NCBI RefSeq assembly: GCF_030867145.1
Contig: NC_134418.1
Coordinates: forward strand, 498,501-562,500
Length of the DNA: 64,000 nt
From: Opisthocomus hoazin
Taxonomy: Eukaryota; Chordata; Aves; Opisthocomiformes; Opisthocomidae
Direction: 5' to 3'
Made by a program: the position numbers and the translations under genes
The notes under the pieces: model-generated
Told to the model about the DNA's origin: nothing
What the model saw: the letters and a program-made list of their open reading frames with translations, nothing else
Databases searched by the model: none
Part shown: one piece after another, positions 1 to 64,000 of the stretch
Numbering within the stretch: position 1 is the stretch's first letter
Layout of the letters: each line of letters starts with the position of its first letter

Positions 1-390
1 CAGGTACGTTGCATAGCTGTTAATTACACAATGTTTCTGGTGGCTCTTCATTCATGCTGTGCTGCAAGGACTCTTTCTTTATTGAATTCCCCTCAATGAC
101 AATTACAGCCTGTTCTGGCACTCTGGGGGGTAGGTTCAGGGACTTTTTATCTCCTTGCAGATTCTGCCACAAGTGTAGAAACTTGCAAGCTTCTGATCTA
201 CCCCTGACACAGCCTAAAGTCTAAACACAACACAAGCACAAAGAGATTTGAGAGTGAATGGTAAAGCTGTGAAGACAATCCTCCTACAAACAGGCACTCT
301 CAGTTCTCTGTTAGTTTGGAAGACCCTGTTCACACAGTCACCATGCCCCAGCAAGACCAGCCTGTTCGCCCCCACTCTCAGGACACGTAC
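1..390 (-). other. HTRA2 intron 6 (partial)
   Basis: No exon of HTRA2 or of any other recognisable gene was found on either strand. The sequence resembling the start of the PDZ domain (ILAEL...) is absent. A minus-strand AATAAA at about 79-84 has no associated exon. Confidence 0.6.
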
Positions 391-3300
391 CTTGGTGTAA
401 GAGTCAGCATCATCACTCCTATGTAACGGCGCTTTGTCTCCGTACTGCCAAACCAAGAGCCTGTCAAAGGAAAGGACATCAAACCACAAGGCTGAAAATG
501 GACACGCACTCAAAACAGCAGTGGGCTGAGCCAGCCAAGTCACAAAGCCCACGCCACCTCAAGGCGGACAGTGTGCCGAGCGAGTCGTTCTGATTCCCCA
601 CCAACAGCTTAGCTAAGTTCCACTCACCAGTTACGAGATTTATAGCTATGGCATACTTCGCTTTTCTGGTTTGAGCTGTCATTTTTTTGACTGAAAATAT
701 CACTCCGCAGTGTCCACACGAGAACTAGATAGCAAGACTACAGACTAAAGTAACTACCTGTCCTTTACGATACAGCTGAATCCTGCACCTGCACTTCCAT
801 TAGTAGACACAAGGCTAAGCAGCCCCCGGTTTCCAGGTCACCCTTTCCCTTTTTCAACACCAACAAATGGTCCACTGATTTTTCCATATGTTGAGGTCTA
901 ATGAAAAGTAGTAACAGATAAAAAAGAAAAAAACAAACAAACAAAAAAAACCACCAAGAAATCCTCACCTACCCCTGGGGACTTAAGTGAAAGCTACTTG
1001 GGACACTAAGTCTTTATCTGCAGCAGATGCAGGCCAGCATCCTGCTTGCAGCTTGCCAGCCCCTGTGGGCAGGGAAGTAGCAGCACAGCCTTCCCACGGC
1101 ATTGGCAGACTCTCCTGCCAGATGGGAGAATCTTCGTACCCCCCGAGAATCTCTCCCCCACTCCGCTTCCCTTCTCTCGGAAGAAGTGCCCGAAGCCCAG
1201 CTGTTCCCTCTTTCACCCTCCTCCTTCCAGCCTCCTTCCTCCAACACCCAAGCAGGGAGGCACCCAACTCACTTTTGCGGTGCTCCTCCTTTTGCAGGAA
1301 CTTCCGCAGCCGGTCTGAGGGGATGGCAAACGAGATGCCTGATGTCACCTTCATAGTGTTCACACCAATGACTTCACCATCCTGCAGGGAAAGGGCACTG
1401 TGCTAGCCAACGTGCATCGCTGTGGAGAGGAGGCGAGCTGCTGTGCAAGTCTGGAGTCCTGCCTACCACCCATCCCTCCCCAGCCTGCTGCTTCTGCGGC
1501 CCGCCCGAGGCTGCTGGCGCTGTGCAGGGACCGGTCCCATGGGCTGCAGCCCAGGCAGCCCCTCTCTCTGCTCTGCCAGCACCAGCCACGCTGGCCTCAC
1601 CAGCGCAGGACTCGGCTCCGCCACGCCAGCACCCCATCGGCCCAGGCTGCCCAAACTGACACCACACGGGGCTGCTGCGCTGGGCCGAGTCCCTGCTGCT
1701 CCACAGGCAGCCTGGAGCAGGCACAGTCCCACCCTCCCAGCAGCTGCAGCACACACAAGCACTCACACTGAGGGGCACGGAGCCCCCTGGGGCACAGACC
1801 AAAGGGCACACGGTATATCTCTTCCCCGAGCAGCAAGGGTGCAGCAGGAGAACTTACCAAGTTGACGAGGGGGCCACCGGAGTTCCCAAACTGCAGCAGA
1901 GGAGAGAGGAGTAAACAGGCCGTGAAAGAGGCATCCTCGCACAGCCGGACCCGCAGCAGGGAGGCAGAGTCCAGAGAGCAGGGTCAGGCCAAGAAACGCA
2001 GCCAGTGCCCAGGTGACTGGCCAGAATCCCTTCGTCTCCCAGTGCTCTGCGTCCAGCCTCCGCTGACCTCGCGGCACCCACAGCCCTTCCCCAGCTCCCC
2101 CCTCCCCACAGAGGGCAGCTGGGACGAGGTGCCAACCCGCCGTGCACTGCAAGCTCCCCTTACATCAATAGCAGCATCAGTCTGGATGTACTCCATGTCA
2201 GAGGAGGTCAGGCCCAGCTCCCGGCTGCCTCGCTGCGCGGAGCTGACGATGCCGGAGGTGATGGTGTTCTGCAGGGCAAACGGGCTGCCCATGGCCACCA
2301 CAAACTCTCCCTGCCGCACCTCGGAGGACCGCCCAAGGGGCAGGGTGGGCAGCGGGTGCTGGAAGAGAGGAGGACGGTGAGCAGATGGCAGGGAATGAAG
2401 GGAGCATCTTGCAACCGCGATGCACACCTTAGGCTTGATCTTGATGGTAGCAATGTCTGCAACCTGGTCCACGTCTTGCACCACAGCGTCATACTGCTCG
2501 CCGCTGGCCAGCTTCACCCGCACGCGCCGCCGGTTTGCCACCACGTGTGCGTTGGTCACAATGAGCCCATCCGGAGACACCAGGAAACCCGAGCCGTTAG
2601 AAATGGGCACATCACGGCCCGAAAAGGGATGCCTGCAAGGTGGGCGCAGGTGAGGGAGGGGCAGCAGGCACCCTGCGGGGACTGAGGTGGGGGCAGGCAG
2701 GGGCCAGGCAGACTGGGTGGCCCAGACTGGTAGGCCTGGAGAGCAGCAGCAGGGGACAGTGAGGATGTCTGGGCAACAGCACCATGGGGGAGACGCCTTC
2801 ACTTCCCCATGAAAGGTCCCCATCTCAAGAGTCCACACCAACACGCGCACAACAGGGGAACGAGCAGGAAGAATCAGGAGTCCGCACACAACTGCAAAAG
2901 TAAGATCCTGCTGGGACTACAGAGACACGGTGGGACGCTCATGAGTGGAGAGCTGCAGCGGATGGCACAGGCTCTTTGGGAAACAGCGGCAAGGAGGCGA
3001 GTAGGAAGGGTTGTGGTCTGTGCAAAGCAGCAGCCTGAACACACAGAGCCTTGCCTCACAGCAGGTAATGACCACTTGGGAGGCAACGGGTACATCTTTA
3101 GACAGCTGGAGGCAGACTCCCGATTGCAGGCCCTGGTCCCAGCGGGGGACATCCATCAGCCTCTGGAGGAAAGCCTGGTGCTGAGTGAGGCAAGGAACCT
3201 CATGACACAAGCCACAGAAAGGGCTGAGGTGTTCAGTGCCTTTGTGCCTTGCTCCTTGGGCCTCCCAAGTCCCTGTGCCCAGAGGCAGAGTCTGTGGGAA

Positions 3301-4854
3301 TGCAGCACTACACGGAAGATCAAGGGAGGGATTGCTGAGGCCAGCTGGATACGCACAAGTCGATGGCATCAGACAGGATACAAACGAGGGGGATGGCTAA
3401 TGTCCCTGTGAGTGCCCAAGTGTCACAGTGCTAACGGGGGGCTCCTAATGGCTGGAAACAGGCAAATGTCACACCAGCCTGCAATACTGCCAACAAAAAG
3501 GGTCCTGAAAACCATAGGTCAGTCGGCTTTGCCCCTGTCTCTGGGAAAGTTATGGAGCAAATGCTCCCAGAAATACTTCCCAGCCCGCAGCACACAAGCA
3601 GGGGACTGTGAGCGGCCAGCACAGACTTACCAATGGCAAACCATGCTCGACCAACCTGACTGGCTTCTGTGGTCAGAGAAGTGACTGCAGACAAGAGGCA
3701 AGCAGCAGATACTCTTTACCTTAAGAAGGCTTTCAGCACGGTCTCCCGTGGCACCCTTCTAGCCACACAGGTGGCTTGCGGGCTGACAGTCAGATAAGCG
3801 GAATGGAAAACCGGCTGGACCACCAAGGTCCGAGTCCAGCTCGTGGCCAGCTACTAACACGGTGCCTCGGGAACCGAGAGAAGGGCCGACACCATTTAAC
3901 ACCTTTGCTCATGGACCGCAGGATGGGACACCGCACGTGCTCAGCTGCCCGCAGGCGCCGCCGCGCTGGGGGGAGCAGTCACCACACTGCAGGGCAGAGT
4001 GAGTATTCAGAGGTGCCCTGACAGGTGGGAGATGCAGGATGGCAAGAACGTTACGGAGTTCAAAGGTGCTGCTAGGACAGCGTAACCCGGCGCCACAGGC
4101 CAGCCGCGGGCGGCTGCCCAGCAGGCAGCTCTGCCGAAACAGCCCTGGAGAACAAGTGGGTGGCAGCGTGGCAGCAGCGTGTCCCCGCGGCGAAGGCCAA
4201 CGGTGCGCTGGCTGCATGCGCAGGCCCGGGGCAAGGGGACGGATCCGTCCCTCCGCGGCACCCGAGAGGTCCCACCAGGACGCCGTGCCCGGTTCAGGCT
4301 GCCCGGGGCTGGGAGAGGGGGGCGTGCAGCCGGGGGTGCGGGGAGGACGGGGCCAGGCCCTTCTCGGGGGGGGCAGGATGGGAGGGGACCGACACAGGGT
4401 CAAGAAGGACACCGCCCCGCCGGGCACCGGGGAAGCCGGCTGGGCGGGGGCCGCGGGCCGGGCCGGCCGCCCGGTGCTGGTACCTGCCCACGATCTCCAC
4501 GTAGACCAGAGCGGGCGCCGTCTTCTCCACCACGTCGGCGATGAAGTTGAAGGCGGCGCGGGGCGAGGCGGGCGGCGAGGCGGGCGGCGGGGCGGGCGGG
4601 GCGGGCACGGCGGCGCGCAGCGCGGGCAGCGTGGGCCGGCGGCCCTCGCCCTCCCGGGCCCACAGCAGCACCAGCGCCGCCGCCCCGGCGCCCAGCGCCG
4701 CCGCCAGCGCCCGGCCCCCGGCGGAGGGCGGAGGGGGAGGAGGCGGCGGCGGCGGCGGGACCGAGGGGGCCTGGGCGGCCGCGCCCAGCGCCCGGCACCA
4801 ACACCCTGCGCCCGGCCGCAGCGCGGCCCGCGCCCACCGCGCCAGCGCCGTCAT
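391..4854 (-). CDS. HTRA2: HTRA2 (Omi) mitochondrial serine protease, exons 1-6, 3' end outside window
   Basis: Trimeric PDZ serine protease of the mitochondrial intermembrane space, acting in protein quality control and, when released, in apoptosis. Exons in order: 4854-4484, 2632-2428, 2358-2164, 1890-1858, 1381-1273, 460-391; all have GT-AG sites and matching phases. The N-terminus has an Arg/Ala-rich mitochondrial presequence, 11 consecutive prolines (about residues 33-43), a hydrophobic membrane segment (about 49-65) and an IAP-binding-like AVPA at 82-85. The trypsin-like domain follows. The triad reads His153 (TNAHVV), Asp183 (ADIAT) and Ser261 (GNSGG), with spacings of 30 and 78 identical to human HTRA2 as I remember it. 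Exon 6 encodes [11 protein letters not shown], the link to the PDZ domain. PDZ exons 7-8 are not present in bases 1-390, so they lie left of the window. The frame stays open upstream of the chosen ATG, but this is the first Met followed by a presequence. The head-to-head neighbour is AUP1, as in mammals. Confidence 0.96.
1858..1890 (-). CDS. HTRA2: HTRA2 33-nt microexon 4 carrying the catalytic serine
   Basis: An 11-codon exon reading [11 protein letters not shown], flanked by a CTGCAG acceptor and a GTAAGT donor. It begins and ends in phase 0. It carries the nucleophile Ser261 and the oxyanion-hole glycines, so skipping it would keep the frame but remove the active site. Confidence 0.93.
3430..3870 (+). 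mobile_element. CR1 LINE fragment, reverse-transcriptase region (HTRA2 intron 1)
   Basis: Degenerate but recognisable CR1 ORF2 sequence. It has the 'ATAGGTCAGTCGGCTT...' block, a 'CCTGTCTCTGGGAAAGTTATGG' style motif, and a later block matching 'GGAAAACCGGCTGGACCACC'. Frameshifts and stops show that it is dead. It lies antisense to HTRA2 inside intron 1. No other content was seen in the rest of this 1.85-kb intron. Confidence 0.75.
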
Positions 4855-5340
4855 GCTGCTGCGGCGCCCGCCCGCGAGGCGCGCTGGGAGCTGAAGCCCC
4901 GCCCCCCGGGAGGTGCGGCCCCGCCGCGGGGCACGCTGGGAGCCGTAGTCGTGACGCGGAGGCCTGCTGGGAGCTGTGGTCCGCCGCGGGGCACGCTGGG
5001 AGCCGTAGTCCCGCAGCCAGCCGCGCCAGTAGTCGTAGCGCGGCCGCTGGTGCGGGAGGGCAGGCAGGGTTTGAGGCGGGAGCACCGGGCCCGCCGGATC
5101 CGCCGGCCGCCGAGGGCCCGCGGCGAGAGGGAATGAGCCGGGGTGGGGAGGCGGGGAGGCGGCGCGGTGCACGCCGGGAAGGCGCCGCACCTCCCAGGCT
5201 GCCCCGCGCGGGCCAGGCGGGCGGCCGCGGGGGAAGATGGCGGCAGGCGGCGGGCGCCGCTGAGGCAGCGGGTGCGGCGGGCATGGAGCCTCCTGCGGCC
5301 CCGGGCCCCGAACGGCTCTTCGACTCGCACCGGTGAGAGC
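4400..5340. promoter_or_regulatory. CpG island and bidirectional HTRA2/AUP1 promoter
   Basis: Very GC- and CpG-rich sequence covers HTRA2 exon 1, the 428 bp between the two start codons, and AUP1 exon 1. There is no convincing TATA box, as expected for a divergent housekeeping promoter. The core holds repeated ZNF143-like elements, listed separately. Confidence 0.85.
4879..5010 (-). promoter_or_regulatory. Cluster of ZNF143/THAP11 (SBS)-like motifs
   Basis: Four related elements lie at about 4,879-4,898, 4,931-4,950, 4,962-4,981 and 4,991-5,010. On the minus strand the best copies read GACTACGGCTCCCAGCGTGC, close to the known GACTACAATTCCCAGCATGC element. Two copies are identical over 20 bp, and the third reads GACCACAGCTCCCAGCAGGC. 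The repeats sit midway between the two genes. That the factors bind here is inferred from the motif. Confidence 0.7.
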
Positions 5341-8300
5341 CGTGGCGGCCTGGCGTTTCGCGGGGCTGGGCCGTGGGCTCCCGGGGGTTCGGGTGTCCCG
5401 CGGGAGGTCTGCGCAGGAAGCTGGCGTGTCCCTGGCGGGAGGGCCTGGCGTCCACTGGGGGAAGGGGCATCCCACGGGAGCTCTGTGGGGGAGGCCGGGG
5501 TGTCCCATGGCGTACGGATGAGGGCCCAGGGTGTGCTGGGGAGGCTTGGGTTGGCTGGGTGTCTCGCTGGGGAGGCGCAGGCAGTCACACGGAGCGGGGG
5601 ACGCAGGGTGGTCCCTGGGGAGGGCCCGGGTATGTCCCCGCCGTGCTCAGGCTGTCTCTGCTGCTCTTTGGCCCTGCAGGTTTCCAGCCGATGGGTTCCT
5701 GCTTCTGGCCCTGCTGCTGTACGCACCCGTGGGCCTCTGCCTGCTCGTCCTGCGCCTCTTCATTGGCGTACACGTCTTTCTGGTCAGCTGCGCCCTGCCT
5801 GACAGCGTGCTGCGACGGTGCGTGAGCCCGGCCCTGCCCCGGGTGTGGAGCTGCTGCTGTTGCCTGGGGTGGGGATGTGGTGTGCAGACACTGCTGTGGG
5901 GTAGTGTGGGGTGGGAGGGCTGCGCTCGCCCGTGTGGGGTCCTTAGCCGCGGAGGCTTGGTGCATGCAGAGGTTTACAGGGAGCTGTGCTTTCGGGACTC
6001 TTTGTCCCCAGGATCCACGAAGGTGCCTTCTCTGCCAAGACCAATGCTGGCAGCTACATCTTCAGTGCTCGAGGACTGGTCTGAAACACTTGGATCAGCT
6101 GGGCGCCCTGCTAAGAAATTCCATGTGTGGCTCGCTGCCCCATATTTCATGCTGCAGCTCCAGCTCTGCAGGCAGCCTTCAGCCCCAGCTGCAGCCCCCC
6201 AACAATTCCTGTCCCAGGCATCTGTCATATCACTTCCATTTTGTACCAGTGTCCTTTTGCAAGTCACGTGAACTCCCAGGTCTCTGTTCTGTTTGTTAGA
6301 GGTGTAAGCCAGCGATGGCTCAGAGTGCAGGACTTGAGGAAACCACTTTCCTCCCCGCCCAGGTTTATTGTGCGTGTGATGTGCTCAGTGCTGGGCTTAT
6401 TTGTGCGGCAAAGTGAGCCCCAGCTTCGTGATGTCAGTGTGAGGGTCTACATCGCCAACCACGTGACACAATTCGATCACAACGTCATCAACCTTCTGAC
6501 CTCATGTAATACGGTGAGTAACTTGGAGCCGGCTCCAAATGTGCCTGCGAGTGAGTTGGTTGGTTCTATATCCTGAACGGCAGTAGGCTTAACCCTTACC
6601 TGGAGAAGCATAACTCGCGGAAGTAGTGTATCCCTTGCCAAGAATGTCAGGACCTCCTAGAGAGGACATGGGGAAACACAGTTGTTGCGTGGGCCAGGAG
6701 GGGAGTTTGTTTCTTGAGCAGACAGGGTACAATCTGAACTGAAGATTAGGAGTCGAATTCGTAGGGAACTGGGGCCAGAGCAGTCACTGAAGCCTGGCAG
6801 TGATGTGTTCTCTGCTACTGGTGCTTTTAGCAGGCAGGTGGCTCCCTCAGGCCCCAGAGGCATTTTTGCTAATAAGCAAGAACTTTGTCTCCCAGCATCG
6901 TCTGGGAAGGTGAGCCTTCAGGGGAGGACAGGATGGCATTTCTTCTTTACTCTTGCTTTTCCTTGCAGCCTGCATTGAATGGTGCCCCTGGCTTCATCTG
7001 CTGGTCACGGGGATTCATGGAGCTGGGCGTAACGGGAAGCCGAGCAGAGCTGGTGGATTCCCTGAAGGTGTATTCGTCCCACAGAGGAAACCCGCCGCTG
7101 CTGCTGTTCCCGGAGGAGGCTGCCACCAATGGCAGGGCTGGCTTGCTCCGGTTCAGGTACTCGGGACAGGTATTCCTGTAGCGGGGCTGTCGCCACTTTG
7201 TTTTAGCTTTTGGGTCATTCAGTGCTGACTTCTTCCTTTTCAGCTCTTGGCCGTTCTCAGTTGTGGATGTGGTGCAGCCCGTTGCCCTACAAGTTCAGAG
7301 GCCTTTGATCACTGTGGTGAGTCAGGGACGTGGGGCGAGGAGGAGTTGTGGAGGCGTGTGCTGTGTCAGGGTCTTGGCAATGGCGTTGATTCTGCTTCTG
7401 CTTTGAAGCCTGTGGGTAGCGTAGCCTGGCCGCGTGTTCTGTCACCCCAAGGACTTGCTGCTCAGTACTGACACTGTGTTTCAAGCCCCTTTCCCGGGGA
7501 ACTTCTGCTAAGCCAATACTTTTTCAGCTACACTGGCAATTTTGATAAATGTTTTAGTGGCTCAGCTGTCTAACAGTGTGCCATGAGGCTTACATGATGA
7601 TAGCATCGCTGTGTCTCGTCTCCTCTTTGTGAGCTCCCTTCTTCTGAAGTGCTGTGAAGGAATAGCTCCGGTCGCCTTGGAGAGCGACTGCTGCGCCAAA
7701 GGTTGTGCAAGGCTCCCTGGAGTGGGTTCTGAACTCTTGCCTCCCAAATGCAGATGTGTGACATGGTGCAACGTTAGCTTCAGAAGGGTGGCAAAGTTTA
7801 TGATGGTAATACTAGCACTGCTAACTAGATTCCAATAAAACCATTCTCAGCTTATTTACAGAGCAAGATTTTGTTGGATTTCTTATTTCTTGCTATGGTT
7901 TATGGGTCTGCTTGGTTAAAAGATACGTTTTGTATTTATCTGGCATTTTAGTTGATTCTTCATCGTCTGTCTTTTTAAGATAGTAGGGCAGAATGGATGG
8001 ATTTAAAGCCACTTACTAGCAGGTCACAAAACATTGCTGCCCATACTAAAACACCAGTATGCAGATATTTTTAAGGTGAGATTCTGTTAGGGATTATTTC
8101 TTTGCCTGGTGCTATTTAGTGCTTTTCTCAGCACTGCAGATGACAATATTGAGATCCCTGCTGGTAAAATTTGGGTTAGTGAATAGTGAAGCAGCTCGAT
8201 TATTGATTGTGATCTAGTGAACTGGTGATAGCTGCCAGTGAACAGCGGTTACCTGTAAGTCTAATGTGGTTATGGGTGTGTAGCAAGAGGAGTATCTGGT

Positions 8301-11300
8301 AGAGTGACAAACATGGTGTTAGCTGCATGTGTGCAGTGGTGAAAACCGCTAAAATACTAAGCAAAGCTTTGGTAACCCCGCTGCCAAGAAACTGGGGAAG
8401 TAGTAGAGTGCAAGGACTCCATAAGCGTGATGCAGAATCCAAAGAGCAACACTTCAAGACACTCAGCTTAGTCAGCTTGTCAGAGGAAAGGCAGACAGAT
8501 TGTTGTGGAAAGCTGCTTGCGTGTTGGAGAAGAGGCTTAAGAGTGGAGAATTTTTTTTTTTTCCTGACAAAGCACACAGCAACAGTCTTTGCAGGTTCTG
8601 AGAGTAAATGTTGGTACTGCACAAGTTAGTTTTGGATTAAGATGCAGTTTTCTAACAATGAGAATATTTTTGAATGAGTACTCCAGAGAAGTGGGAGAGC
8701 TGTCCCATTCTGGACTGTTTATAATGAATAGCTTACCTTTTCATAGTTTTGGCTCCTCTGAGAAGTTCTGTGAGATGTGACAAGTATATTTATCTGTGCA
8801 TACTTTCCTTCATAAATGTTAGGGAGAACAATGTGCGCATAACTGCAGAACTCTTAAGTTACTGGTTATAGTCACTTCTTGGCTCAGATTTTTACCTTTA
8901 GAGGTCGAGCAGGACTTTTTGCCCTTCATGCACATTGGCTAAGTAAATCCTGGTGGATTTCTTATGTAATTTTAAACCATCAGAAACTTCTGAGGACTGG
9001 AGGTGCAGTACTTTGAATGATTCAATCAGTGCTTTACAGAAAGCTTTCTTGGGCACTTACATGATGTATATGTCAGGCACTGGGCTGAGCAAATCACACA
9101 GTTTGGGTTTAAGAAATAATTTTCTCCGGTTCCAGTTGGCTGGAACATTGAAGGAGGCTGTTGTTCTGTGGCACAAGGCAGCATAACTGAAGACTGGCTA
9201 CTGGCATCACTATAAGGCATTTGATTTTAGGTTTCTTAGATCTGTTTATCCAGGAGATGAGGCTTCTTTATGTTACCCTTGGTGACTCTGGTTTCTGGGC
9301 TTTTCTCAGGTATAGCACCTCTTCCCAGGCCGTGGAATAAACCGTGCACGAGGCCTGTCTTGGAGCCATGCTGCTTTGGTCAAGGATGAGTCAAATGTAA
9401 AAGAAGCCGAGGCAGCTCCATCACGAGCTGTAGATCTTGAGATGGTGTTCTCACCAGTTTGGGAAAAGTGCGATCGCTGCAAGATAGAAGTAACCAACTA
9501 CAGAAGTCCTAGGAAGTCCTAGGAGCAATGTCCATTCAATAGCAAATTCTTTAGAATCATTGAAAAGCATAGGTTGGGGAGAATCTCTGGTCGTTAGTTC
9601 AGCTTTCTGCTCGCAGACAGACTGGCTTCTGAGTACAGTCCAGCTGCCCGGGGCTGTGTCCCGTTGAGAAGGATGGAGAGCCCACCACTTCGGAGTGCCT
9701 GTTCCAGTGCTCTCTGCTGCCAGGAACCACAGCACCTCTTAGGGAAAAGGTTATTTACTAATTCTTAGAAAAAGGAAGAAAGTGATAAATTACAGTTCAC
9801 TTTTAATGATCTTTGCAGCCTGTTTGGAAATGAAGAGAGAAAGCTTACAGCAGCTGAGACATTACAGGGGCTATTCCCATCAGAATAAGGGAGGATTGTT
9901 CATGATTCTGAGGAAGTGTTAGTACGTCTTATGGCATTTTCCATTGTTTCTAAAGGCACAGTCTAGTAGAGAATGTGAGGATACTGAGGGAAAATCTTGC
10001 TGTCCGTAGTGGGAGGAAAAGATGACTCGGAGCGGTGAAAACTGTGGCTCTTGCTCTGCCTGGTGAAGGCTAACGAAGGTGAATCTGCCCTGGGGCTTGC
10101 CCTCACTGTGCACTGGGTTTGCCGTTCCCTCGTTCCCAGTCCTCCACAACTCTCTGCGTGCGTATCTGTTACTTGCTGCCATGGCTTAGCTGTCTTCTGC
10201 CCGCCTGCTTCTCTGACGGAGGCCTGACGAGCTTGTGTTTTGTGGGCCACAATCTCATTGTGCTCTCTTCCCCAGAGCGTGGCTGACGCCTCCTGGATTA
10301 CAGAGCTGCTCTGGACCTTCTTTGTTCCCTTCACAGTATATCAAGTAAGGTACTATCTCTCTCCCTCTCTCTCTTTCGTTTGGGGCAGGATTTAGGGTGG
10401 GCAGAGAGCCTGACGTTTTTGCCGTTGTAGTAAGAGATCTTTTGGCGTGCGCTAATGCGCACCCTCACTGTTGGTATCTCAGCATGGCTTTGTTCAGTGT
10501 TATTTGGTCCATGCCAGGTCCAGCTTCTGGACCAGCTTCAACCAGCTTCTGAAGTTGAGAGGGTTCTTGGTTCCTGCATTCAGCTGCTGAAGGAGAGGAG
10601 TCTTTCAGGGCTTTTATGTCAAGTTTGCTGGGTATATTTTTGAAGCTAGCTGCACTGCTGTAATTCACCCCAGGATTGCTCAGGTCCCATGGGTGATTCC
10701 CTGCAGGCAGCTCAGTCCTCTCACGTCTGTCTCTTCCCTGCACTTGTGAATTGCAGAGGTGGTTCAGACACCCGTCTGGGGCCTAGGTGAGCGCAGACTG
10801 GCTGAGTAGCTTTGCTGTAATAAGGGTTCATAGGCAGCAGAAGGGGCTTGGAGTCAGATTTAGAGGTCAGGGTATTTCAGCAAGGACAAGTCTTGTGCTG
10901 TAGCTTTCCCTGGCCTTATCTGGCTCAAGTCTTGCTGGTCTGTTTTCTACTTCCGTGTAAATGGCAGTGGCTCCTCATGTGGGGCCTTTCTGGGCATTTC
11001 ATTAGGAGATACTTTGCGTCTGAGTGCTAATAAAGATTCAGTGAGCCAGTTTTGTCTTCTGAGCCATGCCTTGCCCTTAATTTTGCAAGCTAGTGTTGAG
11101 GTTTGACGCTCATCTTGTGGGGAGAGATTTGGGGTGAGCGGGGAGAGCCGAGGTGGGGATAGCACCATTGCACTGTTGATCCCAGATGGGGCTGGCTCCT
11201 CCAGCAGCCCTTGAAGCAGTCAGCCCAGTGCTGTTGTCCCCATTCAGGTGGATGCCGTCTGTCCCCAGACGAGCTGAAGAACTGAGTGAGGATTTTGCGC

Positions 11301-14300
11301 TCCGAGTTCAGGAGGTAGGAGGATGATGTGGGAGAGGGATGTGTAGGACTCCTGCAATTTGGGATGGTCACAGAGGAGAGTGGGCTGCCAGCAGAGTCGC
11401 AAAGGGCACTTCTGGATGGGTGTGTTTGTACGATGGGAACTCTGGCCCATATTTATTGCCCCTTACAGTTACTCAGTTTTTCCATGGCCTACTTGCCACC
11501 CCCCATTTATCTTTTCTGCCAGTTATCAAGGCTCTCCTCATCTAGTTCAAACCTTTCACTCCCTTTTAATAATACCACAAATCAAATAAAGCGATTGTTC
11601 CTCCACCTTTCCCTTACATGCTGGGTACTTCGTAGCCTCTATACCAAAGATCTTGTATCTCCCTGTCAGCCTGTTTTGGCAGGATGATATTGCCTACTCC
11701 TGGTCCTTCGTGTGCTCCATGCAACACTGAAATGCATCACTGAGGCCCTGGAGAAATCAGTTCCCAGTCCTCTTCCCCTCGCCGTGGCTCCACGCAGGCC
11801 TGTACATCTGATGCACTCGCCTGCAAGATGGGACTGCCTGGGTCATAAGTGTCGTGTGTCATGTACATGTGACTCTTCTCTGCGTCTCTGCAGCTCTTGG
11901 CCATGGAGCTGGGTGTGGTATCCACACGGCTCACTGCAGCAGATAAAACCGAACACATGAAGAGGCTGAGACACACATCGCTGCTCCCCTTTGCCCCAGG
12001 TAGGTGTCCTAGCTAGTGTCCTGACTCTGGAATTGCCGCTTAGGCTTTGCCTGTGGACACACCTCTGTCTGCTCTTGGTTACTCATGCGTGGAGAGAGAG
12101 GAGAAGGCGTGTTTGACCTCCTCCTGAGGAGCAGGGGCTTCTTGTGTGCCCCAGGCTGGGGGCTGCCGCTATCTAGTAGGGAGAGCACCACCACTCCTGA
12201 GCACAGACGTGGTGGTGGTGTGCAGGAGGTCCGGATTTCTTAGCACACTGGTTCATATTATAGAAGGTGGAGCTGTTGCGACTTGAAGGCCATGCACCTT
12301 TAGGGTACCCTCTTGTGCCTGCTGTTCTCTCTTCTGCAGCCTCAAGCCAGCCCCTGGCAGCCAGGCCCAGGGTGCCTTCCAGCCCCACCGGTGTTGCTCC
12401 TGAGGATGTGCGAGTGACGGCAATGGCTCAACGCGTCAAGGAGGTGCTGCCTCACGTGCCTCTGGAGGTCATCAGGATAGACCTGGGTGAGCAATGCCTG
12501 GGGTAGCAGCGGGGATACAGAGTGCCCTTCTGTGCCAAGTCTCTACGAGGCCTGGAAGCAGAAACCTTGTCCCTGCTGCACTGTGGAGCACACTGCCAGC
12601 AAGGATGCGAGTGTCCTGATGTAGCAGCTGCCTCTCCAACAGATCCTCTTTGTCCCTGCAGCCCAAACCAGCTGTGTGGATACCACCATCGCCAACTTGC
12701 TGGAGGGGAGAGTACCCTTCTTCCCTGAAAGTAAGGAGGCTGGTACTGACCTGCCTGCCCCGTCTACCTCCCAGGCTGCAGCTGCTTCTGGCATCCAGGG
12801 CTCCGTAGCTGTGCCTTCTTCCAAGGTACTTTTGGTGGTTGTGTTGCCTCCTCTGATCTGATGGCTTGCAGCCAGAGCATGATGGCCTGTGTTCAGGACT
12901 AGCTATGTTGTCAGAGGAACAGAGGTCGAATTGGTATGCTGGGTCCTTGCAGAGCCACTAAGGAGGTCTCCTGGCTTTGTTTGACTGTCTCCTCATGGCT
13001 CTTGTGCTTTGTGTTGCAGCCAGCTACAAAGCAGTTTGCAAAGTCCCCTGTGGAGCGGCATCTGTCCTTGCAGGAGCGGAAACGAGCATTGTACGACTAT
13101 GCGAGAAGGTGAGAGTCGTCGCGTCCCCCCGCCCCGCCATGTCACCCTGTCCGAGTCCCAAAACCCCATCCCCAGCAGTACCAGGATATGCCTCAAGCAA
13201 GGGTCAGCCCTCGCTTTGCCTTGCATCCTCGTGTTCCTCTCCTCTGGCCCAAGACGGCAGTGCTGAGGCAATGACCCATGGCTGAAGGAGAGAGGAGGCA
13301 GACGTTTGTCTGCTTCGCCTCTTCAGGCATGCAGCCCCATGTCCTTGCTGGGAAGTGCTGTCTCCAGAATTGCCAGCGGTCATCTGGTTTTGGGGACTAG
13401 GTGGGGTTGAAGCTGCTTGCCACAAACACAGCTGCTGAGGAATAGGGTGTAGCAAAAAACCTTTGTTTGGTTCTTTGGTGCAACGGATTTGACTGACAGA
13501 AGTCACTGTGGGACTAGAGATTTCTTTGGAATTAGTGTCGATGCTGTGGAACTCATTTTGGAAAGAAGGTTGCTGTTTGGCAACAGGGATGGTGCAATTA
13601 ATCTTCCTCAGTGCAAGTGGAGAATAAGGGAGCGAGTCTGACCTCTGTGCATGGTTTTGATGAGCCAAATGTTGGAACAAGTGTCCAGTTCTGGTGTCTG
13701 GGTCTTTTTTTTGGAAAGATACAGAAAATTCAGAATGAGTTTGGAGGAGAAGTTAAGTCTGTTAAGGGCACTGCAAATGAGATGGCACACTATATGCAAT
13801 TCTGAGTGAAGGAACCGGGGTCTGAGAGGCTGTTCAATCTGGCAGAGAAAAGCAGAATAATAACTAGTGGGTAGAAGCTGTAGGCAGGCAGACTTTACAC
13901 AGGTAACGGGGTAGTTATATCTGAAAAGGAAATGGACTCATCAGTGGAATGAGCTTCCAGCAGAAACAATAGCTTCTCGGTGGCTGGGGGTCTTCCGGTG
14001 ACTGCTTAGAGGGTGGTAGAGGTAATGGAGTGTTCAGCTCAGACCAGAGTGACGAGAGGCTGACCTGCTGCAGGAGTGGGTCTCCATGCTGTAGGGTCTT
14101 GTGTGAAGGGGAGAGCGCATCTGGTGCCACGCTTGGGCTGAGCTTTGCTCCAGAGCACTCCACGAGAGTCAGGAGAAGATGGCGGGGACTCGAGGGTCAG
14201 TTAAACCGTTGAGATCCTGTGACTTTGACACCGTGTCAGCTTCTCCCTGCTATTGAAAGGCTAGGAAATTCCCACGGTTGGAAGTTGAACCTAGGCAAAT

Positions 14301-15750
14301 TCTAAGTGCCTGTTTGTAAAGGGCTAGCCCTAGATGACTCTGGGTAGCTCTTGGTCACCAGGAATTCAATTTAAACAAGTCTGGTTTTCTGAAAGATGAT
14401 TTCCGTTTAAGGGAATTGCATCTCAAAGTGGTCCTGTGACATAGGGAATGTTAGACTCTGTCTTGAGAGCTGTCCCCCAGGCCTTTTAACCCGAGCACAG
14501 AGATGGCTGGGGGCTCTTGCGGGATGTGATCTGTTCGACAGCAGAGAACAGGAGGTGGAAGTCCTTTCCTGTGGATGCCCACCTGGCTGTGTTGCCCTTC
14601 TGCATGCCACTGTTACGTCCCTTTTCTGAGGCACTCGTGGCTATAGAGTGCTGATCTCTATACATCTCGGAGAGGAAGGGATCCCAGTGAGATTTGGGAA
14701 GGTGATTGTGCTCTTCATCTTTCTTTACTTCAAAGAAAGGCTCTCCTTACTGTCCTGGGCTCGAGAGCAGGTATGTGTCCATCTTGAGTTCTGCAGGACA
14801 GCAGCAACCCCTGTCCTGTAGCGTTTTCCAGCTCGGGGCAGGTTCGCAGCTCAGGGCTTGCCGAATCGTGCGTTTCCCTGCAGCCCTCTGCCCGGGCTGC
14901 TGACAGCACTGCGCTTCGCAGGAGGCGAGGCTGTTCTCAGGGCAGGGTTCTGTGTTTTCAGTACGGTTCCCTCCCCGGCTGGCCGGTATTGGATGGCAGC
15001 GTGCACGGGCCGTGGGGGAAGCTGGGCGCTGCCAGAGCGGGGGGTGCTCGCAGGAGTCTGGTGGCCTCCCCGGGGACCCTGTCCTGGGTCTGGCACTGGG
15101 AGTGTGGTGCCTGTGTATCTCACCCACACTGAGGCGTAAGGCTGAGCTGTCGGGGCCCCGCGCTTCGGGATGGGTGTCGCTCCATACCAGCAGCCCACAC
15201 CGCTTCCCACGTGCTTGGGGGCTTACCTGGGTGGAACGTCTTGGCGCAGGACACGGAGGGGCTGGGGCGCTGCTGGCAGGGCATGAGAGAACGGCCGTGG
15301 CTGGGAGCCGCCGTCCCAAGGGGCAAACGGCAGCGACCCGTCCGGGCCCCGGCGCTGCTGCCGGCAGCCTCCCGCCGGCTCGGGCAGTCCCCGCAGCTGC
15401 CCGGCCCGGCCCGGCCCGCCGGCGTCCTCCCCTCCCTGCCCCGCTCCGTGCGGCGCCCGCAGGGCTGCCGGCTCGGCGCTGGGGGGCGGCGGCGGGCGGC
15501 CCCAGCCAGCGCCCGGGGGGGGCGGGGACAGCCGGGGCGGCCCCGGCCCGCCCGAGGGCGCTCTCCCGCAGGCGGTTGGCCGGGCAGCGGGGAGGCGGGG
15601 CGAGGGGCGGCCCCGCCCCGCCTGAGGACGCGCTGTTCCGCAGGCAGTGGGGCGGGGCGAGGGGCGGCCCCCGCCCCGCCTGAGGGCGCTCTCTCCCGCA
15701 GGCGGTTCGCCGAGAAGCACGGCGCGGCGCGGGCCGGCGGCAGCCCCTGA
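5283..15750 (+). CDS. AUP1: AUP1, lipid-droplet/ER ubiquitin-pathway scaffold (complete, 12 exons)
   Basis: AUP1 is a monotopic ER and lipid-droplet protein that recruits the E2 UBE2G2 for ER-associated degradation. Exons: 5283-5332, 5680-5817, 6363-6513, 6969-7156, 7244-7316, 10276-10349, 11248-11314, 11894-11999, 12340-12486, 12662-12825, 13020-13108, 15702-15750. Phases join to 431 codons plus stop; human AUP1 is about 410. Residues about 22-54 form the hydrophobic hairpin (LLLYAPVG...). The PlsC-like acyltransferase domain has HVTQFD (His96, Asp101) and FPEEAATNG from 160. The CUE ubiquitin-binding domain is at about 306-350 ([13 protein letters not shown]), and the C-terminal UBE2G2-binding G2BR at about 395-420 ([16 protein letters not shown]). 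The start was chosen to match the family N-terminus ([11 protein letters not shown]); an in-frame upstream ATG at 5133 exists. HTRA2 is the divergent neighbour, as in mammals. Confidence 0.97.
7317..10275 (+). other. AUP1 intron 5 (about 3 kb)
   Basis: The longest AUP1 intron. It is more AT-rich than its surroundings and has no conserved exon on either strand. The only recognisable content is a CR1 fragment at about 9,545-9,780. The remainder is unassigned. Confidence 0.6.
9545..9780 (-). mobile_element. CR1 LINE 3'-region fragment (AUP1 intron 5)
   Basis: In reverse orientation it follows the CR1 3' consensus. The order is AGAATCATTGAA, GGTTGGGGAGAATCTCTGG, then CAGACTGGCTTC, CCAGCTGCCCGGGGC, GGATGGAGAGCCCACCAC and GCCTGTTCCAGTGC, then GGAAAAGGTTATTTACTAA. 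It is diverged and antisense-inserted relative to AUP1. Confidence 0.8.
13109..15701 (+). other. AUP1 intron 11 (about 2.6 kb)
   Basis: It separates the G2BR exon from the 49-nt last exon. It contains a possible old CR1 fragment near 13,660-14,000. Its last 400 bp are a CpG-rich stretch with tandem copies of the splice-acceptor segment. No other gene was seen. Confidence 0.6.
13660..14000 (+). mobile_element. Possible old CR1 fragment
   Basis: The phrases 'GTGTCCAGTTCTGGTGTCTGG' and 'GGAATGAGCTTCCAGCAGAAAC', in the right order, resemble old plus-strand CR1 3' sequence. The stretch between them is too diverged to be certain. Confidence 0.4.
15548..15714 (+). repeat. Three tandem copies of the AUP1 exon-12 acceptor segment
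   Basis: A GC-rich unit of roughly 60-75 bp is repeated. Each copy has a pyrimidine run plus CGCAG followed by GCGGTT or GCAGTG. The candidate acceptors end at 15,571, 15,643 and 15,701. Only the third leads into the conserved RRFAEKHG ending and a stop at 15,748-15,750. Confidence 0.75.
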
Positions 15751-15822
15751 GCGGGCGCAGCGGGGCGGCACCGGAAGCGCTCGAGCCCTGCGCGGCCGGG
15801 CCGGGTGCCCTCTGGCGGCGGA

Positions 15823-15828
15823 AATAAA
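15823..15828 (+). terminator. AUP1: AUP1 polyadenylation signal
   Basis: An AATAAA lies 73 bp after the AUP1 stop, in an otherwise very GC-rich stretch. It implies a short 3' UTR. Confidence 0.85.
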
Positions 15829-16172
15829 CGGCGGCAACGTCTGCGCGGCTCGGCTCTGCGGGGGGGCGGGGCCACCGGGGGGGGCGGGCCGGTCCGGCTC
15901 CGTGCGGATCCGCACGCGCTGCGGCCGCCGCCCGCGCGCTCGCCGCACGTAGGCGCCGCTTAAAGGGGCAACGCGGCGGGCCCGGCGCTTCTCGTGCCGG
16001 GCGGGAGGCAGCCGGCGCCGCGCCCCTAAGGCGGGGCCTGCGCCGAACCCTGAGGCGGCCCGGGCCCGTCGCCGCGCCCGCCCGCGCGCGGACCCCAGAG
16101 CACGGAGCCGGTGCCCTTTTAAGACGCGGGCTCGCGGTGCCGGCGGTTTTATTTACATGGGGGCTCGCGGGC

Positions 16173-16182
16173 GTCACGTGAC
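16173..16182. promoter_or_regulatory. Palindromic E-box/CLEAR-type site GTCACGTGAC
   Basis: A perfect 10-bp palindrome lies 44 bp upstream of the BNIP3-like ATG. It matches the CLEAR consensus bound by TFEB/TFE3 and also USF/MITF. Its ACGTG core would also satisfy a minimal hypoxia-response core. Factor identity is inferred. Confidence 0.7.
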
Positions 16183-16225
16183 TGGCAGCGCGGCGGGGGC
16201 TGAGCGCGGCTGCACCCGCGGGGCC

Positions 16226-18294
16226 ATGGCGCGTGCCGGCGACGACGGTCCGTGGGATGCCCGCGGGGGGCGGGGGGGGCCGGCGTGACGCGGGGGGGTC
16301 TGGGTCGGTGGGGTCCGAGGGGGGCTGACGGGACCCGGGGGGTTCTGGGTCAGTGGGGTCCCGGGGGGAATGACGTGACCCGGGGGGGTCTGGGTCAGTG
16401 GGGTCCCGGGGGGGGCTGACGGGACCTGGGGGGGTCTGGGTCGGTGAGGTCCGAGGGGGGATGACGGGACCCGGGGGGGTCTGGGTCAGTGGGATCCCGG
16501 GGGGGCTGACATGACCCGGGGGAGTCTGGGTCAGGGAGGTCCCGGGGGGCTGACGTGACCCAGGGGGTCCGGGACAGTGGGGTCCCAGGGGGGTCTGGCA
16601 TGTCCTGGGAGGGGGCTGGGTCTGTGGGGTCACGGGGTCCTGGGTGGGCTGACATGCACATGGGGGGATCTAGGTCAATGGGAGTCCCAGGAGAGCAGAC
16701 ATGTACTGAGAGAGGGGGCAAATCAGTGGGGAGCCCGGGCGGGTGGTCGAGGTGGGCTGATGTGCTGGGGTCCAGGCAGGCTGGCATGCATGGGAGGGGT
16801 GATCCCGTGGGGTCCCAGATGGCTGATGTGCACTGATGGAGGGGGCAGGTCACGGGGGTTGTGGGCTGGCAAGCACCACGGTGGCCAGGGCAGAGGCAGA
16901 TGGGGGTCCCAGGGGAGCGGGGCGCGCCGAGGAGCAGCCCTGGGCAGACGGGTGTGCAGGGTGTCCCGGGCCATAGACACGCTCGCTGCTTCCGCGGTGC
17001 CCGGGCGGTGGTGCAGGGTGTGCCGGGAGGGCCCTTGGCCAGAGTAGGGTGTGCTGGTGGTCCTGGGGCAGCGCGGGGGCCAGGCTGGTGCTGGGCTGAC
17101 GGCCCCCGCAGGCTCCTGGGTGGAGCTGCGGTGTGGCCCAGAGAGCCCCGAGCCCTCGCGGTTCTCCTCCTGCCCTGCTGACGTGGAGCAGATGCTGCTG
17201 GAGGCCCAGCTTGAGACGGAGAGCAGCGACGGGTGAGTCCCGAGCAGGAGCCTGGGCTGGCCTGGCTGGGCTGGCCGTCGGGGTGGTGCAGGCCTGGTGA
17301 CGGGGGGCTTCTGTCCGCAGCGCCCCACTCACGCTGGGCTCCCCAGCCTGCGATGGCGACGGAGCTGGCCCGGCGAGCCAGCAGCAGCCTGGGGAGAGTG
17401 AGCTGCGCCGCCCCCGCAGCCAGCTGCAGTTGGGCTGCCCGCACCCCCAGCAGGTAAGGGAGCTGCCCCCGCCCTGCGCTGCACCCCACGGCCATGCCTC
17501 AGCGCTCACCGCCCCACACCCCCTTCCAGCGGGACGTGCCCGAGGAAGCCGAGCAGAGGGAGCGATGCCTGCCAGCGTCACTCGGCTGGGCCTGTGCCCA
17601 CCGCCCTCAGTGTTTCTCCCGAAAGTAAGGCCCGTGTCCCCCACCAGCGTGTCGCGTCCTGGTGCCCTCTGCCCTTGCTGTCTGCCTTGCAGCCCTGCCC
17701 TGCTGTCCTGCCGTGCTGTCCCTGTGCCCTCCTGTGTGCACTGCCCTCTTCCTTCGTGCCCTGTTTAACCGTGCACTTTTCCCAGGGAGTTTGCCTTTGT
17801 GTGCTCCCCCCAGCCGGTGCTGTGGAGCCTGCAGGGAGGTGCAGTGAGGAGAAAAAAGAGACTTTTCAGTTCCGAGCTGCTGCTGCTCTTCATCCCCTCG
17901 CTGCTGCTCAGCCATGTGCTGACCCTAGGACTGGGGTGAGTTTCTGATGGCCAGACCTGTGCTGTCGGGTGGCCTTGGTCCTGGGTGCAGGCAGGGTGAG
18001 CCCCGCGCTGCTGCGTGTCTGCACAGTCTGGGGCTCTCTGGGGGCCTCCGGCTGGGGCTGGCCCCATGGGAAGCTGCGGGTGGAGGAGCACTCCCGGAGC
18101 TGGACGGCTCATCCATGGGTGCTGTTCTACACTGCTGCTCTCGGCAGCCACAGCCATCTCCCTAGCTGCTGCCCTCTCCCCTCACTACTGAGGCCCAGCA
18201 GGCCGTCCCCGTGTGAGTGCCTTACAGTCGCTCTCTCCAATCCAGGATCTACATTGGGAAGAGGCTGGCAGCCTCCTCGGCAAACCCGCTGTGA
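16226..18294 (+). CDS. BNIP3/NIX-family mitophagy receptor-like gene (complete, 6 exons)
   Basis: Tail-anchored outer-mitochondrial-membrane protein of the BNIP3/BNIP3L family. Exons: 16226-16247, 17112-17232, 17321-17453, 17530-17624, 17786-17935, 18246-18294, giving 189 codons plus stop; human BNIP3 is about 194. The N-terminus has an LC3-interacting-type motif (GSWVEL, W10 to L13). VEQMLLEAQ (about 33-41) matches the family's MEKILLDAQ. A weakly conserved middle ends in KEF at about 124-126. The transmembrane segment is about 155-177 (LLLLFIPSLLLSHVLTLGLG) and the end is IYIGKRL. The membrane Ser-His pair is kept (S166, H167), but the alanine before GxxxG is Thr170. The SSHCDSP stretch typical of BNIP3/NIX is lost. 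Exon 1 has an unusual GTCCGT donor, so the first seven residues are less sure. It is neither BNIP3 nor BNIP3L by location. A fish-type 'BNIP4' identity is possible but unverified. Confidence 0.88.
16284..16860. repeat. G-rich minisatellite, unit about 45 bp (BNIP3-like intron 1)
   Basis: About seven good units of the pattern 'tgacgtgaccc ggggggtctgggtcagtggggtcccgggggg' start near 16,288, 16,326, 16,371, 16,417, 16,462, 16,507 and 16,551. More diverged units run on to about 16,860. Runs of six to eight G on the plus strand suggest G-quadruplex potential. The array starts within 40 bp of exon 1. Confidence 0.9.
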
Positions 18295-18607
18295 AGGGCT
18301 GGGCTGGGTGAGAGACGAGTGGCTCCGCTGCCCCGCTCCTCTGCTAGGTGTGTGCAAGGAGCCCAGGCACCAGTGCAGCCCAGCTGCTCCCAGACCCCGT
18401 GTTTGTGGCACAAGGAGCTGTCTCCCCTTGTCCCTTCTCTAGCCCCAGCCTAGGGAGCGGATCTACCCTCCCACGTAGACGGGAACCCCCTGATGGCAGC
18501 TCCCTGCTGCAGGCAGCCCCTGCCCTCCCCATCCCTCGGTTATGGGTCCAGGTTCCTCTTTAACACAAGACTGTAAATACAGCTCTGAGTCTGCAAGACC
18601 ACATGCG

Positions 18608-18613
18608 AATAAA
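18608..18613 (+). terminator. Polyadenylation signal of the BNIP3-like gene
   Basis: AATAAA lies 314 bp after the stop codon, the first clear signal downstream. Confidence 0.8.
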
Positions 18614-18918
18614 GAGCCGTGTGCCAGTGTGGGAAGGCAGAGCAGCGTGCCAGAGTCATCGCGCCAGACCAGGCACAGCCCAGCCGGGGCAAAGCCAGCG
18701 TGCTCCGCAGCAGCACTGGGGTCCCGTGGGCTCTCTCTGCTGCGGGGCTCCAGGCTGTGGGAGGGTGAGGCCCCACTCTCTGTGGTGCTGGGGCACAGTG
18801 GCCATGGTGGTACCTGGCCCTGGAAGAGGGCCCCTGCTTGGGCCGTGCGTGGGCAGGGGCAAGTGCTGGGGTGCAGACAGGGTTTTCAGCCCCACCGCAA
18901 TGTTCCTGGCTGCTGTTC

Positions 18919-18924
18919 TTTATT
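18919..18924 (-). terminator. Polyadenylation signal of the DOCK gene
   Basis: AATAAA on the minus strand, 820 bp after the DOCK stop codon. It faces the BNIP3-like poly(A) signal about 300 bp away, so the two genes end tail to tail. Confidence 0.7.
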
Positions 18925-19743
18925 AATCGGCTGTGGCCGTGGCCTGCTGCAGCAGGGGGGCAGGGGCTGGAGCCCAGCACAGCTGGCTGGGGCAGCAGCA
19001 CAAGCCTGGCATAGGCAGGGCTGCAAAGCCATATACCGGCAGGAGAGCTGGCGCTGCAAAGCGTGGTGCTGCCCAGGCCGGGCGTGGACCTGGCTGGCTC
19101 CGTGCAGTTGCAGTGCCTGGGCCAGGAGCATTTGTCCTGGTGCTGCAGGATGGGTGGGCGGCCGAGGGACGGGAGCTGCCCTGGGTGGAGAGCAGGAAGG
19201 GGGGAATAGCTTGGCTGTGCCAGCCAGGAGCTTGTTGCCCCGCACGTGGTGTGGTCCGTGGGCAGCGCAGGGTGGAGGGAGGGAAGTCCTTCTCCACGCG
19301 GTGTGGTGGCATCGCTGGTGGGTGGGGGCTCAGCACAGCCCTGCGTGGGAGAGATGTCCCAGCCCAGGCTGGCGTGTAGCTGCGTCGCCTTCGCAGGACG
19401 GCAGGCCTGGCCGAGGGCTGATGCAGAGTGCTGGGGTGGGGAGGCGTCCAGCAGGCAGGTGGGTCCCAGCCCTGGGGGGCACCTGGAGGGTGGCAGCACC
19501 CATTGCTGCAGGACACAGGGCGGCTGTGCCCTCTGTACCGGGACGCAGGGGCAGTCCCGTGGCTGTGCAGGATGCTTCTGGTGTCAATACGGGGAGGTGG
19601 GTGAGGAGGGGTGATCTGGCAGGCGAGGCTCAAGCAGGGACGCTCGTCCAGCAGCCGGCTGGGAGCGGGGGCACTGCCGGCTGGTCGGTCCCGTGGGCAG
19701 GGGTGGCTGCGAGCAGACGGAGCGGCTGCGGGTGGGCACCGGC

Positions 19744-21586
19744 TCAGAGCTGCGACACTCGCTTGGACTTCGGCGGTGGAGGCGGTGGTGACTTCAGCCC
19801 TTTATTTCCATCAGCTGTCGGCGATGTGGATGCCTGCAAGCAGAGAGGGCAGTTACTGGGGCTGGGGGGGGCCGGGGGCCGGGGGCCAGGGCTGGGTGGT
19901 ACCTTCCCTCCGGCTGCGGCATCACTCTGCTCCAGGAAGGTCTCGTACACCGTGGGGCTGATCTTGCGTGGCAGCGGCGGGGCCTTGCTGGCACTCTTCA
20001 CACGGCCGCCGAAGCCGGTGGGAGACGAGGACAGCCCTGTGCAGGTGTGGGAGGTAGGCTGGGCACGTCACCCAGCCTGGGGGGCTGTGGGGCCCCTCGA
20101 GGTGCCCCGGGCTGTTTGTTGCCCTGGACTGCCAGGGCCAGCCTTCCTGCCTGCGGGAGTGTTGGCACTGGGCAGCGGGGCTGGGGGGAGCATGGGGCAG
20201 GAGACCAGCGGGGAGGAGGGGGCTGGCCCGGGGTCAGTGACTGGCAGCTCCGTGGGCAGCGTTCGGTGGGGGACAGGCAAGCGGCGTGGGATCTGCCTGT
20301 GCCCCTGGCACCGAGTGCTCCCTCTCTGCTCCCAGCTGCAGGATGTGCCTGCGCCGTCGTGGGGATGGGGCGAGGGGGTGAGGGTGCCGATGCTGGGGTG
20401 CAGGGATAGGGGTGCTGGTGCCAGCACTGCTGGGGTGGGGGCACAGCCCTGCTCGCAGAGACAAGGGCTGGGGGCTGTAGGGGCTAGAGAGGGTGACCCC
20501 AGGAGGGCACCCCGAGCCAGCAGCCGTGGTGGCGAGTACCTGCAGTGCTGGGCTGAGCACCAGTGGTGACTCGGCTTGGCGGGGGCTGTTTCCCTTCGGA
20601 GCTGCCCAGGCTGCTCTCGCTCATGTTGCGGGAGAGTCTCCGCTTCTCATCCTGGGGCACAGAGGGGAGGCTCAGTGTCTCGGGCACCCGCACCACAGAA
20701 ACGCAGGGGCCTCTGGCAGGGTGCGGTGCTTCCCAGCACCCTGTCCCCAGCCCTGTGTCCCCAGCCTTGTGCCCCACCAGCCTCTGCTCCTGCCCTCCCT
20801 TCCATCAGCTGGCTGTGCCCTGCAGCAGGGGCTGCCACAGCCCCCAAGGGGTCCTGTCCGTGCTGGGGCCTAGTGCTGCCGGCACAAGCAGGGCCCCAGG
20901 GAGGAGGGGAGGCACCAGGGCTGTGCTGAGCATCACCTTGGGCTCTGGCAGCTCCGAGACAGACTGGCGCAGCTCCTGCCGCCGGTACCCGAAGAAGGTG
21001 CTGGAGCGGTTCTCCTTGCGCTCGTTCCTGCGGTCCTCGCTCTCGGAGGTGCGAGGCGCAGGCTTTGGGGTCGGGGGTGCCTCCGTGCTGTGGAGCAGCT
21101 GTGGCTGGTGAGGGGCAGGTGGGTGGCAGGGGGATGGGGAGCAGGGCTATGCCACAGGCCGGCTGGACCACGGCCAGGAGTGGCCGCCCTCAGCCAGCAA
21201 GAAAAGCATGGATGGCGCAGGTGACAGCGGTGTCCAGGTGAGCTGGGAGGCTGCACAGGGGGTGTCTGTGCTCCACGCGCCCCACAGGGACAGGGCCACC
21301 ATGGTGGCAAGGCAGGATGGACCCCTGAGATGTGGCTGGGCATGAAGGGAAGCCGGGAGGGCAGCGGGCTGGGGAGGTGGGAGAGAAGCATCTGGGGCAG
21401 AGGAGAGTGAGGATGGCTCAGCGGTGCAGGACCAGCAGGGAGGGGTGAGGGCAGTGAAAGGGGGTGGCTCGGGGCCAGCACTGCCCACTACAGCACTTGC
21501 CTGTCTCCAGTGTGGCTCAGCCGGTCCCAGTCGGGTCCCCAGGTCACAGACCTGGGTCGTCCACTCCGCCGGTCCTCGAAGCAGAC
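19744..21586 (-). other. C-terminal proline-rich tail of the DOCK gene
   Basis: Five exons encode about 190 residues after the catalytic domain. They begin [12 protein letters not shown], matching the family DDRR-GRPRS stretch. Later come TPKPAPR, an [15 protein letters not shown] basic/serine block resembling DOCK2, KAPPLPRK (fits the Crk SH3 consensus PxLPxK; bases about 19,963-19,980), YETFLEQSD, and a final PPPPPPKSK close to the end. The stop is at 19,744-19,746. Confidence 0.85.
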
Positions 21587-24500
21587 CTAAGAGCACAGGG
21601 AGCCTGAGAGACAGCCAGGAGAAAAATGAGAGCGCGAGCCTCCCTTCTCCTTCCCTTGGCTCAGCCAGGGCTAGCAGTGCCCTCTCTGCCCGGTCCTGGT
21701 TTTGTGCCAGCAGCAGCCACCCCACGGCACTGCAGTCCCCCTACCCAGGGCAGGCAGGGACTCCAAGGTCCCCCATGCACAGGGCCCCTCACCCTGTTGC
21801 TGCTGCAGCTGCAGCCCAGTCAAGCTGTTTGCTGCTGCCCCAGACCTACATTGGCTTGTTCAGTGTCACCTTACGGGTGCCACGCACCACCCGTGCAGCC
21901 CTGGCTGTGCCTGCACCGTGCTCTCCACCCGGGCACTCACCATCTCCCGCACCCCGTACTGGCTCTCCACCTTGGCCCGCAGCTGCATGAAGCACTGCTC
22001 CATGCGCTCGTGGAAGGGCCGCAGGTCCTCTGTCACCTTCCGCCGGTGGATCCGGATCCCCTCTGCCAGCAGCGGGGTCTGCGGGAGAACAGGGACAGAT
22101 CCACCTGCGACTGTAGGACCCCTCCCGGGATGGGGACGCTGGGTGCTGGGCACACCAGGGCAGCCGTCCCCTCCAGCCACCAGAGGGGTGCTGCAGGCTG
22201 TACCTGCCAGGCGATCAGGTCCTTCAGCTTCTCAATGTTTCCCTCGTCCTTGGGGTGCTCCTGCAGGTAGGACTCCTGGAAAAAGGCCTGCAACGACCCC
22301 CTCTCAGTCTCACTGACGGGCTGGCTTGGCCCCACGCAGCAGGGACTGGTGCAAAGTGGTGCTGGTGCCTGTGGTTGCAAGCCTCAAGAGCACCCACACC
22401 AGCCCCAGCACAGCACCTGCGTGTCCTCACCGTCTCGTATTTGGCGAAGCCACCCATGACAGCAGGGTCCACAATGCCATTGAGCAGCATGGAGAGTGGA
22501 TTGACAGGAAGGCTGGGGTCATTCTGGTGTCGGTTGATCTCGCTCATAATTTTCTCATTTGTTTTCATCATGGTCTCGATGGCGTTTTCCAGGGGGGAGA
22601 TGATGGTCTGTGCCCAGGGAGGGAGGGAAGGTCAGCAGCTGGCTGACCCAGAGACCTGCCTGTCCTGGTGTGGGCTGGCAGGGCTGTCCACCTGCCAGCC
22701 CTGCAGGAGAGAGGTCCCAGCGTTGTCCATCTCACCCCATGGAGCCCCTTGGACCCCTGGCACCGACTGCCTGGGGCTGAGCTGAGGGCTCACAGTGGAA
22801 GTGCTGGTCCCCAGCTCTAAACACTGGCTATCAGCAGCGTTCGTCCCGCAGGCGAGAGGCCGGGTGGTGGATGTGGCAGCTCCGTGGTGAGCTTATGGGA
22901 AGCCCGGGTAGATGTCATTGTCACTGGGGGGCAGCTGAGCAACAGCAGCGTGCACAGCCCGAGCGCTGCAGCCAACACGTGTGCATGGCAGCACTCATGC
23001 AGCAGCCCCGCTGGGCATTTCACACATCTTCATTGCTGCAGCACCTGAAACCCCCTGGACTTTGGCCAAACACTGCCCTCTGACAGGCGTAAAACCCACG
23101 CGCGGAGCTGTTGTCAGCAGCCCCAGCAGCAGCAGTGGTCTGCCGAAACTCCCCCAGCACCCCTGTAGCTCCCCACACGCGGCCTCTGCCTCCACACGGA
23201 GGAGATGTGTGTCCCACCGGGCAAGCCACCCAGGCCAGCCCCTGACACCAGGCTGATGCTGCCAGCACTGGCTGACAGCGGCGGTCGATGCCCTGAGTGC
23301 TGGGGGTCTCCATGCCCAGTGTCAGCAGAGAAACCGTTCCCTGTGGCCTGGCAGTGTGGCCCAGGACAGTGCTGCCACGTGGCACAGGCCAAGGCCAGCC
23401 CTGGAGCCGGGGCAGCAGGGCCCAGGCGATGCCAAAGAGGGGTCATCCCTGGCTGCTGGGCTCTGTGCTCGCAGCAGGCAGGGGCCATGCTCGCAGCCCA
23501 CACTGCAGGTGGAGGGGGCATGTGGGAGCAGGGTCCGCTCTGCCGCAGGCGCTGCCCCGGACCATGGGCCCTGGGGAGCACAGGGGCACAGGTCTTGGGT
23601 GCTGGGTGGGCTGGAGTGAGTCTGCACCGAGAGCAGGGACTGGCGGGGACAGGGGACCGGGGCAGGGGCTTGGCCAGGACAGCGGGTGGGACACGGTCCC
23701 CACAGCCCAGCTTCAGCCACTTGAGCTTGGGAAGCCTGGAAGGGGCTGGGGGCAGTGTCCACCTGGACATGGGGTTTGTGATGCTGCCCAGGGAAGGGAT
23801 GCCCTGGGAAAGCCCCAATCCCCCCACAACCCCTCCTCACCGTGGTGGTGGAGGTCACCACAAACCAGCGCAGGATGCCGGGCAGGGGGTAGGCTGTTAC
23901 GAAGGTCGTCCGCTCGATCCACATGGTCTGTGGGGAGGTCAGCAGTCATCCTGCCGCCCCCTCCCCCCATCACCCTGGGACACCCCTGGCGGCCTGTGGG
24001 GCAGGGAGCTCCCACCTGCCCTTCCCATGGGCACGGGGCCACCACCTTCCCCATCGCAGGATGGGCGTCCCCCTGTCTCTCCTGCATCCCCCTTCCTCTG
24101 GAGACCTGGCTCCTCACAGGCCCCACCCCCCACCCCCCAAGCTCTCCACAATCCTCCCCGCCAGGGGTCCCAGCAGCCCCCACCAGCACTCACTGCAAAT
24201 TCATTGTCTGGATCCTTTGGGCCTTTCTTGAAGGGCCGCGAGTAGCTGAACTTCTGGACGTGGTTGGCTTTATAGAAACTGCAGGGGAGGGAAGGGGCAG
24301 AGATGGGAGAGATCCCCGGCTGTGTCCCTCCCGTGGAGCAGAGCGGGGACACCCCCTCCACTCTGGGGCACTCACTTGGTGATCTGCTCCGGGATGCTCC
24401 GGTCATTGAACCGGACCTTGGCTTCCTCCACCGGCTGCACGGTGAAACACTGGATATCTGCGGGAGTGAAGGAGCCACAGGCGCACACCACGGGGTTCGA

Positions 24501-27500
24501 GGGCAGCAGGGGAGAGGGGCCGCAGGGTCTGGGGGGGCACGCCCCGGGGCACAGCGGGGGACGGCCCTGGGGGTCCTTGGGGAGGCGCTGCGGGACCTGT
24601 GGGAGGGGGTGATTGCACAGGGGACGAGCCACCCTCCCAGTCCCATCCCTGCACCGGGAGGATACACTGGCCCGGGGAGCTGGTGATGTCCTTGCCGGGG
24701 GGAGATGTGCTCTTCAGCTTCTCGGCATTGGGGAAGGGGCTCAGCAGCCGCATCTCGAAGTCCTCCCGGCGCTCATACTCCTTGCCCCGGTAAATGAAGA
24801 CCTTGTTCTGCGGGGGAAGAAGATGGCAGCCTGTCCCAATGGGCGGAGGAGCCTTCACCCCTTCACCCGTGCTCTGACTGCAGCAAGATGCAGCGCATTA
24901 GGGGTGCAGGCGCTGACAATGCTGAGCCCCCAGCTGAGTGGGAGAGGCCCCTCTCGAAAAAAATATTCCCAAGCCCAGCAACTGGAGAAAAAGGACTTAA
25001 AGGGTTTGCTGCCTTGGACAGTTGGGCTCTGGAGCGAAGTTCTTTGGCCGAGCACGCAGTGACTGGGGTTTGCAGTTGGTGGATATCGAAACCACCCAGG
25101 AGACAGCAAGGAGCCCTTGAAACCCACCGTGAACTCTGTGAAAACGATGTCACCCTTGCTGTGGCCATAACAGCGGGGTAGGAAAATAAGAAGGAACACT
25201 CTGGATGGCAGAAGCCCACCAAGCATGCCAACTTACATCTGAGTGGATTAAAAACCTAAGGGAAGCAGTAGGAGTGAATGACCGTGAAACGCTTTGCTCT
25301 CTTCCAGAAAGACGAGCCCTGCCCTTGCGCGTGGACACCAGGAACCTGTTTGCCAGCTCAGGAAAAGGGAGAGGTGCTGAGCAAACCCTTGCCTACAGCA
25401 CTGCCCAGAGGGATGGGAGAGGGTCGGGGGGCTCCTGCAGTGACCCCAGAGGTACCCGAATCTGCCCACACATAGCACTGTTAGCACGGACCCTTCTCTG
25501 CACCACAGGTACGATATGACACACACCTGCCCCTGCACCCCAGAGACGACACGGTGCAGACACGCGTGTCTGTGCACCGCAATCACGGAACAGCACAGGT
25601 ACAGCCACACACTGGGGATGGAGCTGCCACTGCCTCGCCACAGGCCACAGGGAGAGCCCGGCAGAGGTACAACATCCCCGTGTGCTGAGAACACAGTCTA
25701 GGAGCCCCTTTGTCATGTCTTACAGAGAACCACAACTTTCCATGCCTTGCTTTTTGTCCCTAAATCTGTCTCCAACCGTTTGTAAAAAGGGACCCTAATC
25801 CACGGTGCTGCTAGAGTGAAGCTGCTGGTTTAATCTGAGAGCTGCCAACCCTTTCCAGCGAGCAGGGACAGAGGTGGCAGACACAGAGGTGAGCACGGAG
25901 CACCTCCGGGCACAGAGCATGGTGGGCGTGCTCACCAGCAAAGCCAAACCCGCCCAGACCTGGCAGCACCCTGTGCCAGAGGGATGAAGGCATGGCCAGC
26001 CGCCTGTGGGCAGGGACACAGAGGAGAGGGGCTTCGGGATGGAGCCCACCCTGCCATGCTTCTCATCCTTGGAGAAGGCTCGACAGGACAAGCTGCTGCC
26101 TTAGGGGCAGAGGGTGCAGCGTGTGCTGGGAAGGGAAGCGTCCTCCCTGGGCGCTGACGGAGCCGGACGGCACCCAGGGCCATGGTCACAGCCGCTGCCC
26201 GTCTCACACATGGCCTGGGCAGAATTTGCAGTGCACCCGAAGTGAGAGCTGCCACTATGAGACATTCCATAGGCTCGTTTGTGAGCAGGGGGCAGAGCTG
26301 GGGCACCCACCGCATGCACGACCCTCCCTGCTGCTGGAGCACGGGCCGAGAGCTGGGGGTCAGCGCTGGAGCCACAGCTCCGCCAGCGCTCCCGCAGGGC
26401 TCTGGCACGGCGACCGGGATCTGCAGGAGCGGTGGCTCCTCACCCGCTGCTGGGGCTGGGGCTGTTTGCTCTGTGCTTTTTGCTTGTGGACAGCGTCCTG
26501 ACCCTAGCACACCCCTGTCTTAAAAGCAGTGCACCCCGACAGTGTGGCCCACAGCCCCTGTGCCGCACCCCGCAGCGAGCCGGGCCGTCTCCCAGCAGGT
26601 GCTGAGCTCCCCCGTGCCCTGCTCACCCCGTCCCTGGGGACACTTCTGTCCTGGCGGGCAGGGACCCCGTGTGCTGCCAGACCTCTGCCGGGTCTCCTGG
26701 ACGGGGATAGCCTGGCTGGAGGGCTTGGCCCTGGGGACCCAGCTGGCGAGGGGCCCCATCCGTTGGGAGCGGGGACGCTGCTGGGGCTCGGCTCACGGGG
26801 TGCGACCCCGAGGTGGCCGTGAGGCTGTGCTGGGGTGCCGGTCTGGCCAGTGCGGTGTGCCAGCTGCTGGCACGGCGCTGGCCACAGGGCAGCCGGGAGC
26901 CGCTTACCCGGAGGAAGGTGGGGAAGCCTTGCCCATAGTAGCCCACGGCGAAGTAGTCCGGGCTGGGCCGCAGCACCTTCAGGATCTTCTCGTAGAACTT
27001 GGCTTCCCGCTGCTGCAGGGGGAGAGGGGCAGGAGTGGGGACGGGCTGGGGGCACCATGCAGACCCCCGTCTCTCCCCATAGCCCCCAGCCTGCTCTGCC
27101 AGCACCCCCCAGCCTGGCTGGGCACTCACCAGGATGTCACTCAGCATTTCGTAGTCGAAGACTTCGCTCTCATACTGCTCCGCCAGCTCCTTGCAGATGT
27201 GGATGGCCTCCTCCCACATCTGCAGGGGACAGGGGCAGGGCAGGGACCCCACAACGCAGGGTGAACTGGGATGGGGGGGCACTGGGGTCCCAGCAGCCCT
27301 GTCTGCAGGGGCAGCTGCACCCCTGCTCCTCAGGGAGAACGGAAGGGCCCTCCCCATGCAGGCTGGTGGGCGGGCTGGGCGCTGGAAGGCAGCAGCAGGA
27401 CTCAGCTTCCCACCGTCTCCAGCACCCGAGCCCCCCTCCCTGGCGAGCCCCTCTGCTGGGTGCCCCAGCTGCAGGCTCCAGGGCAGCGATGGGGCTGGGG

Positions 27501-30500
27501 GCTGAGGCTGGGCTGGGACGGGACGGGATGTGATGGGAAGGGATGGGGTGGGATGGGAGAAGGACAGCTGTGGCCTCCAGGCAGCTGCGGGGTGGAACTG
27601 CCCAGCCCAGTCTTGCTGCGGGGCAGCTCCAGCCCCACCACGGCAGTGTGGAGGGTGGGTGGGCTGTGCTGAGGCTGAGGGCTGGGAGCAGGAGGCAGCA
27701 GTGGCCGTGAGCAGGGTTTGCCCCAGGACAGCCCAGCTACCGCCGGCTGCCGGGCTGCGGGGGGCTGCGGGGGGCTGCAGCCATGCTCACCTTGCCCTGG
27801 TCAAAGTAGTCGATGATCTGGTTGTAGAGAGCCTCCTTCAGCTGGCGCTGGGTGTGCAGACGGGGGCTGTGCAAGCCCTGCATGGGGGCTGTGGTCGCCT
27901 CGTCCGACCACTGCGCAGAGGCAGCGGGAGCCCATCACGCTGAGCTCCCGGGTCCTGGCAGGCAGCCCCCATGGCCCCTGCGGCCCCCACAGCCCCCCGT
28001 GCCCACCTTGAGGAGCCGGGCGTGCAGCAACAGGGTGTAGGCTCCCTCTGTGTAGTTCTCGTAGCTGATGTGCAGGTCCTTCAGCTTGTACAGGTACCTG
28101 GCAGCAAGGGCACCGTGCATCCCCGGCTGGCAGCCGGGTGGGGGGCAGAGCCCGGCACCCTGCCCCTCCGGCCGCCCTGCCATCCCCTTCCCACGGGCCG
28201 GGGGCAGCTCGGGGCCCGGGACCCCTCACCCCCGGGTGATGCTGGTGTCCCTGGAGCCCCGCTCACCTGATGTACATGGCCTGGCGGTCGATCTCCTTGT
28301 AAAAGTTCTGGGGAAGAGCAGACAAGGCCGTTGTGAGTGGCCCCAGGAGGGGGCACAGGCCACAGCCCCCCAGGCTCCCACGCTTTGCTCCGGGTCACGG
28401 TGCTGCCGGGACCATCCCCACGCAGGGACTGGGCTGCCCTCGGCAGCAGGGGGCTGCGTGGTGCCCCCCCAGCAAGCACCTCCGGGGACACTGGGTCTGC
28501 GCCGCGTGCACCCCGTCTCTGCTGTGCCGGGGGCACCGCAGCCCTGGAGGGGCCGGGGGGGGCCGGGCTGAGCCCTGGGGAAGCGGGGGCACGGGGCCGG
28601 TGCCCACCAGGAGGTTGACAGTGCAGCTCATGCTGTAGGTTTTGTTCTCGTCGTTCATCACAGCACGGTAGTCGAGGAGCCGCTCCAGGAGCCCGGTCAC
28701 CAGCGCGACGAAGCTCTCCCCAGGCTTGGCCAGCTCAGGGTGGCTGCGGCAGCAGCGGAGCAGGCTGGGCAGGAGAGGAGGTCGCAGGCCTCGCTGCGTG
28801 CTCGGCTCCGCAAGGCTCCCACCACTGCCCCAGCTCAGCTCCCCCGAGGCACAGGGAGTTGTAGGGGGCAGGGGTAATTCCTGGGGCAGGGCAGGGGTAA
28901 CTCCTGGGGCAGGGGCATTGCTGGGGCAGGGGTAATTCCTGGGGCAGGGGCATTGCTGGGGCAGGGCAGGGGTAATTCCTGGGTCAGGGGCATCATCTGG
29001 GGGAGGGGCATTTTCTGGGGCAGGGCAGGGGTAATTCCTGGGGCAGGGGCATTGTCTGGGGCAGAGCAGGGGCAATTCCTGGGGCAGAGGGGCAGGCAGG
29101 CCAGGCAGCAGCAGTGAGCGACGGGGATGTGATGCCCTGGCGAGCAGGCTGCAGGGCTGTCATGGCACACTCACATGCTCTCAAAAAGCTGCTTGTACTG
29201 CTCGTCGCCCCGGCCACCTTCCACCTCACTGTCCAGCTTGCGCAGCATCTCGTCCTCAAACTGCAGAGACGTGCGTGAGCGCAGCCAAAGAGCCAAGGAC
29301 GTGCTGAGCTTGGCCCCAGGCTGCCACGGCTGCAGCCCCGGGAACGTGGGGCCACAGCACTGAGACGGGGGGGGTCTGTGGGGGCTGGAGCCAGCTCGGG
29401 CCCCCAGAGAGTCCCCAGGCTCGGCTGCTGCAGCCCCTTCCCCAGGACTGCCCAGCACAGACGGGTTCCTGTCCCCGCTCGCAGGCCACGCTGCTCCCTG
29501 GTGCGGGCGAGTCCCTGCGCTGCCCCAGCACAGGGAGCCCCGTCCTGCTCACTGGGTCCCTGACCGGCTCCCCAGCACGGGCAGCTCCCTGACTTGCTCC
29601 CAGGTCCCCGTCCCGCTCCTGCGCTTGCCTGCCCACCGTCCCCCAGCAGCCTGAGCCCAGCTGCCCCCGGGGGTCTCTGGACAGTGCCCTATGCCCCCTG
29701 AAGCCAGAGCCTCCCCTGCCTGGAGCAGCAGGGCTGTGCCTGCCTGGGGTCGCCCGTCTCCCAGATGATGCTCAGCCTTCAGGTCCGTGGGGTTTGTGCT
29801 CCGGCTGCAGCCGGTAGACCCAAAAGCCTGGGGGATCCTGCCCGTGCAGGGTATGGGATGGGGGGTCTGTGGCAGACATCTGATTGCTGGCACCCCTGGG
29901 CACCCATTGCCTTCACACTGGGTCCCTCTGGGGTCTGCACTTCCCAAACTCCGGGGACCTTGCCCCCCTAGGCCTGGGGCACTGCCGTGGTTGGCTCCTG
30001 AGCTGCAGAGCTCCTGTGCCGCAGGAGGACGGCTTGGGGATAGCCCCTGCGAAGTCCTCTGTGCCCAGCTGTGCCCACACCGCTCCTCCAACACAGCCCT
30101 GCTGTGACTGCAGACGCGGTGTGAGCAAGGGGCTGGAGAAGGGGCTCACGCAGGACCCGGGTCACCCACGGCTCCGAGGGCAGTCCCAGCCCCTCTCCTC
30201 CTGTGGGACCCCCCCAACAGGGTGAAAGGATTCCAGGTCAGAAGAGGCAAATGCCACCTCATCATAAACTGGGAAAGCCTTCTGCATGGAGAAAACTCAC
30301 AGCAGTGAGGGAAGACAAGTGGAATCGCAGAGGCTGACGCAGACCTCCCCCCTCCCACCGTGTTCTTGTCTCCAGGCAGTGCCGGGACCGGCTGTGTGGG
30401 TGACGCCTGACCTGTCCCTGCTCGTCCCCAGGAAATCTCTGCATCACCCCGCGGCTCTCCCTGCTCCTCATGTCCCTGACAGCCACCTCGGCTCTGTCCC

Positions 30501-33500
30501 TCAGCCCTGCCTCCTGCAGCCCCACATCCCAGGGTGACAGAGGGGAGGCTGAGCATCATCCCCACCCGCCCTGAAGGGGACGGTCCAGCGCGGGTGAGGA
30601 GCGGGTTCCAACCATGGCCCAGCCTCAGCCCTGGGCTCTCACCCGGCTGAAGCTCTTGGTCAGCTGGTACTCGCAGAGCATCATGTCAAAGAAGATGGGG
30701 ATGGTGGACTTGCGCAGCTCCAGCTCCGGCACAAGCGTCATCTCCAGGATGGGGCCCACCATGCCCGGGATGAACTCGATCTTGCGATGGCCTGGGGAGG
30801 GCAGGGGAGGCTGGGGGGCTGGGGCTCCGGCAGCCTGCGCTCGGGGGCCACCCCTGGCCTGGGGCCCATGGTTGAAAACGGGCAGCAACGCGTGGAGTAG
30901 GAGGGGGAGTGTGCCAGGAAGAGGCCTGCACGCCCGGGGCAGGCGGCTGCGGCACAGCCAGGCAATCCTCTGGGGCAGCCATGCTGTCGGGCAGGCGATG
31001 ATGTATGGCCAGGAAGGCACGGCAAACACGCAGCTGCGGGACCGTCATCTGGGGCTGTGCTGGTGTCCCAGAGTCCTGGCACGTGTGAACAACGTGTGCA
31101 GGAGCCCGCGGGCACCCATTGCTGCTCCACTGCTGCGCAGCAGGCTGCCCCACACACGGACCGCGGCTCCCTGCTCTCTGCTGGGGCTCGGGGCAGCGAC
31201 CGAGATGCTGCATCTGCCCTGCCTGCCCGGCCCTGGGACGCTGCCGGCAGCGTGACCCTCACTGTGCAGGTGAAACACGGCAAGGCAGGAGCCCGCAGAA
31301 CCGGGGAACGGGACGGCAAGGCTGTGGGCAGACACCAGCCGGGGAGGGGAGGCTGCCTGCCGGGAGCGTGAGCTCGTGGCTGGGCACAGTGCCTGTGGGC
31401 TCGCACACTCATGGCCTTGCACGCCTGCACATGTGCACATCCCACGGGCTCAGCTACCCCACAGTCAGCACATCCCAGAGCATCCCAGACTGCACACCCT
31501 ACAGGCTTGCATGTCCTGCAGATTTGCACGCCTGCCGGCTCCTACACCCTGCTCACGCCCGCAGGCTCCCATGCCCCACACCGGCAACGCCCTGCTCCCC
31601 AGCACCCATTTTGGGGTCAGTGCTAGTGAACACCAGCCTGCAGAGACTTTCCAAGCCTCCTCATTGCTGACCACACTGCGGCTCACCTAAGTTGTACCAC
31701 ATGTCCCGAATGGAAGCTCCGATCGTGGCTCTCATGTCCCCGTACCTGCCAGGACAGATGTTGGTTAGCATCGCTCCGCAGCCCGGGGTGCAGGGTCCAG
31801 GCCAGCAGCCCAAGCACAGCCCGATGGGCTCATCCCAAAATCCCTGACCCCACGGTGTGGCAGCAGGCGAGGGCAGGACTCAGCCCCCCGGCACTGCCAG
31901 CAGGCATCCGGGCTGGGAGGGCCAGCGAAGGCGAGGGTGCCTTACTTGGACAGGATGCTGGTGCGCTTGGCCTGGGAGAAGTTCTCCAGCTGCAGGGAGT
32001 CCTGGGTGAGGAAAGCCACGGCCAGGTGGAAATAGTTGTTCCAAAGCTGGGGTGGAATCACAGGGTGAACGCCAGCCCGGGTGGCATGGGGGGGGCTGGG
32101 CGGCTGGGTCAGCGCCCGCTCACCTGCAGCTCGAAGCTGCTGTTGCTCAGGAACTCCTCTGTCAAGGTCATGGCAAACTGGTTGATGGCGTGCAGGAACT
32201 CCCTGTGAGCAAGCGGCCACCGGGCACTGAGCCGAGGGCAGCGGCGCTGCCAGCCCCCCAGCCCGCAGGCAGTGCCAACGGCAGCGAGCAGGGAGCCAGG
32301 CTGCCGGCGACGGCGAGGAGCAGGGTGGGGGCAGGCAGGGTCCGGGCTCGCAGTGCCCCAGGGTGGGCTTGCAGTGTGCCCCCACCCGCACCCATGCGAC
32401 GGGTGGTCCTTCCTGCCCACGGTCTTGCGGCTGGGTACTGACCCGGTGCACCGGTCCTGCATGCCCAGCGTCCCCACCAAGCATAGATACACAGCATGGA
32501 GGGATTGGGGGTCTGGCATCAGCTTCCCGCTCCCCCCCAGGAGTCCCCCGGCATGCCGATGGGGGTGTGGAGAGCAGCTCTGCCACCCGGCTCCTGGATG
32601 GGGCCAGACCGTCCCAGGACAGAGCAGGAAGTGTCTGGAGCTGCCCTGAGCCAGCCTGAGCACGTAGCCAGGGCTGTTCAAGGCTTGGAGGGCACTAAGC
32701 TCGCCTCAGGCTGCCTGGCACAGCCGTGCTCTGGCTTCGGCACGCCCCATGCCCCAGCATCGCGCCCCAGGTTCTCACACCTGGCCCCAACGTCCACCCA
32801 TGGGTCCCTCCCAGCCCAGAGGTCCTCACCGGTTCTGCACCATGTTCATCACCATCCAGTCGGAGGGGTACACCGTCTTGCCAATCAGGTCCTTGAAGAG
32901 GATGAAGGTCTCCATGAGGAAGTCCTGCCGGTGAGGAGGAGATGCCAGGAGCTGGGCTTGACCATGATGCCCTCCCAGTATGATGTTGGGCTGAGCATCG
33001 GGGCTAGGAGCATCCCTCGCCACCTGACAGCGAGAGCTTCACCTCCGTGGAGTGGAGATGTGGGCTGTGCTGAGGTCTATGGCAGGCGGCACCAGTGCAG
33101 GGTGCAGGCAGGGCACTGGGACCAGTGGAATGCCCCAGCCGAGAAGCGGGGTGGAGATGCAGGGAGGTTCTGGTGATGGAGGGCCCAGGTCTTGCTGCAT
33201 GGGGCTGCACTTACCATCAGCTCAGGCCGGGAGGGGAACGCCTTGATGTAGGAGCTGTAGTGGTCCTTGTCCATCTGGCTCAGGATGGCGGCCATGCAGG
33301 CCACGTAGTGACTCTGGGGGAGAGGGGCTGGTCAGGCACTGCCGAGGTCCCACGGCCGGCACCACGGGATGCGCTGGGGCCGAGGGGGTCCCTCATGGCC
33401 GGTACTGCGGGGTGCACTGGGGCTGAGGGGTCCCCCATGGCCAGCACCATGGGGTGCGCTGGGGCTGAGGGAGTCCCCCACAGCCGGCACCGCGGGGTGC

Positions 33501-36500
33501 ACTGGGGCTGAGGGAGTCCCTCATGGCTGGCCCCACAGGGTGCGCTGGGGCCAAGACAGTCCCTCACAGCACTTCCCATGTGCTTGTCCAGCCGGTGCCT
33601 ACCCTGCAGCCCCAGCTGCCCTCACCCACCACAGTCCCATATTCCCCAGCTCTCCAGCCCTCTGCTCCTGCCCCGCTCAGCCCCAGCTCCTGAAGCCAGC
33701 TCGTCCTCTCAACATCCCATGCGTCCTGCTCCGGGGGTGGGACAGCCCTCACGCCTGCCGTGACGCTGGGGAGGACACAGACGTAGCTGTCGAGCACATT
33801 TCCTGTAGCACACATCTGTAATTTTTAAGGCAATGTAAGGCAACATGGGGATGTAAGCGCATTTCGAAAATGGCAAGCAGCTTCTTTCTGGAGGCCGGTC
33901 TGTCTCGACTGCCTCTAGCAAAGGGTCCCAGACGGAGCCATTAACTCCTCTCCTGTTCTGGCTGCTCACAGCTTTGTTGCTGGACAGTGCAGCAGTGGTG
34001 CAGGCTGACCGGGGTGAGAAAGGCCGTGCCTGATCTCCGCTCCACTGCTCGTGAAAGGAGAGGCGCGGGTGGCAGGGTGCCGCACCCCCCACTGCTCACC
34101 CCAGCGTCTCACCTTCCCTTCAGCCGATCAGCGCAACATTTTCTTGATGATACTTCGAACGCAAAATCTGAGTCTGCAATGGACTTTTAAGCACTTTAAG
34201 TACGGACTCGTTAAGAGGAAGCTTTGATCTTGGGAAAAAGCTTCAGGAAACTCCCTAGGGAACGGTCTCAGGGGTCGCCCCACACCCAAAGGCACCCAGG
34301 GACGCCGCAGCCCTGGTTGAGCCCCGCAGCGCAGCAGCAGAGCCAGCGCGTGGAACAGCTGGCTGCTCCCACCACCAACCACCATCGCAAGTGCGCTGTC
34401 ACCCTGCGAACCACCGCCACAGCCGCACGCCCCGGGGAACGCACAAACCAACACAACCACGCTCGGACACGCCACAGTGTGCCGGGACAGGCAGAGCCCG
34501 GGTTGGTCAGGCCACTCCAGCGTGGTGGGGAGCCCAGCACTGCTGGGCCTGGGGTGGGGGGGGGGAAATGCTTGGCCACGAGAGCTCCTGGTGCTTCCTA
34601 CCAGGAGCCCCAGCTTCCAGCAGTGTCCAGTGCAGCCCGTGAGCGGCTGCTCAGTGGGGAAGCTGTCCTGGGGCTGTGTCCTGGACTAGAAACTGCGGGG
34701 AAAGGGTGGCCACTTCTCGGGCTGAGAGCAGGAGGAAGCATCGCTGCGCAGTCCCAGGCGGAGCGAAGGCCCTGCTGTGCCCCAGCGTCACTGGTGGAGC
34801 TTTGTGGGTGGCTGCGGGAGCCAGCCCTGCCCTGGAGACGGCCGTGCTGCGCAGGCACCGCTGCCCGGCCTGGGTACGCAGGAGCGGCCCCGGCGCCTGC
34901 ACGAAGCATGGGGTGACGCAGGCCCCTTCCAGCCCTGCAGCTCAGCTGCTGACGGAGCCGCCTGTGGCTCACACCACCAGCTCCGGCTTCCCCTCGCTCT
35001 GCGGTGGGGACGGAGCCCCATCGCAGCCCACGGAGGAGCCTGCAGAGTCCTGGCAAGCACAGCTCGCCTGCAAGGCGGGCGGTGAGGCCCTCCGCGCGGC
35101 GCAGCATGGCCTGCTCCTGGGGCTCAGCTCGGGAGCCAGGGGTGCCCTGCCTACGAGGGAGCAAGCACCAAGTGCTGCCAAGCTGCGGGCAGTGCCACAG
35201 ACCCAGCTGTGCTCCCTGAGCGTCCGTGGGTGCAACGCCACGGAGCCCTGGGCTCAGGAGAGTCCCTGTGGCGGGGGCTGTGGTCACTGTCCCCATGGAC
35301 AGAGCCCGGCCGTGCAGCCACGCCGCTCGCCGGGGCGGAGGAGGAGCAGCCCGAGCCCCCACTGCGGGTCGGGGTCCACGTCCCGCGCAGCAGCCAGGGC
35401 TGGACATCACCCAGCACCGCTGCAGAGCGACGTGCTGCACGACCAGCACGGCCCCGGGGGAGCAGGGGGTAAGGTGGGGTGGTGACGGGAGGAAACGTCT
35501 GCAGCGAGCCGCTGTGCTCCGGGGATTCGATGGGATTAGTTCAGCCACCGGGAAACGGCTGTTCCGGCTGCTGGAATCGGGCTCAGGTGAGTCCCCCGCG
35601 CCCCCTGCTACGCCTGCTTCAAGGAAACCTGTATTTACCGTTAACCTGCATCACCGGGGCCACACGGCCCGGCGCCGCTGCGGATACAGAGCGGTTTGTG
35701 TGGCCCGGCACAGCCCCCAGGCCCCACGGTGGTCCCGGACAGCCCCCCCCGGGCTAGTCCCCGCGCCCAGCACTCCCCGGAGCCCCCGCAGCAGCCGCTG
35801 CCGCCCGGCACGGCCGGGACACCGGCAGGCGGCAGGGCCGCAGGCAGGGCAGGCTCCCGCTGCCAGGGCCGGGCCCCCCGGTGCCCACGGCCGCGCCGCC
35901 GCCCCCGCGCCCCCTTCCCGGGCTCCGGCGAGGGCCCTTCCCGCCCCGTGCTCCGCGCCGGGGGGCGGCGGGAGGGCGGGGCCGTCAGGGGGACCGGAGC
36001 TCCCCGACACGGCACGGCCCCGCCCACCGGCCCCGGCCCCGCCCCGCGGCTCCCGGCCCCGCCCCCGCCAGCTCCGCCCCGGCCCCGGCGAGCCCGCGCG
36101 GCTCCGCCCCGCCGTGCCGCGCGCCCGCCGCCGCCCGAGCCGCGCCGCCGCCGCCGAGCAGCAGGTACCGGGCGGGCTGGGCAGCGGGGCCCGGCGGGGC
36201 GGGACGGGACGGGCTCTGCGGGCAGCGGCTCTGCGGCGCCCGCTCGCTGCGCCGGCGGCTCCCGGGCCGGGACCGGGAGCGGGACCAGGAGCGGGACCGG
36301 GAGCGGGACCCCGCCGGCGCGGTCACCCGGGCGGCGCGGCAGCCCCGCGGCCGGGGCAGGCGGGACCCGCGGGCGCCGAGGCGGGGTCCCGGGGCGGTGC
36401 GGGGACCCCGGGGCCGGGATCCGCGGGGCGGTGCGGGGAGCCCAGAAGCCGGGACCCGGCGCGGAGACCCCGAGGGCGCCGGGTCGGTGCGGGCACCCGC

Positions 36501-39500
36501 GGGCGGGAGCGGGGCCGGGCGGGCGCGGGGGGCCCGCGGTGCCCGGTCGGCCGTGCCCCCTCCTCTCGCCGCCGGTGCGCGGTGCCCGGCCCCGAGCGGG
36601 CTCGGCCGCCCCGTGCTCCGGGGGTCGCAGCCCCGGGCCCGCCGCTGCTCTGCCCCGCCGCTGCGCCGGAGCTGCCGGGGGGGGAGCGGGGGGCACCCGG
36701 GGGCTGGCGGACCCCGCACCAGTGACCCCGCACCGGGCACCCCGCACCGAGGTGGCCGGCGTCACCCCGCACCAGGCAATCCGCTGGCCGCCGTGGCGGG
36801 GGTCTCGGGGGGGACACAGCGGCGCTGGGGGCGGTGGCGTGGTGGGCGGCCGAGGGAGAGAAATCTGTGCCGAGAGCCGGTGTGTTAGAGGGGCGCAGAC
36901 CCCGCGGGTCAGGCCCTGCGCCGCAGCCCCGCTGCCCGCTCCCCTGCCCCGCGGTGCCGCCCCAGCCCGTGGCACCCCGGCGTGCGGGAGATGTCGGGGA
37001 GCTCTGCTCCGGGAGCAGCCTGCCTCGCTCAGCCCGGCTGCCTGGCACTCCGCTCCCGCTCGTCAGGAGACGCGTCCATCAGCCAGGGCCGTGCTGGGTG
37101 ACACACGCACACGCGCGATCCCAGGGATGTCACTTTCTGTACCGCACGCCGCGCTGACGCCGGCCGAGGGCACGGCTGCTGGCGCTGGAGGGATTCAGCC
37201 CACGTTGCTCCCAGCAGCTCTCAGCGCCGTGCTCCGCGTTCAAGGCCTTTGTGTCTGCCGGTGCGGCTTCGGCAGCCGCCGAGGCGGGCGCGGAGCCGGG
37301 CGCAGCCGTGGCTGCTCCCGTGCAGGGGGAAGGCGCAGCTCTCAGCGCTGCTCCAGTCCCTCTCCTCCCCGCGGGAGCACACGCAAAACCCAGTTAGAGC
37401 CGCGGCTCCTCGCAGCAGTGCAGGGGGAGCCTGGAGGTCTCCATGGAGCCGTTTTTCCGCTCGGAGCACGAGGTGGACACGGATGAGTAATCGCCGGGAC
37501 GCGGGCTTTGCCACTGTGCGCCGGCACGGGGACGGCGGGCGCCAGCCCGGCTGCCTGCCTGCTCGTCGAGGGGCACAGCACGCCTTGCCAGCTTCCAGCT
37601 CCCGCGGCCTCGTCACCTCCCGGGGGGCACAGGAGCGAGCCCCTTGGGACAGCCGCGGCGGCAGGGGACGCTGGGGACTGCCGGGGACTGCCGGGGACTG
37701 CCGGCTGCGCTCCGTCCGTGCTGGAGCTGCCCCGGGAGAGTGGCCGGAGAGCCGCCAGGGAAGTGACTCCCAGGCAGAGCCGGGCTTAGGCTGGCACCGC
37801 CGTCCATTCCTGGCATACGTCCTCTCTGCGGGAAGCATTCGGTCCCTTCCAGTGCGCTCGGAGGAGTGGAGTGGATTTAAACACAGAAGCTCCTTTAGAC
37901 TGAGGTTATCTTCTTTACGGATTGTAATTATTATAATTATTTAATAGTATGGTAGCATCCAGAGGCCACAAATAATTAGTGGCTCTATTTCCTTCTGTAG
38001 TAGCAATATTAATTCAGTCCTAACTGGTGCTTTTGGACAGGGTCTGTCTTGCGTGTTTACGAAGATGCTCGGTATCATCCTGGCTGTTTGGTGGGTGAGG
38101 AAACCGAGGCACACAGCAAAGAAAGACACTTGATAATTCCTAAATTCCCCTGGTAGACAGTGTTATCTAAAGTGCAGAAAGATAAAGGCAGGGGCCGGTT
38201 TCTAGATGGCATTGGAAATCCACTTAAAGGCAGGAATTTGTATTCTGAAATGACATTCTCCCTTCTGTGCTGGGAGGCTGCAGCTGCAGAGGGCTCCTGC
38301 ACGGGCTGCCCGGACCGTGGCCGGGTGAGATCTGGTGGGTTGGGGGCTGCCTGTGCCCGGGGCCGAGGTGCGGGTGTCTGGGCTGGTGCACGCAGGGTCG
38401 ACCGGGCGGTGCTCTCGCCTCTGTGAACTGCTGGGCAGCAAAGCCTTTCCAGCTTTTTCCAGAAATATGCTTTGTGGACAGCTTGTGACTTTCTAATAAG
38501 ATTTCTGGCATGCAGAGGAACACACGGAGTCCCCGTCTGTCAGGGCTCCCCAGCCGACCGGCTGCTCCGCGGTTTGTCTCCAGATGGGTGCCCGAGCGCT
38601 GTTCTCCGAGAGGTGAGGCGTTCCTCCCTCGGAAGGCACGGAGCCATGGGAAGTCTTGTGATGGGCTGCGTCTCCCGTGGCTGAGCGTCTTTGGGCCGTG
38701 TCCTGCTTCCCTTGCCGTGCAGTCACTGCGGGAGTGGCCCGTGTCGGCTGCTCCGGTGCTGGGCGCTGGCCGAGCTCTCCCGTTCTCCGGGCCGGATCTC
38801 CATGTCAGGTGTTTTCCCACATCTGTGCAGCTGCACAAGGCGTCTCTGGGACTTGGAGGAATGTGATACTGCCCACGCCGCGTGTGCTGGGAAGGAAGCA
38901 GCCAAGCAGGGCATTTTCTTCCTCCCACAGTGGTCTCTTCTGTAGCCCCCAGGAAAGATGCTGACCCGCAGTGCCCAGCAGCAGCTGCAGACTGCGAGGG
39001 ACGCCTGCCTGCTCCTCCGTGAAGGCGGCTGAGGGAAGCCTTGGGATGTGAGACAAACTCCTCCTGACCTTATCCTGCTCCATGCAGGCTGTCTGCCACA
39101 GTCTGCCCATGCTCCCCTGGGTAGGTCACCCTAGCTCCTCACGTCTCATTTAAAATGGTGATAGCAGTGCTCCTCTGCCTGGCAAAGAGAGGTGGGAACG
39201 CAAACGGGTAGCAGTGAGAACAGAGACACTACTGTCATGACAGCCGTATTAGCATCCATGGGAGACAGAGGAATAATTTGGCTTCTGCAGGCTTTGTGCA
39301 AAGGCTTTGTGCTTCACTGTGTCTCCTGACCACGTAAAGTCTCCATCTGACAGCACCAGCGTATCTGCAGTTGAAAGAGAGAGGAGCGACGCAAGTGAGA
39401 GTCGATGACCTCTGCGTGGCAGGAGGAGGATGTTGATGCTTCTTCCCTAACTGATGGGATCCATTCCGTGTGGCGTTAGCCGTGGCGCGTGTGGAGAGGC

Positions 39501-42500
39501 AGCCGGCAGCCCCAGGCAGCCCTGGAGAGGTGCCTGCAGGGTGGCCGGGGGTGTGGGTGCTGGAGGGGGGGTGAGCGGTGGGGCTCCGTGCCCCGGCCAG
39601 GCAACAGGAGCATTCTCCTGGGCCCTGTGGCTGGAGAGCAACTGATTTTCCTGCAGAACATTTAAGCCAGTGACCTAAATAGAGATGAGTGCAGATCCAC
39701 TGGCTCGTGCGAGCTGCTGCTCGCACCAGGCCCCGGCCAGCACGGGCAATGCTGGCTGGGGTGCCCGGGGTGCTGCAGAGCACGGGGCACGCAGGGCATT
39801 GCCTGGCTGCAGGGCACTGCGCCTGCTGTCCTTAGCTGGGCCGGCACAGGCATTTCTGGTAGAACTCCAGAGTGTTTGAGCAGAGCATAAGACTTTGCCT
39901 TGGGTGCTCCTGGGACGGAGGAGTTGAAGCGCTGTGGGTGCGGAGGGAGACTGCTTGGATCCTTGGATTCGCAGGGAGCTGGCCTCGGGGGACGCTGGCA
40001 GAGCTGGACCTGCTGAGCATGCAAAGTGTGGCTGGAGAAGAGACATGTGTCCTCGCTGTGAACACACCGGGGCTGAACGCTCAGAAGGGAGAAGAGCTGT
40101 TCAAGCGGAACCACTATATTGGCACAAACACAGTCGGATATAAACTGGCTGTGATTAAGTGCCTGCAGGAAATTAGAAGGTCTGTGAGCCTCTAAGCAGC
40201 CGGGCTCTGGAAGAGCCTCCAAGAGAACCACGAGGGTTGGGCATGAGCTGGCTTCATGGTGGAGCTTCCTCAGCGAGGAACCGGATTTCAGGTTTGCTAG
40301 CTGCCCAAGGAGATGCTTTTGGTCCTCCATTGTCAGGTCCCACAGATGCTCCAACCTGAGTACAAACGCGCCGAGTCTTCTTGGAGCCAAAGCGGGATTA
40401 AGCTCTGCTGCTGAGTGATGTGGTGAACCTGGCTCCTACCCGCTCCTCGGCTGAAAGCAAATGCCTCATCCTCCAGCACTGCCCCTCTCAGCACCAACAG
40501 CACCTCTTTCCTTTCCAGAGATCACAAAAAGCAAAGCTTTTGTCCCAAGAGAAGCCATTGTACCCCGTGAGTGGAGCTGAGTAATTAGCTGTTCTCTTCT
40601 GCAGTTCTAGGAGCATATGACTTCCTCTCTCATAAATCTAATCTCCTGGCTTCCTGCGTCTTGAGGAGAAGATTTATGTGTCTGCTCTGGTTTTCCCTCT
40701 GCCACAGACACTACCAGGAGGACAAGGTGGAGGATGGGTGGAGAAAGGGCCAGGGCTGGCCAGGGGATGGGCAGGATTGTTCACGGCTGTGGGGGGCAGC
40801 TGGACCCTCCGTCGATGCCTGCAGCCCTGTTGCTCGATGGCTGTAGCTGGGGTCTGCCCAGCAGCTGCATCAGTCCCAGTCTGGAGCTGAGCCGGGCCTT
40901 GCTGCCCCCAGGCAGGAGGAGGAGGAGGAGGAGGAGGGAGCTGGAGGCTTTCCCTCTGCTCTGCAGTATTGTGGGTGGATGCAGGTAAGGTTCTGGGTAG
41001 GACAGTGTGAAGCAGGGCTCTGTTCCTCTGAGGTCAACCCTGCAGCCCATGAGAGGCAAGTCTCAAGATACAAAACTGGAAGATTTAGTGCCTTTCCCTC
41101 ACAAAATTCACCATTGGTCAGTCCTGGCTGAAGAAGAGCGACCCAGTCATGCAGCCGCTGGCTCTCCAAGCGGAGACTCACAAGGCCTTCACAGGCTGCA
41201 GGCAGGAGCTGGCAGCGCAGGGGCCGGCGTGCTGATCCAGGTGCTGGACCCACCATCCAGAGGGGTCCGTCAGGTTCGTGGCTCCGAAGGGCTCCGGGCT
41301 GGGGTGGCAGCCAGGCTGATGTGTGGTTCAGAGCCCCAGTGCTGCTCACAAAACCCCGTCGTTCTGAGTGTTTGATGCCTTCACTCCCCACAGGACAGTC
41401 GGAGGAGCGGGTGGGAGTCAGCACCTGAAGTTCAGTGGTGTCTGTGGCCAGGTCATGGGAAGTGGTTCCTGACACTTCCTCGGCTCCTGGGCTCATTCAG
41501 CAGAGGAGATGTCATTCCCAGCTCTGCTGAGCATCCAGCTGAACCGGAGAGCCCACTGCTGAAGCACTCGTGTCATCTGTTGCATTACGGTGTCGTCATC
41601 TGGTTGTATCTATACACATCATCTGATGTGACCTGCTGTCTCACCTTATTCATGCGCTTGTAATAGAAAATTACAAAAATAGACCTTAAAAAATTTCCGA
41701 GACAGAGGATCCACCACCGTGCAAATCCTTTCCAAGTTGCTCTAGCGCCAGCTGGCTTCACTTTTTAAGAAAGTTGCTCCTCTGACTGCCCTGACCTCCG
41801 ATTTTCAGCTGCCACGTTTGGCTGCTTGGCCAGAGAGGAGCCTGGGGCTCCTGCAGCAGAGCCCTCCCGCACAGCGTCCGCTCCGTGCTCTTTGCATGGC
41901 TCTGTATCTGACGTTTTCCTCTCTCAGCCTTGGTATAATCCGCACATTTTGTCAGTGGTGAGCTTTCGCTTTGAGGTCAGGGACAGCCAGCGCCCGCACG
42001 GGCCCAGCTGTCCCTCCACAGGACCCGGGCAGAAGCACAGCTAATTGGCGATGATCGCTGGATGATTATGTCTTGAGACATGCTGGTTAGCCAGTTTTTA
42101 ATCCATTTAATGTGTGCCACATTGCTTTCATATTATTCTGCTTTCTTCATCAAAATGTCAAATGCCTCACAGAAATCCAACTCTGCTCCGTCGAAGCTTT
42201 CACCTTCATCGACCAAACTCGGAACCTCATCAAAACAGACAGCCAGTGGGTTTGACGAGCCGCGTTCTGCATGGCCCTGTGCTGACTGGCAAGGCTGGTG
42301 CGTGCTGCCATCCTTCAGCTGTTATCAGTCGGGCTCTGAGCCCGTTCCCCACCGCTGCCCCTGGATGGCCCCGGGTCGGTGGTTGTGTCCCTGGGGCTCT
42401 GCTGCTGCCCTGTCCCACGCACTCGGGCTCTCCCGAGGCTGCTCTCCACGATGCACCCCGGGGGAACCCCAACGTCCCCTGTCCCTCAGGCATGGAGCCC

Positions 42501-45500
42501 CACGGGGCACGCGAGAGCAGAGCACTGGGGCTCAGCCCCTCGCCTCTGTCTTTGGCGTCAGGAGGTCGCGCAGCACAGTAGCTAGGACAGGTCTCCTTCA
42601 GCCATGCCCCCTCCGCCTGCCTCTGTCCCCGATCGCAGCCGTCTCTCAGCAGAAAGGAGCGGATGCAGCCCTGGGCTCCCGGCGGACCAGACCCTGGAAG
42701 GGGCTGCTGCGGGTTCAGGACCCCAGAGGGTTCCAGCTTTGCAGCACCTCGTCTCTCAGCGCTGTCCTCCCGACAGCCCTCGGCACTGCAGGACCGGCCA
42801 GACCCACGGGTACCTGGTTGTGAGGGAGCGCAGCGTCAGCGGGAGACGTTCCTGCTCCTGCTCCTCCAGTCTGGCCAGCCCAGGCTGCCCGTGAGGGAGC
42901 TGGTGGGGCACAGGAGGGTGAGTGGGGAGCGTGGCCATGTGCCGGACACACAGCGTGTCGGCTGGGGCAGCCGAACACGTGGGGGGCACGGGTGAGCGCC
43001 TGGCCCCAGGAACTGGGGGATGAGTGCCATTTCCCAGTAAATACGCTGGAGGATAGCAGCTGGAAAACACTGGTGCAGCTGGGCACTGAGTGCCTCTGGT
43101 TCCTGCATGGCCCCTTCCTGGTGGCCCGTTCTGTGCGTCCAAAATGTCCCTGGAGCCGCGCTTCCGGACGGATCCGTCGGCAGAGTGATTTCCTTGGATT
43201 TGGCTACAGTACCGGGGTCCCACCAGACACTGCAGCCGCTGGGTTGCACAGTCCTGACCCCGTCCTACAGCAGGACTCGTGACCAGCACTCGACGATGCT
43301 GGCACGCGGCAAACAGTGCCTGGACGCGGCACTAAATCTAACCATACCGTAAAGCATACGCGGAGAGGCGAGCGGAGGGTCCTAGCTTTTGGTGTCTGAC
43401 ATCCTCAGAGCTGCTCCCAGATGGAGTTAGTGCATGTATAATTTACAGACTTTTTCTCTGTCCTTGTGGCTTGTCTCTGATCTCTCCGGCGGTGCGGTTC
43501 GGGAGGCTGAGGGTGCCTCGGTGGAGGCCCAGCTGACTGACAGCATCGCCTTTGCTGCGGAGGCAGCGGAACGGCCTCGTCTCACTCTGCTGTCGGCTGT
43601 GGCTCAGCCAGCTTCCCCCACGGCTCGCCGGGGCTGTATCCGCTCTCGGACCACGCCAGGAGCACCCCTGCCCCGTGCTCGGCTCTTGGAGTGGTTCCTA
43701 GCACCCTCTGCCCCGTGCCCGTTAGCGCGCTCGCTAAGGAAACCTCCGGCGAGGCTGGCCACGCGCCGGCTCCCTCCGGGTGCCTCAGCTGGCTGCGCAG
43801 GTCCCGCACGGTGCTCAGGCCGGTCGGCGCGAGGCCGTCCAGCTGAGTCCCCTCTGCCGCTCGGCGCGTTGCCGCCTGGCACAGACGCAGCCGGGGATGC
43901 CGAGGCAGGACCTGGGCGGGGGGCACTGAGCTCTGGGCACCAGCCATCGCTGCAGCACGAGCGGGGAGAGATGACCCCACGGCACAGAGCCACCGCGGCC
44001 ATGGCAGGGCCTCGGGCGTGGGTTCACCCCGCGGCCTCTCGCTGTCCCATCCGGCGCGGGTGCCGGCATGGCCACTGCCCCGGGCCAGGTGCCCGCTGGC
44101 AGGCGCGAGCGCGGGGCGCAGGGGCCGGCAGCGCTGGCTCCGTCCCTGAGCCAGCTCTCTCCTCCGCCTGTTGCTGCCCATACTAACGAGGTGCCCCATC
44201 TCTCGGCGGCGTCTCTGCCGCGTCCTGCCTCACAAACATCTCCCCGCGTCTGGGCACGGCTCCAAGCCCGCGAAGGAGAGCGCCGGGCGGCTGGGCGGCG
44301 CGTGGAGCAGCATCCCGACTAACACCGTGCCGGGGGAGCGGAGGCACTGGGGCGTGCGGTGCCGGGGCGGGGGCCGGGGGGGCTGCGTGAGGTCCCCGCT
44401 CCGCTGGGTCGGCAGCTCGCTGCTGGCCTGGGAAGGCACCGGGCGCCGGCATGTCCAGCGCTCGGGAAGTTTCCTCGTTACCAGCGCAGGGTGACTCCAA
44501 GCCGCTGTGCTGAGTCAGCTGCTTCGTTACAGCAGGATCAAGGCAAGGCAGCGAGGGGGGCCGGGGGGCTGGCTGGTGCCGTGTGTCCATTCGCAGTGAG
44601 GGCAGGAGGGCTGCGGAGCAAGCAGGGCTGCCGTCTCAGCGTGCCGAAGAGGGTGCCGGGGCACCGGCGAGGCAGTGGGCTGTGGTCCGGGGCAGGGGCC
44701 ACGGTGCAGCGGGATGCAGGACACGGCGTGGTGCGAGGGGGTGAGCCCAGGCCATGGGGGAGTTTGCAGACCCCGAATGCTGGGAGGCTGAACTGGCAGG
44801 TGAAGCCATGCCGCTGCCCACAGGGTCCGGCGTCTCCATGTCGCCTGTCCTGGCCCCGGGGCTGCTTCCCAAAACGATCCGTCAGCCTCCTCTGCACCCC
44901 GGGGACATCCCAGGCAGGGCTCCTGGTGATGCGCCCTGTGCTCTACAGTGTCACGGGCTGGGGCAGCAGCCAGTGACCAGGGTGGGCAGAGGCAGAGCAA
45001 GGCAGACATGGGGGCTTGGTGCGGGTGGGAGGGGTATGGCTGGGACAGGGCTGCGGAGGGAGGTTTGCCCTGCCTGCGCGGGGAGCAGGAACCCTGCATA
45101 GCTGTGCCCTGACGGTGGCAGGGATGGGGACATGGCTGGGAGTGATCCCCCCTGTGCAAGAGCCCCTGCGCAGGGGCAGGGCTGCCCCCAGGTTCTGCCC
45201 TGTGCAGCCTGGGAAGCACTGCTGGTGTCAAGGACGCGTCCCTAGGCATGAGCTGTGGCCAAGGTCCTGCAGCCCAGCCAGCCCTGCCACACCTCTGGTG
45301 GATGCCATGTGCAGGATGGGGCCCTGTGCCCTGTCCAGCCATGCGACACGCACGCTAGGTCCCCTCTGCCCAGTCCGGCCATGCCCCTGTGCCCAGTCCG
45401 GCCATGCCCCATGCATGACAGGTCCCCTCTGCCCAGTCCAGCCATGCCCCATCCACGACGGGTCCCCTCTGCCCAGTCTGGCCACACATCATGCGCGACG

Positions 45501-48500
45501 GGTCCCCTATGCCCAGTGGGGCTGTGCCCCATGCCGGATGGGTCCCGTGCCCACCCCAGCCATGCCCCACACAGGCTGGGTGCCCCACACCTTGTCCAGC
45601 CCCACGCAGAGCCAGTGCTCTGGGTACAGCAGATGCCCCACATCCACGCGAGCAGGAGCCCCTGTGCTGCGCCCAGCCCCGCTCTGCCCCATGCCCCGAC
45701 GCAGCAGCCCCCGTGCCTGCCCCGTGCCTGCCCTCCTGCTGCCAGCACCCCACGAACACGAGGCACCAGCCCAGTGAGGCAGAGCTATTTTTAACAGCTG
45801 CTTCTGCTTCATTTGAGCTCTGAACTTGTAACGTGTTTATGCTAAAGGGGTTTCTTTTTTTTCCCTCTCCCTTTGTGCTGAAGAGGCAGCGCTGGAGATC
45901 AAAGCTTGTCTCTTCGCGTTTTGCGATGGCGGGGCTGGGAGGGAGCACGCCGAGGCGAGCCGAGGCCGGCGGCTCTGCGGGGTGGGGGGGACACTCCCGT
46001 CTTGGGGGCCTGACCCCCCTCTCTCTGTCCCTGCAGGTCCGGCACCCCGGGAGCCATGGGCAGGGGCGGCCAGCGCGCGGCGGCTGGGGCAGCCTGCGGC
46101 CGCCGGCACTGAGCCGGGGCGGACGGCGGCGGGACCATGGGCTGCGGGTGCCAGCGGGGAGGCACGGCCGCGGGCAGGGCTGCCGGGGCAGCGGGCCGGG
46201 GGCTGTAGGGCCGGGCAGTGGGCAGCATGCCCTGCGGCCCCTCGCCCGCCTCCCGCGCAGCATCCCCTCTCCGCGGCGGCGCGGGATGAGGCCGCCCGCT
46301 GCCCCGGGCGGCTCCGGGCACGGGTGCAGCCCAGGGCTGCGTCCGCCGGCGCTCGGCCTCCCGCGCCCCACCGCAGCACCCCGCCGCAGGGCCGCGGCCC
46401 CAGGGCGCTGAGCCATGGTCAGCCGGGAGCACCTTCCCGGCCCGGCCCCCACCGGCGAGGGCAGCCAGGAGAAAGCCATGACGGTGCGCTCGGTGCTGCT
46501 CAACCGCGACTCGCCCGACGTCGAGAGCCGCCTCAAGCGCCGGCGCAACCGCACGCAGCAGGTCCGCTTCAAGGACCTGGTGGAGGGCGGCGTGGGGCGC
46601 GCGGCCAGCCCCCCGCCGGGGCCCGCGGCCGCCCCCGGCCCCAACACCCCACGTGCCTCGCCGCCCCCCAGGGATGCCCCTGAGCCGGCGGCTCTCCGTG
46701 CCTCGCGGCGCAGCTGGCCCCAGGCCCAGCCGGGCTCGCTGACGCTGCCCATGCCCCGGAAGGTGTGCATGAGCACCGCCATCCAGACCTCCCCCAGCCT
46801 CCAGAAGCCCTTCCCGGCCTCCCAGCCCCGCAGCGAGAGCGTCTGTGACGTGGCCGGGGATGCGGTGCTGCCCACCAGCGCCGGCCGGGCTGTGCCCCCG
46901 CGGGTGCCCGGCAGCGTCCCCGCGCACGGTCGTGCCGCAGCCCTCGCCCAGCGTGCCGCGGTGTGCAGCCCACCGCCGCCCAGGGATCCCCGTCCCCCTC
47001 ACCCGGGCACGGCCGGGTGCCCCGCCGCCCGCTGCGCCTGCCCAGCGCAGAGCTGTGCCCCCGCGCCCTGCCCGCTGACCCCTGCCCGGCTCCGTGGGAG
47101 CCACGGGGGCGGCCACGGGGCCCCCCGCCCGGCTTCGGTGCCCTGCGGTCAGCCCCGGCCGCCCGCGGAGCCGCGGGGGCTCTGTCGCAGCGACTCGGAG
47201 CGGAGCCTGCCCCACGGGCGCCCACCGCCCCAGCCCTCGCCACGCCGCCAGCAGACCGTCCCCACCACGGACACCCACGGCCTCCGCCAGCCAGCTCAGG
47301 GCAACCCCCCGCGGGACCCCCCCCCACCCCAGCACCAGCTCTGCGGCACGCCCCGGCGGGGGCCCTGCTGCACCTCACCAGCCCCCATCCCACCAGTGCC
47401 AGGCTGGCACGGCCCTGCCGCCACCGCGCTGGAGAAGACACCAGCTGCGCCCGGCCGCCTGGACCCCCACGGCGCCTGCAGCCGGCTGCGCGCCACCGAG
47501 CCCGGGCATGGCCGGACAGGACCGGAGGGGCCCAGGGAGCCGCTGCCCCCGGCCCCACAGGTTCCCGGTGTGGGGACGCAGCCGGCCAGCCAGGCACCAG
47601 AGGTCCCCCGGCACCGGCAGCCCTGCCTCACCACCCAGCAGTCGGAGACGCTGCGCCACGTCCAAGACCTTCTGCAGCTGGTGGTGGCAACCAAGGGGCC
47701 AACGGGACGACCAGCAGGGAACGAGGACGCCCGGACATCTCAGGGAGAGGGGCCCCGGGAGCAGGGGGACCTTCAGTCCCAGCTGCAGTCCCTGGAAGGG
47801 GTCCTGGAGACCAGCCAACAAACCATCCGGGTGCTGCTGGACGTCATCCAGGACCTGGAGAAGAAGGAGGCCCAGCGGGACGGGTGAGCAGGCAGGGATG
47901 GAGGGGGGCTGGGGGGGCCGATGTCCCTGAGGGAGCTGTGGATGGAGGATGGGGGGGCCTTGACAGAGAATTGGGTGCTGCTGCCTCCCGGACACATCTC
48001 CCTCTGCGAAACTCGGAGCTGCCGTCCACACACGCGGCACCACGTCTTGGTGCGATGTCTCGCCCACCCTGGCTTGTTCTGCTTGTTCCCGTGGTGCCCT
48101 CCCCATGCCCAGGGAAGGGACTCAGCGGGTGCAGGCCAGGGGGACGCGGGGAGCTGGCCCCCCGCCCGGCTCTGGCGCAGCTGCCGTGCCCATCGGTCAC
48201 TGGGAGCGGAGACCTGGGACATCGCATCCGACTGTGGCTCAGCCCAGCCGTGGCCGATGACCCGGGGACAGCCTCCCTGTTTCTCTGCCCCTCGCCGTGC
48301 AGCCCGGCATGGCCCACCTGCCCTCCCCGTGCCTGGGGTTGCATGAGGGTCTGCTGCCTGCAGGGCTGGGCAGCTGCTCGCAGGAGAAGGACCAGGGCCT
48401 GACCCCCGTCTGCAGCGCTGCCGCCCGGGTGCCTGCGGTCCCGCCGCGGCCGTGCCGAGCATCGTCCCTGCGGGTACGGCAAGGGCACTGCAGAGCGGTG

Positions 48501-51500
48501 CCCGGTGAGCGGGCAGGTCTGCTCCCACGGGCAGAACCGAGCTCGTCTGCTTGGGAAGCTGCCTTAGCTTCACTGCGGGCAGCTTAATTAAGATCCTGGC
48601 TCTGTGTACTGTTGCAGTCAAATGAGCAAACACGATGCCTGGAGACATAAGGAGTGGGATAGGAAATCGCTTAAAAAATAATCCTAGTGTCCTGATGTTG
48701 AGGAACAGCGTGGCCTCATTTGCCACGGGTCAGCGTCCTGCGGGCGCGCGGTGGCTCCGAGGTGCCTGCCATGCACCAGTGCGGTGCCACCGGCCCCGAC
48801 ACTGCTCACGGCGTAACCTGTCCCCCCAGGGTCCCGGCATCTATGGCCGGTGACATCCCGCACCAAGCACCGATCTCAGGATTCGATCTCATCCTGGTAG
48901 AGGGGTGCGGTTTACACAGTGTTAGATAGCCCCCCCCCTACATAGATACGTGCTTTTTATATCATGGTCCAATTTATGTGCTAAGAGTATAATCCCAATT
49001 GTAAGATATAATTTGGTGCATTAAAAGACCTAGTTTTCGAGAGCTGAGAACAGTCATGATCAAGGTCGAGTAATAGGAGGAAGATCTGCACAGGAAAATG
49101 TGACTGCTATGTGGGACATGGGGGTGTTCTCTCAGCTGTCCCCAAAAAGCCACGGCCTGCACTGCCTGCGAGGGGCAATGGAGATGTGGAGACGGAGTCC
49201 ACAAGGGTGACCAAAAGCATTTCACAGGGTGCTTTTCGTACAGCTCTGAGAGCAGCCGGAGCTGGGGCACCCCCGGGGAGCACCCGCCGGCAGTGCTGGG
49301 GGTCCACGGCAGCTCCCCGGCACAGCCCCAGCCCCCCGGGGCTCGGGATCGCTGCAGAGCCAGGCACACGCGCTCTGGGGGCAGCTGGGAGGCACGGGCG
49401 GACGGAGGCCGGGGCTCCAGGCTCACAGCACTTCTGCTCTGTCGCAGGCGGCACTCGTACCGGACAGGGCAAGACATCGCCAACTGCGGGACCTGCCGGG
49501 ACTGTGCCTGCATCATCTACAGGTAGGAGCCAGCTCGGCACCCTGCGCGTCCCGGCGGGGCCCTGCTCTCCGACCCCCCTCAGACTCCGAATTCGGCTGC
49601 GAGGTGCAGGGGAGTTGCCAGCCTTCACTGCTGGGGACCGTGCCGGGGGGTGCAGGGGACCTGCCCGCCTGCGCTCCGTCTCCCGTCCCCGTGGCGGGGT
49701 GGGTGCTCAGGGCACCCCGAGCCGCAGGGTCACGCTGTCCAAGTCTGGGCTGTCCCCGGGGGATGTGGCACTGGCAGTCATGGCTTTTCCTCCTCTGTCC
49801 CTCCCGGTGGAGCAGCTCTCTGTGCTGCCGCAGCAGTGCTGCATCTCTCTCCCTTGTTCCCTCTTATTTACACCACGAACTCCCCCGCTGTAGCTCGTGG
49901 GGGACTTCAGTGCTAATTGGGTCTGACGAGCCCGTCTCCACGCAGCGCTGCGGTGGGAGAGATGTCACATCTGGGGGAGGTGGCTCCCTGTAATTGCCAG
50001 TCTCCCGCTGGGGACTCTCTCTGGGCTTCGCTGCCGTCCCTGTGATGGGAGGAGGCTCCGGTGGGACACGGGACACGGGGAGCGGGGCAGCACCGAGTGC
50101 GGAGTGCACGGGGTGCCAGCAGCCGGGACAGCACTGCTGGCACCAGCCCTTGGGGATCGCCTGCAGCGGGGAGCAGACCTGCCCGCCTGCGTCCCGTCCC
50201 ACGGCCGTGCCCGATGTGCCAGCAGTGCAGCCCCACAGCACCCCGAGCCCTTCCTCGGCGTCTGGGCTGGGAAGTCGGGGTCCCTCGCCACGCTGCTGCC
50301 CTGCCATGGGGCTGCCTGCCGCAGCTCGCCCGTTTTGCTAGAAATAGCTGGGCACAGTCAGTGTCCGTGCAGGGTGAGGTGACAGGAGGTGACAGGAGGT
50401 GACGGGAGGTGACAGGAGGTGTTGGCATGCTGCATGGGGCTCGCAGGGTGCTCCCCGTGTGCGGGACGGCCGCGCCGCGTGCTTGGTGCTGGGCACACAC
50501 CGCAGCACCTCACTGATGCGATCAGACGTGGCTGGTGTGAGGAGAGCAGAGCATTTCCGTGTGAGGAAGCACCACGGCACGTGGCCACCAGCAGCCAGCC
50601 TGCATGCCGCGGGGTGCTGCGGGGGCACCGGACCGGAGGGCCCCGGCACTTGCAGGAAACCGGAGGGCCGCGAGGGGGGCACAGCCCCCCGTACCCACCC
50701 AGGGTACGCCCTAATTGCTTGCATCACCAGCGGCGTGACGGGCAGCAGCACAGCCCTTGTGCCACCTCCCGATGCTGCAGCTGCCCTCAGCCCACTGGGT
50801 CTGGGCGCAGCGCTGGTGGCCGCAGCGGCAGGGTGAGACACGGAGCAGCACCACCAGAAGCCACAGCCTGCTCGGGGAGCACGTCACGGATGGCAGAGGG
50901 ACGCACGCTGCTGTGGCCGGCAACTACGGGGTGCGCAGCATGCCCGGAGCCTTCCTCTGCCCTCCCCTCCGTGCTGGCAGCGTGGCTGCCTTGCCGAGGA
51001 CGGCCAGCCCTTGCGGCAGGGCCACCGGTCCCGCGGGCACGCAGGGCACTGCCGCTGCTGGGCTGCTCAGGGCAGAGCAGCCGCTGCACGCCCAGGCCGG
51101 GGACTCTGCTGCAGGAAAGCGAAGCTGCCCGTGCCGCGGTGCCACCAGCACGGTGTGCCGGGAGCCTGGCACTGCCGGAGGCCCCTTCCAGCAGATCAGC
51201 TCCCCGGGAGGGACTTGGTGTGTTTGTCCTCGTTCAGGGCAGGCATTTAGGGCGACGGAGCTCTGGCGAGCGGGTGAAACAGGAAAAAGCAGTCAAGCCC
51301 AAGAGAAAAGCAGAGGCAGCGCCAGGCTGTGAGGCTGGATAAGAAAGACGGTGCAGGGGCACAGCTGAGGGTGACCCATCCCAAAACACCCCTGCCACCA
51401 GGTCAGGGACTGTTTGTCAGTCTGTCCCTCCGGAAGGAGAGGGCCCTGGGTGCTCCGGCTCAGCAGGTTTAGCTGTGCGTGCCAGCTGCAGACCGCAGTG

Positions 51501-54500
51501 CCACAGGACGGACGGGTGTCTGGGATGGATCCGGCCCCCCGCGCACAGCCTCTGGGGGTGAGGGTGGCAGGAGCTGTCTGAAGGCCATGCCAGCAGGCCA
51601 TCCCCTAGCAGGGTGCACGGTGACCCCGGGGAGTCTGCCCACCGCGAAATGCCGGGAGCCCTGGAGAAAGCTGCCAGAGAAACGCTCTGCGCCAGAGGAT
51701 CCCAGCCAGCAGCTGCTCCGGCGTGAGGCCCCTGCTGCTCCCGTGGGTCAGCCGTCCCCGCCAGCCGCAGGACGACAGCCGCTGAGGCCAGGCTGGTCCC
51801 CTGCCACGCACGCCATCCCCGTGCAGCAGCCTCGGGAGCGCGGCAGGGCTGGGGTCCCCGGGATTGGCTCCCTGGGGACGTGCGGGGGCTGAGTTCCCTG
51901 GGGGTCCTGTGGCAGGGCTCAGGGCTGGAGGCGGGCGCGGGGGCATGGATGGGGCGATGCCCTCTGACGCCGTCCCCCTCGCAGCGTGGAGCACGATTTC
52001 CGGCAGCAGGAGGGCCGCTTCCAGCGGGTGCTGAGCCATATCGAGGGCGACGCGACGCCGAGCCCCCCTGCTGCCGCGGCGGGGGCCGTCCTGCCGCCCC
52101 GGCAAGAGCTGTCACCAGTGACGAAGCTGCCTGTGAAGCTGGACACGAAGAAATCCAGGCGCAAATGCTTCTGGTTCCTGTGAGCCAGCAGTGCCTGGCG
52201 GGCCAGGAGCGCGGGGGAACCATCCCAGCACTGACCCCCTGCCCACATCTCCCTCCTCTCCCTCCCTCTGACGGTAGGGTTTGGGTAGCACCAGCTTTTA
52301 TATTTTTAACCGTTCAGTTTAATCTATCAAAGCCCCTGTGTAAATGAGGCGAGGGGAACAATGGCTGTATTTAATGAGAATTCAATAAATTCTACGGAGA
52401 CGCTATTTTTGTTACATCCTCTCCCACCTGTGCACTTCTGTTCTGGATGAGGATGAGGAGGGGGCTGGCGGCCGTTCCCCTGCATGGGCTGCGGTGCTTG
52501 CCCAGCCCCAGGCGCACAGAGCCCCTTGGGAGAGCAGCCTTGGGCCCTCCTCTGCCTCGGGGCTCCCCAAGGGCCACCTGCGTGCCCGGGCTGAAATCGG
52601 TGCCTGTCCTGGCACCCCCCGGCGTGGGCTGCTCACCCAACCCAACCCAACCCAACCCGTGGCTGCTGCCTGAGGGTTAACCAGGAATGCCGAGGATTCC
52701 TCCTGCACTCCTGGTCAGGGATGACGGTAAATGGTCTCTGTGGGACCCTGGCAAGGAGAGGAGACCTGTCCTGAGACCTGCTGGGTGGGAGGGTGGGCTG
52801 TGGGGGGGTCCCAGGGAACATGGCTCTCCTTCCAGCGAGCTCCCCTGTGCGGGGTCAGGGGGCTGGGGGCTGAGCCCCGCACAGCCTGCCTGTAGAGCAG
52901 GGGCTGCCTGGGGCTGCGTGGCTAGAAATTCCCTCTCTCCCTGCGCAGCCCAGCTGGCTGGCAGGGCCTCCCTGGCTGCAGGATGCGCTGGCTAATTACA
53001 GGCAGAAAGGAATTAGCAGCTCAACTATTCCAGCCTCTGCAAGGCTGCCCACCAGAGGAGAAATTCAGCGTCAGTTTAATGAGGGTCCCAGATCAAAGCG
53101 GCCGGCGGCAGCAGTGGGGGGTGACGGGATGCCGAGTGCGGCGCAGCGAGTGCTCCCCCCACTCCGCAGCCCCCCGGGATGTGTCTGCACCCCGGGCCGT
53201 GGCGGGGGCTGCTGCAGCCAGCAGCCTGGGCAGCGCCGAGGGCAGGAGGGTCTGGCCACAGCCGCTCAGCTGGCACCCACACCACGGGGCCCCAAAGCAG
53301 GAGACGCACGTGTGGCAGCTGGCACCGCGTTCAGCCCCATTCCCTGTGCCAGGGACCTGCCCGGCGCTGGCGGGGCTGCAGCCCAGCAGTGCCGAGGGGA
53401 CCCCCTGGTACTGAGGGGTCCCGACTGCTCGACCGTGGGCGATGCTGCAGCCCCCAGCAGCCGCCCCAGCCTCCGCTGCAGCCTCTCCTGCGGCAGCTTG
53501 TCCCTGGCAAGCCCCAGAGGATGGGACCGAGCTGTCCAGGCCGGGACAGGGAGGTCCGAGCCCTCTCAGTGCCCGCTGCCAGGTGGCTCAATGTCCAACT
53601 GGAGACCAGTGAGGAGTGGCGTTCCTCAGGGGTCGGTGTTGGGACCGGCACTGTTTAACGGCTTTGCTGGTGACATGGACAGTGGGACCGAGTGCACCCT
53701 CAGCAAGTTTGCCGATGACACCAAGCTGAGTGGTGGGGTTGACATGCCTGAGGGATGGGATGGCATCCAGAGGGACCTGGACAGGCTTGAGAAGTGGGCC
53801 TGTGTGAACCTCATGAGGTTCAACAAGGCCAAGGGCAGGGTCCTGCACCCGGGGCGGGGCAACCCCCGGTATCAATACAGGCTGGGGGATGCAGGGATGG
53901 AGAGCAGCCCTGTCAAGATGGACTTGGGGGATGAGAAGCTGGCCATGACCTGGCAGTGTGCACTGCCAGCCCAGAAGGCCAAGCATGCCCTGGGCTGCAT
54001 CCCCAGCATTGTGGGCAGCAGGGCGAGGGAGGGGATTCTGCCCCTCTGCCCTGCTCTGCTGAGACCCCCCCGGGAGCCCTGCACCCAGCTCTGGAGCCCT
54101 CAGCACAGGACAGAGCTGGAGCTGTGGGAGTGGGGCCAGAGGAGGCCCCAGCAATGACCCGGGGGCTGGAACCCCTCTGCTGGGAGGAAAGGCTGGGAGA
54201 GCTGGGGCTGCTCAGCCTGGGGAGGAGAAGGCTGCGGGGAGACCTGAGAGCAGCTGCCAGGGCCTGGAGGGGCTTCGAGAGAGCTGGAGAGGGGCTGGGA
54301 CAAGGGCATGGGGTGAGGGGACAATGGGGGATGGCTTTGAACTGCAAGAGAGGTGATTTAGATTAGATCTAAGGGAGAAATTCTTCCCCTTGAGGGTGGT
54401 GAGGCCCTGGCCCAGGCTGCCCAGAGAAGCTGTGGCTGCCCCCTCCCTGGCAGGGCTCAAGGCCAGGTTGGACGGGGCTGGGAGCACCCTGGGCTGGGGG

Positions 54501-57500
54501 AAGGGGTCCCTGCCCGTGGCAGCGGAGGTGGAACTGGATGGCTTTTAAAGGTCCCTTCCGACCCAAGCCATTCCGTGATTCTATGATTTCTGGAGCCTGG
54601 CAGGGCCAGCGTGTGGGAGGGGGACAAGTGGTGGGAGTGAGGCGCAGCCAAAGGGTCGCTCCCCTCCTCCCACACCATGTACGGGGCCACGCTTCAGCAC
54701 GCTGCGTCCCTCCTCACCTCTGTCACTGCCTGGCAGAGCGTGCCCAACAGCTCTTTTTGCTCTTGCTTTCTCTGGCACTGAATCACACAGCCTGGGAACA
54801 AAGGCTAAAAGCAAGATGATACCGAACACAACCCTGTCCACATCTCCTGCCTGAGTCACATCTCCTGCCTGAATCATGCTCTGGCGCTGAGAGCCCGCTG
54901 TGCCCGCCCGGCACAGCCCCAGCGGCACAGCTTTCGGCAGCAGAGCCGATAATGCGTCCGGCAAAGCGGCACTGCCCAGCCACGAGGCCATGGGGACTGC
55001 ACCGGCCGTTGGCTCGGCCAGTAAAGCCACCCAGGACAGCAGAGCCGCTGTCAGGACACATCACCATGGGGCTGAACCAGCAGGGCTGTGCCCGCCGCGC
55101 GGGCAGGGGAGGACGGGCTGAGCCAGGAGCTGGAGGGAGACCTCGTACCTCCCCTGCCCTCGGCGCTAAGAGAAGGGGTCACCAGGCAGGGAGCGGCAAC
55201 GCTGGTGCCTCAGCACATCAGCGGGAGCAATCCCAGCACCCGAGACACTCGCAGACCAGGGCAGGCTCATCCGCTGGAGAGCAGGGGCAGGGCCAGTGAG
55301 GATGAAGCTGCTGTCCGGCCTGCTGGCTTATTGCCTCGGTTTAGGTCTTTATTAATGAGAACAAAGAACAGGATGGCACATCTGCAGGCTTATGCCAAGA
55401 AGGTTCAAGCAAAGGGCCAAGCTGCCACTCTGGATGCCCACACCTCCCCGGGCATAGCACACAGCATGGCACGGCACGGCACAGCGCTTCACCACAGCAC
55501 CGCACTTTGCTGCTCCATTGCTCACTCCAGGATGCTGGAGCATGGTCAGACCCAGCTCCTCGCCCACCCTCGCGAGCCAGAGCACCCTGTCAGGCCACGC
55601 TGCCTGGCTGAGCATGCAGGGTCTGCTGCTATGTCCACGTCAGACTGCCCACGAACCCACGCCAGGTCTGCTGCCGTGTCCACGTCAGAGTGCCCACAAA
55701 CCCACGCCGGGTCTGCTGCCATGTCCACGTCAGAGTGCCCACAAACCCACGCCAGGTCTGCTGCCATGTCCATGTCAGAGTGCCCACAAACCCACCCTGG
55801 CCACAGCTCTGTTTCCCCCTCCTTCATGACGAGGTCATGGCACCCAGCGCAGCCGCTCTGCGTGAAGCTCAGCTGAGCAGCGCTCCGACCTGCCTCCCCT
55901 CCCACCAGAGGTGGGTGTCCCAGCACATTCCTCCCGCGGATTCTTGGCATGTAAAATTCGGACGGGTCACTGGGTCCAGTTGCTGCTTTTCTGAAGAATA
56001 CAGCCCAAACCCCTCATCTGCTTCCAAAATAGTCTTTGTGCATCACAAACACCCTGCCTGCTCCTCCCAACGCATTCTCTGCTCCAGACCCCTCCTGGCA
56101 CGGCTCCCCCTCGCTTTTGGGCTTTCTCGGACATCCTGCTGTGTTTAACACCTGCACACCCAGTCCCTGCCAGCTCACTCGGTCCCAGACCCCTAAATCA
56201 GCAACGCCTTTTGCATCTCCCGTGTCGCCCAAAGGCAGCTGTGGGAAGAGGCGCAGCCCCGAAGTCCGGCGCAGCGCGAGGTGGCGGCGATGGTACTCAC
56301 CCGCAGGGTGTTCTCCCGGTCCAGGATGATCACCCTCCGGTTGACGGTGTGCAGCAGCTGCTCCAGGATCAGCTGGATGTGCTTCTTCACATTCACCTGC
56401 AAGGCGAGAGGTGTCACAGCCGTGCCTGAGCGCCTGGCGCTGCCGGCAGTGGTGCCGGCAGGGGTGGCACAGCCGGCAGCACCATCACTGCAGCCGACGG
56501 GCGTCGCTGAGCAGGCACACGGCCCCCAGCCCTCACAGGCGCCTGGTGCTGGCAGGCTGGGCTGGGGGACGCCACCTCCCAGGCCACATGCCATCGGCCC
56601 CGTGGCACCACCACAATTACTGCAGCTTGCCGAAGAAAGCGGACAGGAAAGTTGCGAAGTGTTTGCAATTATTCTTGGCAGAAGGTGCAGGAACCGCGGC
56701 TGAGGGCACAAGTTTCCTCAGCACCCCGAAGTGCCCCGTGGAGTGGGGAGGAAGCAGCTTTGCTCCAGCTGTGGGAGAAAGTGGCTGTTGGATGAGCCCC
56801 AACACCTCTACAGCTCCAGCTGCAGGGGACCGCAGCCACCGGATGAGCCGTGTGCCCGGGGTGCTCAGCCATGAGACCAGACAGCTCCGGTCCTCAGCGG
56901 TGGCCAGGCAGGAGCACGCTGCAGGAGGGACAGGCTTGTGGCACCTCGGGAGACGGGAAAGCACGAGCTGACTCTAAAGACTTGTGATTTATATGAAATA
57001 CTGAAATAAAAGTCTTGTCCACTCCAGCACAGCAAGTACGGCTCGTTTAATCTCTGCGCGGGGGGCTGGCAGCACTGGGGCACCGGTCGGAGCTGGAGCT
57101 GGACAAGGCGATGCAGTCTGGTATAAACATGGGGCTCAAGGTCTCCACACAGCTCGGCTTCATACGGCTTCCGTGCAAAGCCAGCCACCCAGTCGGGGAC
57201 AGCTGGGGACAGCTGGGGACGGCTGCGTCTGCGCTAGCCAGAGCTGTCCCAAGGCAGTCAGCACCACAGCCAAAGGTGGGTTTCAGCTCACACAGGGTTG
57301 AAACAAGAGAAGTGTCATTGCCCATGAGCATCCTGATTATCCTCTCCTTAAAGGCTATTTTAGCTTCAAAAGGTAAAGGCCAAAACAAGACATTTCAATT
57401 ATTTCAAGCCTGGGCTTCCCAGTGCCAGGGGAGTTAAAAAGCCACGCTCATGCAGCCACCTCGCCCACCCAACACAGGGTGGCACAAGTCTAATCCAGGT

Positions 57501-60500
57501 TCCGCAGCGCCGGTTGCTGTGCTGTGGGTGCGACGTCTGGACTTCCCCGGGGTGCCAGAAAGGGACTCCAAAGCACAGACCAGCCCGGAAAGGACAGAAA
57601 CGGAGGAGGCATCCTGCAGACCCCTGCACGTTCCCGAAATGCTGCCGGAACGGCCACCGCCGGCAGCTGCCACACAGCTTGCAGCCACGTGGCCCTGCTG
57701 CGGGTGGACTGGGGCTTGCGGGGAGAGATGGCGATGGCTCACTGGTGGCCCAGGGACACAGCCCAGTGCTAGCTGCAGAAAGGCAGGGGACAGAGGGCAG
57801 CACCCAGACAACATGGGGAAAGGGGTACAGCTGCGGGGCTGTGGGCACACCTAGCCCCCAGGTACATCAGCCCAGCACCACAGCGACGTGCCCCAGCGTC
57901 CCACACCGCGCAGGGTGCCGTGTTTCCGTGCCGTGGGAAAGGGAGGAGGAGGTGACCCAGCAAGGGAGCTGCCAGCGCAGTCACATGAGGACTGGGCTCC
58001 TGCCTGTGACTTCCACGTGCTCAGCCCGAACACCACGATGCCAGGGCAGGAGCCTACAAAGAGAGACACGCTGCAAGTCACGCTGCCGGGGCCATCAGCA
58101 GCCACCCTCTGCCCCGCTCTGCTGAGACCCCCCGGGGGTCCTGCGCCCAGCTCTGGAGCCCTCAGACAGAGCTGGAGCTGTGGGAGCGGGGCCAGAGGAG
58201 GCCCCAGCAACGATGCAAGGGCTGGAACCCCTCTGCTGGGAGGAAAGGCTGGGAGAGCTGGGGCTGCTCAGCCTGGGGAGCAGAAGGCTGCGGGGAGACC
58301 TGAGAGCAGCTTCCAGTACTTAAAGGGGGCTTGTAAGACAGATGGGGAAAGTCTTTTCAGCAGGGCCTGAAGTGACAGGACAAGGAGTAATGGTTTTAAA
58401 CTAAAAGAGGAGATTTAGGCTGGATATAAGAAAGAAATCTTTTGCAATGAGGGTGATGAGGCACTGGCCCAGGTTGCCCAAAGAGGTGGTCGATGCCCCA
58501 CCCCTGGCAATGTTCAAGTCCAGGTTGGACGGGGCTCTGAGCAACATGATCCAGTTGAAGAGGTCCCTGCTCATGGCAGGGGCTTGGACTAGATGACCTT
58601 TAAAAGGTCCCTTCCAACCCAAACCAGTCTGTGATTCTATGATTCGCCGGTTGTACTCTCTTTTGCACGCTGCTTCCAGTGCTCCAAGCCTACACTTATC
58701 CATCCAGCACTCGGGGAGCAGCAAGTCCAGTGGGGCCACCGGCACGCTGGCAGAGCTGTGACCCAGCGTGAGCCGGCTCTGCAGTGCCGGCATGCCTCTC
58801 ACAGCCCTACCTGCTGCACCGGGAACACTGCCGGGCTGCCCCACAGCCCTGCTTTACCCCCAAAAGCCACGAGACCTCACTTTCTCCTCGCCCAAGCAAG
58901 GAGCTGGAATGGCCCGAGCCCACCCGCCAGTGCACAGCGAAGCACCGAGGCCAGAGGAGGCCAGGGCAAAGGTCTGGGCACAGACACCCACCCCCCAGGG
59001 CAGGACACGGGGCACCGAGGGCTCGCTACAAGCCTAGAACCATGCAGACGCCAGCCTCCCAGCCCTGCAGGGCAGCTCCCAGGCCTGATCCCACCACTGC
59101 AGCATCCCTGCCAGCAGCCCAGCTCCGTGCATTGGCTCCAGGCAACTGCACAGGGTTTGCCGCCGTAAAGAGATGCAGATGAGCCCTTCCCGAATGCACA
59201 GGGGCACCTCGCTCCTCCCTGCCAGCTGCCCAGTGCCGAAGCCCATCGGAGAGGCACTCACCAGCTCCACATCACCACGGTCCTTGTGCCGTCCCTGTCC
59301 TGCGCCGTGCTGAGCTCGTAGCTTCTCCGCTCTCTGCAACAAACCGCATGCCGTGAAGTTGGGCTGATGCCCAGCAAGGACAGCCCCATCCCACCGGCAG
59401 CCATACTGGGACAAGTCATGTTTGGGCGGTCAGGCTCCCGCACCAGGACCCAAGGGCAGCTGGACTGGTGAATCGCTGTGGTTTCTCACTTCGGCAGCCC
59501 ACGTCAGCGGGCAGACTCCTGTGGGCAGCTCAGGGGAAGAGGGACATGGGGACCCCCGCTGTCTGGGCATGGTCGGGTCCCTGCTGAGGGGTGCTAGGAT
59601 GGACCCCCAGGCCACAGGGCTCTGGCTCGTGTTTAGGGCCATCACTGATGATTTTGGAGCGCCAGGCTGCCTTCTGCCTCACCCTTCTGCTCCTGCAGAG
59701 CAGGGACAGCAAGATGCATGGCCAGCGATGCAGCCCCTTGCCCTCAGGTTGGTGCTGCCCCTGAGCTTGGAGACCTCTTCCCCACTTCTGGTGACTGATG
59801 GGAACTCACCAGAGACCAGCTGAGGTGGAAATCAACAGGTCTTTACCCCCAGCTTGGGCAGGCTCCCACTGGGGTGGTGGGCACCAACAGCCCCTTTGAC
59901 TTCGGATGGACCACGATCAGTCCCGACCATATCATGGCCAGTAATTTGTGCTCAGCCCTACTCAGACGGGTTTAGTCAGGTCACTTCCGAGGCAATTACT
60001 GAAGTGGGAAAAGGAGCCAGCAGAGAAGACGGGATTTACCTTCTGGGCCTTGTACAGCACCTCCAGGATGTTGCTGAGTAGCTCAAGGCAGGCCTCCTCC
60101 TCCTCCCCCTTCTCGATGAGCTCCCGCAGGATGGGCACCGTGGTCTGCAGCAGCAGCTCCCGGCACTCTGCGGCGTGGACAAGGAGATACAGGGCTGGTG
60201 GGCACAGGCACCACCCCAGAGACAGAGGGGAGACCAACAGGACAGACGGACAGACAGCACGGTGCCCGGGCTGGGCTGCGACCCGCACACAGAGCTGTCG
60301 ACCTCGTGTGGGGCTAGGGTTTTTGGAAAAGCATTAAATCCTGGTGGGAAGGCTCCAACACAGAGAGGCCATTGCACCCTGTTACACAGCTACTTATCCT
60401 CTCTGCTAAAATAAACTACACTAAAATAGAAAAGCCTCATCTGAGCCTCTCTTGCTTCAGCTTCCACCAACGGACTTTGTTCTGCTTCTCTGCTCTGATA

Positions 60501-62736
60501 AAGGTGCTTATGATTTAACTGAATAGACGGAGACTTCTTAAACTGGACACCACCTAGATAAACTCGAGTCTCTAGTGCTGAATATATGAAAAAGCTGTGC
60601 TCTGCCTATCACGTACTACTCTGTTCCTCTGCCCGGGGCTGGTACTTGTGACACCACGCTGTGCTGATGGCTCCACACTGCAGCTTATCCCTGTGGTGGC
60701 ACCTCTAGAGTGGGGGCAGCGGGAAGGAAAGCGAGCGACAACGTTTCTCTGTTGTCTTGCTGGCATGACCACCTGCGATGGTGGGGTGTGGAGGAGCAGC
60801 ATCACACCAGGGAGGGATGCAAGGCAGGACGCGGGGTGGGATGCGGGCAGCGACGCGGGGACCGCTCGCGGGGCCGTGGTGGCTCAGAGCGGAGCTGGTG
60901 CGGGTGGCAGCAGGTGACCTGCCGGCCATGCAGGAGACGATCACGTTGCCATCTCCCAAAGTCTCCACGGACAGAGACACAAAGCAGCTCCTGCTGCCCG
61001 TGGCTGAGCAGCTCCCCGGCTCCCCGGAGCCTCCCTGCTGCAGCTGAAGCCCAGGGTCCCTGGCCCAGCTCCCCAAGGCCGCCCACGCCCCTTCTCCTTG
61101 AAGATGCCATGGGGATATCTGAACGCTCATCGCGTCTCCCTGTGCGCTTTCCTGCCCCAAGCCCCTCAGTAGTTCTTCCTTCGCCCTGCCCTCTGAGCTA
61201 TGCTTCTCTCACTGCTTTCTTCTGGACTTTCTCCAGTTCAGCCACAAGCTTCTTGTGCCACCCAAAACCACATGCGGAAGCGAGCCCAGCCGAGGCCTCG
61301 CCAACGCCGAGCGGGGTGCAGGGTGCAGGGCACTCGCGTGTCCCGGGGACGCTCCCCTGCGAGGGCTGCGTCGCCCAGCCCCGCCGCTCCCCCCCGCAGC
61401 ACTGCCGCCACCCCGGCCTCCATCCTCAGCTTGCTCAGCGATTGCTTTCACACGATTGCTTTTAACTTACACATGGTCTGCATCTTTCAAAACCTTTTCT
61501 CCAACTTCTTGAGACTCTTTTAAATCCCAAGCCTGTCCTCCAGCATGCTTCCAGTCACTTCTGCCTTGCCGGGCAAAACTCACCAGGTCTACCCTTTTCT
61601 CCATCACACAGATTACCCCAAGGAACACCAAACAGCGTCAGAGTCAGGGCAGACCTGGGGAGTCCCATTCCGTACGTCCCTCCAGTCTGACAGGAAGCCC
61701 CCTCCCCGAACACCACCGCTAAACCGTCGGCACACCGACGGCGTATTGCGTCAGCTAAACCCCATTTCCCTCTGCAGCCCGGCAGCGCTGCAGGCAGCAG
61801 GTGAGGTTCACGCCAGCCAGGGCTGGGCCACACACGGCTCCAGGAATCGCCTCCCTCCGCAGAGCCACCCCTCGGGGCAGGGCAGGGGTCCCTGCGGCAG
61901 GGACTCATCCCCCGCCTACGCCATGGCCCTCCCAGGGGAGCTCAGCACGGGCAGTGCTGCCAGGACCCCCGTGCCCTGCTCACCGTAGGACTGGAAGATC
62001 TTGGTGTTGACGATGTCGGTCAGGGACTGCAGCTTCTGCTTCAGCAGGCGCTGGGGCGGCAGGTTCCCGATGAAGTCCCGCAGCAAGGCCCTGCCGTCCA
62101 GGCGAGAGGATTTCACGAGTGTTAAACACGGGGTTTGCAAGAGCCCCGCTTGTTGTGCAGTCCCGAGCCCCTGCAGCCCCTCCTGCAGCAGTGGGGAGCC
62201 GGGTACCCCCTGCCCCTGGGTTTCAGTCAGGATGGGGCAGAGCTGTGCAGGGGGGTGCAGGCACGACGGTCCCACTGCACAGAGCCGCAAGGCAGCCCGT
62301 GCCCCCCGCAGACACCGCACGGAGACACCCGAACAAAAACCCTGCCTGAATTCCCAAAACAGACCCGGCCGGGCTGAGGGTTTCCAGGCTCAGCCCCTGC
62401 CTGAAGCAGAGGCTACTGAGAAAATTGAGCAAAACCCTCCCCTGGTTTCTCACTAGGAAAGAGATAAGGAGGCATTTCCCAGGCGTCAGGAAACTCCGAT
62501 CCCTCTGTACACCCTCGCCCTCGGTTCGACGGCGTCAGCCTGCACCCCTGCCAGGATGAGGGGTCGCTGCGGGACGGCAGCGGGGGCAGAGGCGGCTGCG
62601 GCAGACAGCGAGCACGCTGCAGAGCAGGGCTGGGGCTGGGGGGGACAGGGCGACAGGGACCCTACCCCAGCGCAGAGGAGTCGAAGATCCCAAAGACGTC
62701 CTCCAGGATGGAAGGCAGGTACTTCAGGGCCGCTCC
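19744..62736 (-). CDS. DOCK-A subfamily Rac GEF, DOCK2-like (3' half, 29-30 exons)
   Basis: Dedicator-of-cytokinesis protein, a guanine-nucleotide exchange factor for Rac acting with ELMO at the plasma membrane. Exons 5' to 3': 62736-62666, 62090-61984, 60167-60040, (59333-59262 optional), 56396-56301, 33313-33215, 32924-32830, 32202-32124, 32046-31946, 31745-31687, 30791-30643, 29260-29175, 28764-28608, 28307-28267, 28097-28007, 27910-27791, 27219-27130, 27012-26908, 24807-24666, 24457-24376, 24278-24194, 23927-23841, 22607-22431, 22287-22204, 22078-21941, 21586-21501, 21087-20937, 20651-20540, 20036-19903, 19833-19744. All phases join without a stop: 1,013 codons (1,037 with the optional exon). 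Human DOCK2 is about 1,830, so the SH3, C2-like DHR1 and early helical exons lie beyond 64,000. Wording such as [22 protein letters not shown] and YGVREM is closest to DOCK2. Location beside HTRA2/AUP1 argues against DOCK2 itself. Confidence 0.93.
21087..21501 (-). other. GC-AG intron boundary in the DOCK tail
   Basis: The exon ending at 21,501 is followed by GCAAGT rather than GTAAGT, and its last bases are GACAG. Joining it to the exon starting at 21,087 preserves the frame (AG + C). This is the minor but functional GC-AG donor class. Confidence 0.75.
21941..28764 (-). other. DHR2 catalytic domain-coding exons of the DOCK gene
   Basis: These 13 exons encode the DHR2 GEF domain. Landmarks in order are [129 protein letters not shown] and DLIAWQ. 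The VDPAVMGG loop contains the valine that serves as nucleotide sensor in DOCK2 (Val1538, from memory) and it is kept, so the protein looks catalytically competent. Confidence 0.92.
24458..24665 (-). other. Probable U12-type (minor spliceosome) intron in the DOCK gene
   Basis: The 208-bp intron starts GTATCCTC, matching seven of eight positions of the U12 donor GTATCCTT. It has TCCTTCAC, close to the branch-site TCCTTAAC, ending about 10 nt before the acceptor AG. It interrupts a tyrosine codon within SPGQYIQCFTV. Confidence 0.7.
28867..29090. repeat. Minisatellite in DOCK intron (about 20-40 bp units)
   Basis: Alternating copies of ggcaggggtaattcctgggg and gggcaggggcattgctgggg are repeated seven to eight times between two DOCK exons. 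Confidence 0.9.
33347..33558. repeat. Minisatellite, five units of about 42 bp
   Basis: Units begin near 33,347, 33,388, 33,430, 33,473 and 33,515, each containing ggtgcgctggggctgaggg or a close variant. The array starts 34 bp upstream of a DOCK exon acceptor on the minus strand. Confidence 0.9.
35750..36800 (+). promoter_or_regulatory. Strong CpG island inside the DOCK intron, likely INSYN2-like promoter
   Basis: About 1 kb of extreme G+C with very dense CpG and many GGGCGG boxes. A GAGCAGCAG-GTACCG at about 36,162 could be the donor of a non-coding first exon. It lies about 10 kb upstream of the INSYN2-like ATG on the same strand. Assignment to that gene is inference; an internal DOCK promoter is the alternative. 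Confidence 0.55.
40050..40250 (+). mobile_element. Old CR1 LINE 3' fragment
   Basis: Contains TTGGCACAAACACAG, GGATATAAACTGGCTGTG, AGGAAATTAGAAGG and GAAGAGCCTCCAAGAG in the order found near the 3' end of old sauropsid CR1 elements. Diverged and truncated at both ends. Confidence 0.7.
41930..42260 (-). mobile_element. Old CR1 LINE fragment, reverse orientation
   Basis: Read on the plus strand it has GGTATAATCCGCACATTTTG, then GTTAGCCAGTTTTTAATCCA, then GTCAAATGCCTCACAGAAAT, then CGACCAAACTCGGAACCTCA. This is the spacing of the reverse complement of old CR1 ORF2. A middle piece is deleted. Confidence 0.75.
45305..45580. repeat. Minisatellite, about 40-bp units
   Basis: Six to seven units of the pattern 'ccatgcccca...cgggtcccctctgcccagtc' are repeated head to tail, about 0.5 kb upstream of a candidate 5'-UTR exon of the INSYN2-like gene. 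Confidence 0.88.
45950..47300 (+). other. CpG-rich segment over the INSYN2-like coding exon
   Basis: High CpG density across the first coding exon. It could reflect a second promoter or simply the local base composition. Codon third positions here are nearly all G or C. Confidence 0.5.
46037..46414 (+). other. Candidate 5'-UTR part of the INSYN2-like coding exon
   Basis: A good acceptor (TCTCTCTGTCCCTGCAG, ending at 46,036) precedes this GC-rich segment, which runs without a break into the coding exon. It would let a non-coding first exon from the 36-kb CpG island splice in. No transcript evidence is available. Confidence 0.4.
46415..52183 (+). CDS. INSYN2 (FAM196)-family inhibitory-synapse factor-like gene, nested antisense in DOCK intron
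   Basis: INSYN2 proteins are components of the inhibitory (gephyrin) postsynapse. Exons: 46415-47883, 49448-49522, 51985-52183, with phases joining to 580 codons plus stop; INSYN2A and INSYN2B are about 480-530. Residues 22-59 hold the family block [19 protein letters not shown] followed by [19 protein letters not shown] long Pro/Arg/Ala-rich low-complexity middle follows. The coiled coil is at about 408-488 ([35 protein letters not shown]). Next come [10 protein letters not shown] and a cysteine cluster, [10 protein letters not shown] (502-511), then [16 protein letters not shown]. The end is [11 protein letters not shown]. Translation could also start at Met22 (46,478), which fits the family better. 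The middle is unusually GC-rich and probably fast evolving. INSYN2A and INSYN2B are nested antisense in DOCK1 and DOCK2 in mammals, which supports the identity of both genes here. Confidence 0.92.
47884..49447 (+). other. INSYN2-like intron 1
   Basis: No exon was recognised in this 1.56-kb stretch. An AT-rich segment at about 48,590-49,080 contrasts with the GC-rich flanks and may be an old repeat I cannot identify. Confidence 0.5.
49523..51984 (+). other. INSYN2-like intron 2
   Basis: A 2.46-kb intron without recognisable coding content. It holds a short repeat of four 10-bp units (ggtgacagga and variants) at about 50,376-50,420. Confidence 0.55.
52384..52389 (+). terminator. Polyadenylation signal of the INSYN2-like gene
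   Basis: AATAAA lies 201 bp after the stop codon, in an AT-rich 3' UTR that contrasts with the GC-rich coding exons. Confidence 0.85.
52390..53579. other. Unassigned part of the DOCK intron
   Basis: No gene or transposon was recognised. It includes a short (aaccc)-type run at about 52,636-52,658. Confidence 0.5.
53580..54592 (+). mobile_element. CR1 LINE, 3' truncated-5' copy with degenerate RT and full tail
   Basis: Translation of the plus strand gives CR1 reverse-transcriptase pieces: [45 protein letters not shown] and CRVLHPG-like text. The CR1 3' UTR follows (GGGAGAAATTCTTCCCCTTG) and the terminal ATTCTATGATT. It contains internal deletions and is 5' truncated. It is among the younger-looking copies here and is antisense to DOCK. 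Confidence 0.93.
54593..56300. other. Unassigned DOCK intron end with minisatellite
   Basis: No exon was recognised apart from the minisatellite listed at 55,621-55,800. Open frames here arise from the repeat. Confidence 0.5.
55621..55800. repeat. Four near-identical 45-bp tandem units
   Basis: Units are 55,621-55,665, 55,666-55,710, 55,711-55,755 and 55,756-55,800. Each begins gtctgctgc and contains gtccacgtcagagtgcccac or a close variant, with only a few substitutions between them. The unit length is a multiple of three, which creates open frames by chance. Confidence 0.95.
56397..59261. other. DOCK intron containing a young CR1 tail
   Basis: No DOCK exon is expected or seen here. The only identified content is the CR1 copy at about 58,085-58,650. 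Confidence 0.55.
58085..58650 (+). mobile_element. CR1 LINE 3'-end copy
   Basis: Parallel to the copy at 53.6-54.6 kb, sharing GGAACCCCTCTGCTGGGAGG, CTGGGAGAGCTGGGGCTGCT, the 3' UTR block and the TTCTATGATT tail. Shorter, with only the 3' part retained. Confidence 0.92.
59262..59333 (-). other. Candidate cassette exon of the DOCK gene (72 nt)
   Basis: An open stretch of 24 codons lies between a TTGCAG acceptor and a strong CTG-GTGAGT donor. It is in phase 0 at both ends. The flanking exons already join into the family pattern ([10 protein letters not shown] then VNVKKHIQ) without it, so it is either optional or not an exon. Confidence 0.35.
61185..61560 (-). mobile_element. Old CR1 LINE fragment, reverse orientation
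   Basis: Plus-strand reading gives TTCTGGACTTTCTCCAGTTC, then CGAGCCCAGCCGAGGCCTCG, CCAACGCCGAG, and further on TTTAAATCCCAAGCCTGTCC. This corresponds to the reverse of the CR1 segment that reads toward the 'LDRLEKV' region. Confidence 0.7.
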
Positions 62737-64000
62737 CTGCAAAGAGACAAGAGCTGCCTGCACCGGCCCTGCTTCGCCATGTGCCCATGGGGCAGGACAG
62801 ACGGACAGATGCTGCGCAGGCAGGGAGGTGGCCCCGGCTCCTCCTGCCTCCCCCCAGGCTGTGGGTGCTGAGCCAGCACCCTCCTCGTTCAGCTCTGCTC
62901 TCATTACAGCAGCGCTGGGCTCAGCCCATCGCCCTCGCTGTCCCTGCGAAGGGGCGTCCGGCCGGGAGCAGCTTCCTCTTGCCAGGCCACCAGCGTCCAG
63001 CACCGCTGTCGTCACATCCCTCTACCATTGCCAGTACGAACAACTGCCTCCAGCTGCTACTGTGAAACCACATCAACCCCTACAACACAACTCCCAGGTA
63101 CGCAGGGCCTGGCGTGTGTTGCTGGTCAAGCCCTCCGGCACGGCTGGGCTGACCCGTCACAGGGACTGACAACCGACTCCTTCCTTGCAGTGACACCATG
63201 CTCAGAGCAGCCTTCGGCCGCTCGCTGCTGGCAGCTCCCGGCTCCGCTCCCCCGCAGCCCCGTCCCCTCTGCCCGCAGAGCCCGGGCGCGGGGCAGGGGC
63301 TTCCCGGTGACCCAGCACCCCCGCTGCCCCCCACACCCGAACACGCAGAGATGTCTGAGGCAAGAGACAGTTCCCCTGCGACCCAAAAGAAACGCCCATC
63401 CCAACACAATGGTTCTCCATTGTGTAATGACTTTTTTTAGAACGGAGGAGACATATATTAAGGAGATTAAAAGTAGTTATTTTAATAAACTTACACAATG
63501 CTAATTTTAAATCAGAGTGCTGTATCAAGTCAAACTGTTGTTAGTCTCGCCTATTATGTCAGTTATCTTAGTCAGTCACATTTATAACTTCAAAAAAGTA
63601 ACGGCTAAATTTGATTTTTTTTTTATTAGACTCCATGCCACGCTTAGCAAGGCTGGACTGATTAACATTAATTATTTTGCCACCCTTTAACTCTGAATTG
63701 ATTGCATCCTCTCCGTGACTGAGCCGGGATCAATGGTCGCCTGTTTGGTCTACAGTTAGCAAGGTCATCTGATTCACTTTTTAAAAAATGAGCTCATATA
63801 GAATTTTTCCCATTCCTCAAGGATTTTTCCAGTGTTACAAGGCTTCTTAAACATCGGCATCTATGTCTCAGAAAGGATGTCTTCCCGAAACTGGTTCTGG
63901 CTTTTACTGTACCTGCCGAGGTAACTGCCTGGCCTTGCAAACCTGAAAATACCTTTCCTTCTCCGCCGAGGATGAGCCCCCCCTCACCGCTGCTTCGTGG
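62737..64000. other. DOCK intron, AT-rich right end of the window
   Basis: No further DOCK exon was recognised upstream of 62,736. The GC-rich part up to about 63,420 is unassigned. From about 63,430 the sequence becomes AT-rich. Confidence 0.55.
63560..63930 (-). mobile_element. Probable old CR1 LINE fragment, reverse orientation
   Basis: Plus-strand landmarks are GGTCTACAGTTAGCAAGGTC, CACTTTTTAAAAAATGAGCT and CCAGTGTTACAAGGCTTCTT, in the order of the reverse complement of old sauropsid CR1 ORF2. Heavily diverged. Confidence 0.55.

Follow-up and report, generated by a model that had tools for sequence, protein, structure and literature searches.

A candidate fourth DOCK-A gene, with a nested antisense INSYN2-family gene and a BNIP3-family neighbour, beside HTRA2 in a bird genome

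The window, by which we mean the whole 64,000-nucleotide stretch that was analysed, contains, in order, HTRA2 (minus strand), AUP1 (plus), a BNIP3-family gene (plus), a DOCK-A gene (minus), and an INSYN2 gene (plus) that lies antisense inside one DOCK intron. An exon scan placed HTRA2 protease exons at 1273–2632 (minus strand; trypsin-like domain PF13365, E 2.6e-20) and AUP1 at 5680–13108 (plus strand; CUE domain, E 5e-7), and the two genes adjoin each other. The assignment of the protease gene to HTRA2 rather than another HTRA rests on its neighbours, and more HTRA2 exons, with PDZ-like sequence, extend to the left of the window. The name AUP1 is taken from the CUE domain and from the known HTRA2-AUP1 neighbourhood. 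A search of the whole window for RNA families returned no matches. Outside the window we found DQX1, TLX2, PCGF1, and probably LBX2, which place the region in the Lbx2/Tlx2 paralogon. A gene at −40 to −30 kb, guessed from its position to be M1AP, was instead a copy of O-GlcNAcase (NAGidase) according to Pfam.

The BNIP3-family gene occupies 16226–18294 on the plus strand. By direct reading, its provisional first coding exon (16226–16247) has an ATG at 16226 and a weak donor, and the next exon (17112–17232, also part of the PF06553 model) contains the LC3-binding motif GSWVEL and a short linear motif, VEQMLLEAQLE. Two provisional exons within 17421–17624 (17421–17453 and 17530–17624) have phase-consistent splice sites. 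They are followed by a transmembrane exon at 17786–17935 (FIPSLLLSHVLTLGLG), which has an own-genome PF06553 match at C5:516281–516436 (C5 carries the window), and by a directly read last coding exon at 18246–18294 (IYIGKRLAASSANPL-stop). A gene model starting at GSWVEL and including the two provisional middle exons matched PF06553 with E 1e-22 (81.2 bits, cut-off 26). The PF06553 match, the WVEL motif, and the C-terminal membrane anchor place the gene in the BNIP3 family, whereas there is degradation in the tryptophan-rich BH3-like segment, which reads WIWDWSSRPENIPPK in the copy on C6 and SLGWACAHRPQCFSRK at the aligned position here, in provisional exon 17530–17624. All seven BNIP3 matches in the same genome fell on C28 (three), C6 (three), and C5 (one), with a BNIP3L-type locus at C28:4.91 Mb apart from the new gene; by these matches the new gene is a third BNIP3-family locus. 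PMC5526904 describes BNIP3L2 as a third vertebrate BNIP3-type lineage with an LC3-binding motif, as in the new gene, and reports a short linear motif in its teleost branch. That paper confines BNIP3L2 to ray-finned fishes and the coelacanth, whereas the new gene belongs to a land vertebrate. It may be an orthologue of BNIP3L2 or of zebrafish bnip4.

The DOCK-A gene runs on the minus strand from 19744 past the right window edge, as far as the ATG at 93934 in window coordinates (C5:592434). Chaining 47 exons gave 1618 codons with no stops, and 24 of these exons lie inside the window. Provisional, loosely chained exons of the proline-rich C-terminal tail lie at 19744–21104 (stop codon 19744–19746); 18 residues are in frame at 19744, and alignment to the DOCK5 tail scored −9.7 bits, which is not significant. 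The remaining in-window exon models comprise 16 exons at 21941–31745, which encode the distal helical region and the DHR-2 catalytic domain with its nucleotide-sensor valine segment and are co-linear with human DOCK2 and DOCK5, four middle-region exons at 31946–33313, and four exons within 56301–62736 (56301–56396, 60040–60167, 61984–62090, and 62666–62736). The intron that houses INSYN2 spans 33314–56300, between exons 33215–33313 and 56301–56396. The 23 further exons lie to the right of the window, up to the ATG, and this N-terminal half, with the ATG, SH3, and DHR-1, also has an open frame. The PDB search of 31–46 kb covered two of the three minus-strand frames. The 48.0–63.0 kb interval is a sparse part of the gene, and the PDB search of its minus strand gave no matches in two of the three frames and, in the third, one weak DOCK5 match and one weak unrelated match.

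Of the features by which a family review defines DOCK-A (an N-terminal SH3 domain, DHR-1, DHR-2, a C-terminal proline-rich region, and Rac exchange with ELMO; PMC8063744), the three domains are present in the new gene. Query residues 1–161 matched the DOCK2 N-terminal chain 3a98 (E 1e-59) and residues 2–57 matched DOCK1 chain 2m0y (E 6e-16), both of which we take to contain the SH3 domain, and residues 404–605 matched DOCK1 chain 3l4c (E 2e-83), which we take to be the DHR-1 domain. The DHR-2 region was co-linear over DOCK2 chain 2yin (E 4e-203), and the 11-residue sensor-valine segment was unchanged; the same review gives this valine as universally conserved, at position 1539 in DOCK2. Donor sites of the DOCK model were GT in 46 cases and GC in one, acceptors were AG in 46 of 46, and coding GC at the three codon positions was 0.57, 0.35, and 0.89, compared with 0.652 in introns. 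With stop triplets at a local rate of 0.0177, 1618 open codons would arise by chance with a probability of about 3e-13, but this is only a rough guide because exon choice itself favours open frames. Most exons were selected for their similarity to DOCK out of a 129-candidate chain. The co-linearity of the alignments to human DOCK5 and DOCK2 is stronger evidence than this statistic, and the alignments and the chained exon model together rule out chance open frames.

The nested INSYN2 gene (46415–52183, plus strand) has three exons in the chosen splice model, which remain open across 580 codons: a first coding exon at 46415–47883, which matches PF15265 (Pfam FAM196) with E 3e-18, a second at 49448–49522 encoding 24 residues, and a third at 51985–52183 ending CFWFL-stop. 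In the genome search, PF15265 matched all three exons above the cut-off (profile positions 361–411, 406–431, and 429–489). All nine INSYN2 matches in the genome lie on C6, C23, and C5, three apiece, and on this count the new gene is a third INSYN2 locus. We compared the INSYN2 and BNIP3 copies by locus and pairwise identity. Over a 41-residue coil, the new INSYN2 matches INSYN2A at 23 positions and INSYN2B at 21, and A and B match each other at 21. INSYN2B (C23:7311307–7320341) is flanked by DOCK2 exons at C23:7329698–7329811 (E 2e-9) and C23:7279113–7279214 (E 2e-10), and INSYN2A (C6:77663697–77697449) by DOCK1 exons at C6:77654718–77654864 (E 2e-4) and C6:77742583–77742672 (E 0.02), both weak matches. 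The exons around the new INSYN2 are homologous to these. All three INSYN2 genes are antisense to their host DOCK between the same two exons, so that DOCK2 and, given the weak flank matches, less firmly DOCK1 share this arrangement with the new DOCK.

An earlier note on this DNA had described an intact DOCK-A gene with an intact antisense INSYN2-family gene in one intron and a BNIP3-family neighbour, all beside HTRA2-AUP1, in an interval whose ends prove exact to the base: 16226 is the ATG at the proposed BNIP3-family start, and the highest-lying DOCK exon of the window, the 24th of 47, begins at base 62736. The FAM196 match with its open codons, the PF06553 match, and the PF13365 protease with its adjoining CUE-domain gene bear out three of these descriptions. 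Intactness of the DOCK-A gene agrees with the stop-free codons, but the window holds only its C-terminal half.

From conserved sequence features, we predict that the new DOCK is an ELMO-dependent Rac exchange factor, with SH3, DHR-1, DHR-2, and the sensor valine kept, and that the new INSYN2 is a putative inhibitory-synapse scaffold. The new BNIP3 is predicted to be a tail-anchored mitophagy receptor of the outer mitochondrial membrane, since the LC3-binding motif and membrane anchor are kept even though the BH3-like part is degraded. It is improbable that the block is instead a decaying relic, with genes present but proteins no longer working. The degraded BH3-like segment and weak first donor of the BNIP3-type gene would fit decay, as would the fact that the first INSYN2 exon matches the FAM196 profile only near its end (361–411, genome search). 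Against this, the DOCK frame is stop-free with GC3 of 0.89, AG at every acceptor, and GC as its sole non-GT donor, INSYN2 is open in the chosen splice model with its ends conserved, and the BNIP3 gene retains its motif and anchor.

The family review counts three DOCK-A members, DOCK1, DOCK2, and DOCK5 (PMC8063744). Separate DOCK1 (C6), DOCK2 (C23), and DOCK5 (C28:5.28 Mb) loci exist in this genome, and among the 33 own-genome DOCK matches listed, 20 fell on C5 (the new gene), six on C23, four on C6, and three on C28. Because the three known genes sit elsewhere, the new gene is a fourth DOCK-A. In the C-terminal half (657 columns) its identity is 68.3% with human DOCK2 and 66.2% with human DOCK5, whereas the two human proteins share 65.1% with one another. 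Raw search scores favour human DOCK5 over DOCK2 in both halves (1006.6 versus 545.6 bits and 1095.2 versus 1059.9), although the DOCK2 chain in this comparison has unresolved X stretches. We built a small, unrooted tree of six DOCK-A sequences (the new gene, human DOCK2 and DOCK5, and the C23, C28, and C6 copies) over 252 columns with 200 bootstrap replicates; three of the six sequences have missing blocks. Human DOCK2 paired with the C23 copy (93.5% identical, 199 columns) and human DOCK5 with the C28 copy (89.7%, 224 columns), both with bootstrap 100, and the new gene fell outside both pairs. The split of the new gene and DOCK2 from DOCK1 and DOCK5 also had bootstrap 100. In plain identity the new gene is closer to the C23 DOCK2 (75.9%, 199 columns) than to the C6 DOCK1 (73.5%, 200 columns) by a small margin only; its values against human DOCK5 and the C28 copy are 69.4% (252 columns) and 68.8% (224 columns), respectively.

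DOCK1, DOCK2, and DOCK5 share the domain order of the new DOCK. DOCK1 and DOCK5 lie on the opposite side of the tree and at separate loci; DOCK2, which has INSYN2B in its intron, lies on the same side, but it belongs to the TLX3 rather than the TLX2 paralogon, and the human protein is far closer to the genome's own DOCK2 than to the new gene. We rejected the new gene as the DOCK2 of this genome, which is the C23 copy. Because that copy and human DOCK2 form a pair from which the new gene is excluded, the new DOCK and DOCK2 had, on the tree, separated before the bird-mammal divergence; being unrooted, the tree shows no earlier date. Of the note's claim of a fourth copy, the DOCK-A part holds, with four loci, but the INSYN2 and BNIP3 genes are the thirds found here. 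The outcome that the note named as a refutation, with all three genes inside known orthologue clades and no second copy in the genome, is not what we see: the DOCK tree leaves the new gene outside the DOCK2 clade, and separate DOCK2, INSYN2B, BNIP3, and BNIP3L loci exist besides these three genes.

A later segmental duplication, carrying the DOCK2-INSYN2B block into the HTRA2 region without any genome-duplication copy, would account for why the new DOCK falls on the same side as DOCK2 in the unrooted tree, and the nested INSYN2 would have travelled along. We consider this marginally less probable still than decay: the DOCK2 pairing puts the split before the bird-mammal divergence, C23 has no BNIP3-family match (all seven lie elsewhere) and so none beside DOCK2 now to be copied, and TLX and O-GlcNAcase copies share chromosomes with the DOCK copies. 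We take SLC4A5 and MTHFD2 to be genes of human 2p13. Relocation of bird DOCK5 and BNIP3L to a site beside HTRA2 could be suggested by the chicken GnRH1-DOCK5 locus, which carries both SLC4A5 and MTHFD2 (PMC6135963), but it can be dismissed, as DOCK5 and BNIP3L-type loci are both present on C28 and the C28 DOCK5, not the new gene, is the close match to human DOCK5.

We consider it highly probable (roughly 0.93) that the block represents a fourth ohnolog of the DOCK-A unit and belongs to the Lbx2/Tlx2 paralogon. Copies of TLX are found on C5 (47–49 kb to the right of the window), C6, and C23, and all five O-GlcNAcase matches are confined to C5 and C6, on the latter 0.45 Mb from TLX1, so that TLX, O-GlcNAcase, INSYN2, BNIP3, and DOCK copies share chromosomes. 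Synteny with TLX2, PCGF1, LOXL3, and DOK1, together with the shared nested-gene intron, supports a whole-genome-duplication copy, as the note had proposed. Four paralogons have been described, with the Lbx2 and Tlx3 loci inferred to be sisters (Wotton et al. 2008), which matches the DOCK split. An ancestral chromosome, before the two early vertebrate genome duplications, would have carried DOCK-A with antisense INSYN2 in an intron and BNIP3 close by. Its copies would be a 10q type (DOCK1, INSYN2A, BNIP3, TLX1), a 5q type (DOCK2, INSYN2B, TLX3), an 8p type (DOCK5, BNIP3L), and, represented by this block, a 2p13/HTRA2 type (new DOCK, new INSYN2, new BNIP3, TLX2), which may then have been lost from the AUP1-DQX1 interval in the mammalian lineage. 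At separate sites in this one genome we observe four DOCK-A, three INSYN2, and three BNIP3-family loci.

The apparent mammalian loss is drawn from published descriptions; a 2008 description of the human locus gives DQX1 and AUP1 as consecutive genes without an intervening DOCK, and neither INSYN2 nor BNIP3 is listed at that place. In the chicken, the section of PMC2446394 on the Lbx2/Tlx2-type region places Aup1, Htra2, Loxl3, and a second Mgea (O-GlcNAcase) together on chromosome 4, as around the new block, and links them to Dctn1 across sequence gaps, but that section names no DOCK, INSYN2, or BNIP3 gene. Among the matches listed from titles and abstract openings of open-licence literature, no fourth DOCK-A or third INSYN2 was named. 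It is fairly likely that a complete and hitherto undescribed fourth DOCK-A Rac activator persists in a land vertebrate together with a third INSYN2 and a third BNIP3-type mitophagy receptor, linked in a single 2R block between AUP1 and DQX1 that mammals have lost as a unit.

If so, this lineage may carry, in its TLX2 paralogon, a mammal-lost cluster of regulators uncounted by human-based ohnolog surveys; one such survey is restricted to ohnologs with human orthologues (PMC12954441) and would therefore be blind to genes like these. The Lbx/Tlx paralogon would then have its full 2R quartet, as expected, the DOCK-INSYN2 nesting would date to before the duplications, and the block would offer a natural case of three signalling genes that one amniote lineage retained and another apparently lost. 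DOCK2 or BNIP3 functions in such animals may then be shared with a paralogue that mammals do not have, which calls for caution. A second O-GlcNAcase and perhaps an IL12B-like cytokine gene, absent from the published human locus, lie in the same stretch.

The DOCK gene beside HTRA2 and AUP1 in the hoazin is a real coding gene on the minus strand, running from an ATG at 93934, 30 kb past the window, to a stop at 19744, with a provisional tail. Its 47 chained exons, 24 of them inside the window, give 1618 codons with zero stops; most were selected for DOCK resemblance out of a 129-candidate chain. With stop triplets occurring locally at a rate of 0.0177, 1618 open codons would arise by chance with a probability of ~3e-13, a guide only, since the selection of exons is biased towards open frames. 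GC content was 0.57, 0.35, and 0.89 at the three codon positions and 0.652 in introns, and one of the 47 modelled donors was GC, in a GC-AG intron right of the window (exons 86595-86720 and 86349-86473). The encoded protein aligns co-linearly with human DOCK5 from the SH3 region through all of DHR-2; the same is true of human DOCK2 in the parts of its chain that were resolved and aligned. The sensor valine (1539 in DOCK2), described in a review as serving GDP release (PMC8063744), sits in an 11-residue segment unchanged from DOCK2. Judging from its SH3, DHR-1, and DHR-2 regions, the protein would act as an ELMO-dependent Rac exchange factor. A reverse-transcriptase-like open frame at 52874-54157 (+; PF00078, 29.2 bits against a cut-off of 29.6) is probably a retroelement relic inside a DOCK intron.

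The earlier note had proposed a fourth linked set of DOCK-A, INSYN2, and BNIP3-family genes, and for DOCK-A the count of four holds. When the assembled protein was compared with the whole genome (1.48 Gb, 415 contigs; 29 of 159 first-look candidates scored), the matches listed numbered at least 33, with 20 on C5, the contig that holds the window (C5:498501-562500), six on C23, four on C6, and three on C28. The fetched C23 exons belong to DOCK2, with 93.5% identity to the human protein across 199 columns, and those on C28 to DOCK5, with 89.7% identity to its human counterpart across 224 columns. C6 carries DOCK1, assigned by exclusion and because the INSYN2 gene it contains matches the DOCK1-FAM196A neighbourhood described in PMC6135963. 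DOCK1, DOCK2, and DOCK5, the DOCK-A members named in the review's account (PMC8063744), thus have separate loci in this genome, which rules out a misplaced known DOCK.

In an unrooted maximum-likelihood tree without outgroup (six sequences, 252 columns, 200 bootstrap replicates, missing blocks in three of six rows), the human-hoazin pairs for DOCK2 and for DOCK5 each had bootstrap 100, leaving the new gene outside both pairs. The split of the new gene and DOCK2 from DOCK1 and DOCK5 also had bootstrap 100. Plain identity showed a small lean only, at 75.9% to the hoazin's own DOCK2 and 73.5% to its DOCK1. Raw PDB search scores for both halves of the protein were higher with human DOCK5 than with human DOCK2, a difference to which unresolved stretches in the DOCK2 chain contributed.

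The new INSYN2 gene (46415-52183, +; three exons, 580 codons) lies antisense in the DOCK gene, between DOCK exons 56301-56396 and 33215-33313 (-). INSYN2B (C23:7311307-7320341, +) is flanked by DOCK2 exons 7329698-7329811 and 7279113-7279214 (-), and INSYN2A (C6:77663697-77697449, -) by DOCK1 exons 77654718-77654864 (E 2e-4) and 77742583-77742672 (E 0.02, in the right order among DOCK1 exons), both (+). The same two protein exons flank all three INSYN2 genes, which is hard to explain except by a single DOCK-INSYN2 unit that predates the duplications. None of nine INSYN2 genome matches fell on C28, where a match to the later flanking exon and a weak one (E 0.05) to the preceding stretch lie 1.7 kb apart. 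The new INSYN2 is the third copy in this genome, not a fourth. From family membership, it would be an inhibitory-synapse scaffold.

The BNIP3-family gene is likewise a third copy. It starts at an ATG at 16226, the position given in the earlier note. Three exons are clear, namely the GSWVEL exon (17112-17232), the membrane-anchor exon (17786-17935), and the final one, whose stop ends at 18294; the first exon and two in the middle are provisional. The model starting at GSWVEL matched PF06553 at 81 bits. Over a 50-residue C-terminal exon segment, it shares 22 identical positions with the C6 copy and 23 with the C28 copy, which share 36 with each other. A dedicated phylogeny (PMC5526904) distinguishes three vertebrate lineages of BNIP3, of which the third, BNIP3L2, is confined to ray-finned fishes and coelacanth. 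The hoazin copy may be the land-vertebrate counterpart of BNIP3L2. The gene retains its LC3-binding motif and membrane anchor, with the tryptophan-rich BH3-like segment (17530-17624) degraded; on these motifs, the protein would be a tail-anchored, LC3-binding mitochondrial receptor.

The 254 kb assembled around the window, on the 88.6-Mb C5, contained zero Ns. From left to right in window coordinates, we find DOK1 (-59 to -52 kb), a second O-GlcNAcase (NAGidase, PF07555; about -40 to -30 kb, C5:458871-468186), the adjoining LOXL3 (-20 to -8 kb), HTRA2 (left part of the window, -), AUP1 (5.7-13.1 kb, +), the BNIP3 copy, DOCK with INSYN2, DQX1 (96-102 kb), an immunoglobulin-type gene (about 105-107.5 kb, C5:603456-606006), TLX2 (111-113 kb), PCGF1 (126-129 kb), and a homeobox fitting LBX2 (C5:644695). 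The Pfam matches of DQX1 and PCGF1 were under the curated cut-off. The names DOK1, DQX1, PCGF1, AUP1, TLX2, and LBX2 are presumed from domains or similarity together with the published order. The immunoglobulin-type gene, with a sub-threshold Pfam Ig match and exons that we take to be IL-12 p40-like, is a possible IL12B ohnolog. Around TLX2 and PCGF1, each 10-kb bin of the fetched flank from 95.5 kb onwards (to ~149 kb, where it ends) had a GC content of 0.74-0.78, which would be difficult for short-read assemblies.

Synteny with the Lbx/Tlx paralogon, together with the DOCK loci and tree and the shared nested intron, supports a surviving linked block from the two early vertebrate genome duplications. 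TLX copies lie on C5, at C6:65.19 Mb, and at C23:6.36 Mb, and all five O-GlcNAcase matches fell on C5 and at C6:64.74 Mb, the latter 0.45 Mb from TLX1. Wotton et al. (2008, PMC2446394) describe four Lbx/Tlx paralogons, with DOCK2 beside TLX3, and report that in chicken a second Mgea gene lies together with Aup1, Htra2, and Loxl3, with sequence gaps nearby; the C5 O-GlcNAcase fits this extra Mgea gene. Their description of the human locus names TLX2, DQX1, AUP1, an HTRA gene, LOXL3, and DOK1 and includes no DOCK. Such published locus descriptions support loss of the block in mammals, and the second O-GlcNAcase is a candidate for another gene absent from the human locus. The grouping of the new DOCK with DOCK2 agrees with the sister relationship of the Lbx2 and Tlx3 loci that these authors inferred from other gene families (PMC2446394).
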